Assembly (NCBI GenBank): GCA_025359505.1
Contig: JANYHH010000113.1
Location: 1-54,115 of the forward strand
Direction: 5' to 3'
From: Deinococcales bacterium
GTDB lineage: Bacteria; Deinococcota; Deinococci; Deinococcales; JAAFIG01
Length of the DNA: 54,115 bases
Part shown: piece by piece, positions 1-54,115 of the stretch
Layout: every line of letters starts with the position of its first letter
Numbering within the stretch: the stretch's first letter is position 1
Program-made: the position numbers and the translations under genes
The notes under the pieces: generated by a model
Database searches by the model: none
Told to the model about the DNA's origin: nothing
The model's input: the letters and a program-made list of their open reading frames with translations, nothing else

Positions 1-1
1 A

Positions 2-121
2 CGGATAGCATTGAATTTGTTGAATCTCGAGAAGGAGTTACGTATTTCTAAGCGTCGTCAGCGGTTGAAAGCGTTGATGAGCGATGATTATTTGCGCTCG
101 TTGCTTGGACTGACGGCTTGA
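2..121 (+). CDS. ISAs1-like transposase, C-terminal end only (cut by window edge)
   Basis: The reading frame is open from base 2 and ends at the TGA at 119-121, giving 39 residues that begin RIALNLLNLEKEL and end DDYLRSLLGL. The pattern of an ALNLL helix, a basic KRR stretch and a DDYL..LLG end resembles the C-terminus of ISAs1 (H-repeat) family DDE transposases. Only the tail is present, so it cannot be said whether the element is intact. The copy lies directly upstream of the SRP RNA gene. Family assignment rests on a short segment. Confidence 0.55.
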   Translation, partial: RIALNLLNLEKELRISKRRQRLKALMSDDYLRSLLGLTA

Positions 122-158
122 CTTGGTGCGTTTGCCCTGACGAACCACCACGTAGCCC

Positions 159-187
159 TTGCGTCTATCGCGTGGCTGACCTATACT
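159..187 (+). promoter_or_regulatory. promoter of the SRP RNA gene
   Basis: A -35 box TTGCGT (159-164) and a -10 box TATACT (182-187) are separated by exactly 17 bases. Transcription would start near 194, which is where the folded SRP RNA begins. Confidence 0.75.
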
Positions 188-193
188 TTGCGA

Positions 194-297
194 CGCGCTG
201 CCAGCGTAACGCGGTGGTGGCTCTCGAATCAGGTCAGGGTCGGAAGACAGCAGCCTTAAGGGATGACCATCAGGTGCCGTTGCCCACTGGCAGCGTG
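194..297 (+). ncRNA. ffs: signal recognition particle RNA (4.5S type, small SRP RNA)
   Basis: This is the RNA core of the signal recognition particle, which binds Ffh and guides inner-membrane proteins to FtsY. The conserved domain IV is visible: GGTCAGG at 232-238, a GTC-GGAA-GAC tetraloop hairpin at 239-248, the asymmetric AGCAGCC strand at 249-255, and closing TGACC at 264-268. The ends pair through CGCTGCCAG (196-204) with CTGGCAGCG (287-295). Length is about 104 nt, typical of the small bacterial form without an Alu domain. A promoter sits 7 nt before the 5' end. The 62-codon open frame across this locus is not a gene. Confidence 0.92.
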
Positions 298-318
298 CTT
301 CGTTGAAAAAATAGCTTA

Positions 319-383
319 TACGGATTCCGTTAAATCACTTCATCTATTTTTGCAAATAGATTGCGTTCAGCACGGAATCCGTA
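319..383. repeat. inverted repeat TACGGATTCCGT / ACGGAATCCGTA with nested hairpin
   Basis: Perfect 12-base arms at 319-330 and 372-383 enclose a second hairpin (CTATTT-TTGC-AAATAG). A T-run follows the right arm (GTTTTTCC), so the structure could terminate the SRP RNA transcript. More palindromes follow up to about 430: GCCCT-CT-AGGGC, AAAATTCCTTAAGGAATTTT-like dyads, and a CGGAATTCGTA variant of the arm. This could be a terminator, the end of the neighbouring insertion element, or a small palindromic mobile repeat. There is no CTCGAG in this stretch. Confidence 0.6.
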
Positions 384-439
384 GTTTTTCCTATGCCCTC
401 TAGGGCAGAAAATTCTTAAGGAATTTTCCGGAATTCGTA

Positions 440-1090
440 TTACGGCTCGAGCGGCTCGGTTTCGAGCGTTTGCGTTTCGAGCGGTTTAGCAACCACCTTG
501 AGCTTCGGTGGTTTGGGGCGCAAATCGGTGGAGTTAAATTGGCTCTGCGCCAGTGCCGCACCGTCTTTAGAGATCCCCGTCGCCGCCTCGACCGCAACGC
601 GCAGTACGCCCTCGAGCAGCGCGGCTTCGTCGGGCTGAAAATTACTCAGCACCCAGTTGATGACACTCCACTGCGCGGGCGGACGGTCAATCCCCAGTTT
701 CAGCCGCACGAACTGGTCTGTGCCCAACTTCTCGCTGATGTCTTTGACGCCGTTCTGCCCGCCGCTTGAGCCGCCCGTGCGAATCCGCAGGCGACCAAAC
801 GGTAAATCCAGATCGTCGTGAATCACCAACAGTTGACCAGCATCAATTTTTTGAAAGCGCAGCAGCGGCGCGACGGCCGCGCCGCTCGAGTTCATGAACG
901 TCAGCGGCTTGACCAAGAACAGCTTGCCTGCGCCGACTCGAGCCTCGGCGAGTTCTAAGAGTGGCTTTTTTTGCCACGTCGCCCCGAGTTTCAGCGCCAG
1001 TTGCTCAATCGCCAGAAAGCCGATGTTGTGCCGATTGCGGGCGTACTGCGCTCCCGGATTGCCCAGCCCGACGATCACGCGAATGTTCAC
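440..1090 (-). CDS. pth: peptidyl-tRNA hydrolase
   Basis: Hydrolyses the ester bond of peptidyl-tRNAs that drop off the ribosome, recycling tRNA in the cytosol. The 216-residue protein opens with the family signature VGLGNPGAQYARNRHNIGF (residues 7-25), which holds the conserved Asn and the catalytic His21. Further conserved stretches are KPLTFMNSSG near 60-69, the HDDLDLPFG loop near 90-98, and GGQNGVKDI near 109-117. The last 25 residues are a low-complexity Lys/Glu/Leu tail rich in LE pairs made by CTCGAG sites. It lies 103 nt downstream of rplY on the same strand, a gene pairing common in bacteria, and is probably co-transcribed with it. Confidence 0.95.
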   Translation of the reverse strand: MNIRVIVGLGNPGAQYARNRHNIGFLAIEQLALKLGATWQKKPLLELAEARVGAGKLFLVKPLTFMNSSGAAVAPLLRFQKIDAGQLLVIHDDLDLPFGRLRIRTGGSSGGQNGVKDISEKLGTDQFVRLKLGIDRPPAQWSVINWVLSNFQPDEAALLEGVLRVAVEAATGISKDGAALAQSQFNSTDLRPKPPKLKVVAKPLETQTLETEPLEP

Positions 1091-1193
1091 TGCTCACCGC
1101 CCCTCGAGTTGAGTGGTTCTAAGCGCTCGAGCCAAACCGTGCAGCCAAACAAAAGGGAGCGCCAGTCGCAGCGCCCCCTCGAGCCTGCAAGAC

Positions 1194-1799
1194 TTACTTG
1201 TCTTCTGGCTTGCCCTTTTTGATGACTTCTGGCTCGGTGACAACAGCAGCGACTGGCGCAACCTCTTCGGCAGCGCGAGCTGGTTGGAGCATCAGCACCG
1301 TGGCGGTTGGGTCGGTCACTAACTTGACACCCTCGGGCAGGTTCAGATCACTGGCGTGAACTGGGTGTCCGAGCGTCAGGTTCGTGATGTCCACCAGAAT
1401 CTCGTGCGGCAAGTTCTTCGGCGAGGCTTTGACGACGATGCTGTGCATCACCATATCAAGCATCGCACCGGCTTTCACATCCGCAGAGACGCCCGTGGTG
1501 TGAACCGAGACGTGAACCTCGACGGGTTCGTCGGAAACGATCAAAAAGTCAGCGTGTTCGACGATGCGCTTCTTTTTGTTCATCGACACGGCTTTGACGA
1601 GAATGTCGACGCTTTCGCCACCCTCGAATTTCAGCGTGATGACGCTGTTCGTGCTGGCTTTGCGAAACGCCTTGTCAAAGGCCTTACGCTCCACGTACAC
1701 GCTGCGGTTGGTTTTCTTGTCGTAAACAACGGCGGGCAGCATGCCGTCGGCACGAAGCGCAGCAGGTGTTTGGGTGCGGTCAAAAGCGGCTAATTCCAT
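1194..1799 (-). CDS. rplY: 50S ribosomal protein L25 / general stress protein Ctc
   Basis: Binds 5S rRNA in the large ribosomal subunit. The 201-residue product has the N-terminal L25 barrel (about 1-90) with the expected R-x-x-G-x-x-P-A-V-V-Y start (residues 16-27), followed by a TL5/Ctc C-terminal beta domain (about 95-180) and an acidic/basic tail ending KKGKPEDK. This is the long Ctc form, not the 94-residue E. coli form. The start is set by GGAGG seven bases before ATG. A sigma-70-like promoter lies about 100 bases upstream, leaving an untranslated leader of about 95 nt that could host regulation. It forms an operon with pth. Confidence 0.93.
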   Translation of the reverse strand: MELAAFDRTQTPAALRADGMLPAVVYDKKTNRSVYVERKAFDKAFRKASTNSVITLKFEGGESVDILVKAVSMNKKKRIVEHADFLIVSDEPVEVHVSVHTTGVSADVKAGAMLDMVMHSIVVKASPKNLPHEILVDITNLTLGHPVHASDLNLPEGVKLVTDPTATVLMLQPARAAEEVAPVAAVVTEPEVIKKGKPEDK

Positions 1800-1901
1800 C
1801 TCAAATCCTCCAAAAGCGGCGCTCGAGCGCGGTATTCAAAATAGCTCGAGCTGCGTAGAAACCCTGTCAAACCTTTTGGTCAGATGCAGGCAGCGCTGGC
1901 G

Positions 1902-1930
1902 AGTGTACAACACAGGGGCGGAAACTGCAA
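1902..1930 (-). promoter_or_regulatory. promoter of rplY-pth
   Basis: Read on the minus strand: -35 TTGCAG (1930-1925), 17-base spacer, -10 TACACT (1907-1902). It lies in the 245-base gap between gatB and rplY, so the start of transcription would be near 1895, with a leader of about 95 nt. Confidence 0.6.
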
Positions 1931-2044
1931 AATTGTGGAGGGCGATGCGAAAATTGCAGAGAGCGGAGAGCTGAATGCAAAAAAGCCAAACTGCTGCTCG
2001 AGACACTTGCTGTTCGCTCTTCGCTCTCTGCGCTCGGCTAGCTG

Positions 2045-3463
2045 CTACCTCACAGCCTTCTCGAGCGCTGCCCTGACGACCTCTGGATTGGCTTTGCCGC
2101 CCATTTCCTTCATCACGCGCCCAAAAAGCGCGTTGATGGCTTTGGCGTTGCCTGCCCTGATCTGCGCGACAACATCGGCGTTGCTCCCGACGACCGCCGC
2201 GACGGCCGCATCAATCGCGCTGATGTCGGACACCTGCGTTAGACCTTTTTCCTTCACGATCTCGAGCGGGTCAGCACCGTCCATCACGTCGCTCAGAATG
2301 TCTTTGGCGATGCGCCCAGAGATCACGCCGTCATCAATCAGTTTCAATAGCCCCGCCAAACCCTGCGGCTCGAGCCTGACCGCACCGATCTCGAGGTCGT
2401 GTTGGTTGAGGTAGCCCGCGATGTCGCCGCACAGCCAGTTGGCAACGCGTTGCGCTTCACCGCCGTACTGCTCGAGGGTCGCCTCGAAGAACTTTGCCAG
2501 TCCAGCGTTGTAAGCGATCAGCTCCGCGTCGCTCGGCTTCAAACCCGCGCCGACGTACTCGAGCACGCGCTGATCGGGCAGTTTTGGCATCCTCGCCCGC
2601 ACAGACGCGACCCACTCAGGGCTGATCTCTAAGGGCGGCAGGTCGGGGTCGGGCAAGTAGCGGTAATCGGCTTCGCCCTCTTTGGTTCGCATAACAAAAG
2701 TGCGCCCGCGCTCCTCGTCCCAGCCAGCGGTGTCCTGCGTGATCCGCCCGCCGTTTTTAATCACCTTGATCTGACGGTCGATTTCATACTCCAATGAGCG
2801 AGCGACGCTGCGAAACGAGTTGAGGTTTTTAATCTCGACCTTCGTGCCGAACGGCTCACCGGGGCGACGCACGGAGATGTTGACGTCGCAGCGCATCTTG
2901 CCCTCCTCGGGGCGGGCGTCGCTGATCCCCAGCGCTTGCGCTATTGCCTGCACTTTTTGCAAAAACGCCCTCGCGTGGTCGGGCCCCAGAATTTCCGGCT
3001 CAGTCACCATTTCGATCAGTGCACAACCCGCACGGTTCATGTCCACCAGCGAGAAGTCCACACCGTCCGGGTGCATCAATTTGCCTGCGTCGTTCTCCAA
3101 ATGCGCCCGTTTGATGCCGACCCGCCCACCAGTGACCTCGAGCCAGCCATCGCGGGCGACGGGGCGGTCGTACTGCGAGAGCTGGTAATTGTGCGGGCTG
3201 TCCGGGTAGAAGTAATGCTTGCGGTGAAACTGCGTGAACCCCGACACATCGCAGTTCAGCGCCAGTCCAAACATCAGCGCGTGCTCCACCGCTTGGCGGT
3301 TGATCGTGGGCAGCACGCCCGGCAAGCCCAGCGTCAACGGATCGGTGTGCGAATTCGGTGCGTCGCTAAAGTAATTGGCGTCGACACTTGAAAACATCTT
3401 CGAGCGCGTCTGGAGTTGCAGGTGAACCTCTAAGCCAATCACTGCTTCAAAGCCGCTGTGCAT
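2045..3463 (-). CDS. gatB: Asp-tRNA(Asn)/Glu-tRNA(Gln) amidotransferase subunit B
   Basis: Kinase/transamidase subunit of GatCAB, which converts misacylated Glu-tRNA(Gln) or Asp-tRNA(Asn) to the amidated form. The 472-residue protein starts [17 protein letters not shown] and carries the GatB catalytic signatures [31 protein letters not shown] and YRYFPDPD-like RYLPDPDLP, then the helical YqeY-like tail ending near [14 protein letters not shown] chose the internal ATG at 3463, not the frame opening at 3559, because family homology begins there and because a -10 box TAGACT (3476-3471) stands exactly 7 bases upstream. That gives a leaderless mRNA. gatA and gatC are not in the window. Confidence 0.93.
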
Positions 3464-3537
3464 GGGCGGTAGTCTACCTCGAGCAGCGCAGGGTCGCTCT
3501 CCCTCGAGCCGCGCAGCTCGAGCTTGACGCGTTTCCT

Positions 3538-3571
3538 GTAGGGGTGAGCGGCCGCTCACCCGTGCGACGCG
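3538..3571. repeat. GTAGGGG-family palindromic repeat
   Basis: The unit starts GTAGGGG and has the perfect core GTGAGCGGCCGCTCAC followed by CCGTGCGACGCG. A near-identical copy is at 33186-33220, and looser relatives occur in many other gaps of this window. Located between gatB and the SCP2 gene. Confidence 0.7.
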
Positions 3572-3625
3572 TCAGCGCCAAATTCAAAGCTCGAGCCTCG
3601 AGCGCAGTGCTACGATGCAGACCTC

Positions 3626-4051
3626 ATGAATCACAATCTTTTCGACGATGCTTGGGGTCAAGCGGCTGCAACCGTGCTGCAATCGAGCGATGCCTACCGC
3701 ACGGCCGCCAAAATGTGGGAAGGCTCGATGGTCTTTACGCTTCAAGCAGACTCGAGCTTGGGTGTGCCGGAGCCGCGCAGCGTGTTCTTTGACTTGTGGC
3801 ACGGCGATTGCCGCGCTGGGCGAGCGGCCACCGCCAGCGATTTGACACAAGCGAATTACGTCATCAGCGCCGATGCGTTCACGTGGAAGCAAGTGATGGA
3901 CGGCAAGCTCGAGCCGATTGCTGGTTTGCTGCGCGGGAAGCTCAAGCTCAGTCGCGGCAACATGGCGGTGCTGGCGCGGTTCGTCTTGGCGGCCAAAGAG
4001 TTGGTCAACGGTGCGAAGGCCGTGCCGACGATCTTCCCCGGTGAGATATGA
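3626..4051 (+). CDS. SCP2 sterol/lipid-binding domain protein
   Basis: A stand-alone SCP-2 (sterol carrier protein 2) type domain of 141 residues, which binds acyl chains or other lipids in a hydrophobic tunnel. The segment DGKLEPIAGLLRGKLKLSRG (about 91-110) is the typical SCP2 core, followed by the closing helix with LAAKELVNGA. No signal peptide, so cytosolic. It ends 28 bases before the alcohol dehydrogenase start and runs in the same direction as that gene, a secreted protein and R2lox. I infer a shared role in lipid metabolism; the ligand is unknown. Start ATG at 3626 fits the domain boundary, with a TACGAT box 9 bases upstream. Confidence 0.75.
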   Translation: MNHNLFDDAWGQAAATVLQSSDAYRTAAKMWEGSMVFTLQADSSLGVPEPRSVFFDLWHGDCRAGRAATASDLTQANYVISADAFTWKQVMDGKLEPIAGLLRGKLKLSRGNMAVLARFVLAAKELVNGAKAVPTIFPGEI

Positions 4052-4079
4052 ACTCGAGTCCCGCTGAGCCGAGGTCGGC

Positions 4080-5120
4080 GTGAAAGCCGTGACGTTTCAG
4101 GATATCGGTCAAATGCGCGTGACCGACGTACCTGAGCCAAGCCTCGAGCTACCGAGCGACGCGATTGTCAAGGTGACGTGCTGCGCGATCTGCGGCTCGG
4201 ATTTGCACCTGTATCACGGCGATATTCCGATGATGCCCGGCGATACCTGCGGTCACGAGTTCACGGGCGTGATCGTGGACAGCGGTAGTCAAGTCACGGG
4301 TTTGAAGCGCGGCGACCGCGTGGTCGGTACGTTCCACACGGCTTGCGGCGCGTGCCGGGCCTGTCGGCGCGGCGAGTTTCACTTGTGTGACAGCAGCGCT
4401 GTTTATGGGTACGGCCCGATATACGGCAATTTGGGCGGCACGCAAGCCGAGTACGCCCGCATTCCGATGGCGGAGGTCAACTTGCGCCTCATTCCGGACG
4501 GTCTGGGGGATGAACAGGCTTTATTTGCGGGCGATATTCTCACCACTGCGTATGGTGCGGTCAAAAACGCTGGAGTTGTCAAAGGCGATACCGTCGCGGT
4601 GATCGGCTGCGGGCCGGTCGGTATCATGGCGGTGCAGAGCGCCTTGGCGTGCGGCGCGGCTCGAGTGCTGGCGATTGATTTGGTGCTCCAGCGCGTGCAA
4701 CTGGCGGTGTCGGTTGGGGCGATCGGTGTGGACTCGAGTCAGACCGATGCGGTCGGCGCGGTCATGCGTTTGACCGATGGCGAGGGCGTGGACGCGGTGA
4801 TCGAAGCGGTCGGCGGGCCGCGCACCTTGCTGCTGGCGTTTGAATTGGTGCGCCCCGGCGGGCGGATTGCGGCTGTGGGCATCACGGCTGTTCAAAGCTT
4901 CGAGTATCCACTGACGCAGGCGCTGACCAAGGACGTGACCTTCAGAATGGGCTTAGCCAACATTCACCGCGACATCGACGAGGTGCTGCAACTGATTGCC
5001 TCCGGCGCGATCAACCCGAGCATCGTGATCTCGCACCGTCTCGCGCTCGAGGAAGCGGTGCTCGGATACGAACTGTTCGACTCGAGGGTGGCTAGCAAGG
5101 TCTTGCTGATCCCTCAGTGA
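4080..5120 (+). CDS. zinc-dependent alcohol dehydrogenase (MDR family)
   Basis: A 346-residue medium-chain dehydrogenase/reductase that oxidises an alcohol with NAD(P)+. Catalytic zinc ligands are visible as Cys38 in CAICGSDLH and His59-Glu60 in CGHEF. The structural zinc site has four cysteines in the spacing C89-x2-C92-x2-C95-x7-C103. The Rossmann fold follows with GCGPVGIMAV near 175. The start is GTG at 4080 with GAGG 6-9 bases upstream. It belongs to the same subgroup as glutathione-independent formaldehyde and threonine/sorbitol-type dehydrogenases, but the substrate cannot be read from sequence. Its position between an SCP2 protein and R2lox makes a hydroxylated lipid a candidate (inference). 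Confidence 0.88.
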   Translation: MKAVTFQDIGQMRVTDVPEPSLELPSDAIVKVTCCAICGSDLHLYHGDIPMMPGDTCGHEFTGVIVDSGSQVTGLKRGDRVVGTFHTACGACRACRRGEFHLCDSSAVYGYGPIYGNLGGTQAEYARIPMAEVNLRLIPDGLGDEQALFAGDILTTAYGAVKNAGVVKGDTVAVIGCGPVGIMAVQSALACGAARVLAIDLVLQRVQLAVSVGAIGVDSSQTDAVGAVMRLTDGEGVDAVIEAVGGPRTLLLAFELVRPGGRIAAVGITAVQSFEYPLTQALTKDVTFRMGLANIHRDIDEVLQLIASGAINPSIVISHRLALEEAVLGYELFDSRVASKVLLIPQ

Positions 5121-5170
5121 AGCGAAAACCAACCCGAGCTTGGCTCGAGCGAAGCGCTAGACTTCTGACC

Positions 5171-5887
5171 ATGCAAATGAAAAAAACACTACTCGCCGTT
5201 GCCAGTTTCGCGCTGTTCAGCGCCGCAGCCCTCACCGTCTCGAGGGTGTCCGCGCAGGAGATCGTGAGCTTTGAACCGCCGTGTAGCGAGGCGTTGAAGC
5301 GCTCGCCGGCTGCGTTCAGTGATCTGTTTGTCGCAAAAACCAGTGACGGTTCAGAGGTGGGGCTGGATCAGGCGGCGACGTACTGGGCCAATTGCCAGCA
5401 CGACGCGAATCTGGTCAGCTTGAAAGCCTTGCCAGCCTTGAAAGCGCGGCTGACCAACGTGTATCTGCTCGAGTGGAAGTTCATTGATGCGGAAACCGAG
5501 CTGGCGGCGCTGGTCAGTGGCGGCGGCACGATGTACCCTCACGGCGCAGCGCGGTTTGGGCCGACGGTGGAACTGCACATGGGAAAGCTGATCGCGCTGA
5601 CCACCAGTAAAGCGGGCGCAGCGCAATCAGCAGCCATCAATGCTCGGTACGCTACGGCCAAGCGGACGCTCGAGGCTAGATTGAAGCGCGTGCAGACCCC
5701 AAAGCCGTTTGTGGACACCTACAGCAAAGCCGAAAGCGATGCTAAACGCAAAGACTGGCTCGAGTTCGCCAAGGATTACAATCAGGCGTACCTGAACATC
5801 CGTAAAACCATTGGCTCGAGGGTAGACGCGACCAGCCTTGTGATCCTCGAGTTTCTAGCCAAGGGATTGTGGGCGGAGGAATTATGA
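5171..5887 (+). CDS. secreted protein of unknown function, coupled to R2lox
   Basis: 238 residues with a clear Sec signal peptide: MQMKKTLLAVASFALFSAAALTV-type start with cleavage probably after VSAQ near residue 29. The mature part is helical and charged with two cysteines (one in PPCSEAL, one in WANCQHD) and no motif I recognise. The start at 5171 is chosen over the longer frame because the signal peptide begins there and a TAGACT box (5158-5163) lies 7 bases upstream, giving a leaderless message. Its stop overlaps the R2lox start (ATGA at 5884-5887), so the two are translationally coupled. Confidence 0.7.
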   Translation: MQMKKTLLAVASFALFSAAALTVSRVSAQEIVSFEPPCSEALKRSPAAFSDLFVAKTSDGSEVGLDQAATYWANCQHDANLVSLKALPALKARLTNVYLLEWKFIDAETELAALVSGGGTMYPHGAARFGPTVELHMGKLIALTTSKAGAAQSAAINARYATAKRTLEARLKRVQTPKPFVDTYSKAESDAKRKDWLEFAKDYNQAYLNIRKTIGSRVDATSLVILEFLAKGLWAEEL

Positions 5888-6810
5888 GCTTGACCGTTGA
5901 GCACGAACGCACGGGATTTCAGACCAGCACCAGCGCCCTCAACCGCACTGGCTTACCGATGCGCTTGTGGCGCAAAGCCAAGAAGTTCGGGATTTGGAAT
6001 CCGACGGAGATTGATTTCACCCAAGACGCCAAGGATTGGTTGACGCTTTCCGACCTCGAGCGCGAGGTCTTGATTCACCAGACGGGCTTGTTTCAGGCGG
6101 GCGAGGAATCGGTGACGCTGGATTTATTGCCGCTGATCGGTGCGATTGCCAGAGAAGGTCGTTTAGAAGAGGAGATGTTCCTGACGAGTTTCCTGTGGGA
6201 AGAAGCCAAGCATGTCGATACCTTCGACACGTTTTGGAGCGCGGTCGTCGGGCATCACCCGGATCTGACGGTGTATCACACGCCCAGTTACCGTCAGATT
6301 TTCTACGAGGCGCTGCCCAAAGCGCTGCACCGCTTGTCCAGCGACGCCAGCCCGGTCGCGCAAGCTGAAGCCAGCGTGACGTACAACATGATCGTCGAAG
6401 GCGTACTGGCAGAAACTGGGTATCACTCTTACGCGCAGATGCTCGAGCGACGCGGGATTCTCCCCGGGATGCAAGTGGCGATGGGGCATTTCAAGCGCGA
6501 CGAATCGCGCCACATCGCCTACGGTGTGTATTTGCTTAGCCGCTTGGTGGCCGAACACGGCGATCCCGTGTGGGACGCGATTGAAAACAGAATGCAGGAA
6601 CTGATTATCCCTGCCATTGGTGTGCTGAACGAAATTTTTGAACGCTACCCGCACCTGCCCTTCGACCTCGAGCCGGATGAGTTGGTGAACTTCGCGTTTT
6701 CGCAGTTTCAGAAACGCATCACGCGCATCGAACGCGCCCGCACCATGTCGCTCGAGGAGGTATTGGGTGTGGAATCGCACGCGCTCGAGGCGGCTGAGGT
6801 ACTGGCGTGA
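5884..6810 (+). CDS. R2-like ligand-binding oxidase (R2lox, Mn/Fe cofactor)
   Basis: A ferritin-like four-helix-bundle oxidase of 308 residues related to ribonucleotide reductase R2. Known R2lox proteins assemble a Mn/Fe centre, bind a long-chain fatty-acid-like ligand, and form a Val-Tyr ether cross-link. All expected residues are present: metal ligands Glu74 (QAGEESV), Glu107 and His110 (LWEEAKH), Glu172 (IVEGVLAE), Glu207 and His210 (RDESRHI), plus Val77 and Tyr167 for the cross-link. The start ATG at 5884 has GGAGG 5 bases upstream and overlaps the previous stop. The physiological substrate of the family is not established. The SCP2 and dehydrogenase neighbours point to lipid oxidation (inference). 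Confidence 0.93.
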   Translation: MSLTVEHERTGFQTSTSALNRTGLPMRLWRKAKKFGIWNPTEIDFTQDAKDWLTLSDLEREVLIHQTGLFQAGEESVTLDLLPLIGAIAREGRLEEEMFLTSFLWEEAKHVDTFDTFWSAVVGHHPDLTVYHTPSYRQIFYEALPKALHRLSSDASPVAQAEASVTYNMIVEGVLAETGYHSYAQMLERRGILPGMQVAMGHFKRDESRHIAYGVYLLSRLVAEHGDPVWDAIENRMQELIIPAIGVLNEIFERYPHLPFDLEPDELVNFAFSQFQKRITRIERARTMSLEEVLGVESHALEAAEVLA

Positions 6811-6911
6811 TGCTTGACTGAATCCTTCGCTGATCTGGCATTGCGAACCTTTTTGGGTCGCTGTGAGGTTTCTTGCCACCCGAACTGACCCATCGTTCGT
6901 AAGATCAACGA

Positions 6912-8618
6912 ATGTTGTCAACCGCTCGAGTCGCACTCCGAATTTCACTGCTGCTCGCGCTTTTCACTGCTTGCCAATCAGCCCCCACTCAGGAACCGCC
7001 AGTGTCGGTGTCACCACCGGTAGTCACCGCGCCGCCAGCTTCACCACCGCCAGCTTCACCACCGCCAACTTCACCACCACCAGCTTCACCACCACCCGTT
7101 ACTCCACCGAACTCTGCGTTGCCAGACCTGTTCGTCAAGCGCCTCGAGTGGGGGCAAAGCGTGTTGAAATCCGACTTGCGCTTAGTGCCGGGCAAGGCAG
7201 CCGTGCTGCGGGCGTTTGTCAATGCGACTAAAGCGGGAATAACTGGTGTAACGGTGCGGGCAACGGCTTTGGTGAACGGCGCGACTGTTGGAACGCTTGA
7301 TTTGACCGCACCCGCCAGCGTACCAACCACAGACACCGCGACTGATTTAGCCAGCACGTACTGGGGCGTCTTACCAGCCGCGTGGGTCAATGCGGGTCTC
7401 GAGGTTCGGTTGGAAGTGGATGTCAACCGTAGCGTCGCGGAGTCCGATGAGGGCAACAACACGCAGATTCTCAAACCAACTGTTGGTGCAGGTAACAAGC
7501 TCTACCTGACGATGGTTCCGTTGATCGCGGACGGTAAATCCCCGCCGACGTTTGATGCGGCGGCAGCGGCTACCTTGAAAACGAGTTTGATGCTGTACTG
7601 GCCGCTGGCCGATGTGGACATTCAGATCAGAGCGCCGTACACCGTCAAATCTGTCGGTTCAGATTGGGGCGCAGTGCTCGGTGAAGTCACGACGCTGCGC
7701 GATGCCGACAAAAGCAACCGCTATTACTACGGGTATTACAGTATTGGTGGCGGGATCGGTTGGGTGGGCGATGCGGCTGCGGCGGGTAGCCTGAATTTGA
7801 AAACCATCGCGCACGAACTCGGGCATAACTTCGGGCAGTATCACGCACCGTGCGGTGGTCCATCTGGCGTGGATGCCAATTACCCTTACCCGGACGGCAG
7901 CATCGGCTCGTGGGGGATTGATCCGCGCACCAACACGCTGGTTGACCCAGCCAAATACAAGGACGTGATGGGCTACTGCGGCACAAACTGGGTTTCGGAT
8001 TACATGTACCGCCGCGTGCAGCTTTTTTTAGAGCAGTACCCGTCCCTTGCAGCCAACGCGGGCGGCCCCGCGACTGACCTGCTGCTGGTCAGTGGCACGG
8101 TGACGAACGGGCAGATCAGCCTCGAGCCGATGCAGCGCATTTCTGGGGTGGCGTCCGCGCCGCGCTCGGGCTTGTACAACTTGATGCTCGAGACGGCCAC
8201 TGGCGTCAAGCAGGTTTCGTTTGATCTTCGCACCGCGACGCACGAGGACGGCACTGGGCAGGTACTGCAAAACGCTCAGTTCAGCTTCACGCTGCCCGAT
8301 CCGGGCAGCATTTCCAAAGCGACAGTCAGCGGCTACGGTGTGGTGAGTGTGCAGCAAAGCGCTGCCACCACGCTAGCTCGAGCGCAATCTGTTAAGCCAA
8401 TGACCGTGCAGCGCACGGCCTCGAGCGTGACCGTGACATGGGACGCGGCTGTGTACTCGAGCGTGGCCGTGGCGCACATAGCAATGGATGGTACGCGCAC
8501 GACGCTGGCGCTCGGCTTGACGGGCGGGTCAGCCACCCTCGAGTTGGGTGCGCTCGGCGCGGGGCAATTTGAAGTCAGCGCGTCGGATGGGTTGAACGGC
8601 TTCAAACAGCGTTTCTAG
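6912..8618 (+). CDS. lipoprotein metalloprotease with CARDB-like domain
   Basis: 568 residues. The N-terminus is a lipoprotein signal peptide ending LALFTAC (Cys21). A proline-rich linker of SPPPA/SPPPT repeats (about 36-65) is encoded by near-perfect 15-base DNA repeats. A CARDB-like beta domain follows (about 70-190: PDLFVKRLEW ... VDVNRSVAESDEGNN). The protease domain has the zinc motif HELGHNFGQYH (301-311) and a downstream DVMGYC turn with Met353, which fits metzincins. The C-terminal 200 residues are beta-rich. It probably sits lipid-anchored on the outside of the cell. Start ATG 6912 is leaderless: TAAGAT (6900-6905) and 6 bases. The cleavage target is unknown. Confidence 0.82.
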   Translation: MLSTARVALRISLLLALFTACQSAPTQEPPVSVSPPVVTAPPASPPPASPPPTSPPPASPPPVTPPNSALPDLFVKRLEWGQSVLKSDLRLVPGKAAVLRAFVNATKAGITGVTVRATALVNGATVGTLDLTAPASVPTTDTATDLASTYWGVLPAAWVNAGLEVRLEVDVNRSVAESDEGNNTQILKPTVGAGNKLYLTMVPLIADGKSPPTFDAAAAATLKTSLMLYWPLADVDIQIRAPYTVKSVGSDWGAVLGEVTTLRDADKSNRYYYGYYSIGGGIGWVGDAAAAGSLNLKTIAHELGHNFGQYHAPCGGPSGVDANYPYPDGSIGSWGIDPRTNTLVDPAKYKDVMGYCGTNWVSDYMYRRVQLFLEQYPSLAANAGGPATDLLLVSGTVTNGQISLEPMQRISGVASAPRSGLYNLMLETATGVKQVSFDLRTATHEDGTGQVLQNAQFSFTLPDPGSISKATVSGYGVVSVQQSAATTLARAQSVKPMTVQRTASSVTVTWDAAVYSSVAVAHIAMDGTRTTLALGLTGGSATLELGALGAGQFEVSASDGLNGFKQRF

Positions 8619-8700
8619 TGCAAACTCGGGAAAATGTGTAAGCATTTTTCGAGCTATGCGAGTACCGACGCTGCACTAGATTCGTTCCTGAAAAATCCCC

Positions 8701-8761
8701 GTAGCGGCTTGCCACTGCAAGCCGACCCTCGAGCGGCGAGTTTGCAGTGGCAAACCCCTAC
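8701..8761. repeat. 20-base inverted repeat, GTAGGGG family
   Basis: Arms GTAGCGGCTTGCCACTGCAA (8701-8720) and its near-perfect complement (8742-8761) flank a short loop with CTCGAG. The same 20-mer, differing at one base, recurs at 35641-35660. It ends 8 bases before the -35 box of the next gene, so it could affect that promoter. Confidence 0.7.
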
Positions 8762-8769
8762 ACTTGATG

Positions 8770-8798
8770 TTGACAAGATCAGCTTTTACTGTTACTAT
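8770..8798 (+). promoter_or_regulatory. consensus promoter, leaderless, for the MerR-like gene
   Basis: TTGACA (8770-8775), 17 bases, TACTAT (8793-8798), then 6 bases to GTG at 8805. This is the best sigma-70-type promoter in the window and fixes the downstream start codon. The open frame extends upstream to 8634 but would run through the promoter and the repeat. Confidence 0.8.
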
Positions 8799-8804
8799 CA
8801 TCCG

Positions 8805-9647
8805 GTGATTGCCCCCGAACCCACTCCCCTCGAGACCCAGCGGGACGCCGCGTGGAAACTCGAGGAATTCGTGCAAGAGGTCAACACGCGCCTCTTGGCG
8901 AGGCTGCCCAGCGATCAATACGACGCTCGGCAGCGGGAGGATTTCTCAGTCCGGCTGCTGCGGCATTACAGCAGTCTGGGTTTGGTCGACGAATCCGAGC
9001 GCATCGGACGCGAGGCGCTGTACCGCTACCGCCACCTGCTGCAAGTCTTGTGTCTGAGAACGTTGCAGCGCGAGGGTTGGAATTCCAAAGCCATCGCGGG
9101 CTTCTGTAGCCGCGACTCGGGCGAACTCGAGGCCTTCCTAAACGGGCGAGACCCCGCTTTGCAAAGCGAACTCGAGGAATTCCAAGCCAGCCGCGCAGCA
9201 CCTCGAGCAGCCGCACCGACCCAAGCAACGCTCGAGAAAACCGCATCCAGCCCAACCATCGCTCGATCAGCCGCGCCAAGCCGAAACATCAGCCAAGCGA
9301 TCAGCCAAAAAAGTGCGAAGCTTGAGGTCGCCGATCAGATGCCCGCGCTGCTCGAGCTGAAAGAGGAGAGCGGGCGCGAATCGGCACTGGATTTCCTGCA
9401 AGGTCTCCGCGCCCGCCGCAGCCTGAGTCCCACGCAAGCCATGCCCGCGCCACTGCCCGCGTTCCTGTTGCACGACCCGCCGCGCCAGCCCGAACGCTGG
9501 AAGCGCACTGAAATCGCGCCCGGCTTGGAGCTGCACGTCTCGGATCGTTACCGCCGCGCCCGCAGCAGCAGCGACAAGAACCGCTTGCTCGAGGTGATCG
9601 GCACGACCTTAGAAACCGCACTGTTCGAGCCAACCGAAAGCACCTGA
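8805..9647 (+). CDS. MerR-like DNA-binding regulator
   Basis: 280 residues from the leaderless GTG. Residues about 45-110 match a MerR-type winged helix: SVRLLRHYSSLGLVDESER is the typical helix-turn-helix/wing start, followed by ALYRYRHLLQVLCLRTLQ and EGWNSKAIAGF. The middle (about 125-180) is Ala/Ser/Pro-rich and probably disordered. The C-terminal part (about 200-275) has no motif I know. It is followed after 80 bases by a VWA-domain gene in the same direction, so the regulator may control that gene. No effector-binding cysteines of metal-sensing MerR proteins are seen. Confidence 0.68.
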   Translation: MIAPEPTPLETQRDAAWKLEEFVQEVNTRLLARLPSDQYDARQREDFSVRLLRHYSSLGLVDESERIGREALYRYRHLLQVLCLRTLQREGWNSKAIAGFCSRDSGELEAFLNGRDPALQSELEEFQASRAAPRAAAPTQATLEKTASSPTIARSAAPSRNISQAISQKSAKLEVADQMPALLELKEESGRESALDFLQGLRARRSLSPTQAMPAPLPAFLLHDPPRQPERWKRTEIAPGLELHVSDRYRRARSSSDKNRLLEVIGTTLETALFEPTEST

Positions 9648-9727
9648 GTCACGCTCGAGTCGCTACCCGTCCGCGTTTCTAACTGTGGATTAACCTCGCA
9701 TTCTCACACCTAAAAGGAGCGTTTCCC

Positions 9728-10948
9728 ATGCAACCACACATTGAAATCATCAGCGAGAAAATCCAAGCCAATCAACTCGGCACGCAGTTACACGCGCTGA
9801 TCCGCATTCACGCGCCCGCCGCGCCCCGCAACCCAACCCGCATTCCCCTCAACCTCGCGCTGGTTTTAGACCGCAGCGGCAGCATGAGCGGCGCGAAACT
9901 CGAGTACGCCAAGGCCGCCGCCAAGTACGTGATGGAGCGCTTGGAAGCCGAGGATCGCGTGTCCGTGATCGCCTTCGACGATACCGTCGAAGTGGCGCTG
10001 CCCAGCACGCCCGCCGGCAAAGTCAACATCCAGCGCGTGCTGGACGCGATCCAAGATCGTGGCAGCACGAATTTGCACGGCGGTTGGCTCGAGGGGGGCA
10101 CGCAGGTCGCGTCGCAAATGCGCCCCGGTGCGCTGAACCGCGTGATGGTGCTGTCGGACGGTCTGGCGAACGCTGGGGAAACCAACACGGATCGCATCGC
10201 CAGCGACGTGCGCGGACTGGCGGCCAGAGGCGTGACGACCACGACTTTGGGGGTCGGGCGCGATTTCGACGAGGACATGATGCAGGCGATCGCCACCGCT
10301 GGCGACGGCAATTACCACTTCATCGAGCATCCAACCGCGTTGCCGCACATCTTTGCTGGTGAGCTGGCTGGTTTAAAGAACAGCTTCGCCCGCACGGTCA
10401 GCCTCGGACTCGAGGTCAGTCACGGCGTGCAGGTGCTGGATGTCCTCAATGACGCACCGCGCAACCCGCGAGGGCGGTTGATGCTGCCCAACCTGATGTA
10501 CGCCAGCACGCTCGAGGTGCTGGTCAAGCTCAGCCTGCCCCCCCACAGTGATGCCAAGCCGCTCGAGGCGCTGCGGGTGCGTTTGGCGTACACGCCCTCC
10601 AGCGGGGAAACGCGCACCGTCCAGCGCGAGGCACTGCACTTGCACGCGGTCAGCGACGCCGCGTACCGAAGCTTGAACGCTCACCCGAGCGTGCTCGAGG
10701 CGCTGGCGCTGTTGGAAAGCAGCCGCGCAAAAGCCGAGATGATCGCCTATTTGGATCGCGGCGACAAGGAGAGCACGTCGGCGCTGATCGGCGCACAGTA
10801 CGCTGCGCTGGCCGCCGCGCCCGCCAGCCCGAAGATCGCACAGGAAATGCAGGCGCTCGAGGAACTGAAAAGCGACCTCGAGCGCGACGCGTCGGTGATG
10901 CGTAAACGCGCCAGCTCGCAGCGTTACGCCAAGCAACGCGGAAATTGA
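9728..10948 (+). CDS. von Willebrand factor A (VWA) domain protein
   Basis: 406 residues, no signal peptide, probably cytosolic. The VWA domain (about 40-215) has a complete metal-ion-dependent adhesion site: D48-x-S50-x-S52 in LDRSGSMSG, the Thr in GSTNLHGG, and the Asp in VLSDGLANAG. A beta-rich domain (about 220-310) and a helical tail with charged coiled-coil character (about 350-406) follow. The start has AAGGAG 9 bases upstream. VWA proteins of this build usually act as scaffolds or partners of other proteins; the partner is not evident here beyond the adjacent MerR-like gene. Confidence 0.85.
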   Translation: MQPHIEIISEKIQANQLGTQLHALIRIHAPAAPRNPTRIPLNLALVLDRSGSMSGAKLEYAKAAAKYVMERLEAEDRVSVIAFDDTVEVALPSTPAGKVNIQRVLDAIQDRGSTNLHGGWLEGGTQVASQMRPGALNRVMVLSDGLANAGETNTDRIASDVRGLAARGVTTTTLGVGRDFDEDMMQAIATAGDGNYHFIEHPTALPHIFAGELAGLKNSFARTVSLGLEVSHGVQVLDVLNDAPRNPRGRLMLPNLMYASTLEVLVKLSLPPHSDAKPLEALRVRLAYTPSSGETRTVQREALHLHAVSDAAYRSLNAHPSVLEALALLESSRAKAEMIAYLDRGDKESTSALIGAQYAALAAAPASPKIAQEMQALEELKSDLERDASVMRKRASSQRYAKQRGN

Positions 10949-11190
10949 GACTGGCTCGAGAATTGCATCGACCAATGAGTTTTGAGATAAGTGTCAAACC
11001 AACGCCCTCGTTTTGATACTTTTACGGTTCACCGATGCATTCCGCTGCTTCCGCGCCCTAGTAAACCCTGCCGCATAGCCGTTTGGCTTGAGGTACTGGG
11101 GCTACTGTTCGGAACTACGACTATGAACCATTGTAAAAATCTAACCACATGAAAAGTTCGCGGATCGGTATATCAAGCTGTCCTCGCGTA

Positions 11191-11793
11191 TTAAATTCGA
11201 CAGATAGCGGACCAATTGGGTGATCCAATCTTTCCAGAACGTTCAAGTCTCATTGAAACGTTTACGTTTGAGCCGAGTTTTTTAATTTTAATATACGTGT
11301 TGGTTTGACCAGTACGGAGGAAAAAATCTCCTTCGTTCCCGGTGCTCGCATCAATCGTTTTTTGCGCCCATATGACTTCATTGACATTTACCTGAGAGTT
11401 CTTAATGAATAGTGTATCAAAGCAAATGATGTGACTACTTGAGTAAACATTTTGAAAAACGCTAGAGAGGCTGCCGAAGTCTTGACCGTCATATGTTAGT
11501 TCAACAAAATCGACGTAATTGGGACTTCCGCTAGATTTTTCGGCCTTTTTCGCTCCTAAAGTAAAAATAACGTTGTAAACTTTTCCATTCTCATCAGGCA
11601 TGGCCGCGACAAACCGCTGAGCAAATGGACGGTCACGGTACGGAGTGAGCAATCGTTGCGGACGGACAGAAGCGATTTCTCCATTTGTTTTCATTTCCCA
11701 AAGCAAATTCCTAACCAAAAGCACCGTTCCTTCTGAATAGGCGGAGCAGAAGGAAAACATTAGCGCAATAATAATGATTCTTTGACGGCTCAC
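11191..11793 (-). CDS. secreted protein of unknown function, AT-rich and probably acquired
   Basis: 200 residues with an N-terminal hydrophobic signal (RIIIIALMFSFCSAYSEG), so exported. The mature part is predicted beta-rich, with two widely spaced cysteines (HIICFD and SAICRI). I recognise no family. Base and codon use differ clearly from the neighbours: it is AT-rich, uses AAA/ATT/TTT codons freely, and the stretch from about 10970 to 11910 has no CTCGAG, while flanking kilobases have 7-8. This points to recent transfer. It stands alone, opposite in direction to both flanking genes. Confidence 0.65.
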   Translation of the reverse strand: MSRQRIIIIALMFSFCSAYSEGTVLLVRNLLWEMKTNGEIASVRPQRLLTPYRDRPFAQRFVAAMPDENGKVYNVIFTLGAKKAEKSSGSPNYVDFVELTYDGQDFGSLSSVFQNVYSSSHIICFDTLFIKNSQVNVNEVIWAQKTIDASTGNEGDFFLRTGQTNTYIKIKKLGSNVNVSMRLERSGKIGSPNWSAICRI

Positions 11794-11933
11794 AATCCGC
11801 CCATATTACTTGATGAGTAAAATCTAAACGCACCCGTAATTACGATATGAGTGCGGTTGAGAATATGACAAATGCCAACCTTTGAGACGTGCGTCTCTAC
11901 CCAACACTGGCTCGAGGCGGTAGCCTGAACACC

Positions 11934-13352
11934 ATGAACGCGCCCCTCGATCAGTTGAAAAAAGCGCTCTCTGATAAAGTGCGCACGAGTGCGACCGAGA
12001 CGCTGTTGTACCGTTACGACGCCATCGCGCAGGGGCCCGCGCCCGTCGCGGTGGTGCTGGCGGAATCGACGCAGGACATTGCCACGACGCTGCGGCTGTG
12101 CCATGACGCGGGCTTCGCGGTCGTGCCACGCGGCGGCTCGAGCGGCTTGTCGGGCGGGGCCGTGCCGATTGGGCCGTGCGTGATGATCGCCACGAACCGC
12201 ATGACGCAACTGACGATTGATCCCGTGCAACGCACCGCGAGGGCGCAACCGGGCGTGATTACCGATATGGTCAGTAAAACTGCCAAACCGCACGGTTTGT
12301 ACTACGCGCCCGACCCCGCCTCGAGCCGCCAGAGCACGATTGGCGGCAACATCGCCGAGAACGCGGGTGGGCCGCAATGCCTGAAAAAAGGCGTGACGGG
12401 CGATAGCGTGTTGGAACTCGAGTTCGTCACCTCAGATGGCACAGTGCAGCGCATGGATCGCACGGGATTGGACATTCCGGGCTTGATAATCGGCTCCGAA
12501 GGCACGCTGGCCTTCGTGACCGACGCGCTCTTAAAACTCGAGCCGATCCCTGTCTTCACGCGCACCGCCTTCGCGGTTTTCCACGACCTCGGCAAAGCGG
12601 GCCGCGCCGTGGCGCTCATCACCGCCAAGGGCCTGACGCCCGCCAAGCTCGAGCTGATGGATCAAAACAGCATTCGCGCCGTCGAAGCCTTCATGCAGAT
12701 GGGTTTGCCGGTGGACGCCGAAGCGCTGCTGGTCTGCGATTGCGACGGCGATGATCTGGGCGTCGTGACGCTCGAGATCGAGGCTGTGGAAGCGGCGTTC
12801 AAAGAAGCGGGCGCGACGACGGTCAAACTCGCGCAGACGCTCGAGGAGGCTGGTCTGCTCTGGAAAGCCCGCCGCAGCGTCTCGCCCGCGCTCGGAAACT
12901 TGCGCCCGCACCGTTTCAACGAGGATATCGTCGTGCCGCGCAGCCATTTAGAGCCAGCGATGCGCGAGATGCGCGAGGTCGCGCTGCACTACCCGCAGTT
13001 CCCGTTTGCGATCTTCGGACACGCTGGTGACGGTAATTTGCATCCCAACATTCTCTTTGACCGCACCAAAGACTCACTCGAGCAAGTGGACGAATTCGCG
13101 CACGAGATCGCAAGGGTCGCACTGCGTCACGGCGGTGTGCTCAGCGGCGAGCACGGCATTGGGCTGATGAAGCGCGGCTTCATGACCGAAGCCACGCCCG
13201 CCGCGACATTGGAAGCGTATTGGCGCATCAAACGGGCCTTCGACCCGCGAGGCATCATGAACCCCGGCAAGTTGCTGCCGGATGCGAGCGCCAGCCAGCC
13301 GCCGCCGCGCACGGGCTTGCCCGCCAGTGAGCTTGATCTGACGACGTACTGA
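11934..13352 (+). CDS. FAD-linked oxidase, GlcD / D-lactate dehydrogenase type
   Basis: 472 residues. Oxidises a 2-hydroxy acid (glycolate or D-lactate type) with FAD. The N-terminal FAD-binding 4 (PCMH) domain has [14 protein letters not shown] near 75-88 and the [20 protein letters not shown] stretch. The C-terminal FAD-oxidase domain has [16 protein letters not shown] and [17 protein letters not shown] with the conserved histidines. The start at 11934 is supported by TAGCCT (11921-11926) 7 bases upstream, a leaderless arrangement. No GlcE or GlcF partners are adjacent, so a single-subunit dehydrogenase is more likely than a complete GlcDEF glycolate oxidase. The exact substrate is not decided by sequence. 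Confidence 0.87.
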
Positions 13353-13483
13353 ACAGCGCGGCTCGAGGACGTACTCGAAAAGTCAGCCACATGCTCGAGC
13401 ACAAGTTGAAACACCGACGCTGACCGCTCGAGCATCACGCAGATTTGACCGCCCGACACGGCGGCCCTGCGATCAACCGTCCG

Positions 13484-14719
13484 TCACGCGCTGAGCGTTA
13501 ACAAAGTCTGCGCGAGGACTTGGATGCCGCGCTCGATATCCTCGGGCGCAGCGTACTCGTCGGGGCGGTGCGACACGCCGCCCCTGCACGGAATGAAAAT
13601 CATCGCCACCGGGCAAATCCGTGCCATGAACAGGCTGTCGTGATAGGCGCGGCTGACCATCTCCAAGCGGCTCGAGCCAGTTTGGTCGCACGCGTTTCTG
13701 ATCGCCTCGAGCAAGCTCGGGTCACACGCGGCCGGCGGATCGCTGTTGATGACCTCGAGCCTGTCACTCACCCCGCGCCGCTCGCAGATTCGTTTGGTCG
13801 CCTCGAGCACCGCGTTCATCGTTGCATCGCGCCGCGCAGCGTCGGTGTCGCGGATGTCGACGCCCATCATGACCGCGCTGGGAATCGAGTTGATCGCGCC
13901 CGGATGCAACTCCAGTAACCCAGTCGTGCCAACCGTGTCGATCGCGCCCGTCGCCAGCGCCGCCCGTTCGACCTCGAGCGCGATTTCAGAGGCTGCCAGC
14001 AGCGCGTCGCGTCTGCCCGGCATCAGCCGCGCTCCGGCGTGACCGCCCTCGCCGGTCAGGTGCAAGAAGAAACTGGCTGGCGCGGCAATCGCGCTCACGA
14101 CACCAATCTCGAGCTGTTGCTGCTCGAGTAGCGGGCCCTGCTCGATGTGCAATTCCACGAAGCCCGCGTAGTAACTCTGTGGCAATCGCACACCCTCGAG
14201 CGGCGCGGTGTACCCCACGTTCCCTCGAGCCGCCTCGAGCGTCACGCCATCGGCGTCCTTCAAACCGCGCAATCCCTCGAGCGATACCGTACCGCTCAGC
14301 GCCCGCGATCCCAAGCAGCCCAGCCCGAAGCGCGTCGGCTCCTCGGCTGTGAACATCAATAACTCTAAGCTGCGGCGCGGTTTCGCGCCGCTTGCCGCAA
14401 TCGCCATCAGCGCCTCGAGACCACCCAGCACGCCGACCGTGCCGTCATATCGCCCACTGTACGGAATCGCGTCGCAGTGCGATCCCGTGCCAACCGCGCT
14501 CAGACTCGCGTCTGACCCCTCGAGCCGAATGAAGGTGTTGCCAAGGGCGTCCTCGCGCCACTGTAAGCTCGCACTGATCGCCAAGCCTTTCAGCCAAGCC
14601 CGCATCGCCATGTCCTCGGGCGTCCACAACACCCGCGTCACGGCTGGCGATGGAACGCTCGAGAAACCCGCCAGTGTCTCGAGGTTTCCCATCACGCGCT
14701 GCAAATCAATCTGCACCAT
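13484..14719 (-). CDS. M20 family amidohydrolase (N-carbamoyl-amino acid / allantoate type)
   Basis: 411 residues, a zinc peptidase-fold hydrolase that removes carbamoyl or similar groups from amino-acid derivatives. The family metal motifs are present: GTGSHCDAIPYSGRYDGTVGV (in two parts, near 77-97) with metal-binding His and Asp, TAEEPTRFG near 125-133 with catalytic Glu pair, and FVELHIEQGPLLE near 185-197. The dimerisation domain with the GGEGHAG-like GEGGHAGA is near 220. It is divergent from the ABC substrate-binding gene, with 78 bases between, and the two may act on the same imported compound (inference). TAGAAT lies 5 bases before the ATG. Confidence 0.85.
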   Translation of the reverse strand: MVQIDLQRVMGNLETLAGFSSVPSPAVTRVLWTPEDMAMRAWLKGLAISASLQWREDALGNTFIRLEGSDASLSAVGTGSHCDAIPYSGRYDGTVGVLGGLEALMAIAASGAKPRRSLELLMFTAEEPTRFGLGCLGSRALSGTVSLEGLRGLKDADGVTLEAARGNVGYTAPLEGVRLPQSYYAGFVELHIEQGPLLEQQQLEIGVVSAIAAPASFFLHLTGEGGHAGARLMPGRRDALLAASEIALEVERAALATGAIDTVGTTGLLELHPGAINSIPSAVMMGVDIRDTDAARRDATMNAVLEATKRICERRGVSDRLEVINSDPPAACDPSLLEAIRNACDQTGSSRLEMVSRAYHDSLFMARICPVAMIFIPCRGGVSHRPDEYAAPEDIERGIQVLAQTLLTLSA

Positions 14720-14797
14720 GACGCATTCTACCTGACCCCTTTCTTGCTCGAGAAGGACAGGTTATGCTCTACCTCGCACAAACTTTTAGGAGGAATT

Positions 14798-16588
14798 ATG
14801 AAGCAACGCCTGTCCAAACTCGCGCTCGCGTTCGGCGTGGTCGGCATCACCGCCGCCGCGTTCGTCGCCATCGCCGCACCCCCGCCCAGCGCCAAAAGAA
14901 TGCCGAACTACTCGCAGATCGGTTTGACGCCCGGCAAGGCCGGCGGCACACTGACGCTCGCCATTGGCAGCGCCCCGCAGACGTTCATGTATTACGGCGC
15001 GATTGACTCGGCCGGTCAGCGCGTCGCGCAGCACATGTTCGATGGTTTGATCGAAAGCAACATCGCCACAGGTAAAATTGAGCCAGCGCTCGCGGAAAGC
15101 TGGACGATCTCGCCGGACGGCAAGGTCTACACGTTTAAGCTGCGCCAAGGCGTCAAATGGCACGATGGCGTGGAGTTCACGGCCGACGATGTGGTCTTCA
15201 CTTACGACCAGATCATCACCAACCCCGAAGCCAAGGGCGGCGATTTCAACAATTTTTCAGCGGGCGGCGTCAAATTTAAATTTGACAAACTAGACAAGTA
15301 CACTGTGCGCTTCACGCTGCCATTCTCATCAGGCGCGTTTCTGGTGCAGATGCGCGGCTTCATCATGCCCAAGCATCAACTGCTCAAATACACCGTCGAG
15401 GGCGGCGGAAAAGCGGCCGACATCAACGGTGCGTGGGCGACCAATGCCGACCTGAAAACCATTGTCGGCACGGGGCCATTTGAGCTGAGCAGTTACACGG
15501 TTAACCAAAAAGTGGTGATGGTCAAGAACCCCGATTACTGGAAGGTCGACAGCAGCGGCACGCAATTGCCCTACATCGACAAGCTCGAGCTGCTGGTTTT
15601 GGTCGGGCCGCAGGCGCAGGAGGCAGCGTTCAAGAACGGTACTTTGGACGCGCTGGACATCAGTGGTGCACAGTTCCCGGATTACAAAACCCAAGAGCGG
15701 GCGGGCGCGAAGCTCAGCGTCGTCTCGCAACTCAAAGACGCGATTTACGGCTCGCCACCGCATCTGGCCTTCAACCAAGATGCCAAAGACAGTGACTTGG
15801 CCAAAGTTTTCAGCAACTACAAATTCCGCGAGGCGATCCAGTTCGCCGTCAACCGCGAGCGCATTATCAGCGATGTCTACAACGGTCAAGCGCAACTGCC
15901 CGGTCACATGGGCGTGCCACCGGCCGGGCGCTTCTATACCAACACCAAAAACTACCTCGGCAGCTTCGACCTGAAAGCCGCCAATGCCGCGCTGGACGCG
16001 CTGGGGTACAAAGACACCGACGGAGACGGCGTGCGAAACATCCGCGCTGGCAAGCAACTCGAGTTCGCATTGACTTACGGCACGGACAGCGCCGTCTACC
16101 CAGCGATGGCGGCGATCTTCCAAAATGACTTCAAACAGATCGGCGTCAAAGTCAACTTAAAAGGCGTGCTCTCGAGCACGCTGCTGGGAACAGGTTTAGG
16201 CAAGGACTGGGAGACGATTTTCGTCGCACTGGGCGATCAGCCTGACCCAGAATTGCGTAAACCAATCTGGCAACCCGGCGGCAGCCTGTACTACTGGCAT
16301 CAGAGCACGCAACCCAAAACCCCCGGCGGGCCCGCCAACCGCGAGGCGATGACAAGCTGGGAGAAGCGCTTGTATGACATCTTCGATCAAGGCACGAAGA
16401 GCAGCAACCAGAACCAGCGTCTGGCGCTGTACCGCGAGGGGCAGCAGTTGCTGGCTAAATACATGCCGGTCATCATGATCGTCAAGCCTGCCAACATCAC
16501 GGTCGTGCGCGATACATTGCAAAACTTTGTGTACACCCTCGGCGTGATCCCCGGTTACAACCCCGTGCCGCTTTACTACTTTAAGTAA
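14798..16588 (+). CDS. ABC transporter substrate-binding protein, peptide/nickel family
   Basis: 596 residues, SBP_bac_5 (DppA/OppA) family. A Sec signal peptide (MKQRLSKLALAFGVVG to about residue 27) exports it. The mature protein shows family features: GGTLTLAIGSAPQTF near the start, LAESWTISPDGKVYTFKLRQ, VKWHDGVEFTADDVVFTYD and NPDYWKVD. I chose ATG 14798 because AGGAGG lies 6 bases upstream and the signal peptide starts there. A TATGCT box is at 14763-14768. It is a lone binding protein; no permease or ATPase gene is adjacent. A strong terminator follows at once. Confidence 0.92.
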   Translation: MKQRLSKLALAFGVVGITAAAFVAIAAPPPSAKRMPNYSQIGLTPGKAGGTLTLAIGSAPQTFMYYGAIDSAGQRVAQHMFDGLIESNIATGKIEPALAESWTISPDGKVYTFKLRQGVKWHDGVEFTADDVVFTYDQIITNPEAKGGDFNNFSAGGVKFKFDKLDKYTVRFTLPFSSGAFLVQMRGFIMPKHQLLKYTVEGGGKAADINGAWATNADLKTIVGTGPFELSSYTVNQKVVMVKNPDYWKVDSSGTQLPYIDKLELLVLVGPQAQEAAFKNGTLDALDISGAQFPDYKTQERAGAKLSVVSQLKDAIYGSPPHLAFNQDAKDSDLAKVFSNYKFREAIQFAVNRERIISDVYNGQAQLPGHMGVPPAGRFYTNTKNYLGSFDLKAANAALDALGYKDTDGDGVRNIRAGKQLEFALTYGTDSAVYPAMAAIFQNDFKQIGVKVNLKGVLSSTLLGTGLGKDWETIFVALGDQPDPELRKPIWQPGGSLYYWHQSTQPKTPGGPANREAMTSWEKRLYDIFDQGTKSSNQNQRLALYREGQQLLAKYMPVIMIVKPANITVVRDTLQNFVYTLGVIPGYNPVPLYYFK

Positions 16589-16611
16589 GCGCTCGAGTCT
16601 CGAGATTTTAA

Positions 16612-16642
16612 AGCCCCCGCCTGCTCGAGGTGGGGGTTTTTT
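16612..16642 (+). terminator. rho-independent terminator after the substrate-binding gene
   Basis: Stem CCCCCGCC / GGTGGGGG with loop TGCTCGA, followed by six T residues, 24 bases after the stop codon. The loop holds part of a CTCGAG. Confidence 0.88.
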
Positions 16643-16700
16643 GTGCGGCTCGAGGTTCAAAGTCAAGGGCAACTCGCTGGCGCTCGTCCCCTCTCCCCGA

Positions 16701-16724
16701 CCCTCTCCCGCACGCGGGAGAGGG
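16701..16724. repeat. CCCTCTCCC palindromic repeat
   Basis: Perfect 11-base arms CCCTCTCCCGC and GCGGGAGAGGG separated by AC, preceded by CCCCTCTCCCC. Similar units are at about 35761-35833 and 42580-42612. Located between the substrate-binding gene and ccmA. Confidence 0.65.
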
Positions 16725-16805
16725 AGCAAACGCCGTGGCGATGCTGCAAGCCGTGACCCGCGCCTCTGCCGCTCGAGCAGCGCCATATGCGAGGATGCCT
16801 TGCGA

Positions 16806-17486
16806 ATGGAACCCCCCGCGCTCGAGTTGACTGGACTGGTGTATCGCTATCAGCGCTCGTATGTGCTGCGCGGTACGGGTCTGACGCTGGCTCGAGGAGC
16901 GGCGCTGGCGTTGTACGGCTCGAATGGCGCGGGCAAGACGACGCTGCTGAAAATCATCTCCACCGCATTGACCCCGACAAGGGGTGGCGGGCGCGTGCTG
17001 GGTTACGACCTGACCGATCGCCTCGAGCTGCGACAGCGCGTGCTAATCGTCTCGCACGCCTTGGGTTTGTACCCAGAGTTATCGGGTACAGAAAACCTCG
17101 AGTTCGCCGTTGCGATGCACGGCATCCCCAAAGCTGGCATCGACGCTGCCCTCGAGCGCGTTGGCTTGGGGGGCGTGACGACCCGCGTGCGCGGGTACTC
17201 GAGCGGCATGCGTAAGCGCTTGGCGCTGGCGAAGATGCTGTTGCTGCGCCCGGAGCTGATCTTGCTGGACGAGCCGTTCGCGGCATTAGACCCGCAGGGT
17301 AAGGATTTGGTCGAGGGCTTGATTCGCGGTGAGCAGCAGCGCGGCGCGACGCTGGTGATCGCCAGCCACGAACCCGAACGCACGCGCCAGATCGTCAACT
17401 TTGAAACGACGCTCGAGGCGGGGATGCTGAGCTTGCCCGTCAATGTGGGTCAACTCGAGGTCGCGCCGCTCGAGGTCAGCCAGTGA
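16806..17486 (+). CDS. ccmA: heme exporter ATP-binding subunit CcmA
   Basis: ATPase of the CcmABCD complex that releases holo-CcmE during cytochrome c maturation. 226 residues with Walker A GSNGAGKTT near 40-48, signature YSSGMRKRLALAK near 136-148, Walker B LILLDEPFAALDP near 157-169 and the H-loop IASHE. The frame is open further upstream, but homology starts at MEPPALELTG and the upstream part covers a palindromic repeat, so ATG 16806 is preferred. GAGGATG lies upstream at loose spacing. First gene of the ccm operon; its end overlaps ccmB. Confidence 0.9.
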   Translation: MEPPALELTGLVYRYQRSYVLRGTGLTLARGAALALYGSNGAGKTTLLKIISTALTPTRGGGRVLGYDLTDRLELRQRVLIVSHALGLYPELSGTENLEFAVAMHGIPKAGIDAALERVGLGGVTTRVRGYSSGMRKRLALAKMLLLRPELILLDEPFAALDPQGKDLVEGLIRGEQQRGATLVIASHEPERTRQIVNFETTLEAGMLSLPVNVGQLEVAPLEVSQ

Positions 17487-18160
17487 GCGCGTGGCGGGCG
17501 GTCTGGACGATCGCGCTCAAAGATTGGCGGATTGAGGGCCGCGCCAGAGACGTGCTGATGGCGACGTTATTTTTCGCGGGTATGGTCGTGATGATCCTCG
17601 CGTTCGCGTTCGGCCCAGAGTCCTCCAAGCTCCGCGCCGCCGCGCCCGGCATCCTCTGGGTCGCCATTGCCTTCGCCAGCATCCTCGCCGCATCAAGGGC
17701 CTACGGCAGCGAGGCCGAGGACGGCGCTTTGGAGACGCTGCTGCTGTACCCCGTGCCGCACGAAGCGATTTACTTGGGCAAGTTACTGGGCAATCTGGGT
17801 TCGATGCTGCTGCTGACGCTGATCCTCGTGCCAACCACATTGCTGCTCTACGGCGTGACGCTGCGCGGGCAGTGGCTCGAGTTCGGGCTGACGGTGACGC
17901 TGGGCGTGATCGGCTTCAGCATCGTCGCTACTTTTCAGAGCGCGTTGACCGTCGGGCTTCGGGCCCGCGAGAGTCTGCTGCCGCTGCTGATCTTCCCGAT
18001 TGTCGTGCCCGTCGTGCTGGCAGCCGTCAAAGCCACGGTCGGTATCGTGACGCTTGACCCTTCAATTGATGTCTGGGGTTGGCTAAGATTACTGCTGGCG
18101 TTCGATGTGATTTACCTCGTGACCTGCACCCTCGCGTTCCCGTATGCGGTGGAAAGTTGA
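17483..18160 (+). CDS. ccmB: heme exporter permease CcmB
   Basis: 225-residue membrane subunit of CcmABCD with about six hydrophobic segments. The sequence RDVLMATLFFAGMVVMIL near the start and YLGKLLGNLGSMLLLTLIL in the middle are typical of CcmB. The GTG start at 17483 overlaps the ccmA stop (GTGA), so the ATPase and permease are coupled. The gene ends 70 bases before ccmC. Confidence 0.9.
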   Translation: MSAWRAVWTIALKDWRIEGRARDVLMATLFFAGMVVMILAFAFGPESSKLRAAAPGILWVAIAFASILAASRAYGSEAEDGALETLLLYPVPHEAIYLGKLLGNLGSMLLLTLILVPTTLLLYGVTLRGQWLEFGLTVTLGVIGFSIVATFQSALTVGLRARESLLPLLIFPIVVPVVLAAVKATVGIVTLDPSIDVWGWLRLLLAFDVIYLVTCTLAFPYAVES

Positions 18161-18230
18161 TGTTGAACGAACCTCACCGACGGCGCGTATATTGCTTAGT
18201 AAATCATCACTCGAGCCACTGGAGACAACC

Positions 18231-18968
18231 ATGACGCAAAAACAATCCATTTCAAGCGCTTCGTGGATCACGCCTGCTCTGGGTTACTCGAGCCTCGCGG
18301 TGCTGCTCGTGGCTTTTTACTTCACTTTCACTGCCGCGCCAGACGTGCTGCAAGGCTATCTGACGCGCATTTTACCCGTTCACGTCGGCGCGTCGTGGCT
18401 GGCGTACCTCGCGTTCGGCGTCACGGCTGTCTTCGGGCTGACGTACCTGATCTCGAGACGCGCTCACTGGGATCGGTTGAGCGCGAGCAGCGCCGAGATC
18501 GGCATTGTCTTCATTGTGCTGTCACTGTTCAGTGGCGCACTTTGGGGTCGTCCGACGTGGGGCGCGTACTGGGTTTGGGGCGATGCGCGACTGACCACCA
18601 CCGCGCTGATGATGATGGTCTACATCGGCATGTTGACTGTGCGCGGCATGCTCAACGACAGCGGGCGTCGCGCAAGGGTCAGCGCGGTGATCGCGGTCGT
18701 CGCCAGTGTCGGTGTGCCAATCAATTACATGAGCGTGTATTGGTGGAACACGCTGCACCAGACGCCGACCCTCAATCTAGCCACGCAACGCAGCGCCTTG
18801 CAAAACCCCGGCATTGCCATCGGATTTGCGTTAGCGCTGATCGGCTTCACAATTCTTTACGCGTACCTGCTGCGCCTGCGCGGGCAACTCGCTCGAGCGC
18901 AAGCTGATTTGGAGACGCGGGAGATGGACATGGAACTGCGCGGCACGCTGACCGGAGCGACCTCGTGA
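18231..18968 (+). CDS. ccmC: heme handling protein CcmC
   Basis: 245 residues with six membrane helices. Loads heme onto CcmE. The heme-binding tryptophan-rich loop is WGRPTWGAYWVWGDARLT (about 104-121); a Gly stands before the DARLT part, where many proteobacterial CcmC proteins have WVWDARLT. ATG 18231 has GGAGA upstream. The 70-base gap before it holds a possible promoter (TTGAAC, 19 bases, TATATT near 18164-18194), so ccmC could also be transcribed separately. The stop overlaps ccmD. Confidence 0.9.
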   Translation: MTQKQSISSASWITPALGYSSLAVLLVAFYFTFTAAPDVLQGYLTRILPVHVGASWLAYLAFGVTAVFGLTYLISRRAHWDRLSASSAEIGIVFIVLSLFSGALWGRPTWGAYWVWGDARLTTTALMMMVYIGMLTVRGMLNDSGRRARVSAVIAVVASVGVPINYMSVYWWNTLHQTPTLNLATQRSALQNPGIAIGFALALIGFTILYAYLLRLRGQLARAQADLETREMDMELRGTLTGATS

Positions 18969-19102
18969 GCGGCAGCCCGAACCAGTGGGATGTCTTCGTT
19001 TACTGGGTGTACGGCGCGGCCGCTTTGCTGCTCGGCGGCTACGCGGTCTACCTGATTCGACTCAATCGGCAGTTGAAACGCGATCACGAGGAGCAGCCAT
19101 GA
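18965..19102 (+). CDS. ccmD: heme exporter small subunit CcmD
   Basis: A 45-residue protein with one membrane helix (DVFVYWVYGAAALLLGGYAV) followed by a basic cytosolic tail (LIRLNRQLKRD). This is the size and layout of CcmD, which stabilises the CcmABCE complex. It starts at GTG 18965, overlapping the ccmC stop (GTGA), and its stop overlaps the ccmE start (ATGA at 19099-19102). Position between ccmC and ccmE supports the call. The gene is short and easily missed. Confidence 0.85.
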   Translation: MSGSPNQWDVFVYWVYGAAALLLGGYAVYLIRLNRQLKRDHEEQP

Positions 19103-19569
19103 ATCTCGAGAACCCAGTTAAAAAACGCTCGAGCGGCGCAGTCAAGTACGGTGTGGCGGCGCTGCTGGTTGTCGGCGCAATCGCGCTGTTACTGTCCAGC
19201 AGCCTCAGCAATAACCTGACCTTCTTCATCACGCCGACCGAGTACGCCCGCGACACCGCCAAATTCGAGGGTCGCACGGTGCGCTTGGGGGGGATCGTTG
19301 AACCCGGCACGAAATCGTTTGACTTAAAGACCCTCGAGCTAAAATTCAGCATCTCCGATGGCACGACCAGCTACCCCGTGACGTACATAGGCGCTCCGCC
19401 AGACCTGATGCGTGAAGGCATCGGTGTGACAGTGCAAGGCAAGTTTTCAAACGGCGTTTTCAGCGGTGAGGAACTGCTGGTCAAACACTCTGAAGAGTAC
19501 CGCGCTCCGAAGCCCGGCGAGAAGCTCGATTACTCGAGGCTGATGGACGCGATCAAGGACTCGAGGTGA
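19099..19569 (+). CDS. ccmE: heme chaperone CcmE
   Basis: 156 residues: N-terminal membrane anchor (about 16-34), then the OB-fold domain facing the outside. The covalent heme-binding His130 is present in the motif KHSEEY (H-x-x-x-Y, with Tyr134). Carries heme from CcmC to the CcmF ligation complex. ATG 19099 overlaps the ccmD stop. Confidence 0.93.
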   Translation: MNLENPVKKRSSGAVKYGVAALLVVGAIALLLSSSLSNNLTFFITPTEYARDTAKFEGRTVRLGGIVEPGTKSFDLKTLELKFSISDGTTSYPVTYIGAPPDLMREGIGVTVQGKFSNGVFSGEELLVKHSEEYRAPKPGEKLDYSRLMDAIKDSR

Positions 19570-19601
19570 TCCGCATCTCAGGACTCGAGGTGACGGCTTA
19601 C

Positions 19602-19769
19602 CGTCGCAGGGGCGAACATTCAGTTCGCCCCTACAGACATGGTTTCGTAGGGGCGAGCGTCACGCCCATGCGTGCAGTAGGTATTGTGATCGCCCGCCCC
19701 AACGCGCCAACGCCCATCACCACCCTCAAGACTTGGTGGCATTTGGGTGAGGCAAGCCTCACCCCTACG
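19602..19769. repeat. cluster of three GTAGGGG-family palindromes inside the ccm operon
   Basis: The only wide gap in the ccm operon (219 bases between ccmE and ccmF) holds three related units: GGGGCGAAC...GTTCGCCCC-TAC (19608-19634), GTAGGGGCGAGCGTCACGCCC (19647-19667) and GGGTGAGGCAAGCCTCACCC-CTAC (19745-19768). They could fold in the mRNA and tune expression of the downstream genes. No coding sequence is seen here. Confidence 0.7.
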
Positions 19770-19788
19770 GTTGCTCGAGGACAACATC

Positions 19789-21753
19789 ATGTCTTTACTT
19801 GGTGAACTCTCCGTCCTGACCGCGCTGATTTTCTGCGTCTGGGGCGGCGTCAGTGCGTACCGCGCTGGTCAATCTCGAGACGCGAGTTTGGAAACCAGCG
19901 CTCGCCGCGCTGCAATCCTGACTTTTATCTTCTCGAGCTTTGCGATGGCGGTGCTGCTGACGGCACTGCTCTTAAACGATACATCGGTGCGTTACGTCGC
20001 CAATCACAGCGCCAATACCTCGCCATTGTGGGTCAAGATCGTCTCCTTGTGGGGTGCGCTCGAGGGCAGCATTCTGTTGTGGGCGTGGATGCTGGCGGGC
20101 TTCACGATGCTCGTGGCGCTGGTCGCTCGAGCCGACGGACTGCGCCCGTATGCGCTGATGACGTTGTTTGCGGTTTTGGCGTTTTTCTTGGGCGTCAACG
20201 CCAGTGTCGGCAGTCCGTTCATCGGCGTGCCAATCCCGCCACCTGACGGGCGCGGCCCGAATGCCTTACTGCAAAACCACTGGATGATGGCGGTGCATCC
20301 GCTGCTGATGTATACAGGTTTTGTCGGTTTGAGCGTGCCATTCGCGTATGCGGTCGCGGCACTCATCACTGGGCGCTTGGGCGAGGAGTGGCTGGTGCAG
20401 ACGCGGCGCTGGAGCATTGTCGCGTGGACGTTCCTCAGCGCGGCGATCATCGCGGGCGGTTGGTGGTCATACGAGGTGCTCGGCTGGGGTGGCTACTGGG
20501 CGTGGGATCCTGTAGAGAACGCCAGCGTGATCCCGTGGTTCATGGCGACGGCGTTCATTCACAGTTTGCAAATTCAGGAGCGCCGCCGGATGCTCAAAGG
20601 CTGGAATCTGGGCTTGATCGTCGCGGCGTTCACAACGACCCTGTTGGGAACTTTTCTCACCCGCAGTGGCGTCGTCCAGAGCGTCCACAGCTTCACGCGC
20701 ACACCCATCGGGCCGGTGTTTTTTGGGTTTTTCGCACTGGTGCTGATCGCTACATTAGCGTTAGCGTACCGCCGCCTGCCGCAGATCCGCGACGAGCATC
20801 AACTCGACAGCCCCGTCTCGAGGGAAGGCGCGTTTCTGACCGGCAATTTACTGTTCTCGAGCTTCGCGTTCACCGTGCTGGTTGGCACGTTGTTCCCAGT
20901 CTTTGTCGAAGCTTTCACGGGCGCGAAGACCAGCGTCGGGCCGCCGTTCTTTAATGCCGTCGGCATTCCGCTGGGACTGGCGATTCTGGCGCTGCAAGCG
21001 ATGGGGCCCGCGCTGACATGGCGACGCGCCACGGGCGAAACGTTGCGCCAGAATTTGCTCGTGCCAGCAATCCTTGCGCTGGTGATGGGGACGGTCACGT
21101 TCGCGCTCGGTGTGCGGCTGTGGGATGTCTGGCTGACGGTCGTGCTGGCGTTCTTCAACATCTTCGTGATCGTGCGCCTGACCCACAAAGCGATCAGTGC
21201 GAAAATAAGAGCCTCGAGACAAAACGTATTCGCGGCGATGGGCGATTTGCTGAATGCCTTCCCCCGTCGTTACGGCGCTTACTTAGCGCATCTGGGCGTG
21301 GTCGTGATCGCGCTGGGCATCGCGTTCAGCGGCGGGTACAAGACCGACCAGCAGGTGACGTTCACGAAAGGCGAAACCAAGCAGGTCATGGGACATGCCG
21401 TGACTTTTAGCGGCATCGTCGGGCAGAAAGAAGCCGAACGCGATGTCACGGCCGCCGAACTGACATTGGACGGCGGAAACGTCTATCCGCGCCAGAACTT
21501 CTACCGCGTGCAGCAGACGACGGTTGCGACGCCCGCGATTCAGTACCATCTGCTGGGCGACTTCTATGCGGTGTTTTTGGAGACCAACGACGCGGGTAGT
21601 CAGGTTGGCATCAAATTCATCAACAGCCCACTGATCGGCTGGATCTGGGTCGGCGGGCTGATCCTCATCATCGGCGCGGGCCTGACGCTGATTCCCAGCG
21701 TCGTCACCGAGTCTCGAGCCACTCACAGCGCGATGCAAGCCGCCACAGACTGA
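19789..21753 (+). CDS. ccmF: cytochrome c heme lyase subunit CcmF
   Basis: 654 residues with about 13-15 membrane helices. Ligates heme from CcmE to apocytochrome CxxCH motifs together with CcmH/CcmI. The WWD heme motif WGGYWAWDPVENASVIPW is at about 239-256, and the CcmF C-terminal domain follows (FSGGYKTDQQVTF near 510). ATG 19789 is chosen because GAGGA, formed by the end of a CTCGAG site, lies about 8 bases upstream. Confidence 0.95.
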   Translation: MSLLGELSVLTALIFCVWGGVSAYRAGQSRDASLETSARRAAILTFIFSSFAMAVLLTALLLNDTSVRYVANHSANTSPLWVKIVSLWGALEGSILLWAWMLAGFTMLVALVARADGLRPYALMTLFAVLAFFLGVNASVGSPFIGVPIPPPDGRGPNALLQNHWMMAVHPLLMYTGFVGLSVPFAYAVAALITGRLGEEWLVQTRRWSIVAWTFLSAAIIAGGWWSYEVLGWGGYWAWDPVENASVIPWFMATAFIHSLQIQERRRMLKGWNLGLIVAAFTTTLLGTFLTRSGVVQSVHSFTRTPIGPVFFGFFALVLIATLALAYRRLPQIRDEHQLDSPVSREGAFLTGNLLFSSFAFTVLVGTLFPVFVEAFTGAKTSVGPPFFNAVGIPLGLAILALQAMGPALTWRRATGETLRQNLLVPAILALVMGTVTFALGVRLWDVWLTVVLAFFNIFVIVRLTHKAISAKIRASRQNVFAAMGDLLNAFPRRYGAYLAHLGVVVIALGIAFSGGYKTDQQVTFTKGETKQVMGHAVTFSGIVGQKEAERDVTAAELTLDGGNVYPRQNFYRVQQTTVATPAIQYHLLGDFYAVFLETNDAGSQVGIKFINSPLIGWIWVGGLILIIGAGLTLIPSVVTESRATHSAMQAATD

Positions 21754-21873
21754 ACTTCTGCAAGAAGTTCACAAATGGCACAGCGCAGCGTTTTGCGGTA
21801 CTCGCAACTATCCTCGAGAAACGTCTCCGGCACGCAAGTGAATCAAAATCACTCATTTTTAACAGAGGACACC

Positions 21874-22410
21874 ATGAACTCGAGCATCCGCAAATTCTTA
21901 ATTCCCGCCGTCGTGGTCGTCTTGCTCGGTGGACTGCTGGCCGCTTTGCTGACGCCGCAAGCGCCTGCGAACACCAGCACCGCCACCGTGACTGGCAAGG
22001 TCGCGCCGGATTTCACGCTGGCGACGCTGGACGGTAAAAAAGTCAGTCTGGCAGAGTTCAAGGGTAAGCCCGTCGTGCTGAACTTCTTCGCCTCGTGGTG
22101 CGGGCCGTGCAAGGACGAAGCGCCGATGATCTCGGCGGCAGCGCAGGATTTTAAGGACGTCATCTTTTTGGGGATCGCGTACAACGATAAATTAGACAAA
22201 GCCAAGGAGTTCCGCGACACGTACAGCCTGAGCTTTCCAATCGCAATTGACGACGACAGCGATGCGGGGCGCTCGAGCGTCAAATACGCGCTCTTCAGCG
22301 TGCCGGAAACCTATTTCATTGACCGCGCTGGCGTGATTCAGCGCCACAACGCGGGCCCGATCACCCGCGCGGATCTCGAGGCTGGCTTGAAGACCATCGG
22401 GGGGTTGTAA
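21874..22410 (+). CDS. membrane-anchored thioredoxin, TlpA/CcmG type
   Basis: 178 residues. One N-terminal membrane helix (about 8-27), then a thioredoxin fold facing the outside with active site WCGPC (Cys76, Cys79) and the cis-Pro region SVPETYFID. In the ccm operon its role is to keep apocytochrome CxxCH cysteines reduced (CcmG/ResA role). ATG 21874 has AGAGGA 7 bases upstream. The 120-base gap before it contains no repeat. Confidence 0.9.
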
Positions 22411-22413
22411 GTC

Positions 22414-22839
22414 ATGGCTCGGGTGTTGGCGCTGCTGGTGGTGCTGCTGAGCCTGACGGTGTTGGCGCAAACCAGCACCGATGACGCGGCTCGAGCGGTC
22501 GGTGCGACGCTCAGATGCCCCGTCTGCAACGGACTTTCCATTACCGAATCGCCGAGCGATTTTGCGAAAAGCATGTACGCCGAGGTCAGATCGCAAGTCA
22601 GCAAGGGGCAGAGCAGTGATCAGATCAAAGCGTTCTTTGTTGGGAAATACGGTGTATCGGTGTTGCTCGAGCCGCCGTTTAGCGGCGTGACGCTGCTGGT
22701 CTGGCTGTTGCCACTCGGTGCATTGGGCTTGGGCGCGTGGGGCTTGGTGGGTTATTTGCGCCGCGCCGCAACCCCGCAAACCTTAGAGCCAGTGGACGCG
22801 GCGCTGCTCGAGCGGGTCAGGCAGTTGAGGGAATCGTGA
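22414..22839 (+). CDS. ccmH: cytochrome c maturation protein CcmH
   Basis: 141 residues with a signal peptide (to about residue 18), the family motif LRCPVCNGLSITES with redox Cys35 and Cys38, and a C-terminal membrane helix (about 90-115). Binds and reduces the apocytochrome heme site. The stop overlaps the next start (TGATG at 22837-22841). This is the short, CcmH-N-like form; the CcmI-like part is encoded by the next gene. Confidence 0.92.
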   Translation: MARVLALLVVLLSLTVLAQTSTDDAARAVGATLRCPVCNGLSITESPSDFAKSMYAEVRSQVSKGQSSDQIKAFFVGKYGVSVLLEPPFSGVTLLVWLLPLGALGLGAWGLVGYLRRAATPQTLEPVDAALLERVRQLRES

Positions 22840-23933
22840 TGACCGCGTTGGTGATCGCCTTGGTCGCGCTGGGGCTGCTCGGCGCGGGCTTCGCATTGCT
22901 GCCGCTGCGCCGCAGCTCAAGCGCTGCGCTGCATGTCAAATCTGAGCGCGATGAATTGCGGGACGAGTTGAACGCGGCGCTGACGCAAATCGCTGACCTC
23001 GAGCGGATGCGCGACGCGGGCGACCTCGAAACGCCGGAGTTCGAGCGCTTGAAGCAACTGGACGAGGCTCGAGCCGCCAGATTATTGGGGCGGATTGAAA
23101 CGCTCCCCGAGACTGCCTCGAGCCAGCCAGCCCCCGCCAGACCCGCGTGGCGCGGTGCGGCGCTGAGCCTCGCGGTGGTGACTGTCGTACTCGGCGGCAT
23201 TTCGGCGCTGGCCGTGCCCAGCCTGCAACGCCTCGCATTGCGCGATGGCGAAGCGGAACTGTACGACCAGAGCAACAAACTCCTCGCGCTCGAGGGCCAA
23301 CTGAGCCGTGAAGCGGCCGGCGTGGGCGGTCAACCGAAGCTGGCGACGCTGCTGGCTTACGGCGCGGCCTCGTGGGAATTGCAGCAGTGGGAACGCGCCG
23401 CGCAAGCTTACGGTGCGATTCTGCGTCTAGACCCCAGCAACATCAAAGCCGTCAGCCGCTATGGGCAATTGGTGTTCTTCAGCGGCGACAACGACCAAGC
23501 CCTGACGCTGCTCAGAGCCGCCGCGAAATTCAACGACGCCGAAGCGCTGCTGACCATCGGTAATATTCTCTTCAGCGCTAAGAACGATCCTAAGGGCGCA
23601 CTGGCGGTCTGGGAGCAGTACCAGCGCGTCACCAAAGGTAAAGGCGAGGCTCGAGTGATCGAACTGATCGCTGCCGCCAAGAAACGCGTTAGCGGCGACG
23701 ACATCGGCGCGACCACGTTCGCCACTAATTGTGCTGGCTGCCACGCCGCCAATGGCGCGGGTATTTCAGGCACTGCGCCCAGCCTGATCGCCTCGAGCCG
23801 TGCCAGAGACGCGGCGTTCATCAAGCAGCAACTGGCGAACGGCTCCGTCAACAAGCTCATGCCTGCCTTCCCCAGCATCAAAGGCTCTGAACTCGAGGCG
23901 CTGGTGGGGCACGTGCAGAACCTCAAGCCATGA
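22839..23933 (+). CDS. CcmI-like TPR protein fused to a cytochrome c domain
   Basis: 364 residues in three parts. Residues 1-120: membrane helix, then a charged coiled-coil (LERMRDAGDLETPEFERLKQ) and a second membrane helix, as in CcmI. Residues about 145-285: tetratricopeptide repeats (YGAASWELQQWERAAQAYGA, LDPSNIKAVSRYGQL), the part that captures apocytochrome tails. Residues about 286-364: a small class I cytochrome c with heme site CAGCH (Cys298, Cys301, His302) and a likely axial Met341 in KLMPAF. A chaperone that is itself a c-type cytochrome is unusual. It overlaps ccmH and the Rieske gene. The domain order is read directly; the electron-transfer role is inference. Confidence 0.83.
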   Translation: MTALVIALVALGLLGAGFALLPLRRSSSAALHVKSERDELRDELNAALTQIADLERMRDAGDLETPEFERLKQLDEARAARLLGRIETLPETASSQPAPARPAWRGAALSLAVVTVVLGGISALAVPSLQRLALRDGEAELYDQSNKLLALEGQLSREAAGVGGQPKLATLLAYGAASWELQQWERAAQAYGAILRLDPSNIKAVSRYGQLVFFSGDNDQALTLLRAAAKFNDAEALLTIGNILFSAKNDPKGALAVWEQYQRVTKGKGEARVIELIAAAKKRVSGDDIGATTFATNCAGCHAANGAGISGTAPSLIASSRARDAAFIKQQLANGSVNKLMPAFPSIKGSELEALVGHVQNLKP

Positions 23934-24478
23934 AGCCTGTCACGCGGCGCACGCTTTTGGAATATTGGTGGGTCGCGCCCGTCGCGGCCGCTGGTGGCTT
24001 CTTCGCGTGGTTCGGGATTCGCAGTTACCGCATTTTGCTCGGTAAACCCGTCCCCAGCTCGAGTCCGACCTTCAAATCACTTGAGCGGGTCAGTGTTGCT
24101 GTGCTCGAGGAGTTTCCCGCACTCTGGGACAGCAAAGCCTTCAAATACGCGAATGGTGATGCGATTGTGGTGCGCGTCAAAGCGCCGCAGGCGGGCGGCA
24201 TCAGCCCAAAGGCTGATTTGCACCTGCTGGCATTGAGCCGCCGCTGCACGCATCTGGGTTGCACCTGCGAGTACATCAAGAATCCAGAGATCGCACAGAT
24301 GGCTTACAAGTACCGCCCCGAGTATGGACACCCCGTGCTGGGCTGCGCCTGCCATTTCAGCGCCTTCGACCCAGAGTTGGCCGGTAAAAGTGTCAGCGGC
24401 CCCGCATTGGAGCCGCTGCCGAGAATCAAGCTCGAGGTTCGCGCCGGTCAAGTCTTCGCGGTTGGTATAGAGGGGTGA
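23930..24478 (+). CDS. Rieske [2Fe-2S] protein, membrane anchored
   Basis: 182 residues. An N-terminal twin-Arg-like RRTLLEYWW segment is followed by a hydrophobic anchor (about 14-30). The Rieske fold has both cluster loops: CTHLGC (ligands Cys106 and His108, disulfide Cys111) and CACHFS (ligands Cys139 and His142, disulfide Cys141). It starts inside the stop of the CcmI-cytochrome gene (ATGA), so it belongs to the same transcript. A cytochrome b partner is not in the window. The pair of an outward-facing Rieske protein and an outward-facing cytochrome c domain suggests a short electron-transfer chain (inference). Confidence 0.9.
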   Translation: MKPVTRRTLLEYWWVAPVAAAGGFFAWFGIRSYRILLGKPVPSSSPTFKSLERVSVAVLEEFPALWDSKAFKYANGDAIVVRVKAPQAGGISPKADLHLLALSRRCTHLGCTCEYIKNPEIAQMAYKYRPEYGHPVLGCACHFSAFDPELAGKSVSGPALEPLPRIKLEVRAGQVFAVGIEG

Positions 24479-24558
24479 GCGCGTGGAACTAACCCGCTCG
24501 CCGCTGAAATGTGGGTTTTTTCACAGCGCACCGTGTTCGGATGGTCTATTCTCTCCTC

Positions 24559-24633
24559 GTTCAAGCGTAGCTCAGGCGAAGAGCACCTGCCTTTTAAGCA
24601 GATGGATGTGAGGGTCGAACCTCACCGCGAACG
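24559..24633 (+). tRNA. tRNA-Lys(TTT)-like gene, aberrant
   Basis: The D-arm (TAGCTC...GAGCA) and anticodon arm (CTGC-CTTTTAA-GCAG, anticodon TTT) are good. The acceptor stem GTTC-AA-GCG / CGC-GAAC pairs only if two A residues bulge out. The T-arm GTGAG / CTCAC encloses an 8-base loop GGTCGAAC and lacks the usual TTCGA. It may be a pseudo-tRNA, an unusual tRNA, or affected by small sequence errors. No terminator separates it from the second copy. Confidence 0.55.
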
Positions 24634-24638
24634 AACAA

Positions 24639-24710
24639 ATCGGTGAAGCTCGAGGGACGAGCACCTGCCTTTTAAGCAGTCGGAAACGGGTTCGAGTCCC
24701 GTCACCAAGA
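24639..24710 (+). tRNA. second tRNA-Lys(TTT)-like gene, degenerate acceptor
   Basis: It shares with the first copy an identical block from the end of the D-stem through the anticodon stem (24659-24679). The T-arm is canonical (ACGGG-TTCGAGT-CCCGT). The acceptor pairs at only five of seven positions (ATCGGTG against CACCAAG), and the D-loop GAGGGAC is short. A CTCGAG overlaps the D-arm. Confidence 0.55.
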
Positions 24711-24745
24711 AAAAAGCCGAGTGGATTAAACCCACTCGGCTTTTT
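24711..24745 (+). terminator. rho-independent terminator after the tRNA pair
   Basis: GCCGAGTGG and CCACTCGGC pair around ATTAAAC, with A-run before and five T after. The symmetric A/T flanks mean it could also stop the convergent lipoprotein transcript from the minus strand. Confidence 0.88.
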
Positions 24746-24800
24746 CATGTCGCATTTGGACACTCGCAATTTCATCCATCGAGGGACTCGAGCGCTGAAG

Positions 24801-25253
24801 TTACCGAAGTCGCGTCAATGTACAGCCGTCTTTGAGCGTCTGGCTTGTACCTTGATAGACGAAGCTCGAGAACCCGACTGTCCGACGCTCGAGCGCTTGC
24901 CCGTACTGGACTTGGCAACTGGCGAAATTGTACGGGTCATCGCTGAACCAAAAATAAACTGTGAATAAGTTGCTTTTAGCTAGGACGTAGCCGCTCCCGC
25001 GCTTGATGCCGTTCGTGGTGCGAAAGCCAGCGCTGATATTCTCGGTATCGTTCTTGCGAGTCGGTGCGCTCCGCAACTCAAATTGGGTCATAAACGCGGC
25101 GTCCCCCGTAGTTACTGAGGCTTCCCATAGCTCGCCGCTCTTGATCGGAAAGACCGATGCGGCGGTCGAACCTCGGTTGTAACAAGAGGACAACGCGAGT
25201 GCCAGCAGCGTCCCAACCGCAAACCTCGAGAAAGCTGAGTTCTCGAGCCTCAC
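24801..25253 (-). CDS. lipoprotein of unknown function
   Basis: 150 residues with a lipoprotein signal ending ALALSSC (Cys24). The mature part is beta-rich, contains two further cysteines (FASCQVQ and KDGCTLT) that could form a disulfide, and ends TRLR. No known family. Its GTG start overlaps the stop of the DAHP synthase gene (GTGA), so it is translated from the same message, although no functional link to aromatic amino-acid synthesis is evident. Confidence 0.62.
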   Translation of the reverse strand: MRLENSAFSRFAVGTLLALALSSCYNRGSTAASVFPIKSGELWEASVTTGDAAFMTQFELRSAPTRKNDTENISAGFRTTNGIKRGSGYVLAKSNLFTVYFWFSDDPYNFASCQVQYGQALERRTVGFSSFVYQGTSQTLKDGCTLTRLR

Positions 25254-26320
25254 ACGGCCACCGCGCCTTGCTGTACGCGCCGCGTCCGCACGCCTGCGCT
25301 CAGAGTCTCGAGTACCGCGACCGTATCAGCCCAGTTAATGCAGGCGTCGGTCACGCTGACTCCATACTCGAGCGGCTTACCCGCAATCAAATCCTGCCGC
25401 CCAGCGTTCAAGTTACTCTCGAGCATCACGCCGACGATTCGTGCATCGCCCGCTTCGAGTTGACTGCGGACATCGGCGGCGACCGGAATCTGGTTGAGGT
25501 GATTTTTACTGCTGTTGCCGTGCGAACAGTCGATCATGATCTGTGGCTCGAGTCCTGCCTTGCTGATCTCACCCGCTGCGGCGTTGACGCTCGCGGCGTC
25601 GAAGTTCGGCTGCTTGCCGCCGCGCAGAATCACGTGGCAATCGTCGTTGCCGCTCGTGCTGACAATCGCGCTGTGACCGCCCTTTGTAACGCTTAAAAAG
25701 TGATGCGGTTGGCTCGAGGCTTTGATCGCGTCGACCGCGATTTTGATGTTGCCGTCCGTGCCGTTCTTGAACCCGACGGGGCAGCTCAAGCCGCTGGCCA
25801 GTTCGCGGTGAATTTGGCTCTCGGTCGTGCGAGCGCCAATCGCGCCCCAACTGATCAAATCCGCGTAGTACTGCGGGCTGATCGTGTCCAAGTATTCTGT
25901 GGCGCTCGGCACGCCCAACTCGCTGATCTCGAGCAGCAGCGCCCGGGCGATTTTTAAGCCATCGTTGATTTTGAAGCTGCCGTCCATCTGCGGGTCATTG
26001 ATTAAGCCCTTCCAGCCAACGGTCGTGCGCGGCTTTTCAAAGTACACGCGCATCACGATCTCTAAAGTATCCCGGTGCAAATCGCGCTGGGTTTTGAGTA
26101 ACTTTGCGTACTCGAGCGCTTGCGTCGTGTCGTGGATGCTGCACGGCCCGACCACGACGATCAAGCGGTCGCTGTGACCGTGCAGAATCTGGTGCATGGC
26201 GCGTCTCGAGGTGGCCACGGTGTTGCTGGCCGCATTTGAAACGGGGTACTCGCGCAGCAGGTGCGCGGGCGGGGTGAGTTCTAAGATTTCACGGATTCTC
26301 AGGTCATCGGTTTGCTGCAT
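25250..26320 (-). CDS. 3-deoxy-7-phosphoheptulonate (DAHP) synthase, class I
   Basis: First step of the shikimate pathway: condenses phosphoenolpyruvate and erythrose 4-phosphate. 356 residues, the AroF/AroG/AroH size, with VVGPCSIHD (about 55-63), the FEKPRTTVGWKGLINDP stretch (about 93-109), GAIGARTTESQIHRELASG (about 157-175) and the metal-binding IDCSHGNSSK (about 262-271). ATG 26320 has AAGGA upstream. Leader features (promoter, tiny open frame, terminator hairpin) lie in front and suggest attenuation. Which aromatic amino acid feeds back on it cannot be told. Confidence 0.93.
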   Translation of the reverse strand: MQQTDDLRIREILELTPPAHLLREYPVSNAASNTVATSRRAMHQILHGHSDRLIVVVGPCSIHDTTQALEYAKLLKTQRDLHRDTLEIVMRVYFEKPRTTVGWKGLINDPQMDGSFKINDGLKIARALLLEISELGVPSATEYLDTISPQYYADLISWGAIGARTTESQIHRELASGLSCPVGFKNGTDGNIKIAVDAIKASSQPHHFLSVTKGGHSAIVSTSGNDDCHVILRGGKQPNFDAASVNAAAGEISKAGLEPQIMIDCSHGNSSKNHLNQIPVAADVRSQLEAGDARIVGVMLESNLNAGRQDLIAGKPLEYGVSVTDACINWADTVAVLETLSAGVRTRRVQQGAVAV

Positions 26321-26350
26321 ATGAACGTTCCTTTCAACCGTAGCGCCAAA

Positions 26351-26380
26351 TAAAAAGCCGCCGGGCTTACCGGCGGCTTT
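26351..26380 (-). terminator. attenuator hairpin in the DAHP synthase leader
   Basis: On the minus strand AAAGCCGCCGG-TAAGC-CCGGCGGCTTTTT forms a strong hairpin followed by T residues. It lies about 30 bases before the DAHP synthase start with no gene upstream on that strand, so it would act as a conditional terminator, not an end-of-gene signal. Confidence 0.7.
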
Positions 26381-26407
26381 CTCAATCGCAATACGTTTAC
26401 GCTGCCT

Positions 26408-26440
26408 TCACCGCCGGGTGAGTGCCGTAAAAGTACGCAT
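26408..26440 (-). CDS. possible leader peptide of the DAHP synthase operon
   Basis: A 10-codon frame, MRTFTALTRR, ends 28 bases before the attenuator. Its last codons contain CCGGCGG, which can pair with the first arm of the attenuator (CCGCCGG) and so compete with terminator formation. It has one Phe codon only, and no clear ribosome-binding site is seen. The peptide is therefore a tentative call; the competing pairing is the stronger evidence. Confidence 0.35.
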   Translation of the reverse strand: MRTFTALTRR

Positions 26441-26471
26441 AAAATGGCGAACGGTTACACATCTGCCAAAG

Positions 26472-26501
26472 ACTGTATCTCGAGGGCGACAGAAATTGCA
26501 A
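26472..26501 (-). promoter_or_regulatory. probable promoter of the DAHP synthase leader
   Basis: Minus strand: TTGCAA (26501-26496), 18 bases, TACAGT (26477-26472). Transcription would begin near 26465, ahead of the leader frame and the attenuator. Confidence 0.5.
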
Positions 26502-26631
26502 GTTTTCAAAAAATCCCTCGCGCTCGAGGGCGTGAGATGAGCGTCCTCGAGATGATTTGCGGTTTGGTGAGGCGCGGCAGTTCGAGCAGTTTTGTGTGTG
26601 GGGCGGGTTGGTGCTCGAGGCAAACGACAGC

Positions 26632-26660
26632 TTGACGCGCTAGTAAATGAAGCTTAAACT
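26632..26660 (+). promoter_or_regulatory. promoter of the toxin-antitoxin locus (leaderless)
   Basis: TTGACG (26632-26637), 17 bases, TAAACT (26655-26660), then 6 bases to the GTG start at 26667. Confidence 0.72.
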
Positions 26661-26666
26661 TAACTT

Positions 26667-27083
26667 GTGAGATTGCTCCAGCCGCGTCACCCCAATCGGC
26701 TTGGCGCTCAGCACCCGCGCATTGTCGAGGATTTACTTGAGATGGCAGATGCAGGGCAGCAAGATGCGCTCGACGCGATCATCACCATGCTTGAGGATTT
26801 GACGCTTTACAGTTTGGGCAGCCGCTACGCTCAACCGCTCAAGGGAACGCCGATCTGGGAACTAAAAACGCGCTCTCGAGGCGGACAAAAGGGCGGGGCG
26901 CGGGTTTACTAGTTTCCGCTACAACTGACAGAGCACGACGAAGCGGAGGTATTCGCGGTGATTGTGAACGCAGAGACAAAAACAGGTCAAGCAGCCAATC
27001 GCCTGAAGCTCAGCGAAGCGCTCGAGGTGTACTTTGCTTTCAAACACGATGTGCTTACGATGTTGAAAGGTGCGAAACAATGA
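26667..27083 (+). pseudogene. RelE/HigB-type (Gp49-like) toxin interrupted by an in-frame amber codon
   Basis: The frame runs from leaderless GTG 26667 to TGA at 27081-27083 (138 codons) with a single TAG at codon 82 (26910-26912). Both halves are family-like and stay in the same frame: LKGTPIWELKTRSRGG and GARVY before the stop, then FPLQLTEHDEAEVFAVIVNAE, KTGQAANRLKLSEALEVYFA and FKHDVLTMLK after it. The toxin is an mRNA-interferase fold that blocks translation when free. The single nonsense change most likely disables it; readthrough or a sequencing error are alternatives. The TGA overlaps the antitoxin start. Confidence 0.8.
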
Positions 27084-27484
27084 GCGACAAACTGCAATTT
27101 TTGCTCGAGCAATTGACCCCAGCCGAACGCAGCGGTGCTGTGCTGAGCGTTCGTGCTCCGCTTCCTCGCCACACGCGCTCACCTAAAGATTTGCGCGACG
27201 AGGTGCGCGACGTGATCGCCACCAAAGCCGTCAGCGAAGCGCTCGTTCGCGCCCGCAAACAAGCGGGTTTGAAAGCCAAAGATGTAGCCGCAGCGCTCGA
27301 GGTCAGCGCACCAAGGGTCGCGCAAATCGAAGCGCAAGGCGCAAACCTAATGCTTTCTACGCTGCTTGAGCACGCCGCTGCGACGGGTTGTGATGTAGAA
27401 ATTATTCTTCGCCCCAGAGACCCGAAACTACCGCTTGTGACCGCGCCGCTGCTGCACAGCTCGAGATCAGGCACGGCTAGATGA
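27080..27484 (+). CDS. XRE-family antitoxin (HigA-like)
   Basis: 134 residues. A lambda-repressor-type helix-turn-helix lies at about 55-95 (ARKQAGLKAKDVAAALEV then SAPRVAQIEAQG). The start ATG 27080 overlaps the toxin frame end (ATGA), the toxin-first order of HigBA and related systems. Expected to bind and neutralise the toxin and repress the leaderless promoter at 26632-26660. Unlike the toxin it is intact. Confidence 0.8.
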   Translation: MSDKLQFLLEQLTPAERSGAVLSVRAPLPRHTRSPKDLRDEVRDVIATKAVSEALVRARKQAGLKAKDVAAALEVSAPRVAQIEAQGANLMLSTLLEHAAATGCDVEIILRPRDPKLPLVTAPLLHSSRSGTAR

Positions 27485-27545
27485 TGCAGTGGCAGCTCGA
27501 GCCGTTTGGGAAGTAAATAGCAGGTCAATACTCTAGGAACAACCG

Positions 27546-29075
27546 CTATATCTCGAGCGAGTGCGTGCCACTCGGCTCCAACTTCATCATCCGCTCGAGC
27601 GGCACTGCCCCAAACTTCATTTGAAACTCCAAGAAACTGTTGACGCGCTCCTGCGGTGCGCCGTTTGGCAGCAGATGCGTTTCCAACCGCTCGAGGTGCG
27701 TTTGGGTAGTCGTTTCGGCTTTTAGCAGTGCAGCGCCGAGTTTGTGCCGCAAGCGCGTCACGTTGAATTTGAAGCTGCTTTCGCTGCGGGTCAGCGCCTT
27801 GCCCAGCCCCGCTTCAAACGGCTCGAGCGATTCGCGCATCGTGGCAAACGCCCCCCCGAGACTGTCCAGCGCGGTTTTGAAGGTCTGGCTGGTGCTGCTC
27901 TGCTCGAGCAATTTGCCCTCGAGCGCCGCCCGCCCGCCTTTCACGAATTCGCTGGCGCTCAGGTTGTATTTGCCCAATATTCGCACCACGGGCGGCTCGA
28001 GGATCGTCACACTCATGCGGGGGTGAATCAGCGGTTGCGGGACGCCGTGCAGCGCGTAAACGCCACCGAGTTCCAAGTGATACGCCAGTTCGCCGGGCCC
28101 CAAGACGTTGATCGCCACGGGAAAGGTCGCGTCGGCGATGATCGGGCGCAGCCCAGCGGCGGGCGTAATGCGGCTCGGGTCACTCGCCAGCACCGTCTCG
28201 AGGCTGGCGCGGGTTGCGGCGTCAAACTGCTCGCCGCTGACTTTCAACAAGCGCCGCTCGAGCGATTCGTCCTCCAAGAATAAATTCGTCGCGCCCGTCG
28301 TGCGCCTGAGCTGCGCGTGAAAGCCCAGCGCCTCGAGCCGCACGGCGGCGGCTTCGATGGCGCGGCTGGAGCCGACTGGTTGCTGCAACTCGCGCTGGAT
28401 GTGCGGTGCGAACAGCGGTGCAATCGCGGGGTGTAACGGGTCGATCACGATCAGCCCGTGCGAACCCAGCAACTCGAGGGTCAGCCGTGCGAACCACTCG
28501 GCGTAGGTGCTGGACAGGTGAAAACATCGCGTGACCGACTCGAGCACGGGCGTTTTGAAGTCTGGTGGCGCATCGAAGGCGTGCAGCAGCTCGAGCGTCT
28601 GGGTCAGCCACGATTCCTCGAGCTTGATTCGCCCGATGGCTCTGCCTTGCGGCAACGGCAGGCTCAGCGTGTGCAGCGTCTCGGACAAATCCAGCAGCGT
28701 CGCGCTTTTGACTTCATCGGCGTCGTGATCCTGCGACGCGACCCAGAACATCGGCACGACGGGACGAGTCTCGGTCGTGTGCATTCGGGCCAGCAAAATT
28801 GCGGTCACGGCTTTACTGACCGCGTACATCGGGCCGCCCAGCAACCCCGCCTGCTGCCCCGTCATCACGACCCTCGAGTCTGGATGCCCTAAAAGTTTGG
28901 CGGCCTCGAGCGCAGATTTGGGTGCGCCCATCGCCTTCAGGTACGCGGTCACGGCGGCGCTCAACGCAGCGCGGTCAGCCTTGTGCGGCGTCCCCAGCGC
29001 AGCTTGGAAATCATCTGGCTCGAGGCGGTGGAAATCGCGCAGAGCGCCGGAACGATAAGCCTCGAGCAGAGTCAC
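27546..29075 (-). CDS. bshC: bacillithiol biosynthesis cysteine-adding enzyme
   Basis: 509 residues. Adds cysteine to glucosaminyl-malate in the last step of bacillithiol synthesis, the low-molecular-weight thiol of Firmicutes and Deinococcus. Recognised by VMTGQQAGLLGGPMYAVSKA (about 70-89), FWVASQDHDADE (about 108-119) and the C-terminal coiled-coil with ESSFKFNVTRLRHKL. Start GTG 29075 is leaderless: TAAAAT (29088-29083) lies 7 bases upstream. bshA and bshB are not in the window. Confidence 0.9.
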   Translation of the reverse strand: MTLLEAYRSGALRDFHRLEPDDFQAALGTPHKADRAALSAAVTAYLKAMGAPKSALEAAKLLGHPDSRVVMTGQQAGLLGGPMYAVSKAVTAILLARMHTTETRPVVPMFWVASQDHDADEVKSATLLDLSETLHTLSLPLPQGRAIGRIKLEESWLTQTLELLHAFDAPPDFKTPVLESVTRCFHLSSTYAEWFARLTLELLGSHGLIVIDPLHPAIAPLFAPHIQRELQQPVGSSRAIEAAAVRLEALGFHAQLRRTTGATNLFLEDESLERRLLKVSGEQFDAATRASLETVLASDPSRITPAAGLRPIIADATFPVAINVLGPGELAYHLELGGVYALHGVPQPLIHPRMSVTILEPPVVRILGKYNLSASEFVKGGRAALEGKLLEQSSTSQTFKTALDSLGGAFATMRESLEPFEAGLGKALTRSESSFKFNVTRLRHKLGAALLKAETTTQTHLERLETHLLPNGAPQERVNSFLEFQMKFGAVPLERMMKLEPSGTHSLEI

Positions 29076-29452
29076 ACCCTTGATTTTAAGGGCGAAATCA
29101 GACGCGATGCGTTTCCAGCGCTACGCCGCTCGAGGGAAACCGCAACGTCCGATTCTCGAGGCTTTGACCAGTCGCCTGTCTGATGTGGCAGGCGAACATA
29201 AAGGAAAGCCCCTACGCAAAACCGTGTCTAGTAAGAGCGTTTGCGTTTTACTCGTAGGGGCGAACCCTAGTGTTCGCCCGTGCAACGGGGCAGTTGACGG
29301 TCAAAACAGTTCGCTCGAGCTGACTTTGCGGTTGCCCTGCCACGCTGCTCGAGTCTCAAGGGGGTTCATGACGATTGCCTTTGCGATCAACGTTTTCGCC
29401 TCGAGCCGCGCATCTCGAGCCAGCAAAACGGCTTTTGACTTATCCTCGAGCC
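29076..29452. repeat. 377-base intergenic region with GTAGGGG-family repeat
   Basis: Between bshC and the MMPL gene. GCCCCTACGC (29208-29217) and CTCGTAGGGGCGAAC...GTTCGCCCGTGC (29251-29283) form a compound palindrome. Several CTCGAG sites follow. I see no convincing gene; a 71-codon minus-strand frame overlapping the MMPL end lacks a start signal. Confidence 0.6.
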
Positions 29453-31678
29453 TCAATGCTCCAAACTGATTTTCGGCAGGGCGCGTTTCAAAAAGCTCGG
29501 CATCCACCAGTTCCACTCGCCCGCCAATGCCAGCACCGCTGGCACGAGAATCAGCCTGACCAATGTCGCATCGAGCAGCACCGCGACGAACAGCCCGACG
29601 CCAATGGTTTTGTTGGCGATCACATCGCCTTGCACGAAAGCGGCAAAAATAATCAGCATGATGACAGCCGCGCTGGTAATCACGCCCGCCGTGCGCTCCA
29701 AAGCGGCTTTGACGCTATCGACCGTGCTCATGCCGCTCAGGTGCGCTTCTTGCACGCGGCTCAGCAAAAAGATTTCGTAATCCATGCTCAGCCCGAACGT
29801 CACGGCGAACATCACCAGCGGTAGGCTCGAGTCGATCGCGCCGACATCGGTCGGGACGTTCAGCAAGCCCGCCAGAAAGCCGTTCTGGAAGATCAGCGTG
29901 ATTACGCCGTAACTCGCGCCGACGGTCAACGTGTTCATCAGAATGGATTTCAGCGGGATCACGAGGCTTCTAAACGCAATGGCCATCAAGACAAAAGTCG
30001 CCAGAAAAACCGTGCCGATGGCCAGCGGAATGCTGCCGACCAGCGCATCGGTGAACTCTTGGCTGCCGACGGGCGCACCGCCAAGCAGCACGGTTTTGAA
30101 GCCCGCCTCCGCGCCCGCTGCTCGCAAACGCTCGAGCCACCCCGGAATCGCGGGCGGTGGCACGGCGTCTTTGGGGATCACGCTGAGGCGCAGGTAACGC
30201 CTGTCCGCGCTGATGCTGCGCGTCGTCAGCGTGGTGAGCGCCGTGATGCCGTTGCCGCTCGAGGTGGTGGTCAGGGCGTCGGATCGGCCCACCAAGAACG
30301 GTGAGATTACCAGTCGCACGTCTTGCCAACCCGCCAGCGTCGCGTCCAACTTGCGCCACGCGGCTCTCGCTTCACGAAAATCCTGCGTGCCCAAGTCCAG
30401 CACAACCTCGAAGGTGTCTAAGCTACCGCCCAACTCGAGGGGACGGATTAACTCGAGACCGCGCCGACTCTCGACATTGGTGGTCAGTCCGAACGCGCCG
30501 GTGTAGCCGAGTTTCATGTGCAGTGCGGGGCTGGCGATGGCGAGTAGAAACGCGCTGATGAGTACAGCCGCGATCAGTGGGCGACGCATCACGGCTTCAG
30601 CCCAGTTGTGCCAGAACGGGTTTTTCGCGCCGCTCGAGGTCAGTTTGAATTGCCATTTGCGCGGGCTGTTGACGCGCTCGCCGATGATCGCTAGCAGCGC
30701 TGGCACGGCGCTGATGCTGACCAGTACGGTCATCAGCACCGCCAGCACGCCCGCGACGCCGATGGAGCGGATGAACAATAGGTCTGGGATCAGCAGTGCA
30801 CCCATTGCAATCGCCACGGTCAGACCGCTGAACGCCACGGCTCGCCCGGCGGTGCGGACGGTGTTGCTGGCGGCTTGGCGCGGATCGCGGCCCGCAGCCA
30901 ACTCCTCGCGGAAGCGGTTGACCAGCAGCAGGGCGTAATCGATGCCCGCGCCCAAGCCCAGAATCGTCACGACGCTCTGCGCGAAGCTGGTCACGGGAAA
31001 GAAGTACGTGGCGATGTAAACCAGCCCGAGCGCCGAGGTGATGCTGAACACGCCGATGACGAGCGGAATCCCCGCCGCGACCAGCGCCCCGAAGGCCAGC
31101 ACCAGTACCAGCGCGGTCAGCGGCAGCGCTGCTAGCTCGCTGCGCTTGGTGTCGCTCTCACTGCGTTCGATGAAATCTTTGGTCACGGCCGTCGCGCCGG
31201 TCACGTACAGTTTCGTGTCGGGCAGGCCAGCCACCTTGGTCAACCCGCGAATCTCCTCGAGCACAGCTTCGGGCTTGTCCAAGCGCGTCTCTAAGATGGT
31301 GGCGGTGATGTGAGCGCCGTTCACCAACCCGAAGAGTTTCAACGGGCTGCTGGCGTCGAAGCGTGTGACGCTGTACACGCCGTCAATCGCCTCGAGCTGC
31401 TGGATTAATCTTTTGTAGGACTCGAGGAACTTGGGGTCGCTTGGGTCGGTGCTGCTCTCAGAAACGATCAAGGTGCTGTCAATCCGGCGCTGCCCGAAGG
31501 CATTGACGACTAACTGATTGACGCGCTCGGCTTCGCTGTTTTTGATCGCGCTGGTCGCACCCGTCAAGCGCTGCGGGGTCATCGCGGCCAGCGGCGCAGC
31601 GATCAGCAGCAGAACTGCCCAGAATCCCAGAATCCAAGCGGGGCGGGTGGCGACGGTGCGGGCGAGTGCGTTGAACAT
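29453..31678 (-). CDS. MMPL/RND-family exporter
   Basis: 741 residues with the MMPL layout: a first membrane helix (about 14-32), a large outside loop, five helices (about 180-340), a second loop and a final helix block (about 530-735). RND/SSD-type signatures include GLGAGIDYALLLVNRFREEL near 248-267 and VMFAVTFGLSMDYEIFLLSR near 632-651, with the paired acidic residue in both halves. The family exports lipids or hydrophobic compounds using proton flow. ATG 31678 is chosen because AGAGGTCA lies upstream and the first helix follows at once; the open frame extends 26 codons further. No adjacent regulator. Confidence 0.88.
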   Translation of the reverse strand: MFNALARTVATRPAWILGFWAVLLLIAAPLAAMTPQRLTGATSAIKNSEAERVNQLVVNAFGQRRIDSTLIVSESSTDPSDPKFLESYKRLIQQLEAIDGVYSVTRFDASSPLKLFGLVNGAHITATILETRLDKPEAVLEEIRGLTKVAGLPDTKLYVTGATAVTKDFIERSESDTKRSELAALPLTALVLVLAFGALVAAGIPLVIGVFSITSALGLVYIATYFFPVTSFAQSVVTILGLGAGIDYALLLVNRFREELAAGRDPRQAASNTVRTAGRAVAFSGLTVAIAMGALLIPDLLFIRSIGVAGVLAVLMTVLVSISAVPALLAIIGERVNSPRKWQFKLTSSGAKNPFWHNWAEAVMRRPLIAAVLISAFLLAIASPALHMKLGYTGAFGLTTNVESRRGLELIRPLELGGSLDTFEVVLDLGTQDFREARAAWRKLDATLAGWQDVRLVISPFLVGRSDALTTTSSGNGITALTTLTTRSISADRRYLRLSVIPKDAVPPPAIPGWLERLRAAGAEAGFKTVLLGGAPVGSQEFTDALVGSIPLAIGTVFLATFVLMAIAFRSLVIPLKSILMNTLTVGASYGVITLIFQNGFLAGLLNVPTDVGAIDSSLPLVMFAVTFGLSMDYEIFLLSRVQEAHLSGMSTVDSVKAALERTAGVITSAAVIMLIIFAAFVQGDVIANKTIGVGLFVAVLLDATLVRLILVPAVLALAGEWNWWMPSFLKRALPKISLEH

Positions 31679-31776
31679 GAACTGACCTCTGTGGGTGGCG
31701 GCTCGAGCGCGAAACCTCGAGATTGGCGGTATCGAACAGGTTGCATCTTTTGGCACAAGCTGTGCAAGTGACGTTG

Positions 31777-32121
31777 TTACCCACTCAGCCTTGCTTCATG
31801 CTCGAGCGCCTGCACCTCGAGACTCTGCTGCTCCAGACCTTGCACCTCTGCGATGAACGCGTTCGCTTTGTGTCGCGCCAGTTCAGCATCATCCAACTCG
31901 AACGGCTCTAAAGTCACCGACACGACCTCGAGCGCCGCGCCTAAGTAAACCGCGCTGACCCTCGAGCCGCAGACCTTGCCGACGCTGGCAGAGACGCTAG
32001 ATTCACGCAAATGCTCGAGCAGCACCCGCACGCCAGCGCGGTCTGGCAGATTCGGCGCAACCTCGAGCAGCGAGTCGGCTGCAACCTCGAGCATGGAGTC
32101 GCTGACCAGTTTGAGCCTCAC
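31777..32121 (-). CDS. small protein of unknown function coupled to the sulfurtransferase
   Basis: 114 residues, acidic and mostly Leu/Glu/Ala/Val, with one cysteine (KVCGSR). The GTG start overlaps the stop of the sulfurtransferase gene (GTGA at 32118-32121), which supports a real gene. I recognise no domain. The many LE and SS pairs come from CTCGAG sites. Confidence 0.5.
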   Translation of the reverse strand: MRLKLVSDSMLEVAADSLLEVAPNLPDRAGVRVLLEHLRESSVSASVGKVCGSRVSAVYLGAALEVVSVTLEPFELDDAELARHKANAFIAEVQGLEQQSLEVQALEHEARLSG

Positions 32122-32990
32122 GGCTTTGACCCCGTGGCGACGGGACGCTCAGGGTCACTGACCCAATCCGACCAACTGCCTGCGTAGAGTTTCGCGTCCC
32201 TCACGCCCGCGATCTCGAGCGCCAACAGATTCCCGCCCGCGCTGACGCCGCTGCCGCAATAGACGATGATCTCCTCGGCGTCACTGATCTGCGCGAAGCG
32301 CTCACGCTGCGCCCCCGCCTCGAGCCACTGGTTATTCACGATGCCCTGCGCCCAGTCGATGTTGACCGCGCCGGGAATGTGACCGCCGACCGGATCGAGC
32401 GGTTCAAGCTCGCCGGAGTAACGCTTAGCCGCCCTCGAGTCGATCAGCGCGGCGTCTGTGGAACGCTGCGCGACTTCATCCGCGCCGACGATCATCTCGA
32501 GCCTCGGTCGTGCGGTGAATGTACTCGGTGCGGGCGCGACCGGGATTAGCTCCTCGCCCTCGAGCCGCCCGCCCGCTGCGATCCACGCAGTGATCCCGCC
32601 ATCCAGCACGCGCACGGCGTCGTGACCTAGAAAGCGCAGCAACCACCACAGATGCGCGGCATAAAAACCCTGCCCCTTGCTTGGGTCGTCGTAAACGATC
32701 ACTAAGTGCTCGTCGCCGATGCCCAACGCGCCCAGCCGCGCTGCCAAGACCTCCGGTGCGGGCAATGGGTGACGCCCACCGACGCCATCTGGACGCGAGG
32801 GGGCGCTGAGGTCGCGCTCCAAATCGGCGAAGATCGCGCCCGGAACGCGGTGATCTTCAAACAACTGGCGTCCAGCGTTCGGCTGGCTCAGCACGAAGCG
32901 CGTGTCCACCACGCGCAGGTTCGGATGCTCGAGGTGCTGCATCAGCCACGCGGCGCTGACCAGCGGCGAATCGGGCAGGTCTTCAATCAT
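32118..32990 (-). CDS. sulfurtransferase (thiosulfate/3-mercaptopyruvate type, two rhodanese domains)
   Basis: 290 residues, tandem rhodanese domains. The N-terminal domain (about 8-140) is inactive-like; the C-terminal domain (about 165-285) has the catalytic loop CGSGVSA with Cys245. The CGSG(V/I)(S/T)A loop is typical of the 3-mercaptopyruvate sulfurtransferase side of the family. Markers HRVPGAIFADLERDLS and GGHIPGAVNIDW are conserved. Cytosolic; moves sulfane sulfur to thiols or cyanide. The start is leaderless: TAAACT (33003-32998) and 7 bases to ATG 32990. Confidence 0.9.
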   Translation of the reverse strand: MIEDLPDSPLVSAAWLMQHLEHPNLRVVDTRFVLSQPNAGRQLFEDHRVPGAIFADLERDLSAPSRPDGVGGRHPLPAPEVLAARLGALGIGDEHLVIVYDDPSKGQGFYAAHLWWLLRFLGHDAVRVLDGGITAWIAAGGRLEGEELIPVAPAPSTFTARPRLEMIVGADEVAQRSTDAALIDSRAAKRYSGELEPLDPVGGHIPGAVNIDWAQGIVNNQWLEAGAQRERFAQISDAEEIIVYCGSGVSAGGNLLALEIAGVRDAKLYAGSWSDWVSDPERPVATGSKP

Positions 32991-33154
32991 TGTTCCAAGT
33001 TTACGAGGCTGGGGTGAGCGACGCTGTAATCTAAGCGCATGGATTGCATTGGCATCACGAAATCTCGAGGTCTCGAGCGGTGGACTGACGATTCCTTCGA
33101 GTCTCGAGGCGGGATATGGTCGGTATCGCGTTGCAAAGGGCTTTGCCTTGGATC

Positions 33155-33213
33155 GCCCCTACGAAAATCTCACACCCCACCACCCGTAGGGGCGAGCGGC
33201 CGCTCGCCCGTGC
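33155..33213. repeat. GTAGGGG-family compound palindrome
   Basis: GCCCCTACG (33155-33163) faces CGTAGGGG (33185-33192), which begins the perfect core GCGAGCGGCCGCTCGC and then CCGTGC. The second half is almost identical to the unit at 3538-3571. It fills part of the 271-base gap before the next gene; nothing else is seen in that gap. Confidence 0.7.
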
Positions 33214-33261
33214 AACGCGCCGCCGCCCTCACCGCCCCTCGAGCGACAGCCCCTCGAGATC

Positions 33262-33666
33262 ATGCCTGACCGCCTGCCGCAAGCCGATTATCTGCGTCAG
33301 CGCAACGACCTCTGGCAACGCCTGCGTCTTTTAGAGCCGCATGATGCAGCCTTCGAGCCGCTGCTCGAGGAATTACGCCTGCTGACCAACCAGAGCCGCG
33401 ATAAGGTCATGGAGGGGCTGGGCTTGAAGCGCGTTCCTGTGACCGACGCGGTGTTCGATCTGGCGATCAACCGGGCCGCTGCCTTTCTGCGCGGCGCTGG
33501 AGCGCAAGGCAAGCTGATCGACTGGCACGCTAAAACCCGCTTCGCCGCTCGAGTCGATCTGGAGCGCATCGCGGCTGTGCTCGAGACAATGCCCAAGGAC
33601 GGCGCGTGGCACTGGGCTGGCGGTTCGGACGGCGCGTGGCAGCGTGGTAAACCGCGCACGCCCTAA
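33262..33666 (+). CDS. conserved-looking helical protein of unknown function
   Basis: 134 residues, soluble, helix-rich, no cysteine. The segments YLRQRNDLWQRLRLLEP and EELRLLTNQSRDKVMEGLGL look like amphipathic helices, and the C-terminus is Trp/Gly-rich (GAWHWAGGSDGAWQRG). No family recognised. It reads in the direction of uppP and ends 44 bases before it. The start has no clear Shine-Dalgarno. Confidence 0.55.
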   Translation: MPDRLPQADYLRQRNDLWQRLRLLEPHDAAFEPLLEELRLLTNQSRDKVMEGLGLKRVPVTDAVFDLAINRAAAFLRGAGAQGKLIDWHAKTRFAARVDLERIAAVLETMPKDGAWHWAGGSDGAWQRGKPRTP

Positions 33667-33710
33667 GGGATTCATCTCGAGTTCACTTTTTCTACCGTAT
33701 GCTGGGCCGC

Positions 33711-34535
33711 GTGGATTTTATCAACGCGATTATTCTCGGGCTGGTCGAGGGCATCACCGAGTTTCTCCCCATCAGCAGCACCGGGCATTTGATCGTCGCG
33801 CAGCGCTTGCTGGGGTTTCAGGACTCGGCCGCGACCTTCTTGGTGGTCATCCAGATCGGTGCGATTTTGGCTGTGGTTTTTTACTATTACAAAGACCTGC
33901 TGGCTCGAGCGATCGGCTTGTTTCAGGGCAAGCCCGCCGCGCTGCGCTTCTGGCTGAACTTGGTGATTGCGACTGTGCCAGCCGCGCTGATCGCGCTTTC
34001 CCTCGAGAAATACTTGAGTGCATTGGACACACCGCTCGTCGTCGGCTTGGCGCTCATCATCGGCGGTGTGATTCTGTGGGTTTTAGAGAACACCCGCGCC
34101 AAGCAAAACGCCGCCCCAGAACCGCTCGAGCCGATGATCGACAGCATCACGCCCGTGCAGGCGCTGTGGATCGGCTTGGCGCAGGTGCTGGCCGTGGTGT
34201 TTCCGGGCACTTCGCGCAGCGGCGCGAGCATCGTCGGCGGTTGGTTGTTAGGACTCAACCGCGTGACCGCGACGGCGTTCTCGTTCTATTTGGGCTTGCC
34301 GATTCTTGGCTTGGCGGGGCTGTACAAGCTTTATAAGGCGCGGGACACCTTGGCGGCGATTCCGGGCGGCGCACCCGCGCTGCTGGTCGGCACGTTGGTC
34401 AGTGGTGTGGTCGCGTTCCTCGTGGTCGGTTGGCTGCTGCGTTACGTGTCGCGCAACAATTTCAAAGGCTTCGCCATTTACCGCATCGTCGCGGGCAGCG
34501 TGATTCTGCTGCTGGTCGCCCTGCGCGTCTTGTGA
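33711..34535 (+). CDS. uppP: undecaprenyl-diphosphatase
   Basis: Membrane enzyme that recycles the C55 carrier of peptidoglycan synthesis and causes bacitracin tolerance. 274 residues, about eight helices. Both active-site motifs are present: GLVEGITEFLPISSTGH (about 9-25) and FPGTSRSGASI (about 168-178). I place the start at GTG 33711 (MDFINAIILG), 7 bases after the -10 box TATGCT (33698-33703). The in-frame ATG at 33699 lies inside that box and would add four residues. No good -35 is seen. Confidence 0.92.
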   Translation: MDFINAIILGLVEGITEFLPISSTGHLIVAQRLLGFQDSAATFLVVIQIGAILAVVFYYYKDLLARAIGLFQGKPAALRFWLNLVIATVPAALIALSLEKYLSALDTPLVVGLALIIGGVILWVLENTRAKQNAAPEPLEPMIDSITPVQALWIGLAQVLAVVFPGTSRSGASIVGGWLLGLNRVTATAFSFYLGLPILGLAGLYKLYKARDTLAAIPGGAPALLVGTLVSGVVAFLVVGWLLRYVSRNNFKGFAIYRIVAGSVILLLVALRVL

Positions 34536-34714
34536 ACGCATTGACCCGCTCGAGCATAAAAAGCTGTGTAGCACATCAGTTGCTACCGCCAATATCACCA
34601 TCCTCGAGCCTCGAACGACCTCAAAAACCCAAAGCTGTCACCTCGAGCGGGTGAGGTGCTAACCTGCTGCTCGCACCACAGATTGCTTGCTGGAAAAAAC
34701 AGGGGGGTACACTT

Positions 34715-35521
34715 ATGACGCTCAATGAAATGCTCACTGCGGTAGTTGGTCAACTGCAATCGCAGGAATCCACGCTCAACGCCGCTGATCCGCAGCACCC
34801 GCAGCACGGCACGGAGTTGCTGAGTAAATTCCAAGCCGCGCAAGCGGCCGCGCCGACCGATCCGAACGCCGACCTCGGCGACGCCTTCGCGCAAGTCTCA
34901 CAGGCGATGTCAGCGCAAGGGAGCGGCTTCACCGCCAAGTCCTACGGCGATGCGTTCGCGGCTGGCTCGCAGGCGTTCGCGGGACGCCCGAACCAACTGA
35001 GCATGAACGACCTCGCACCGATCCTCGGGGCGCTGACCAAAGGCTTTGGCAATCACGACACTCGAGGCGCTGGCGTCGCTGGGCCACTCGCGGCGCTCGC
35101 GCCCGTGCTGGGCATGCTGACCGGCGGACAGCAGGGTGGCGGCGGCTTAGACCTGATTGGCTTGGCGCGCAGTTTGCTCGGTGGCGGCGGCAATCAGGGC
35201 GGGATCGGCGGCATTCTGGGCAGCTTGATGGGCGGTGGACAGCAGCAGGGCGGCGGGCTGGGGGGGATGCTCGGCGGTCTGATGGGCGGCTCCCCTAGTC
35301 AGGGTCAACCACAAGCGCAGGGCGGACTTGGCGGTTTGCTCGGCGGTCTGATGGGCGGGGGACAGCAACAATCTGGCGGCTCAGGCGATCTGTTCGGGCA
35401 ACTGATGGGCGCGGTGCAGCAAGGTGCAAACCAGACGAACGCGCATGGCACGCGGGACGCGGGCGCGGTCAGCACCGGCGCGGTACTCGAGGGGATTCTC
35501 GGCGCGTTTATGAAGCGCTAA
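34715..35521 (+). CDS. glycine/glutamine-rich repeat protein, DUF937-like
   Basis: 268 residues. The N-terminal 120 residues are helical (LNEMLTAVVGQLQ, DLAPILGALTKGF). The rest is low-complexity Gly/Gln/Leu/Met, built of degenerate units such as GGLLGGLMGGGQQQ repeated at about 160-175, 176-192 and 205-222. No signal peptide. This resembles DUF937-type proteins of unknown function; the match is by composition only. A run of six G precedes the ATG by about 7 bases and may be the ribosome-binding site. A strong terminator follows. Confidence 0.6.
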   Translation: MTLNEMLTAVVGQLQSQESTLNAADPQHPQHGTELLSKFQAAQAAAPTDPNADLGDAFAQVSQAMSAQGSGFTAKSYGDAFAAGSQAFAGRPNQLSMNDLAPILGALTKGFGNHDTRGAGVAGPLAALAPVLGMLTGGQQGGGGLDLIGLARSLLGGGGNQGGIGGILGSLMGGGQQQGGGLGGMLGGLMGGSPSQGQPQAQGGLGGLLGGLMGGGQQQSGGSGDLFGQLMGAVQQGANQTNAHGTRDAGAVSTGAVLEGILGAFMKR

Positions 35522-35561
35522 AGCGACCAACTCGAGTCACTGGGTTGATGCAATCGTCGTG

Positions 35562-35592
35562 AAAGGGCAGCGCAACTGCGCTGCCCTTTTTT
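35562..35592 (+). terminator. rho-independent terminator after the Gly-rich gene
   Basis: GGGCAGCGC-AACT-GCGCTGCCC followed by six T, about 40 bases after the stop. Confidence 0.9.
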
Positions 35593-35639
35593 GCACCTCG
35601 AGCAAGGCTTTGGTGACAACTCGAGCATGTGCGAAAAAC

Positions 35640-35926
35640 CGTAGGGGCTTGCCACTGCAACATACACTCCGACTTCATCACTGATGCCGTGAGACACGAG
35701 GGTTTGACCGCGCAAGGTCGTGCAAGCGTCGCCACCCTCTTCCGTCGCTAAAGCGCCACCCTCTCCCGGTCACGCCCATGCGTGCAAATCAACACTGTTC
35801 GAGAGAGGGGTTGGGGGAGAGGGTTGTGCGACGCTCGAGATTCGCACAGATGCTGTACAGCACGTGTTCTGAATGAAGTCGGAGTCAATGGGCATGCCTC
35901 GCCCTGACCACCGAGCAGCCCTACGC
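35640..35926. repeat. compound palindromic element of about 285 bases
   Basis: The gap between the Gly-rich gene and the cupin holds a nested structure. GTAGGGGCTTGCCACTGCAA (35641-35660) starts it. ACTCCGACTTCAT (35666-35678) pairs perfectly with ATGAAGTCGGAGT (about 35874-35886). Between them lie CCCTCTCCC-type palindromes (about 35757-35835). The right end reads GCATGCCTCGCCCT...CCCTAC. No open frame of note. It looks like a non-autonomous palindromic element into which, or beside which, other repeats have come to lie. Confidence 0.6.
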
Positions 35927-35976
35927 CAAAAACATCACGAGGCTCGAACCGTGAATTTCCTCGAGCCGTGCTAAAA

Positions 35977-36504
35977 ATGGTCATGCACCCCGAGGTTGAG
36001 CGCCTGATCGCGCATTACCGCCTGACGCCGCTGCCCGTCGAAGGCACATTGTTTGCCAGCACGTATCGCTCGATCGGTGATACTCCCGACGGCGCACCAG
36101 TCGCCACGGCGATGATCGGACTGTACTGCACCGAACCGCACAGCGCCTCGAGTTTTCACCGATTGCCAAGCGACGAAATCTGGCATTTTTACGGCGGCGA
36201 TCCGCTCAGGCTGGTGTTGCTGCACCCCGATGGCTCGAGCGAGGATGTGATTCTGGGAGCGGACTTCGCGGCTGGGCAGCGCGTGCAGTTCGTCGTCCCC
36301 GCGTTGACGTGGCAGGCGGGGCAGGTCTTGGCGGGCGGCGCGTATGCACTCTTTGGTTGCACGATGGCTCCGGGCTTTACCAGCGCGGGTTTCAATGGCG
36401 CGGACACGGCGACTCTGCTCGCGGCGTACCCGACCAGAGCCGCCGATATCCTCGAGTTCGCCGTGCATGGCGAGACGGCGATGCCCGATGGGTTTGCGAC
36501 CTGA
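35977..36504 (+). CDS. cupin-type protein (DUF985 family)
   Basis: 175 residues. The order LIAHYRLTPLPVEGTLFASTYRS, then IGLYCTEPHSASSFHRLPSDEIWHFYGGD (two halves of one barrel), then LFGCTMAPGFTSAGFNGAD matches the DUF985 cupin family. His and Glu residues in SFHRL and DEIWHF are candidate metal ligands. Function unknown; some relatives are annotated as sugar epimerase-like. The start is uncertain among GTG 35968, ATG 35977 and ATG 35983. Confidence 0.8.
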   Translation: MVMHPEVERLIAHYRLTPLPVEGTLFASTYRSIGDTPDGAPVATAMIGLYCTEPHSASSFHRLPSDEIWHFYGGDPLRLVLLHPDGSSEDVILGADFAAGQRVQFVVPALTWQAGQVLAGGAYALFGCTMAPGFTSAGFNGADTATLLAAYPTRAADILEFAVHGETAMPDGFAT

Positions 36505-36551
36505 AGGACTCGAGAAGCCGTAGGGACAAGGCTTGCCTCGTCCCCGACAAG

Positions 36552-36557
36552 TAGAAT
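36552..36557 (+). promoter_or_regulatory. -10 box of argC (leaderless)
   Basis: TAGAAT at 36552-36557 is followed by 6 bases and ATG 36564. A GTAGGGA...GTCCC palindrome of the local repeat family (about 36520-36548) covers the expected -35 position, and no good -35 is seen. Confidence 0.6.
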
Positions 36558-36563
36558 GCGCCT

Positions 36564-37526
36564 ATGGCTAAACCAACGATTTTCATTGATGGCGAGGCGG
36601 GCACGACGGGCTTGCAAATCCGCGCCCGACTCGAGGGACGAGCTGACCTCGAGATTGTCAGCATTGACCCTTTGAGGCGCAAAGACGACGCCGAGCGATC
36701 AAAGCTGCTCAACAGCGTTGACTTGGCAGTGCTGTGCCTGCACGATGATCTGGCACGGGCTGCGGTGGCGATGATCCACAACCCGCAGACTCGGGTGCTG
36801 GACGCCAGCACCGCGCACCGCGTGGTGGCTGGCTGGACGTATGGCTTTCCCGAGTTGACGCCCGATCAAGGTGCGCTGATCCAAGGTTCACACCGCGTCG
36901 CCAATCCGGGCTGCTACGCGCAGAACGCGATTGCGCTGCTGCGCCCACTGGTCGACGCCGGACTGATCCCGAGCGACGCGGCGCTGTCTATTCAAGGCGT
37001 GCAAGGCTACAGTGGCGGTGGGCGGCAACTGATCGACGCCGCCCTAGGTCGCGGCTCGGATCATCACCTGAACGGCGCGTATCGCGGGTACGGGTTGAAC
37101 TTTGAGCACAAGCACCTGCCAGAAATTCGCGCTTACTCGAGGCTGACGAGCGACCCGATTTTCACGCCCGCCGTCGGGCGCTGGTTGCAGGGGATGCTGG
37201 TGCAGATTCCGCTGCACCTGTCCAGCCTGCTGGGCCAACCAAGCGCCACTGATCTGCACGCGGCGCTCGAGGCTCGGTACGCGGGGCAGCGCTTCGTCAA
37301 CGTCCTGCCGCTGATCGAAAACGCAGGTGCGACCACCGTCCTAGACCCAGAAACCCTGAACGGCACGAATCGATTGGAAATCATGGTCTTCAGCAACGCC
37401 AAGAAACAACAGGCGCTGCTGGTGGCGAGGGCCGATAACTTGGGCAAAGGCGCGTCCGGCGCAGCCGCGCAGAACATTGACGCCATGCTCGGACTGAGCG
37501 GCGACTGGGATTACGCGCTGGCCTAA
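36564..37526 (+). CDS. argC: N-acetyl-gamma-glutamyl-phosphate reductase, type 2
   Basis: Third step of arginine synthesis: NADPH reduction of N-acetylglutamyl phosphate to the semialdehyde. 320 residues is the short type 2 form. [17 protein letters not shown] (residues 7-23) is the nucleotide loop; the catalytic Cys is in [14 protein letters not shown] (about 113-126); [13 protein letters not shown] follows. No other arg gene is next to it. The start ATG is fixed by a leaderless -10 box. Confidence 0.93.
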
Positions 37527-37616
37527 CAACGCGCTCGAGACGGGAGGTTCTCGAGCGCGAAGTGGGGAGGGGCTTATTCGCATCCCCAAGATCAGTGTAT
37601 GAATACCAAAGGCAGT

Positions 37617-38261
37617 TCAATGTGCATTTCCGACGGCGCTTCCCAGCATCGGCACGTCCAAGCCTCGCGCCTCGAGCTGCCCGCAGATCCAGCCTAGCGC
37701 GTAACGATCAACGATGAAATCTAGTTCGTCACCCGGTACAGTAATCACGGGCGACAACGTGTAACCCTGCATGAACTGCTCGTACAAGGCGTTCAAGCGC
37801 AGCAGGTACTCATCAGGGATACTCTGCTCGTAATCACGTCCGCGCCTCGAGATACGTTTTTTCAGCGTGGCTAAGCTGCATTTGATGTAGACCGTCAGCG
37901 TCGGCACGTTCAGCGCAGGGGAGATGCCCTCGTACAAATTGCGGTAGGTGCGCCAATCGCGGTCATCCATGAAACCGCCATTGTGCAGGTTCTGCGCGAA
38001 AATCGCGGCGTCCTCAAAGACCGTGCGATCCTGAATCACGCGCCCACCCGTGTTGACTTCTCTTAAGTGCTGCTCCAAGCGCTTACCCAAAAAGAAGACT
38101 TGGCTCTGAAACGCGTAGCGCCCCATGTCGCGGTAGAAATCCTCCAAGTACGGGTTTTCACTGACCGCCTCGAAGACGGGTTGCAACGAGTAACGCTCTG
38201 CGAGCAGCGTCGTCAGACTGGATTTCCCAGAACCAATGTTTCCAGCAATCGCTATGTACAA
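37617..38261 (-). CDS. deoxynucleoside kinase (dGK/dAK type)
   Basis: Phosphorylates deoxypurine nucleosides for salvage. 214 residues with the P-loop GNIGSGKSS (7-15), the substrate-site EAVSENPYLEDFY (about 31-43), the DRT motif VIQDRTVFED and the lid ISRRGRDYE. I place the start at TTG 38261 (reading MYIAIAGNIG) because GAGGAG lies 6 bases upstream and other family members start there. The ATG at 38297 would add 12 residues that contain the Shine-Dalgarno. It lies 63 bases downstream of alaS on the same strand. Confidence 0.88.
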   Translation of the reverse strand: MYIAIAGNIGSGKSSLTTLLAERYSLQPVFEAVSENPYLEDFYRDMGRYAFQSQVFFLGKRLEQHLREVNTGGRVIQDRTVFEDAAIFAQNLHNGGFMDDRDWRTYRNLYEGISPALNVPTLTVYIKCSLATLKKRISRRGRDYEQSIPDEYLLRLNALYEQFMQGYTLSPVITVPGDELDFIVDRYALGWICGQLEARGLDVPMLGSAVGNAH

Positions 38262-38324
38262 AGGCAACTCCTCAAAAGTATCTCGAGCCTGCAACACTCG
38301 GTCTCGAGCGAAGCCAAACCGTGT

Positions 38325-41294
38325 TTAGAACGCGCCCTCGAGCGCTGCGAGGGCCGCGTCTGTATCTTTGACGCCCGCCTGCGCCATGTCGGGCCGCCCG
38401 CCGCCCTTGCCGCCCCCAGCCGCCGCGAGCTTGCCGATGAGTTGCCCCGCGTGCGCCCCCCTTGCCACGGCATCTTTACTGACCTTGACCGCCAGCCCGC
38501 CATCCGAAGCGACGACGACGATATCGGCTTTGCTTTTCTCCAGTAGATCATCCGCCGCACCGCGCAGCTCGTTACCGCTGACGCCAGTCAAACTGAGCCG
38601 CGCAATTTTAAACCCGCCCAGCTCGAGGTTATCCACGCTAGAGCCGCTGCCCGTTTGGGCTTGCATCAGCTTGGTTTTCAGCGCTGCGATTTCCTTGTCT
38701 TTGGCTTTGAACTCGTCCTGTAATTTCTCCAAACGTTCAGTCAGCATCTCGGTCGTTGTACCGAGCGCCCGTGCCGCCGCGCCTGTGCGCTCGAGCGTGT
38801 CGCGCACGAAGGCGGTCGCCGCCTCGCCCGTCAGCGCCTCGAGCCGCCGCACGCCCGCCGCGACGCCCTCCTCACTGGTAATCACGAAGCTGCCGATGCT
38901 GCCCGTGCTGGGGACGTGCGTACCGCCGCACAACTCCATGCTGCTGACCTCGGTCGCACCCGTCATCAACCCGCCTTGCACGCGCTCCAGAATCCCGACG
39001 CTCGAGACGCTGCCTTCGACGCTGACGACGCGCACGGTATCGCCGTATTTCTCGCCGAACAGCGCCATCGCACCAGTTTTGCGGGCTTCCTCGAGCGGCA
39101 TGAGTTCCGCCGTGACCGCGTAATCGGCTTGCACCCAGCGGTTGACGAGCTGCTCCACCTGCCGAATCTCGAGCGGCGTCAAAGCGCTGTTGTGCGTGAA
39201 ATCGAAGCGCAAGCGATCCGCGCTGACCAAGCTGCCTTTTTGCTGCACGTGATTCCCGAGCGTCGCCCGCAGTCCAGCTTGCAAGAGATGCGTCGCCGTG
39301 TGGTGCTTCTCAGTCGCCGCTCGCACGGCAACTTCCACCAGCGCCTCGAGACTCGAGTTGGATTGCAACGTGCCGCGCAGGATTTTCGCACTGTGTACAA
39401 AAACGCCCTGTGCGTTCTTCTGCGTGCCAGTCACGACCGCCGCGCCGCCGTTCCACTCGAGCCGCCCGGTATCGCCGACCTGCCCGCCGCCCTCGGCGTA
39501 GAACGGCGTTGCGTCCAGCACGATCTCCACGGATTCGCCCTCGGACACCGCGTCCACTCGAGCGCCGTCTTTGACGAGTGCGACGACACTGCTGTTGGAC
39601 AGATGCGAGTCGTACCCGACGAACTCCGTCGCCTCCAGCCCCTCGAGCGCGTCCGCACCGCCGCCGAACACGCCGTCTTTCTTGCCGTACTTGCTGCCCG
39701 CTCGAGCCAAAGCTTGGGCTTCTTTCAATGCGAGGTTATATCCGTCTTCATCAACGGCGACACCATACTCTTCAGCGATTTCTCGAGTCAGGTCAAGCGG
39801 AAAGCCAAAGGTGTCGTACAAGGTAAAAACTTCCGTGCCAGATAAAAAAACTTTATCGGGTGTTCTGTCCGTATCTACAACGCGCTGAACTTTTTTCAGG
39901 GTTTTCGCTAGACCAGAATCTGCAAAGAATTTATCTGCATAAAAGGACAGATTTAAACCAACGTCAATACCTTGAGACCAGTCAAAGCTTCCTGCGCTGT
40001 ACTTAAATTTCAAAACGTCAGCAGTACGCTTCTCCAAAGTGACTTCGTTATTACCTTCAGAATTAATAAAAGCACTCGCACCGGATTTGAATACCTCATA
40101 GTCTAGTTTTTTCAGCACATCCTCGAGCCGTTCGATGCCGTTCTCGAGGGTGCGTAGGAAGCGCTCCTCTTCTTGCTGTATCTGCTTAGCGACGCTCTCT
40201 TCAGCCGCGACCATCTCTGGGTACGCTTGCCCGAGCGTCTGCGCGACGATTGGCACGAGCTTGTACAGCGTCGGTTCTTTCATGCCCAGCAAATACGCGT
40301 GTCTCGAGGCGCGGCGCATGACTTTTCTGACGACGTATTCGCGCTCACTCGTGCCGAAGCTCACGCCGTCCGCGAGGGTCATGCTGACCATGCGGATGTG
40401 TTCGGCGATCACGCGATGTGACAGGCTTTTCATGCCTTCGTAGGGCTTGCCGCTTAGCTCCACAACGGCTTGAATCAGCGGTTTGAAATCGTCGGTATCG
40501 AACAAATCCGACACGCCCTGCGAGATAAACGCGGCGCGAATCATCCCTAGTCCCGTATCAATGTTCTTGCGCCCCAAATCCTCGAGTTCGCCCTTGCCGT
40601 CAGCGCCATCGGTGCGGTTGTAGCCGGGGAAGACGAGGTTCCAAAACTCGAGGAAGCGATCCGATTCTGGGTTGCTGGCGTAATCCTGCCACGTGTCTGC
40701 TCCAAACGCCTCGCCTCGGTCGTAGAAGATTTCAGAGCACGGCCCGCACGGGCCGTTGGGGCCTTTGAGCGGCGCGTTCTGCGGCCAGAAGTTCTCGTCG
40801 GCGTCAAAGCGATTGACACGACTCGCCTCGAGACCGACGTTTTGCGTCCAGTACGTGAAGGCTTCCTCGTCGTCTTTGTAGATCGTTACGTAAATTCGGC
40901 TTGGATCGTAGCCGAGCCATTCTGGGCTGGTGATGAACTCCCACGCCCATTCGATGGCTTCCTTTTTGAAGTAACTGTCGAGACTGAAATTGCCAAGCAT
41001 TTCAAACAAGCTGCAATGTCTCGAGGTGCGCCCGACGTTTTCGATGTCCGTGAGGCGGATGCACTTTTGAGCCGTGGTCACGCGTTTGTGTTCGCCTTCG
41101 TGTCCGGGGAAGTTGGCGGGTGCGCCGACGAACTGCGGTTTGAATTGCACCATGCCCGCGATACTGAACATCAATGTCGGATCGCCGTACACGGGAATCG
41201 GGTGCGATGGGAAGCGCAGATGCCCTTTTGATTCAAAGAACTTCAGGAACATCTCGCGGATTTGGTTGGTGCTTAAGTATCTTGGCTCGAGCAT
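38325..41294 (-). CDS. alaS: alanyl-tRNA synthetase with an unusual insertion
   Basis: Charges tRNA-Ala and edits mischarged Ser/Gly. 989 residues against about 870-890 in most bacteria. Catalytic domain about 1-360 (MFLKFFESKGHLRFPSHPI; NVGRTSRHCSLFEMLGNFS), editing domain with HHTATHLL and CGGTHVPSTG, then a C-Ala domain with GGGKGGGRPDMAQAG. The extra length lies mainly at residues about 397-482 (39850-40105), an AT-rich segment with no counterpart between LEDVLKKL and LSGTEVFTLYDTFGFP. ATG 41294 is leaderless: TATACT (41307-41302) and 7 bases. The longer frame opening at 41327 is not preferred. Confidence 0.95.
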   Translation of the reverse strand: MLEPRYLSTNQIREMFLKFFESKGHLRFPSHPIPVYGDPTLMFSIAGMVQFKPQFVGAPANFPGHEGEHKRVTTAQKCIRLTDIENVGRTSRHCSLFEMLGNFSLDSYFKKEAIEWAWEFITSPEWLGYDPSRIYVTIYKDDEEAFTYWTQNVGLEASRVNRFDADENFWPQNAPLKGPNGPCGPCSEIFYDRGEAFGADTWQDYASNPESDRFLEFWNLVFPGYNRTDGADGKGELEDLGRKNIDTGLGMIRAAFISQGVSDLFDTDDFKPLIQAVVELSGKPYEGMKSLSHRVIAEHIRMVSMTLADGVSFGTSEREYVVRKVMRRASRHAYLLGMKEPTLYKLVPIVAQTLGQAYPEMVAAEESVAKQIQQEEERFLRTLENGIERLEDVLKKLDYEVFKSGASAFINSEGNNEVTLEKRTADVLKFKYSAGSFDWSQGIDVGLNLSFYADKFFADSGLAKTLKKVQRVVDTDRTPDKVFLSGTEVFTLYDTFGFPLDLTREIAEEYGVAVDEDGYNLALKEAQALARAGSKYGKKDGVFGGGADALEGLEATEFVGYDSHLSNSSVVALVKDGARVDAVSEGESVEIVLDATPFYAEGGGQVGDTGRLEWNGGAAVVTGTQKNAQGVFVHSAKILRGTLQSNSSLEALVEVAVRAATEKHHTATHLLQAGLRATLGNHVQQKGSLVSADRLRFDFTHNSALTPLEIRQVEQLVNRWVQADYAVTAELMPLEEARKTGAMALFGEKYGDTVRVVSVEGSVSSVGILERVQGGLMTGATEVSSMELCGGTHVPSTGSIGSFVITSEEGVAAGVRRLEALTGEAATAFVRDTLERTGAAARALGTTTEMLTERLEKLQDEFKAKDKEIAALKTKLMQAQTGSGSSVDNLELGGFKIARLSLTGVSGNELRGAADDLLEKSKADIVVVASDGGLAVKVSKDAVARGAHAGQLIGKLAAAGGGKGGGRPDMAQAGVKDTDAALAALEGAF

Positions 41295-41323
41295 AACGCG
41301 CAGTATACGAGAGCAGGCGAAGG

Positions 41324-41435
41324 GCAAAAGGCGAAGGGAAGTGCCGTGAGTGGTACGAAGCTGGCTCGGGCGGTGCGGTTCCCACAGGGGTCGTCTCGAG
41401 GACGTTGATTTTTACTTTCGCCCTTCGCCTTTTGC
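41324..41435. repeat. 15-base inverted repeat upstream of alaS
   Basis: GCAAAAGGCGAAGGG (41324-41338) and its exact complement (41421-41435) are 82 bases apart, in the gap between the divergent alaS and UbiA genes. The left arm lies just upstream of the alaS -10 box. It could be a small mobile element or a regulatory fold. The neighbouring GGCGAAGGGC repetition is slipped and simple. Confidence 0.6.
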
Positions 41436-41509
41436 TAATGTTCAACATGGGTAGCGTAACGTGATCCGAACCAGTATTCTGGTACGTATTCCAAATAGGA
41501 GCGTGTATT

Positions 41510-42430
41510 TTGATTGCAGCGGCTGAATCCAGTGGCGGTTTGATGTCGAAACTCACGGGGTTGTGGCGGTTGTCGCGCTTCAAGGATTACGCTGGATCGG
41601 TGATCTTCACGACGGGTCTGGGCATCGCGGCGGCGGGCGGCGTGTGGTCATGGAAGCTGCTGCTGGTGCTGGCGGCTAACCTGCTGGCCGTCGGATTCGC
41701 GTTCATGTACAACGACTTGGAGGACGCGCCAGACGATGCGCTGGACGCCAAGAAAATCAAGCGCAATCCCGTGAGTGCTGGCATGATCTCGAGCCGCGAG
41801 GCGGGTCTGGCGTCTTGGCTGGTGGCGGGGCTGGCGATGGCGTTGTTCGTGCCGCTCGGGTTGACGGTCACGCTGTTGGGCGGCTTGTGCATCGCGCTGG
41901 GATTTCTCTACTCGTACCGACCGTGGCGCTTGAAGGGGATTGCGGTGATCGATGTCGTGTCGCACGCCTTGATGCTCTCGAGCCTGCAACTGATGTGTGG
42001 GTATTTCGCGTTTGCCGATACGCTCAACACGGCGTACATCGCGCCGCTGCTTTCTATGACAGCCGCCAGTGCCTACGGTCAGCTCTTCAACCAAGTGCGC
42101 GACTTTGAGGTTGACCGCGAGGCGGGCTTACGCAACACGGCTGCGCTGCTCGGTAAACCTCGAGTCCAATTCTTGATGCAGTCGCTGTTGACGCTGGCGA
42201 TTGCGGCGGGCGTCTGGGCATTGCTGATTCAGCGCATGGCTCCGTGGTGGGTCTTCGCATTCGGCGTCGCATTGCTGTTCGTGATGGTCATTCCGGGCGT
42301 GGTGCGCGGCGTACTCAAGGGTAATTTGCAGCAAGCGCACGCGCCAGTGATCTACGCGTTGCCGTATACGGGCACGGGGATGATGGTCGCGTGGTTCATC
42401 GTGCCGTGGCTGATCCCAGCATTGCGCTGA
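41510..42430 (+). CDS. UbiA-family prenyltransferase
   Basis: Intramembrane enzyme that attaches a prenyl chain to a ring or lipid acceptor. 306 residues with about nine helices. The two aspartate-rich sites are NDLEDAPDDALDAKKIKRNP (about 68-87) and the later QVRDFEVDREAGLRNTAAL (about 196-214). Start TTG 41510 is chosen because AGGAG lies 8 bases upstream; ATG at codon 12 is the alternative. Upstream, ACCAG-TATT-CTGGT is a perfect small dyad near a TATTCT box and may be an operator. Which product it makes (quinone, carotenoid or lipid) is not decided. Confidence 0.87.
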   Translation: MIAAAESSGGLMSKLTGLWRLSRFKDYAGSVIFTTGLGIAAAGGVWSWKLLLVLAANLLAVGFAFMYNDLEDAPDDALDAKKIKRNPVSAGMISSREAGLASWLVAGLAMALFVPLGLTVTLLGGLCIALGFLYSYRPWRLKGIAVIDVVSHALMLSSLQLMCGYFAFADTLNTAYIAPLLSMTAASAYGQLFNQVRDFEVDREAGLRNTAALLGKPRVQFLMQSLLTLAIAAGVWALLIQRMAPWWVFAFGVALLFVMVIPGVVRGVLKGNLQQAHAPVIYALPYTGTGMMVAWFIVPWLIPALR

Positions 42431-42645
42431 GGTGATAGCTCGAGCCTCGAGATGCTTGTATCTGTTCGCCTCTCCCTCAGTGGGACAGGCCGCCGCGCAG
42501 GCGGCGGTTGAGGGGGGCGAGCGCAGCGAGTTGCACTTGACGTTTAAAGGTCAATGGCACTTCGCTTGCGTTCAGCTTCCCTCTCCCGCCAGCAGGAGAG
42601 GGAGAAACCAAACAAATTCGCGCTCGAGGTTGACTGCTCGAGGTG
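42431..42645. repeat. intergenic CCCTCTCCC-type repeats
   Basis: Contains GCCGCC-GCGCAG-GCGGC-type and CCCTCTCCCGCCAGCAGGAGAGGG palindromes, and a short GACGTTTAAAGGTC-like dyad, between the convergent UbiA and EamA genes. No gene seen. It may serve as a bidirectional end of transcription, but no T-run follows the stems. Confidence 0.5.
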
Positions 42646-43596
42646 CTAGCTCGAGCTGATTGCTACGCGGCGATTGGCGAGGTACACGCCCGCGAGGATC
42701 ACTGCGGCGGCGATGATTTTTAGTGGCGTCAGCCTTTCATTCAGAACCAATGCCGCAAGCGCCAGTCCGACGATCGGGGTGATGTTCAGCAACACGCTGA
42801 CCTTAGCCGCCCCCAAACGCTGCGTACCGCTGAACCAGCCGATGAAGCCGATCACCTGCGCGACCAGTGCGCTGACCACCACCCAGAACCAAGCTGATCC
42901 GCTGATTTGCGCGACATCGGGTTGCGACCACGCGCCCGCGCTGAGCAGCAGGTACGGCAAGCCACCGAGCGCAAAGGAATACGCGGTGAACTCGAGCGGC
43001 GAGAGGTATTTGAACAGTGACTTTGAGGTGATCGTGTAGACCGACCACGCGAAGTTGGCGATCAGCAGCAGTGCCACGCCGAGCGGGGCGACCTTCGCCA
43101 CAGTGATGCTCTGCCAGCTCAGCAGCGCCACGCCGAGGATCGTCACGGGAATGCCGATCAGTTGCCAGCGGTTCAGGCGCTCGCCCGTGCGCCCGGCGCT
43201 CAAGTTGTACTGCGTCGCGCCGATCAGACCGATCCAGACCGGATTGGTTGATGAAATCAGTGCAGTTAGACTGGCGCTGGATAATTTGATGCCGCTAGCG
43301 AACAGGTACTGGTAGAAGCTCGTGCCGATTGCACCGACAATAAAGATTTGAAACCAGACTTGGGCGGGCAGCTTGGGGATGCCTTTGCCGCGCCGCACGA
43401 CGCCGATAATCAGCAGAAAACTGAGCGTCGCAATCAACAATCTCGAGGCGTTGAGGATTGGGAGCGGCATCGCGCCGGTCAGGTATTTGAGCATCACCGC
43501 GTTCGCGCCCCACGCGGTCACGGCCGCCAGTCCGCCGACGTAGCCAGCCGTCTCAAGAGAAGGGCGTGCTGGGTTGCGGGTCACTTCGGCGCTCAC
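42646..43596 (-). CDS. EamA/DMT-family transporter
   Basis: 316 residues, ten membrane helices as two EamA repeats (about 17-145 and 165-305). Typical stretches are AVTAWGANAVMLKYLTG near the start, ALISSTNPVWIGLIGA at the end of the first repeat, and PIVGLALAALVLNERLTPLK in the second. The family exports metabolites or drugs. The start is GTG 43596, 7 bases after the -10 box TAGACT (43609-43604), which overlaps the TetR stop. The frame continues upstream into the TetR gene but that part is not homologous. Confidence 0.87.
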   Translation of the reverse strand: MSAEVTRNPARPSLETAGYVGGLAAVTAWGANAVMLKYLTGAMPLPILNASRLLIATLSFLLIIGVVRRGKGIPKLPAQVWFQIFIVGAIGTSFYQYLFASGIKLSSASLTALISSTNPVWIGLIGATQYNLSAGRTGERLNRWQLIGIPVTILGVALLSWQSITVAKVAPLGVALLLIANFAWSVYTITSKSLFKYLSPLEFTAYSFALGGLPYLLLSAGAWSQPDVAQISGSAWFWVVVSALVAQVIGFIGWFSGTQRLGAAKVSVLLNITPIVGLALAALVLNERLTPLKIIAAAVILAGVYLANRRVAISSS

Positions 43597-43606
43597 GGAG
43601 CCGAGT

Positions 43607-44191
43607 CTACGCGGCTGGGCTGTTTGTTGCCTTGGTCTGCGCGGCAATTAGCGCCCGAGCGGTCGCGCCTGCTCTCGAGCCGTGGTTGCCACCGCCGAAG
43701 ACGCGGGCGGCGCTCCACGCGCCGTCCATCGCGAGCATCAAATCCTGCGCCAGTCCAAGTGGGTCGGCGGCGTGTGCGGCGCGGCTGAGTTGCGTCAGAC
43801 GCTCGAGGACTTGCTGTTTGTGTAGCAACGCAATCGCGTGTCCGGGGTGATCGAAGTCTGGGAATTCGGCGGCCGCGTGCGTGAACGAGCAGCCCAGACA
43901 GGCGGGGCTGCTGCTGAGCTTGGCTACACCGTCAAAAATTGCCTCGAGTTGCGTCTTTGGGTCGTCATGGGCGCTGGTGATGCCATCGATCCAGCGCCAG
44001 AAGCCCGCGTTGGTCTGCTCCAAATACGCAGCGATCAGGGCGTCTTTGCTTGGGAAGTGTTTGTAGAGCGTCATTTTGGCGATGCCGGATTCGCGGATGA
44101 TCGTGTCGATGCCGACGGCGCGATAACCGTGTTTTGAAAACAGCGCCGCTGCGGTTTGTAGGATGCGCTCGCGGGGAGCGGGTTGAGTCAC
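43607..44191 (-). CDS. TetR/AcrR-family repressor
   Basis: 194 residues. N-terminal helix-turn-helix RERILQTAAALFSKHGYRAV, GIDTIIRESGIAKMTLYKHF (about 7-46), then an all-helical ligand domain with two cysteines in PACLGCSF. Start GTG 44191 is leaderless (TACGCT and 7 bases). The divergent gap to the reductase gene holds a perfect 7+7 palindrome, its probable operator. The downstream EamA transporter and the divergent reductase are the likely regulated genes. Confidence 0.88.
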   Translation of the reverse strand: MTQPAPRERILQTAAALFSKHGYRAVGIDTIIRESGIAKMTLYKHFPSKDALIAAYLEQTNAGFWRWIDGITSAHDDPKTQLEAIFDGVAKLSSSPACLGCSFTHAAAEFPDFDHPGHAIALLHKQQVLERLTQLSRAAHAADPLGLAQDLMLAMDGAWSAARVFGGGNHGSRAGATARALIAAQTKATNSPAA

Positions 44192-44240
44192 ATTACGTAG
44201 CGTACCAGTGCGCGTGCATCACCTCGAGTATCAAAAAATA

Positions 44241-44256
44241 TAGACAGGTCTGTCTA
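44241..44256. promoter_or_regulatory. TetR operator palindrome TAGACAG-GT-CTGTCTA
   Basis: Perfect 7-base arms around GT, midway between the TetR gene and the reductase gene. It overlaps the -35 region of the plus-strand promoter, whose -10 box is TATGCT at 44266-44271. TAGAC...GTCTA is a half-site style used by several TetR repressors, NemR among them. Confidence 0.8.
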
Positions 44257-44316
44257 GTAGCGACGTATGCTTTGCCCCGTTAGCGCTCGAGAGACTCGAG
44301 GCTACAGGGGGACATT

Positions 44317-44967
44317 ATGAACATAGGCATCATCGGTTCAGGGATCGTCGGTCAAAAGCTCGCCGCAGATCTCGCGCAGCACGGGCACAGCGTCACCATC
44401 GGTACTCGGGAACCAGCCAAACTCGCAGAATTTAAGTTGACCGCGCCAGACGTGCAGATCGGCTCCAACGCGGACGCGGCTACTCACGGCGAGATCGTGC
44501 TGCTGGCGACCAACTGGGGCGGCACGCACAACGCGCTCGAGCTGGCAGGGATCAGTCACCTCGCGGGCAAGATCGTCGTGGACATCACCAACCCACTGGA
44601 TTTCAGTAGCGGCAAGCCCGCGCTGGCGCTCGGCTGGAACACCTCGGCGGGCGAGCAGGTGCAGGCATGGTTGCCGCAAAGCAAAGTCGTCAAGGCGCTC
44701 AACATCGTCACCGCCGACGCGATGATGAACCCGCAGTCCTACATTGGCGGTTCGCCGGATATGTTCATCGCGGGCAACGACGCCGACGCCAAACAAGCGA
44801 TTGCCGCTTGGCTCGAGGGGGTCGGCTGGGGCATCGTGGACTTGGGCGACATCGCGCAGAGCCGCTTATTAGAGCCGCTGGCGATGATTTGGATCACGCA
44901 CGGCTTCAACAGCGGCTGGAAGATCACCAAGCACGCGTTCAAGCTGCTGAACAAAAGCGGCTCGTAA
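44317..44967 (+). CDS. NADP-binding oxidoreductase, F420-dependent reductase-like
   Basis: 216 residues. N-terminal Rossmann motif IGIIGSGIVGQKLAADL (about 3-19) and TREPAKL suited to NADP(H). Middle motifs VDITNPLDFSSG and VVKALNIVTADAM are typical of the NADPH:F420 reductase-like family in bacteria that need not make F420. Start ATG 44317 has AGGGGG upstream. Divergent from a TetR gene with an operator between, so it is probably induced by the TetR ligand. The real substrate is unknown. Confidence 0.85.
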   Translation: MNIGIIGSGIVGQKLAADLAQHGHSVTIGTREPAKLAEFKLTAPDVQIGSNADAATHGEIVLLATNWGGTHNALELAGISHLAGKIVVDITNPLDFSSGKPALALGWNTSAGEQVQAWLPQSKVVKALNIVTADAMMNPQSYIGGSPDMFIAGNDADAKQAIAAWLEGVGWGIVDLGDIAQSRLLEPLAMIWITHGFNSGWKITKHAFKLLNKSGS

Positions 44968-45023
44968 CGCCGCTCGAGCAGCTAAGCAATCCTCGAGTGC
45001 TCGCTTGACCGTAAACAGGCTTT

Positions 45024-45170
45024 TATCATGACTCGAGTTCAAATATTCTTCAGATGCGTGTGCCATGTACCCGTAGCCCCTACACCAGCGACTCCCGACG
45101 CTAAAAGCGCTCTGTGTCTCGAGTTCGACAGCGGTATTAGACAGAATTGAACTTAGGTCGTGATAAAAGC
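45024..45170. repeat. inverted repeat GGCTTTTATCAYGAC and flanking GTAGGGG remnant
   Basis: GGCTTTTATCATGAC (about 45025-45039) faces GTCGTGATAAAAGCC (about 45156-45170). The arms extend imperfectly with AGTTCAA / TTGAACT and GACCGTAAACA. Between them CCGTAGCCCCTAC is a GTAGGGG-family remnant. The left arm region is similar to 50925-50990. It fills the 259-base gap between the reductase gene and the next. Confidence 0.6.
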
Positions 45171-45226
45171 CTAGACCGTAAACACTTGAGCATTTGCCCG
45201 TCCCTAAACCCGTTAAACTTCTGGTT

Positions 45227-45625
45227 GTGCGCGTCCTCGTCAATCTGATCTTGTTTCTGGCTGTACTCGCGGTGATCGCGTGGTGGTTTCGCGGTTACTG
45301 GTCTGGGCTTCGCCGCAATTACCAGCGCTTGCGCGACACCGTGCGAATGATCTCAAAAGCCAGAACGGTGATGCGCGATGCTCGAGCGGGGCGCGGCGCG
45401 ATGAACGCGCAGGACTTCATGCGCGACCTGAACAGCGCTCGGTCTCAAAGAGGCGACGCGAAGACCGTCGATGTCACGCCCGCCGGTTTCAAAGTCGTCT
45501 GCCCAACCTGCGGCGATTCGCTGTCCGAAGCGCAGACCAATGCGCTGCGCGTGCGCGGCCTGCGTTGCCCCGGCTCCGGCCGCACGCAAAAAGAATGCCC
45601 GTATTACGGGCATTCGCTGAACTGA
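45227..45625 (+). CDS. small membrane protein with zinc-ribbon-like tail
   Basis: 132 residues: one N-terminal membrane helix (VNLILFLAVLAVIAWWF), a basic linker, and a C-terminal part with CPTCGDSL and CPGSGRTQKECPYYGH, three or four cysteines and a His that could bind zinc. Function unknown. Start GTG 45227 is leaderless: TAAACT (45214-45219) and 7 bases. A TTG 11 codons upstream lies before that box. The last codons contain a perfect hairpin, GAATGCCCGT...ACGGGCATTC (45593-45615). Confidence 0.62.
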   Translation: MRVLVNLILFLAVLAVIAWWFRGYWSGLRRNYQRLRDTVRMISKARTVMRDARAGRGAMNAQDFMRDLNSARSQRGDAKTVDVTPAGFKVVCPTCGDSLSEAQTNALRVRGLRCPGSGRTQKECPYYGHSLN

Positions 45626-45788
45626 AATTGGGTTTTTTCAGGCACTCGAGTAGCGACCCGTTTCGTCTGGCTCGAGCCGGGGCGTTTGATGACTCGAGCT
45701 TGAGATGCTGTGTGGGTTGGCCGCGATTTCTCGGGAGACTCGCTCGAGGAGATGGTTTGCCGACTGTCGGACTGGCGAAAGCGCTTGG

Positions 45789-46346
45789 TCAGCCGCGCAC
45801 GAACAGGCTGGTGACGATGCCGCCAACGACGACCGAGGCCAGCACGCCCGCGATCAGCGTGATGACGACTTTGGTCGAATCAGTCATGTTCATGCTGCTT
45901 TGAATCGCGGTGTAAGCGAAGTACGCGCTGGCTACCAAGGCAGCCAAGCCGAGCAGCGGTAACAGCAAAATACCAATCAGCGTGATCGTCAGGATCAAGC
46001 CGATGATGCCCGCAACGATCTGGAGTGGAATCACGAACAGCGCGAACGTGTACGCGACCTGATCGAGCGTGCCCGTACCGCCTTGGGCTTTGCCGACGAA
46101 TTGCACGACATACGTGAAGACGAAGAAGCTCAGCACGGTGCTGATGACGCCACCAATCGCGGCCGATAAGCCTCCCGCCAGCCCCAGCAGTCCAATCGCG
46201 GCCGCGCCGATGGCGACGTAAATCAACGCATCGCGCAAGCTCCCGCGATTCTCGAATTCTTCAAAAGTCTGCACGCTGGGCTTGGTCAGTACCTTGATGC
46301 TGTGCTGCACCATCTCTGAGAGCGGGACACTGCTGGGCGTGGTCAC
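45789..46346 (-). CDS. Yip1-domain membrane protein
   Basis: 185 residues with five hydrophobic segments and the Yip1/YIPF-like order: MVQHSIKVLTKPSVQTFEE at the front, then ALIYVAIGAAAIGLLGLAGG, FVFTYVVQFVGKAQGG, LFVIPLQIVAGIIGLI and a final helix. Bacterial relatives have no settled function. GTG 46346 has GAGGAGG 6 bases upstream. No linked genes are obvious. Confidence 0.78.
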   Translation of the reverse strand: MTTPSSVPLSEMVQHSIKVLTKPSVQTFEEFENRGSLRDALIYVAIGAAAIGLLGLAGGLSAAIGGVISTVLSFFVFTYVVQFVGKAQGGTGTLDQVAYTFALFVIPLQIVAGIIGLILTITLIGILLLPLLGLAALVASAYFAYTAIQSSMNMTDSTKVVITLIAGVLASVVVGGIVTSLFVRG

Positions 46347-46517
46347 ATAAACCTCCTCGTGGATTGAGTGTTGCGCTTCAAAGCCTAGCCTATTTTTCGG
46401 GCCGCAGCACCAATCGGTTCAAAGTCAGCGTGCTGCAAACATTGGTCGCTGAAAAAAGTCGTGCCTCACAATTGATCGTAAGACTCTTGTGATTTCGCGC
46501 TGGCTATAGTTGCTTTA

Positions 46518-46892
46518 ATGAAACGCACCTCGTCACCGCTAGAAGACACCTTGAAGGTTATTGGACGCAAAGGCACACTCATCATTTTGGACATGTTGAC
46601 TAACGGCCCGACGCGCTTCACGGCTTTGGAGAAAATCCTCAAGGTCAGTCCGCGCACGCTTTCGGAGCGCCTCAAGGAACTCGAGGAGCAAGGCATCGTT
46701 CATCGGCAGGCTTACGCCGAAGTTCCGCCTCGGGTCGAATACACGCTGACCGCGAAAGGCGTGGCCCTCGAGCCGCTGCTGGGAAATATCGGCCATTGGA
46801 TCGAGGATTTTGACAAGAAGTCAAAGAAAAAGAATGGCATCGCTCCGCAGCGCTCAACGGATGATCTTCGCCGGCTCGACGCGGGCCGCTAA
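46518..46892 (+). CDS. HxlR-family winged-helix regulator
   Basis: 124 residues. VIGRKGTLIILDMLTNGPTR, FTALEKILKVSPRTLSERLK and ELEEQGIVHRQAY, PPRVEYTLTAKG form the HxlR winged helix (about 13-90). The typical Cys near the N-terminus (sensor in some members) is missing. The tail is Lys-rich. ATG 46518 is leaderless: TATAGT (46505-46510) and 7 bases. The end overlaps the convergent permease gene by 39 bases. Confidence 0.88.
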   Translation: MKRTSSPLEDTLKVIGRKGTLIILDMLTNGPTRFTALEKILKVSPRTLSERLKELEEQGIVHRQAYAEVPPRVEYTLTAKGVALEPLLGNIGHWIEDFDKKSKKKNGIAPQRSTDDLRRLDAGR

Positions 46893-48065
46893 ACGCGCTG
46901 GGATGAAGGCAGCCAGTAAGGTGGCAGTGAGCGAAACCGCGCTGACCCACAAAAAATCGGCTGCTTTGGGTTGAGCGGGCAGGGCGCTGATGAAGAACAG
47001 ATCACCGGGCAGCCTGAACGGTTGCCAAACGAAGTAGTAGCTCAGGGCCAGCCCCAACAGGTTGCCGACGATCAAACCGATCCCACCCAACACCAGTCCT
47101 TTTAATAAGAAAACGTTTTGCACCAAGCGCGTACTCGCGCCGATGGCCCGCAAAATGGCGATCTCTTGGGTTTTTTGAAAGACCGTCAGCAAAAAAACGT
47201 TGACCATGCCAAAAGCCGCGACAATCACAATCAGCGTCAGTACTGCCGCGATCACCTGCTTTTGCAACGTCATCGAATCGACAATATTGCGGTACTTCTC
47301 CTGCCACGGCTTACCAATAAAAGTCGCGCCGCGCTGATTCGGCAGGTTGGTCGGCAAGGTGTTGGACAAACGCGGTGCGAGATCGGCGTCACTCAGGCGC
47401 ACGTGATAACCGCTGATCAGACCAGTTGCGCCGCGCAAGCTTTGCAGCGGCTCGAGTTGCGTGAAAGCCAGCACGTTGTCAATGATGAAATTGCCAGTGG
47501 TGAAGATGCCAGTCATTCTGAAGGCTTGGCGCTTGGTGGTGGCTACATTGTCGCCGCTCGAGGTCAGGATGTAGACGGTATCGCCGACGAACGCGCCCAA
47601 GCTGCGGGCGAGGTCACGCCCCAAAAGTATCCCGTCCGCTGGCAGTGTCGCCAAGCGCTGGCGATCGAGCGGACTCAGATTCAGCGCATTCACCTCGAGT
47701 TGCGGAGTGACGCCGTAAATTTGGGCCGGACTCTGCGTGCCGCCGCGCCCCGACCCCGCCCGACGAGCCAGCAGACCCTGCGCGGTGATGTACGGCGACC
47801 AACCGACGACCTCCTTGGTGCTCGAGAGTCGCGCCTCTAAAGCCGCGTCTCTGGGGACGCCCGCGAGGTTACTTTCCCACGCCTCGAGTTCAATGTGCGG
47901 CTGGGCTTTGATCGTGCTGTCAAACAGTGCAGACACGAAACCGTTGGTCAAAGCCAGCGCGGTGGTCAGCACCATCACACCGATGGCCACGCCGAGTACC
48001 GACAGCACATTCTGAGTCTGGCGGCGCTTCAAATGCGATAAGGCCAGCAGCCACGTCAGGGACAT
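46854..48065 (-). CDS. FtsX/LolC-type ABC transporter permease
   Basis: 403 residues: one helix near 20-40, a large outside domain (about 45-270), then three helices (about 275-395). This is the MacB/LolCE (type VII) layout, with SLTWLLALSHLKRRQTQNVLSVLGVAIGV at the front (in two parts) and ILRAIGASTRLVQNVFLLKG before the last helices. Such proteins couple ATP use on the inside to mechanical work outside. No ATPase gene is adjacent. The start is leaderless: TAGACT (48077-48072) and 6 bases to ATG 48065. Confidence 0.87.
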   Translation of the reverse strand: MSLTWLLALSHLKRRQTQNVLSVLGVAIGVMVLTTALALTNGFVSALFDSTIKAQPHIELEAWESNLAGVPRDAALEARLSSTKEVVGWSPYITAQGLLARRAGSGRGGTQSPAQIYGVTPQLEVNALNLSPLDRQRLATLPADGILLGRDLARSLGAFVGDTVYILTSSGDNVATTKRQAFRMTGIFTTGNFIIDNVLAFTQLEPLQSLRGATGLISGYHVRLSDADLAPRLSNTLPTNLPNQRGATFIGKPWQEKYRNIVDSMTLQKQVIAAVLTLIVIVAAFGMVNVFLLTVFQKTQEIAILRAIGASTRLVQNVFLLKGLVLGGIGLIVGNLLGLALSYYFVWQPFRLPGDLFFISALPAQPKAADFLWVSAVSLTATLLAAFIPARLAARVEPAKIIR

Positions 48066-48209
48066 GAGCTGAGTCTACTGCACGCACCTGAGTGCTTGTG
48101 CTCGCAGGGTCAGCGCACGCTCGAGACCACTGTGTGACGGAACTCGAGCCGCGCTCTACGGCAATGCTCGAGCCTGATCGGGCTAAGGATTGCCGCTTTG
48201 CCCAGACGC

Positions 48210-48932
48210 TCAGCGGCCGCGTCTGATGATGGTCAGTTTGACCTGCCGAGCGCCCCATTGCAGCGCCTGCGAGCGGCTGTAAAACCAGACGTCGACGGTG
48301 CGAACCTTGCGCGGGTTCATCGTGTCCTCGACTTGGAACAGCACGCCGGACAGCATGCGGTTGTACGTGCCGCGCCCGCGCCCGGATCCCCACGAACCCA
48401 GATCCTCTATTTTGACCAGCGAGCCGTAAGGCACGCTTCGCAGCATGTCACGCGACAGGGCGATCACCCCAAAGCGCGTCCGAGCGCCCGTGGCGGTGAT
48501 GAACGGCGTGCGATCCGTCTGACTGGCGTGCGAGTTGTACGCGGTGGATTTGAGCAGGTAGCTCGGGCCGCCGCGTTGCGCTGCTGCCACGACGGGCTTC
48601 GGAGCGACTGGTTTGGCGGCGACGACAGGCTTAACGACCACGACGGGCTTGCTCGAGATGACGGGCTTCGGTGCGACTGGTTTGGCGGCGACTGGTTTCG
48701 TGGCGACGATGGGCTTCACCACGGCTGACTTCGCCACGGCCGTTGGGAGGAGCTGAATGCCGATCAGCGGCAGGTTCAGCAGGTTGTACGGCAATCCGAG
48801 GCTCGAGGTCAGCAGCGTGCCGTCGGCTTCGAAGCTTTGAAGATCGGTGTTGCTTTGTGGGGCGGTCACGCTCTGCGCGAAACTTTGTGCAGCACACGTG
48901 AGTGCCAACAGGCACAGGATGAGATAACGCAT
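48210..48932 (-). CDS. secreted 3D-domain protein with KPV repeat linker
   Basis: 240 residues: signal peptide (MRYLILCLLALTCAAQSFAQ), a low-complexity linker of repeated AKPVAPKPV units (about 75-115), and a C-terminal 3D domain (about 125-235). The domain shows TATGARTRFGVIALSRDML, YGSLVKIEDLG and VEDTMNPRKVRTVDVWF with the three aspartates. 3D domains occur in lytic transglycosylase-like and resuscitation-type cell-wall enzymes. Start ATG 48932 has AGGAGG 9 bases upstream; the open frame extends 24 codons further. Confidence 0.83.
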   Translation of the reverse strand: MRYLILCLLALTCAAQSFAQSVTAPQSNTDLQSFEADGTLLTSSLGLPYNLLNLPLIGIQLLPTAVAKSAVVKPIVATKPVAAKPVAPKPVISSKPVVVVKPVVAAKPVAPKPVVAAAQRGGPSYLLKSTAYNSHASQTDRTPFITATGARTRFGVIALSRDMLRSVPYGSLVKIEDLGSWGSGRGRGTYNRMLSGVLFQVEDTMNPRKVRTVDVWFYSRSQALQWGARQVKLTIIRRGR

Positions 48933-49426
48933 GTGTTGTTGCCTCCTGATGAACGGGGCCGCGCCATGAATGGGACGCGGCTTTGCGGCACTCAGAGATC
49001 TCACTTGGCTGGCTCAGGTGACTGAGCTGCTTGGCTTGCCAAGTTCGGGTCGTGATCTTCGAGCGCAGCGCTTCGTCGGTGAGGGCGACCGAGAAAGAGT
49101 TCAGTCCAGCGACCTAGCGCCGAACGGACATGAAAGAGAGTGTAGGGAGGATTGATAAGCAACACCTGAGATTTGGTCTCATATTTTCTCATAAAATCAG
49201 CCAAAAATAATGATCTCGAGCTTAAAAATTCCAATCGTGCTCGTGTTAGTCACGCCGATACTCTGAGAGAACTGCCAAGGTTTGGCGATGGCTTCTCATC
49301 TAATGGTGTGAATAATTCGACATCGTGGCACTCAATTGTGTCACCCAATCGCCATCACGACCCTCGAGCGACCCCAGCCGTACCCAAGTTGGGAACGATC
49401 CCTGAAGGCTTCGCGTATCGAAATCT
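48933..49426. other. 494-base gap without a recognised gene
   Basis: Holds the ribosome-binding site of the 3D-domain gene on the left. The middle (49150-49330) is AT-rich with one CTCGAG and a small hairpin GAGA-TTTG-GTCTC near 49169. An 85-codon plus-strand frame (49173-49430) starts at TTG without ribosome-binding site and shows no domain. I see nothing else. Confidence 0.5.
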
Positions 49427-50101
49427 ATGAATTTAAAAACTCAAGAGCAGCAAATTGGTCTGGCTTTAATCGGGTTGGGAGCCTTGTGGTTTTTAACGAC
49501 GGTGATTGGCGGTGACAGCGGTTGGTTGTGGATTGCCGCCATTGCTGCCGCGTTTGGGGTTGCGTACAGCCGCACACGCAATGCTGGCTTCGCCGTGCCG
49601 TGCGGGATCCTCGCGGGCATCGCGGTCGGCGTTTTGTTGGAGGCGTTACTGCCGTTTGAAGGCAGCGCATTTCTACTCGGCTTGGCGGGCGGGTTTTACG
49701 CTGTGAAAACCTTAGAGCCGAAAATCCACAGGTGGGCGATTTACCCCGCCAGCATCCTCGCCGCGATTGCCATCCTGATTTTCGTCACGCAGAACGCGTT
49801 GCTGATCGCCTTGGTGCTGGTCGGTGCGGGTGCGTACCTGCTGACCCGAAACCGCTCTGCGACCAAATCCGTAACGGTCATCAATCCTCTCGAGCAGCGC
49901 CGAGCCGCGCTGGAGAAATGGCGCAGCAACCTCGCCAAACTCACCGATAAAGACAAATCTGAAATCCTGAGCGACGCGCAGCTCGAGGCACTGGTCAACG
50001 CACCCACCGCGACGCTCGAGGATCTGCACGACACGCTCAGTAGCGACCAAATCGCCCGTTACGGCAATCAGGTGCTCGAGGTGCTGCGTTCAGCCGCGTG
50101 A
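49427..50101 (+). CDS. membrane protein with C-terminal HRDC-like domain
   Basis: 224 residues. Residues about 10-140 hold four or five hydrophobic segments (IGLALIGLGALWFLTTVIGG, WLWIAAIAAAFGVAY, ILAGIAVGVLLEALL, SILAAIAILIFVTQNALLIAL). Residues about 150-222 look like an HRDC fold: RRAALEKWRSNLAKL, EILSDAQLEALVNAPTATL and DLHDTLSSDQIARYGNQVLE follow the family pattern WR..LA...SD..L..L...P.....L. HRDC domains bind nucleic acid or partner proteins in RecQ and RNase D, so a membrane-anchored copy is odd. The 3' end overlaps the convergent methyltransferase by 34 bases. Confidence 0.65.
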   Translation: MNLKTQEQQIGLALIGLGALWFLTTVIGGDSGWLWIAAIAAAFGVAYSRTRNAGFAVPCGILAGIAVGVLLEALLPFEGSAFLLGLAGGFYAVKTLEPKIHRWAIYPASILAAIAILIFVTQNALLIALVLVGAGAYLLTRNRSATKSVTVINPLEQRRAALEKWRSNLAKLTDKDKSEILSDAQLEALVNAPTATLEDLHDTLSSDQIARYGNQVLEVLRSAA

Positions 50102-50694
50102 CCGATCACCGCGTAGAGCGGATCGCCGCGCTGAGGACTGCGATTGAGCGTCGTTATCGACGCGAAATTCCCAGCCGCCTCAAGGAAACCCTTGACCAAC
50201 TCCACGCGCCCCGCGTCGTCAAGCGAGAGCCACGGCGCGATGACTTTCGTCGGGAAGCAGCGATTGGAAAACGTGATGACCAGCGGCGCACTATTCTTGA
50301 GTACCCGTCCGACCTCGCGCAGCACCTGCACGGGGCACGTCAGGTAATCGACGCTGACGCAAATGCACGCCCCGTCAACGCTGGCGGTCTCGAGCGGCAA
50401 AATAAAATCGCGATTGAGGTTCTGCACGATCTGAGTCGTCAAGCGCGGATTGGCCGCCAGCTCCGCCGCGTTCATGCCCAGCCCCGTGACGCTCGAGTAC
50501 GTGATTTCTGATGGCAAGTGACTGACCCACGAGGCCATCAGATCCAGAATCGCGCCCCCCTCGGGCAGGTACTCGCGGTAGAGCTGCGTCACCGCCGCAA
50601 TCGCACCCGCGTCGATGTGCGTGACGAAACGCGGTGCGGCGTAAAAAGCCTCGTCGCTCGAGTCGTCCGCACGTTTAAAGATTGGGTCAGTCAC
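50068..50694 (-). CDS. SAM-dependent methyltransferase-like protein
   Basis: 208 residues. The class I fold is suggested by GGAILDLMASWVSHLP (motif I-like, about 48-63), VTGLGMNAAELAANPRL, VDGACICVSVDYLTCPVQVLREVGRVLK (two parts) and LVITFSNRCFPTKVI. The glycine-rich loop is DLMASW, not the usual E/DxGxGxG, so it may be a divergent or unusual member. I choose GTG 50694 (MTDPIFKR) since homology begins there; the frame is open to 50895. GAGAAT lies 6 bases upstream. Confidence 0.72.
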   Translation of the reverse strand: MTDPIFKRADDSSDEAFYAAPRFVTHIDAGAIAAVTQLYREYLPEGGAILDLMASWVSHLPSEITYSSVTGLGMNAAELAANPRLTTQIVQNLNRDFILPLETASVDGACICVSVDYLTCPVQVLREVGRVLKNSAPLVITFSNRCFPTKVIAPWLSLDDAGRVELVKGFLEAAGNFASITTLNRSPQRGDPLYAVIGHAAERSTSST

Positions 50695-50847
50695 CCTGCC
50701 ATTCTCGCTCGAGATCGCCGTTTGATTTGCGCTCGAGGGCAAGATTGGCGCGGCGGGTTCTCGGCCTGAATTCGAGATGACTCGAGCCTCGTCACGCTTT
50801 TGGTGTGGGGCTGCGCGGTTGAAAGGGCGCAACATGGCGTCTTGAGG

Positions 50848-50916
50848 CGCAAAGCATGCACCTTCGGGCTGGGTCGCTTCTTGACCGCAAAGCATGCACC
50901 TTCGGGCTGGGTCGCT
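50848..50916 (+). repeat. 31-base direct repeat, two copies, 38-base period
   Basis: CGCAAAGCATGCACC followed by TTCGGGCTGGGTCGCT occurs at 50848-50878 and again, identical, at 50886-50916. The second copy runs into GCGACCCTACGG, a GTAGGG-family palindrome, and into the segment similar to 45024-45100. It lies in the 346-base gap between the methyltransferase and plsX; no gene is seen there. Confidence 0.8.
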
Positions 50917-51040
50917 GCGACCCTACGGTTTTTCGCTCACACATCTGAATACGTCCTTAGACTCGAGCCACGACAAAAATCTAGACGAGATTCGCAGCCT
51001 CAGGCAGTCACTTGAGACGCGGGTGCTAAAATCCAGCGCG

Positions 51041-52084
51041 ATGAGTTCTTTACCGATTGCACTGGACGCGATGGGCGGCGATCATGCGCCAGCCGCGACC
51101 TGCGAAGGCGCGGTGCTGGCTGCCCGCGAAGGCATTGCCGTTACGCTGGTCGGGCGCGAAGCCGATTTGCGGCGCGAACTCGAGCGCTTTGCGGACTCGA
51201 GCCGCTTGAAAATAACGATCGTTCATGCCTCGGATGTGATCGGTATGGACGATCACGCGACGGTGACGCGCAAAAACAAAAACCTCTCGATCAATGTCGC
51301 CATGAACCTGCTGCGCCAAAAAACAGTCAGCGCGGTGGTCGCGCAGGGTCACACCGGCGCGACATTGGTCAGCGCGTTGTTCGGCTTGGGGCGCTTGCCG
51401 GGCGTCGAGCGCCCCGCGATTCTGTCGAACTTCCCCAATAAAACCGGGCGGATCACCTTGGTTGATGTCGGCGCGAACGCCGATAACCGCCCGGAGTTCC
51501 TGCAAGGCTTCGCGCTGATGGGCAGCGCTTACGTCAGCGCGATGCAGGGCAACGACTCGCCCAGCGTGGGACTGCTGAGCATCGGTGAAGAAGAGGGCAA
51601 GGGCAACGCGTTGACTTTGGAGACGTATGACCTGCTCAAAGTCACGCCGGGCATTCGCTTTCACGGCAACGTCGAAGGGCGCGACATTTTTACGGGAACG
51701 GTCGATATCGTCGTCACCGACGGCTTCACGGGTAACATTGTCTTAAAAGCGGCCGAAGCCGAAGCCAAAGTGATGATCGGTTGGATCAAAGAAGCCCTGA
51801 CGGGCGGGAATCTGTTGACCAAAATTGGCGCGGCGCTGGTGCGCCCCGCGCTGAGAAGTGTCGCGGATAAGCTTGACCCCAACGAGTTCGGCGCTCAGCC
51901 GCTGCTGGGCGTCAAGGGACTGGTCTTCATCGGTCACGGCTCGAGCAACGCCAGAGCCGTCTACAGCGCCCTGAAATTCGCCGCTCGAGCCGTGGACGCG
52001 GGGCTGCTGGAGAAAGTCGCTTCAAGACTCGAGGTCATGACGAGGAAGCTCGAGACGACGCAGATTCCCGTAGAGACGCCGTGA
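51041..52084 (+). CDS. plsX: phosphate acyltransferase PlsX
   Basis: Makes acyl-phosphate from acyl-ACP for glycerophospholipid synthesis at the inner membrane. 347 residues with IALDAMGGDHAP (5-16), VVAQGHTGATLVSALFGLGR, LVDVGANADNRPEFLQGFA and GLVFIGHGSSNARAV. The ATG 51041 is preferred because homology starts there; the open frame to 50894 is repeat-derived. A TAAAAT box lies 8 bases upstream (51027-51032). Overlaps the next gene by GTGA. Confidence 0.94.
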   Translation: MSSLPIALDAMGGDHAPAATCEGAVLAAREGIAVTLVGREADLRRELERFADSSRLKITIVHASDVIGMDDHATVTRKNKNLSINVAMNLLRQKTVSAVVAQGHTGATLVSALFGLGRLPGVERPAILSNFPNKTGRITLVDVGANADNRPEFLQGFALMGSAYVSAMQGNDSPSVGLLSIGEEEGKGNALTLETYDLLKVTPGIRFHGNVEGRDIFTGTVDIVVTDGFTGNIVLKAAEAEAKVMIGWIKEALTGGNLLTKIGAALVRPALRSVADKLDPNEFGAQPLLGVKGLVFIGHGSSNARAVYSALKFAARAVDAGLLEKVASRLEVMTRKLETTQIPVETP

Positions 52085-52971
52085 TCGAGGATCGGCTGAA
52101 CCGCTGGCTGGCGGCGAGTCTCGAGGTGCTGCCGAGCCTGTTGCTGACGGTGCTGTGCGCGTTGCTGGCGCTGTGGCTGATGCGACGACTGGCGGCCAAG
52201 GTCACGGTCAGTCAGGGCTTCACGCGCCGCACCGTGCGAACCGACACCCTGCGCGGTGTGCTGACCAGCGCGTTGACAGTCGTAATTTACGTGGTCGGCG
52301 GCGCAGCGATTCTCGGCGAACTCGGCGTCAACGTCGCAGCGCTGCTGGCGGGCGTCAGCATCTTCGGACTGGCGATCAGCTTCGGGGCGCAGAGTTTGGT
52401 GAAAGACGTGATTACCGGGTTCTTCGTGCTGTTGGAAGATCAGTACGGTGTTGGCGACGTGATTCGCGTCAACGGCCAAGCTGGACTTTCTGGCGCGGTC
52501 GAAAGCCTGAACCTACGCGTGACCGTGCTGCGCGACCTCGACGGGACGGCTCACGTGATTCCCAACTCTGAAATCAAAACCGTCAGCGTGCTCTCTAAAG
52601 ACTGGGCTAGGGTCGTCGGCGATATCGACGTGCCGCACGATTACCCGCTCGAGGACGCGCTCAAAACACTGCTCGAGGTTGCCAATGGTTTACACGACGA
52701 TCCCGCGTGGCGGGACAAGTTCCTCGAGCGGCCAGAAATGCTCGGCGTGCAAACCCTCAGCGCTGCCAACGTGACGATTCGCATTTTGATGAAAGTTCAG
52801 CCCAAAGAGCAGTGGGGCGTATCACGCGAGTTCAAACGCCGCGTTAAAAACGCGCTCGAGGGGCTGGGTGTTCGGTCGTCACTGCCACAGATGAGCCTCG
52901 CGCTGCCAGCCGCCTTGCAGGTCGGTGACTCGAGCAGTGCTGGCTCGAGCAGCCCAAGCGAAGCGCGTTGA
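52081..52971 (+). CDS. small-conductance mechanosensitive channel (MscS family)
   Basis: 296 residues. Three membrane helices; the pore helix is the Gly/Ala-rich LLAGVSIFGLAISFGAQSLVKD (in two parts, about 95-116), followed by the beta domain with GVGDVIRVNG and RDLDGTAHVIPNSEI, and an alpha/beta tail ending in a Ser-rich stretch. Opens on membrane tension to release solutes. GTG 52081 overlaps the plsX stop, so the two are co-translated. Confidence 0.92.
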   Translation: MIEDRLNRWLAASLEVLPSLLLTVLCALLALWLMRRLAAKVTVSQGFTRRTVRTDTLRGVLTSALTVVIYVVGGAAILGELGVNVAALLAGVSIFGLAISFGAQSLVKDVITGFFVLLEDQYGVGDVIRVNGQAGLSGAVESLNLRVTVLRDLDGTAHVIPNSEIKTVSVLSKDWARVVGDIDVPHDYPLEDALKTLLEVANGLHDDPAWRDKFLERPEMLGVQTLSAANVTIRILMKVQPKEQWGVSREFKRRVKNALEGLGVRSSLPQMSLALPAALQVGDSSSAGSSSPSEAR

Positions 52972-52989
52972 GCGCCGTCGATAACCGCT

Positions 52990-54115
52990 CTACGCTCCGC
53001 CGGGTTTGGGCAGCAGCGGCGGGATGAAACCGCCCGACTCTGGTTTGCTGCTCGGTGGTTTGACTGGCTCGCGCTCCTGCTCCACGGGCGGCAGTGGGAA
53101 GCCCTCGATCAAGAGCTGCACTTCCTCGCCCGTCAGCGTTTCGCGCTCGAACAAGCCATTCACCACGCGCAGTACAGCCTCGCGGTTCGTCTCGAGCAGG
53201 GTTTTGACGCGGCTGTACTGATCTTCGATGATCTCGCGCACTTCGGCGTCGATGGCTTTGGCGGTCGCATCGCTGTAATTGCGGCTCTCGCTGGCGTACC
53301 CCAAGTAGCCCTCGCTCTCGACGATGTGTGCGACATGCCCGAGGCGTTCACTCATGCCCCACTCCGCCACCATCCGCCGGGCGATGCTCGTGCCCTGCTG
53401 GAAATCCTGCTGAGCGCCCGTGGTGACATCGCCGACGAACAGCTCCTCAGCCACGCGTCCGCCGAGCGTCGTGGCGATCTCGTCCAAAAGCCGCAACTTG
53501 GTGTAGTGCATCGTCTCAGTCGGCATCGGCAGCATGTACCCGCCAGCGCGGCCACGTGGCACGATCGTCAATTTATGCGTTTTGTTGGCCAGCGGTAGCA
53601 GGTTCGCCGTGACTGCGTGACCCGCCTCGTGATACGCCACCAATTGCCGATCCACCTCGAGCACCTGCTTGGATTTGCGGGCGGGCCCCATGCTGACCCG
53701 ATCCGACGCCTCATCCAAGTCCTTCATGCTGACTTTCCGGCGTCCAGCTCGAGCGGCTAGGAGCGCCGCCTCATTCAGTAGGTTCTCGAGATCCGCGCCC
53801 ACAAAGCCCGGTGTGCGCCGCGCCACGACCCTGAGATCCACGTTCTCCTCGAGCGGCTTCTTCCTCGAGTGAACCCTGAGAATCTCCTCTCTGCCTTTGA
53901 CATCCGGTGCGTCGACCACGACTTGCCGATCGAACCGTCCGGGTCGTAAGAGCGCCGCATCCAGCACATCCGGGCGGTTGGTCGCGGCGAGGATGATGAT
54001 GTCACTCTTGGTTTCAAAGCCGTCCATCTCGACTAATAATTGATTCAGTGTTTGTTCGCGCTCGTCGTTGCCTCCACCCATGCCGCTCCCGCGCTTCCTG
54101 CCCACGGCGTCGATC
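52990..54115 (-). CDS. ftsH: ATP-dependent zinc metalloprotease FtsH, C-terminal part (cut by window end)
   Basis: Membrane AAA+ protease. Present are the part after Walker B ([19 protein letters not shown]), the second region of homology [20 protein letters not shown], the zinc site HEAGH in [13 protein letters not shown], the [20 protein letters not shown] stretch with the third zinc ligand Asp, and a proline-rich end [10 protein letters not shown]. The frame is open to the window edge, so the N-terminal transmembrane part and Walker A lie beyond 54115. Convergent with mscS, 18 bases apart. Confidence 0.95.

Follow-up and report, generated by a model that had tools for sequence, protein, structure and literature searches.

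A highly iterated CTCGAG palindrome in an uncultured bacterium related to Thermus and Deinococcus

CTCGAG in the window and the genome

The window, i.e. the whole stretch of 54,115 nt that was analysed, comes from a bacterium, so far uncultured, that is related to Thermus and Deinococcus. Its alanyl-tRNA synthetase gene, which lies outside the motif system, placed the genome among Deinococcota, with Deinococcales as the nearest named relatives. The palindrome CTCGAG is scattered through the window in 356 copies (6.58 per kb). One hundred dinucleotide-preserving shuffles contain 21.3 ± 4.3 copies on average and 31 at most, base composition predicts 17.6, and a third-order Markov model, of the kind proposed in an earlier note on this DNA, predicts 84.1, a value inflated by the motif's own tetramers. 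The note's description of a word highly iterated throughout the window is borne out, and a recount of its local figures gave identical numbers: 8 copies in 1-1200, 8 in 9001-10000, 7 in 12001-13000 and 11 in 14001-15000. The sites discussed below and the marker gene are as follows.

3590..3602, no strand: pair of CTCGAG sites at spacing 7, CTCGAGnCTCGAG
14108..14752, no strand: dense stretch with 11 CTCGAG copies in 645 bases
16592..16604, no strand: pair of CTCGAG sites at spacing 7, CTCGAGnCTCGAG, then ATTTTAAAG
19774..19779, plus strand: CTCGAG that overlaps a GAGG, the probable ribosome-binding site of ccmF
24649..24654, plus strand: CTCGAG within a match to the Rfam tRNA family (24639-24710)
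38325..41327, minus strand: alanyl-tRNA synthetase gene

The CTCGAGG at 19774-19780 provides a GAGG upstream of the ccmF start codon (ATG at 19789), in agreement with the note's placement of the motif in a ribosome-binding site. Its placement in tRNA-like genes stands in part: one site lies in the Rfam match, but ARAGORN calls no tRNA in the window.

The excess is genome-wide. The 4.23-Mb genome contains 27,118 copies (6.41/kb, one per ~156 nt), which is about 20 times the number predicted from base composition, and a 454-kb sample holds 2894 copies where 146 are expected. Neither a genomic count near expectation nor an excess confined to the window, the two outcomes that the note had set against its own claim, was seen.

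CTCGAG is the extreme among the 64 palindromic hexamers in the window, where the other 63 together reach 0.36 of expectation. About a dozen palindromes, including GAGCTC, GGCGCC, CCGCGG and TGCGCA, are strongly avoided. The reversed word GAGCTC occurs nine times in the 4.23-Mb genome and 4-15 times per family genome; since it is one of this dozen, no special coupling to CTCGAG is claimed. Depletion of one-mismatch words, first suggested by GTCGAG (8 vs 47 expected, Markov model, window), was discarded. With CTCGAG masked, GTCGAG in the window stands at 8.5 vs 9.1 in a fourth-order model (17.6 by composition), and larger samples give 0.94-1.21 of a second-order model. CACGAG, CGCGAG and CTAGAG fall to 0.56-0.78 in G002 and G003 but reach 1.03-1.61 in G000, transition neighbours of CTCGAG are enriched 1.1-2.8-fold, and none of the single-base neighbours is consistently depleted across these three genomes.

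Reading frames, spacing and turnover

The word is dispersed over coding and noncoding DNA (gene calls are mechanical longest-ORF calls). Strictly intergenic density exceeds overall density in two family members, G000 (8.70/kb vs 6.37) and G001 (7.48 vs 6.70), and is lower in the other two, G002 (5.03 vs 5.76) and G003 (5.64 vs 6.08). For CTCGAG sites less than 100 nt past a stop codon, TTTT comes next in 33 of 273 cases in G000 (0.12; background 0.09), 33 of 143 in G003 (0.23; background 0.17) and 63 of 179 in G002 (0.35; background 0.18). Given the last ratio, a link between CTCGAG and terminators is possible in G002.

As the note had stated, the motif is read in all frames. Relative to expectations from protein sequence and codon use in four family members, it is in excess 4.3-11.8-fold as CTC GAG, 10.7-23.1-fold as NCT CGA GNN and 10.2-22.4-fold as NNC TCG AGN. 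The further suggestion that it accounts for most CTC-GAG and CGA codon use went too far for the window, where CTCGAG sites contain 181/452 CTC codons (0.40), 181/527 GAG codons (0.34), 35/108 CGA codons (0.32) and 77/233 TCG codons (0.33); the corresponding shares in G002 are 0.51 (CTC) and 0.53 (GAG). The pair Leu-Glu occurs in family proteins at 2.21-2.42 times expectation, probably raised by CTCGAG.

Neighbouring sites exclude each other below about 20 nt. In genes of the four family genomes, 58 pairs are found 8-10 nt apart (198.8 expected), 59 at 11-13 nt (198.2 expected) and 215 at 14-19 nt (394.7 expected), i.e. 0.29-0.54 of expectation, compared to 2412 pairs at 90-129 nt (2425 expected). 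The effect is mostly gone beyond 25-60 nt, where neighbours are nearly independent, and apart from it the spacing is near random, with gap coefficients of variation (CV) of 1.00-1.06 in G000, G002 and G003. Taken by itself, the window shows depletion at 8-13 nt (4 vs 13.9) but not at 14-19 nt (17 vs 13.9). Spacing 7 is the only short spacing without depletion in the pooled genomes (79 pairs vs 71; 46 in called genes, where 52.4 are expected, and 33 outside). A simple footprint does not predict this undepleted spacing.

Where a Leu-Glu codon pair lies at a distance of 8-14 nt from a further site, it is written CTCGAG at a frequency of 0.408; within-gene permutations give 0.666 (n=392, z -10.9). 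No exclusion is seen for partial motifs that match five of the six bases (ratio 0.97, n=141, relative to gene means, no permutation); here and in the exclusion tests for the other two frames, the gene means include the tested pair. For the remaining leucines and glutamates, the use of CTC and GAG drops at most slightly near a site, the largest drop being that of GAG in G000 (0.483 vs 0.52-0.62). Generic inverted hexamers at the same G+C stand at 0.74 (8-10 nt), 0.91 (11-13 nt) and 0.93 (14-19 nt) of expectation, and generic direct repeats at 1.22, 1.14 and 1.05. Because of this mild hairpin avoidance in genes, the exclusion may have a structural component; as its sole cause, hairpin avoidance was rejected on the same mildness.

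Synteny around alanyl-tRNA synthetase is too weakly conserved for a site-by-site comparison, so orthologues were defined as reciprocal best hits with >45% identity in partial genomes. The pairs compared number 59 (G002/G003), 41 (G000/G002) and 19 (G000/G003); those of G001 (2 with G000, 8 with G002 and 6 with G003) were left out of later tests. Autocorrelation of CTCGAG is 0.308 for G002/G003 (95% 0.149-0.429; within-gene permutation P = 0.001), but 0.68 is predicted under constant selection, and it is -0.05 (-0.29 to 0.20) for G000/G003, where 0.30 is predicted, and 0.10 (-0.14 to 0.33) for G000/G002. By arithmetic, the value of 0.308 implies loss at ~0.11 times and gain at ~15 times the rate of comparable codons. 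Turnover of sites exceeds the pace expected under constant selection.

Relatives and known systems

More than 4 CTCGAG per kb are found in six of 101 members of the order, namely in all four members of the family (5.9-6.4/kb, with the G+C of sampled stretches ranging from 0.45 to 0.60) and in both genomes of one nearby genus. Meiothermus displays a moderate excess (1.9-2.4/kb, seven loci fetched). Three all-N stretches of G012 were left out of the composition rows. A phage scan gave at least 120 stretches; most resemble G+C-rich phages, and one short stretch (L359) bears the signature of the family. An excess of CTCGAG in Deinococcota was absent among the matches listed in a literature search, whose coverage mostly excludes subscription journals.

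The note had named HIP1 of cyanobacteria as the nearest parallel, which holds as an analogy: both are dispersed, over-represented palindromes of genes and spacers, and the CTCGAG genome avoids most other palindromes. HIP1 (GCGATCGC) and its alternates are described as strongly in excess, with a lineage-specific strength (PMC4390886). CTCGAG is not HIP1 proper, being a different word of six rather than eight bases in a host nearest to Deinococcales rather than cyanobacteria. It is also denser, at ~6,400 per Mb compared to 300-2700 in most HIP1 genomes (0.3-2.7/kb in most cyanobacteria in the published table), and is accompanied by no clade-wide matching methyltransferase among the enzymes extracted. 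CTCGAG further shows the short-range exclusion described above.

Uptake sequences, like CTCGAG, are visible in the proteome. In Neisseriaceae and Pasteurellaceae they are short, dispersed over genes and spacers, and spread in a fixation-like manner (PMC1939737). CTCGAG differs in being palindromic and denser, in an interaction range of tens of nucleotides, and in its near-random rather than even spacing, the latter being attributed to uptake sequences around the genome by Karlin (cited in PMC1939737). Chi-type recombination hotspots are also over-represented short words. Unlike CTCGAG, Chi is directional and non-palindromic; the kilobase-range redundancy of such a signal is not seen here either. 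The XhoI/PaeR7I restriction-modification systems recognise the same six bases, but their nuclease (PF04555) has no match in any of the four family members or in either genome of genus g11.

Explanations and meaning

Tentatively, and at somewhat less than even confidence, we favour the reading that CTCGAG is a HIP-type element, each copy of which would be under weak selection as the ~20 bp binding site of a predicted protein. This would be an abundant, dimeric, sequence-specific DNA-binding protein, whose footprint probably accounts for the exclusion between sites and which would act genome-wide, in the manner of a nucleoid-associated protein. Under this proposal, a lost site would be offset by a new one nearby, so that density is kept and exact position is not. 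Selection, and not biased conversion, is probably the force at work.

An alternative of the kind that Elhai proposed for HIP1 appears unlikely: CTCGAG would be the target of an orphan methyltransferase, and sites would build up through methyl-directed repair or through some function that depends on methylation. This model draws on the published HIP cases, which accompany a matching methyltransferase (PMC4390886), and on the several methyltransferases present in each family member. The order also holds methyltransferase genes adjoining XhoI-family nuclease genes, and one such type has homologues (48-53% identity) in the Meiothermus-like G015, G025 and G037, none of which has a PF04555 match. 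The solitary methylase suggested by the note was, however, not found: among 42 extracted entries (a subset of the listed matches, with at least three duplicates and specificities unreadable from sequence), no methyltransferase is common to all family genomes, and groups at >=40% identity span at most three of five CTCGAG-rich genomes. The XhoI-linked gamma enzyme has no strong homologue in the family (best 27%, in G000), and in the 13 g13 genomes compared, CTCGAG density is 2.2-2.4/kb with a strong homologue (three genomes) and 1.4-3.1/kb without (ten genomes). CTCGAG is methylated in Halorubrum sp. BOL3-1, for which no more than 560 sites are listed (PMC8112702). Methylation also gives no obvious reason why sites 8-19 nt apart should exclude each other.

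A role as an uptake signal, where CTCGAG would favour import in natural transformation and the motif would spread as imported DNA recombines with the genome, is improbable. Natural competence is a known trait of Deinococcota relatives, and known uptake sequences reach only ~0.8-1 per kb. The latter do spread by a similar fixation-like drive through genes and spacers, but those treated in PMC1939737 are non-palindromic. If one site per fragment is enough, redundancy should moreover extend up to the fragment length, whereas beyond 25-60 nt the CTCGAG sites hardly depend on one another; this also disfavours the note's repair or recombination signal in a form that acts over kilobases. Equally improbable is a mutation or repair bias that creates functionless sites. 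Gains at ~15 times the rate of comparable codons in G002/G003, fast turnover, placement close to random beyond 60 nt, and autocorrelations compatible with zero in the two G000 comparisons, as a gain-only bias predicts, agree with it. Gain alone nevertheless predicts zero for G002/G003 as well, no neighbouring word is depleted as a consumed precursor in all three genomes tested, and mutation bias, another of the note's candidates, gives no reason for the exclusion at 8-19 nt. The Vsr endonuclease of very-short-patch repair was found in none of the four family members and neither g11 genome. That avoidance of hairpins and restriction sites, combined with strong codon-pair preference, mimics a functional motif is very improbable: other palindromes are strongly, and inverted repeats mildly, avoided in genes, but avoidance cannot produce a 20-fold excess, the excess extends to all three frames (ratios 4 to 23) and between genes, and the intergenic density already largely refutes it.

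A broader form of the binding-site reading is rather doubtful at present, namely that selection for a putative protein coat at some 27,000 CTCGAG sites rewrites codon pairs and even amino acids throughout the proteins, in a methylation-independent, non-cyanobacterial HIP system denser than the HIP1 genomes of the published table. The frequency of one amino-acid pair at more than twice expectation suggests that protein composition can be shaped at the level of DNA. HIP1 was described in 1995 (reference quoted in PMC1939737), and work on its cause has had cyanobacteria as its main material. Another palindrome, at a higher density and in a lineage unrelated to these, would allow for comparative tests of the presence of a methyltransferase, spacing rules and turnover rates. 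Since there are cultured species among the Meiothermus with moderate excess, experiments are feasible. The short-range exclusion provides a measurable handle on the cause of such words and is applicable to HIP1 genomes.

CTCGAG density in the window, the genome and the order

The window carries 356 copies of CTCGAG (6.58 per kb), against a mean of 21.3 and a maximum of 31 in 100 dinucleotide shuffles, which bears out the earlier note's claim that the palindrome is highly iterated throughout. Our recount agrees exactly with its local counts, and the abundance extends beyond the window: the whole genome, G000 (4.23 Mb, 91.8% complete), in which the window is one of 127 contigs, has 27,118 CTCGAG versus 9 GAGCTC. 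Among named relatives, the window's alanyl-tRNA synthetase is best matched at L001, L003 and L004, which come from metagenome genomes of Deinococcales; identity over the best segments is 69–79%, and these loci hold 6.0–6.6 copies per kb at a G+C of 0.47–0.54. The genomes compared are mostly metagenome assemblies, with genes called as longest ORFs and kinship taken from supplied labels. From the window's family, 454 kb of G000, 880 kb of G002, 695 kb of G003 and 85 kb of G001 were sampled, the last including L001, treated as a close relative of G001.

More than 4 copies per kb occur in 6 of 101 genomes of the order, namely the four members of the window's family (5.9–6.4) and two of g11, a genus belonging to a different family (6.2, and 7.7 in a genome that is 58% complete); the remaining 95 have 0.3–3.6 (genome sizes rounded). 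A 40-kb stretch of an Allomeiothermus silvanus plasmid has 54 copies versus 13.7 expected; for Deinococcus radiodurans MP1, such a stretch has 8 versus 13.2. Thus, a moderate excess is widespread within part of the phylum; extreme density is lineage-specific. The literature matches listed contain no earlier account of CTCGAG excess in Deinococcota.

CTCGAG is the single strong exception to the family's avoidance of palindromes. The other 63 palindromic hexamers, pooled, stand at 0.34–0.52 of expectation in the sampled family genomes, and GGCGCC, CCGCGG, GAGCTC and TGCGCA are almost wholly avoided in G000, G002 and G003. Many palindromes are very strongly avoided across the family, G002 and G003 additionally avoid RTCGAY and GGCC-centred words, and the window (1–54115) has no CCWGG at all (CCAGG plus CCTGG 0 versus ~46 expected).

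Some viral stretches are also rich in the motif. In one viral contig, the 2.5-kb piece L359 (G+C 0.42) has 12 copies, or 28.7 times expectation; it lacks GAGCTC, and its other palindromes stand at 0.26. Because this is the signature of the window's family, L359 is perhaps a virus or provirus of that family that acquired the motif. Viral L377, L360, L378 and L324 (G+C 0.64–0.70) carry 5.3–6.8 copies per kb, 15–20 times expectation, with little or no general palindrome avoidance.

Sites in genes, proteins and spacers

Given proteins and codon use, CTCGAG occurs 4.3–23 times more often than expected in every reading frame of the four family members. Leu-Glu is in excess in their proteins by 2.21–2.42 times (Meiothermus loci, 1.49; G008, 1.98) and by 2.68 times in the window, where CTCGAG encodes 181 of 253 such pairs. 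Strictly intergenic DNA has 8.70 copies per kb in G000 and 7.48 in G001, and slightly less than the genome average in G002 (5.03 versus 5.76) and G003 (5.64 versus 6.08); therefore, the motif is a feature of the DNA as well as of the proteins.

Within the first 40 nt past stop codons, density reaches 16–18 per kb in G000 stretches (the window and L188–L207) and only 6.8–7.7 in G002 and G003. Some genes are nearly free of CTCGAG (L193 12527–13637, L190 2996–4763, L160 17424–19822). Judging translations by eye, those of G000 resemble transport binding proteins, and those of G002 a low-G+C, surface-polysaccharide-like pair; these genes are perhaps strongly expressed or newly acquired.

Spacing and turnover of sites

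Inside genes of G000–G003, close pairs of CTCGAG are depleted, with observed/expected ratios of 0.29 at 8–10 nt, 0.30 at 11–13 nt, 0.54 at 14–19 nt, 0.83 at 20–29 nt and 0.99 at 90–129 nt. Over the first four ranges, generic inverted hexamers of equal G+C give 0.74, 0.91, 0.93 and 0.93, and generic direct hexamers 1.22, 1.14, 1.05 and 1.14. In a within-gene permutation over Leu-Glu pairs (1,098 genes, 7,997 pairs), the CTCGAG-coded fraction is 0.408 versus 0.666 permuted at 8–14 nt from another site (z −10.9) and 0.609 versus 0.694 at 15–24 nt (z −6.1); at 60–199 nt it exceeds expectation (z about 5). The 8–14 nt effect is seen separately in G000, G002 and G003, extending to about 40 nt in G002. 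Non-motif CTC and GAG use drops at most slightly near a site, and five-of-six partial motifs exert no exclusion when tested against gene means. The window alone, with small numbers, has 4 pairs versus 13.9 expected at 8–13 nt and 17 versus 13.9 at 14–19 nt. Pairs 7 nt apart, CTCGAGnCTCGAG, are exempt from depletion in the pooled family genomes, where 33 of the 79 such pairs are not within called genes; the window has them at 3590–3602 and 16592–16604.

Turnover was followed in 59 G002/G003 gene pairs (reciprocal best hits between partial genomes, mean amino-acid identity 75.8%), whose fourfold sites are close to saturation (identity 0.401, autocorrelation 0.154). Of 369 aligned G002 sites, 220 are common to G003, versus 2.5 under random placement. 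At conserved Leu-Glu, the second genome has CTCGAG in 149 of 177 cases (0.842) where the first has it and in 41 of 75 (0.547) where the first does not. The resulting autocorrelation is 0.308 (bootstrap 0.149–0.429), and the models give 0 for gain-only bias, 0.68 for constant fixation bias and 0.93 for loss prevention only, which is rejected as the sole force. Read as two states, CTCGAG is gained ~15 times and lost ~0.11 times as fast as joint CTC and GAG states elsewhere. Constant selection is no more than a rough fit; for G000/G003 it had predicted 0.30, and −0.05 was observed.

Methyltransferases, nucleases and candidate explanations

Neither an XhoI-family nuclease (PF04555) nor Vsr was found in the window's family; each is present in 4 of 61 genomes. 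Three XhoI-family genes adjoin a beta-class methyltransferase, as in Oceanithermus-like genomes (L208, L209, L210), and one, broken by stops in G009, adjoins a gamma-class enzyme. Relatives of the former methyltransferase (60–65%; G021, G024 and G027, in the family of the Oceanithermus-like genomes) and of the latter (48–53%; Meiothermus-like genomes) occur without a PF04555 match; L211, L212 and L043 are the loci of the gamma-class case. A beta-class methyltransferase common to four Meiothermus-like genomes and G046 (L073, L076, L077, L079, L075; 60–85% identity) is a possible conserved orphan enzyme.

Accumulation of CTCGAG linked to methylation is unlikely in our estimate. Methyltransferases of PF00145, PF01555, PF07669 (61 genomes each), PF02384 and PF02086 (17 each) are numerous in the window's family. 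Among the 42 entries extracted, which include three or more duplicates and cover part of the listed matches, no group at ≥40% identity is common to all genomes, and the widest spans G002, G003 and G012. Since ordinary reciprocal best hits between family genomes, taken above 45%, average 58–76% identity, a shared ancient enzyme, if among these entries, would probably be recognisable. Because specificity cannot be deduced from the sequences, distinct enzymes may share one target. A mutation bias creating the motif would yield the near-zero autocorrelations of G000/G002 (0.10) and G000/G003, both compatible with zero, but a purely mutational origin sits poorly with short-range exclusion, and we regard it as improbable. 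We give an equally low weight to a drive in which uptake spreads CTCGAG, because fragment uptake acts at kilobase range, unlike the near-independence of sites past 25–60 nt. Chi and mismatch-repair strand signals, likewise kilobase-range functions, are ill-suited to this pattern too.

The closest published frame is Elhai's HIP model (PMC4390886); the paper's table puts the palindrome HIP1 at 300–2700 per Mb for most cyanobacteria, one group excepted. Exclusion over ~20 nt with near-independence past 25–60 nt is what steric competition is expected to look like, and it favours a protein-binding site. Ahead of the alternatives above, we tentatively favour reading CTCGAG as a predicted, genome-wide protein-binding site maintained by selection, at which the bound protein would compete sterically for close sites over roughly 20 nt.
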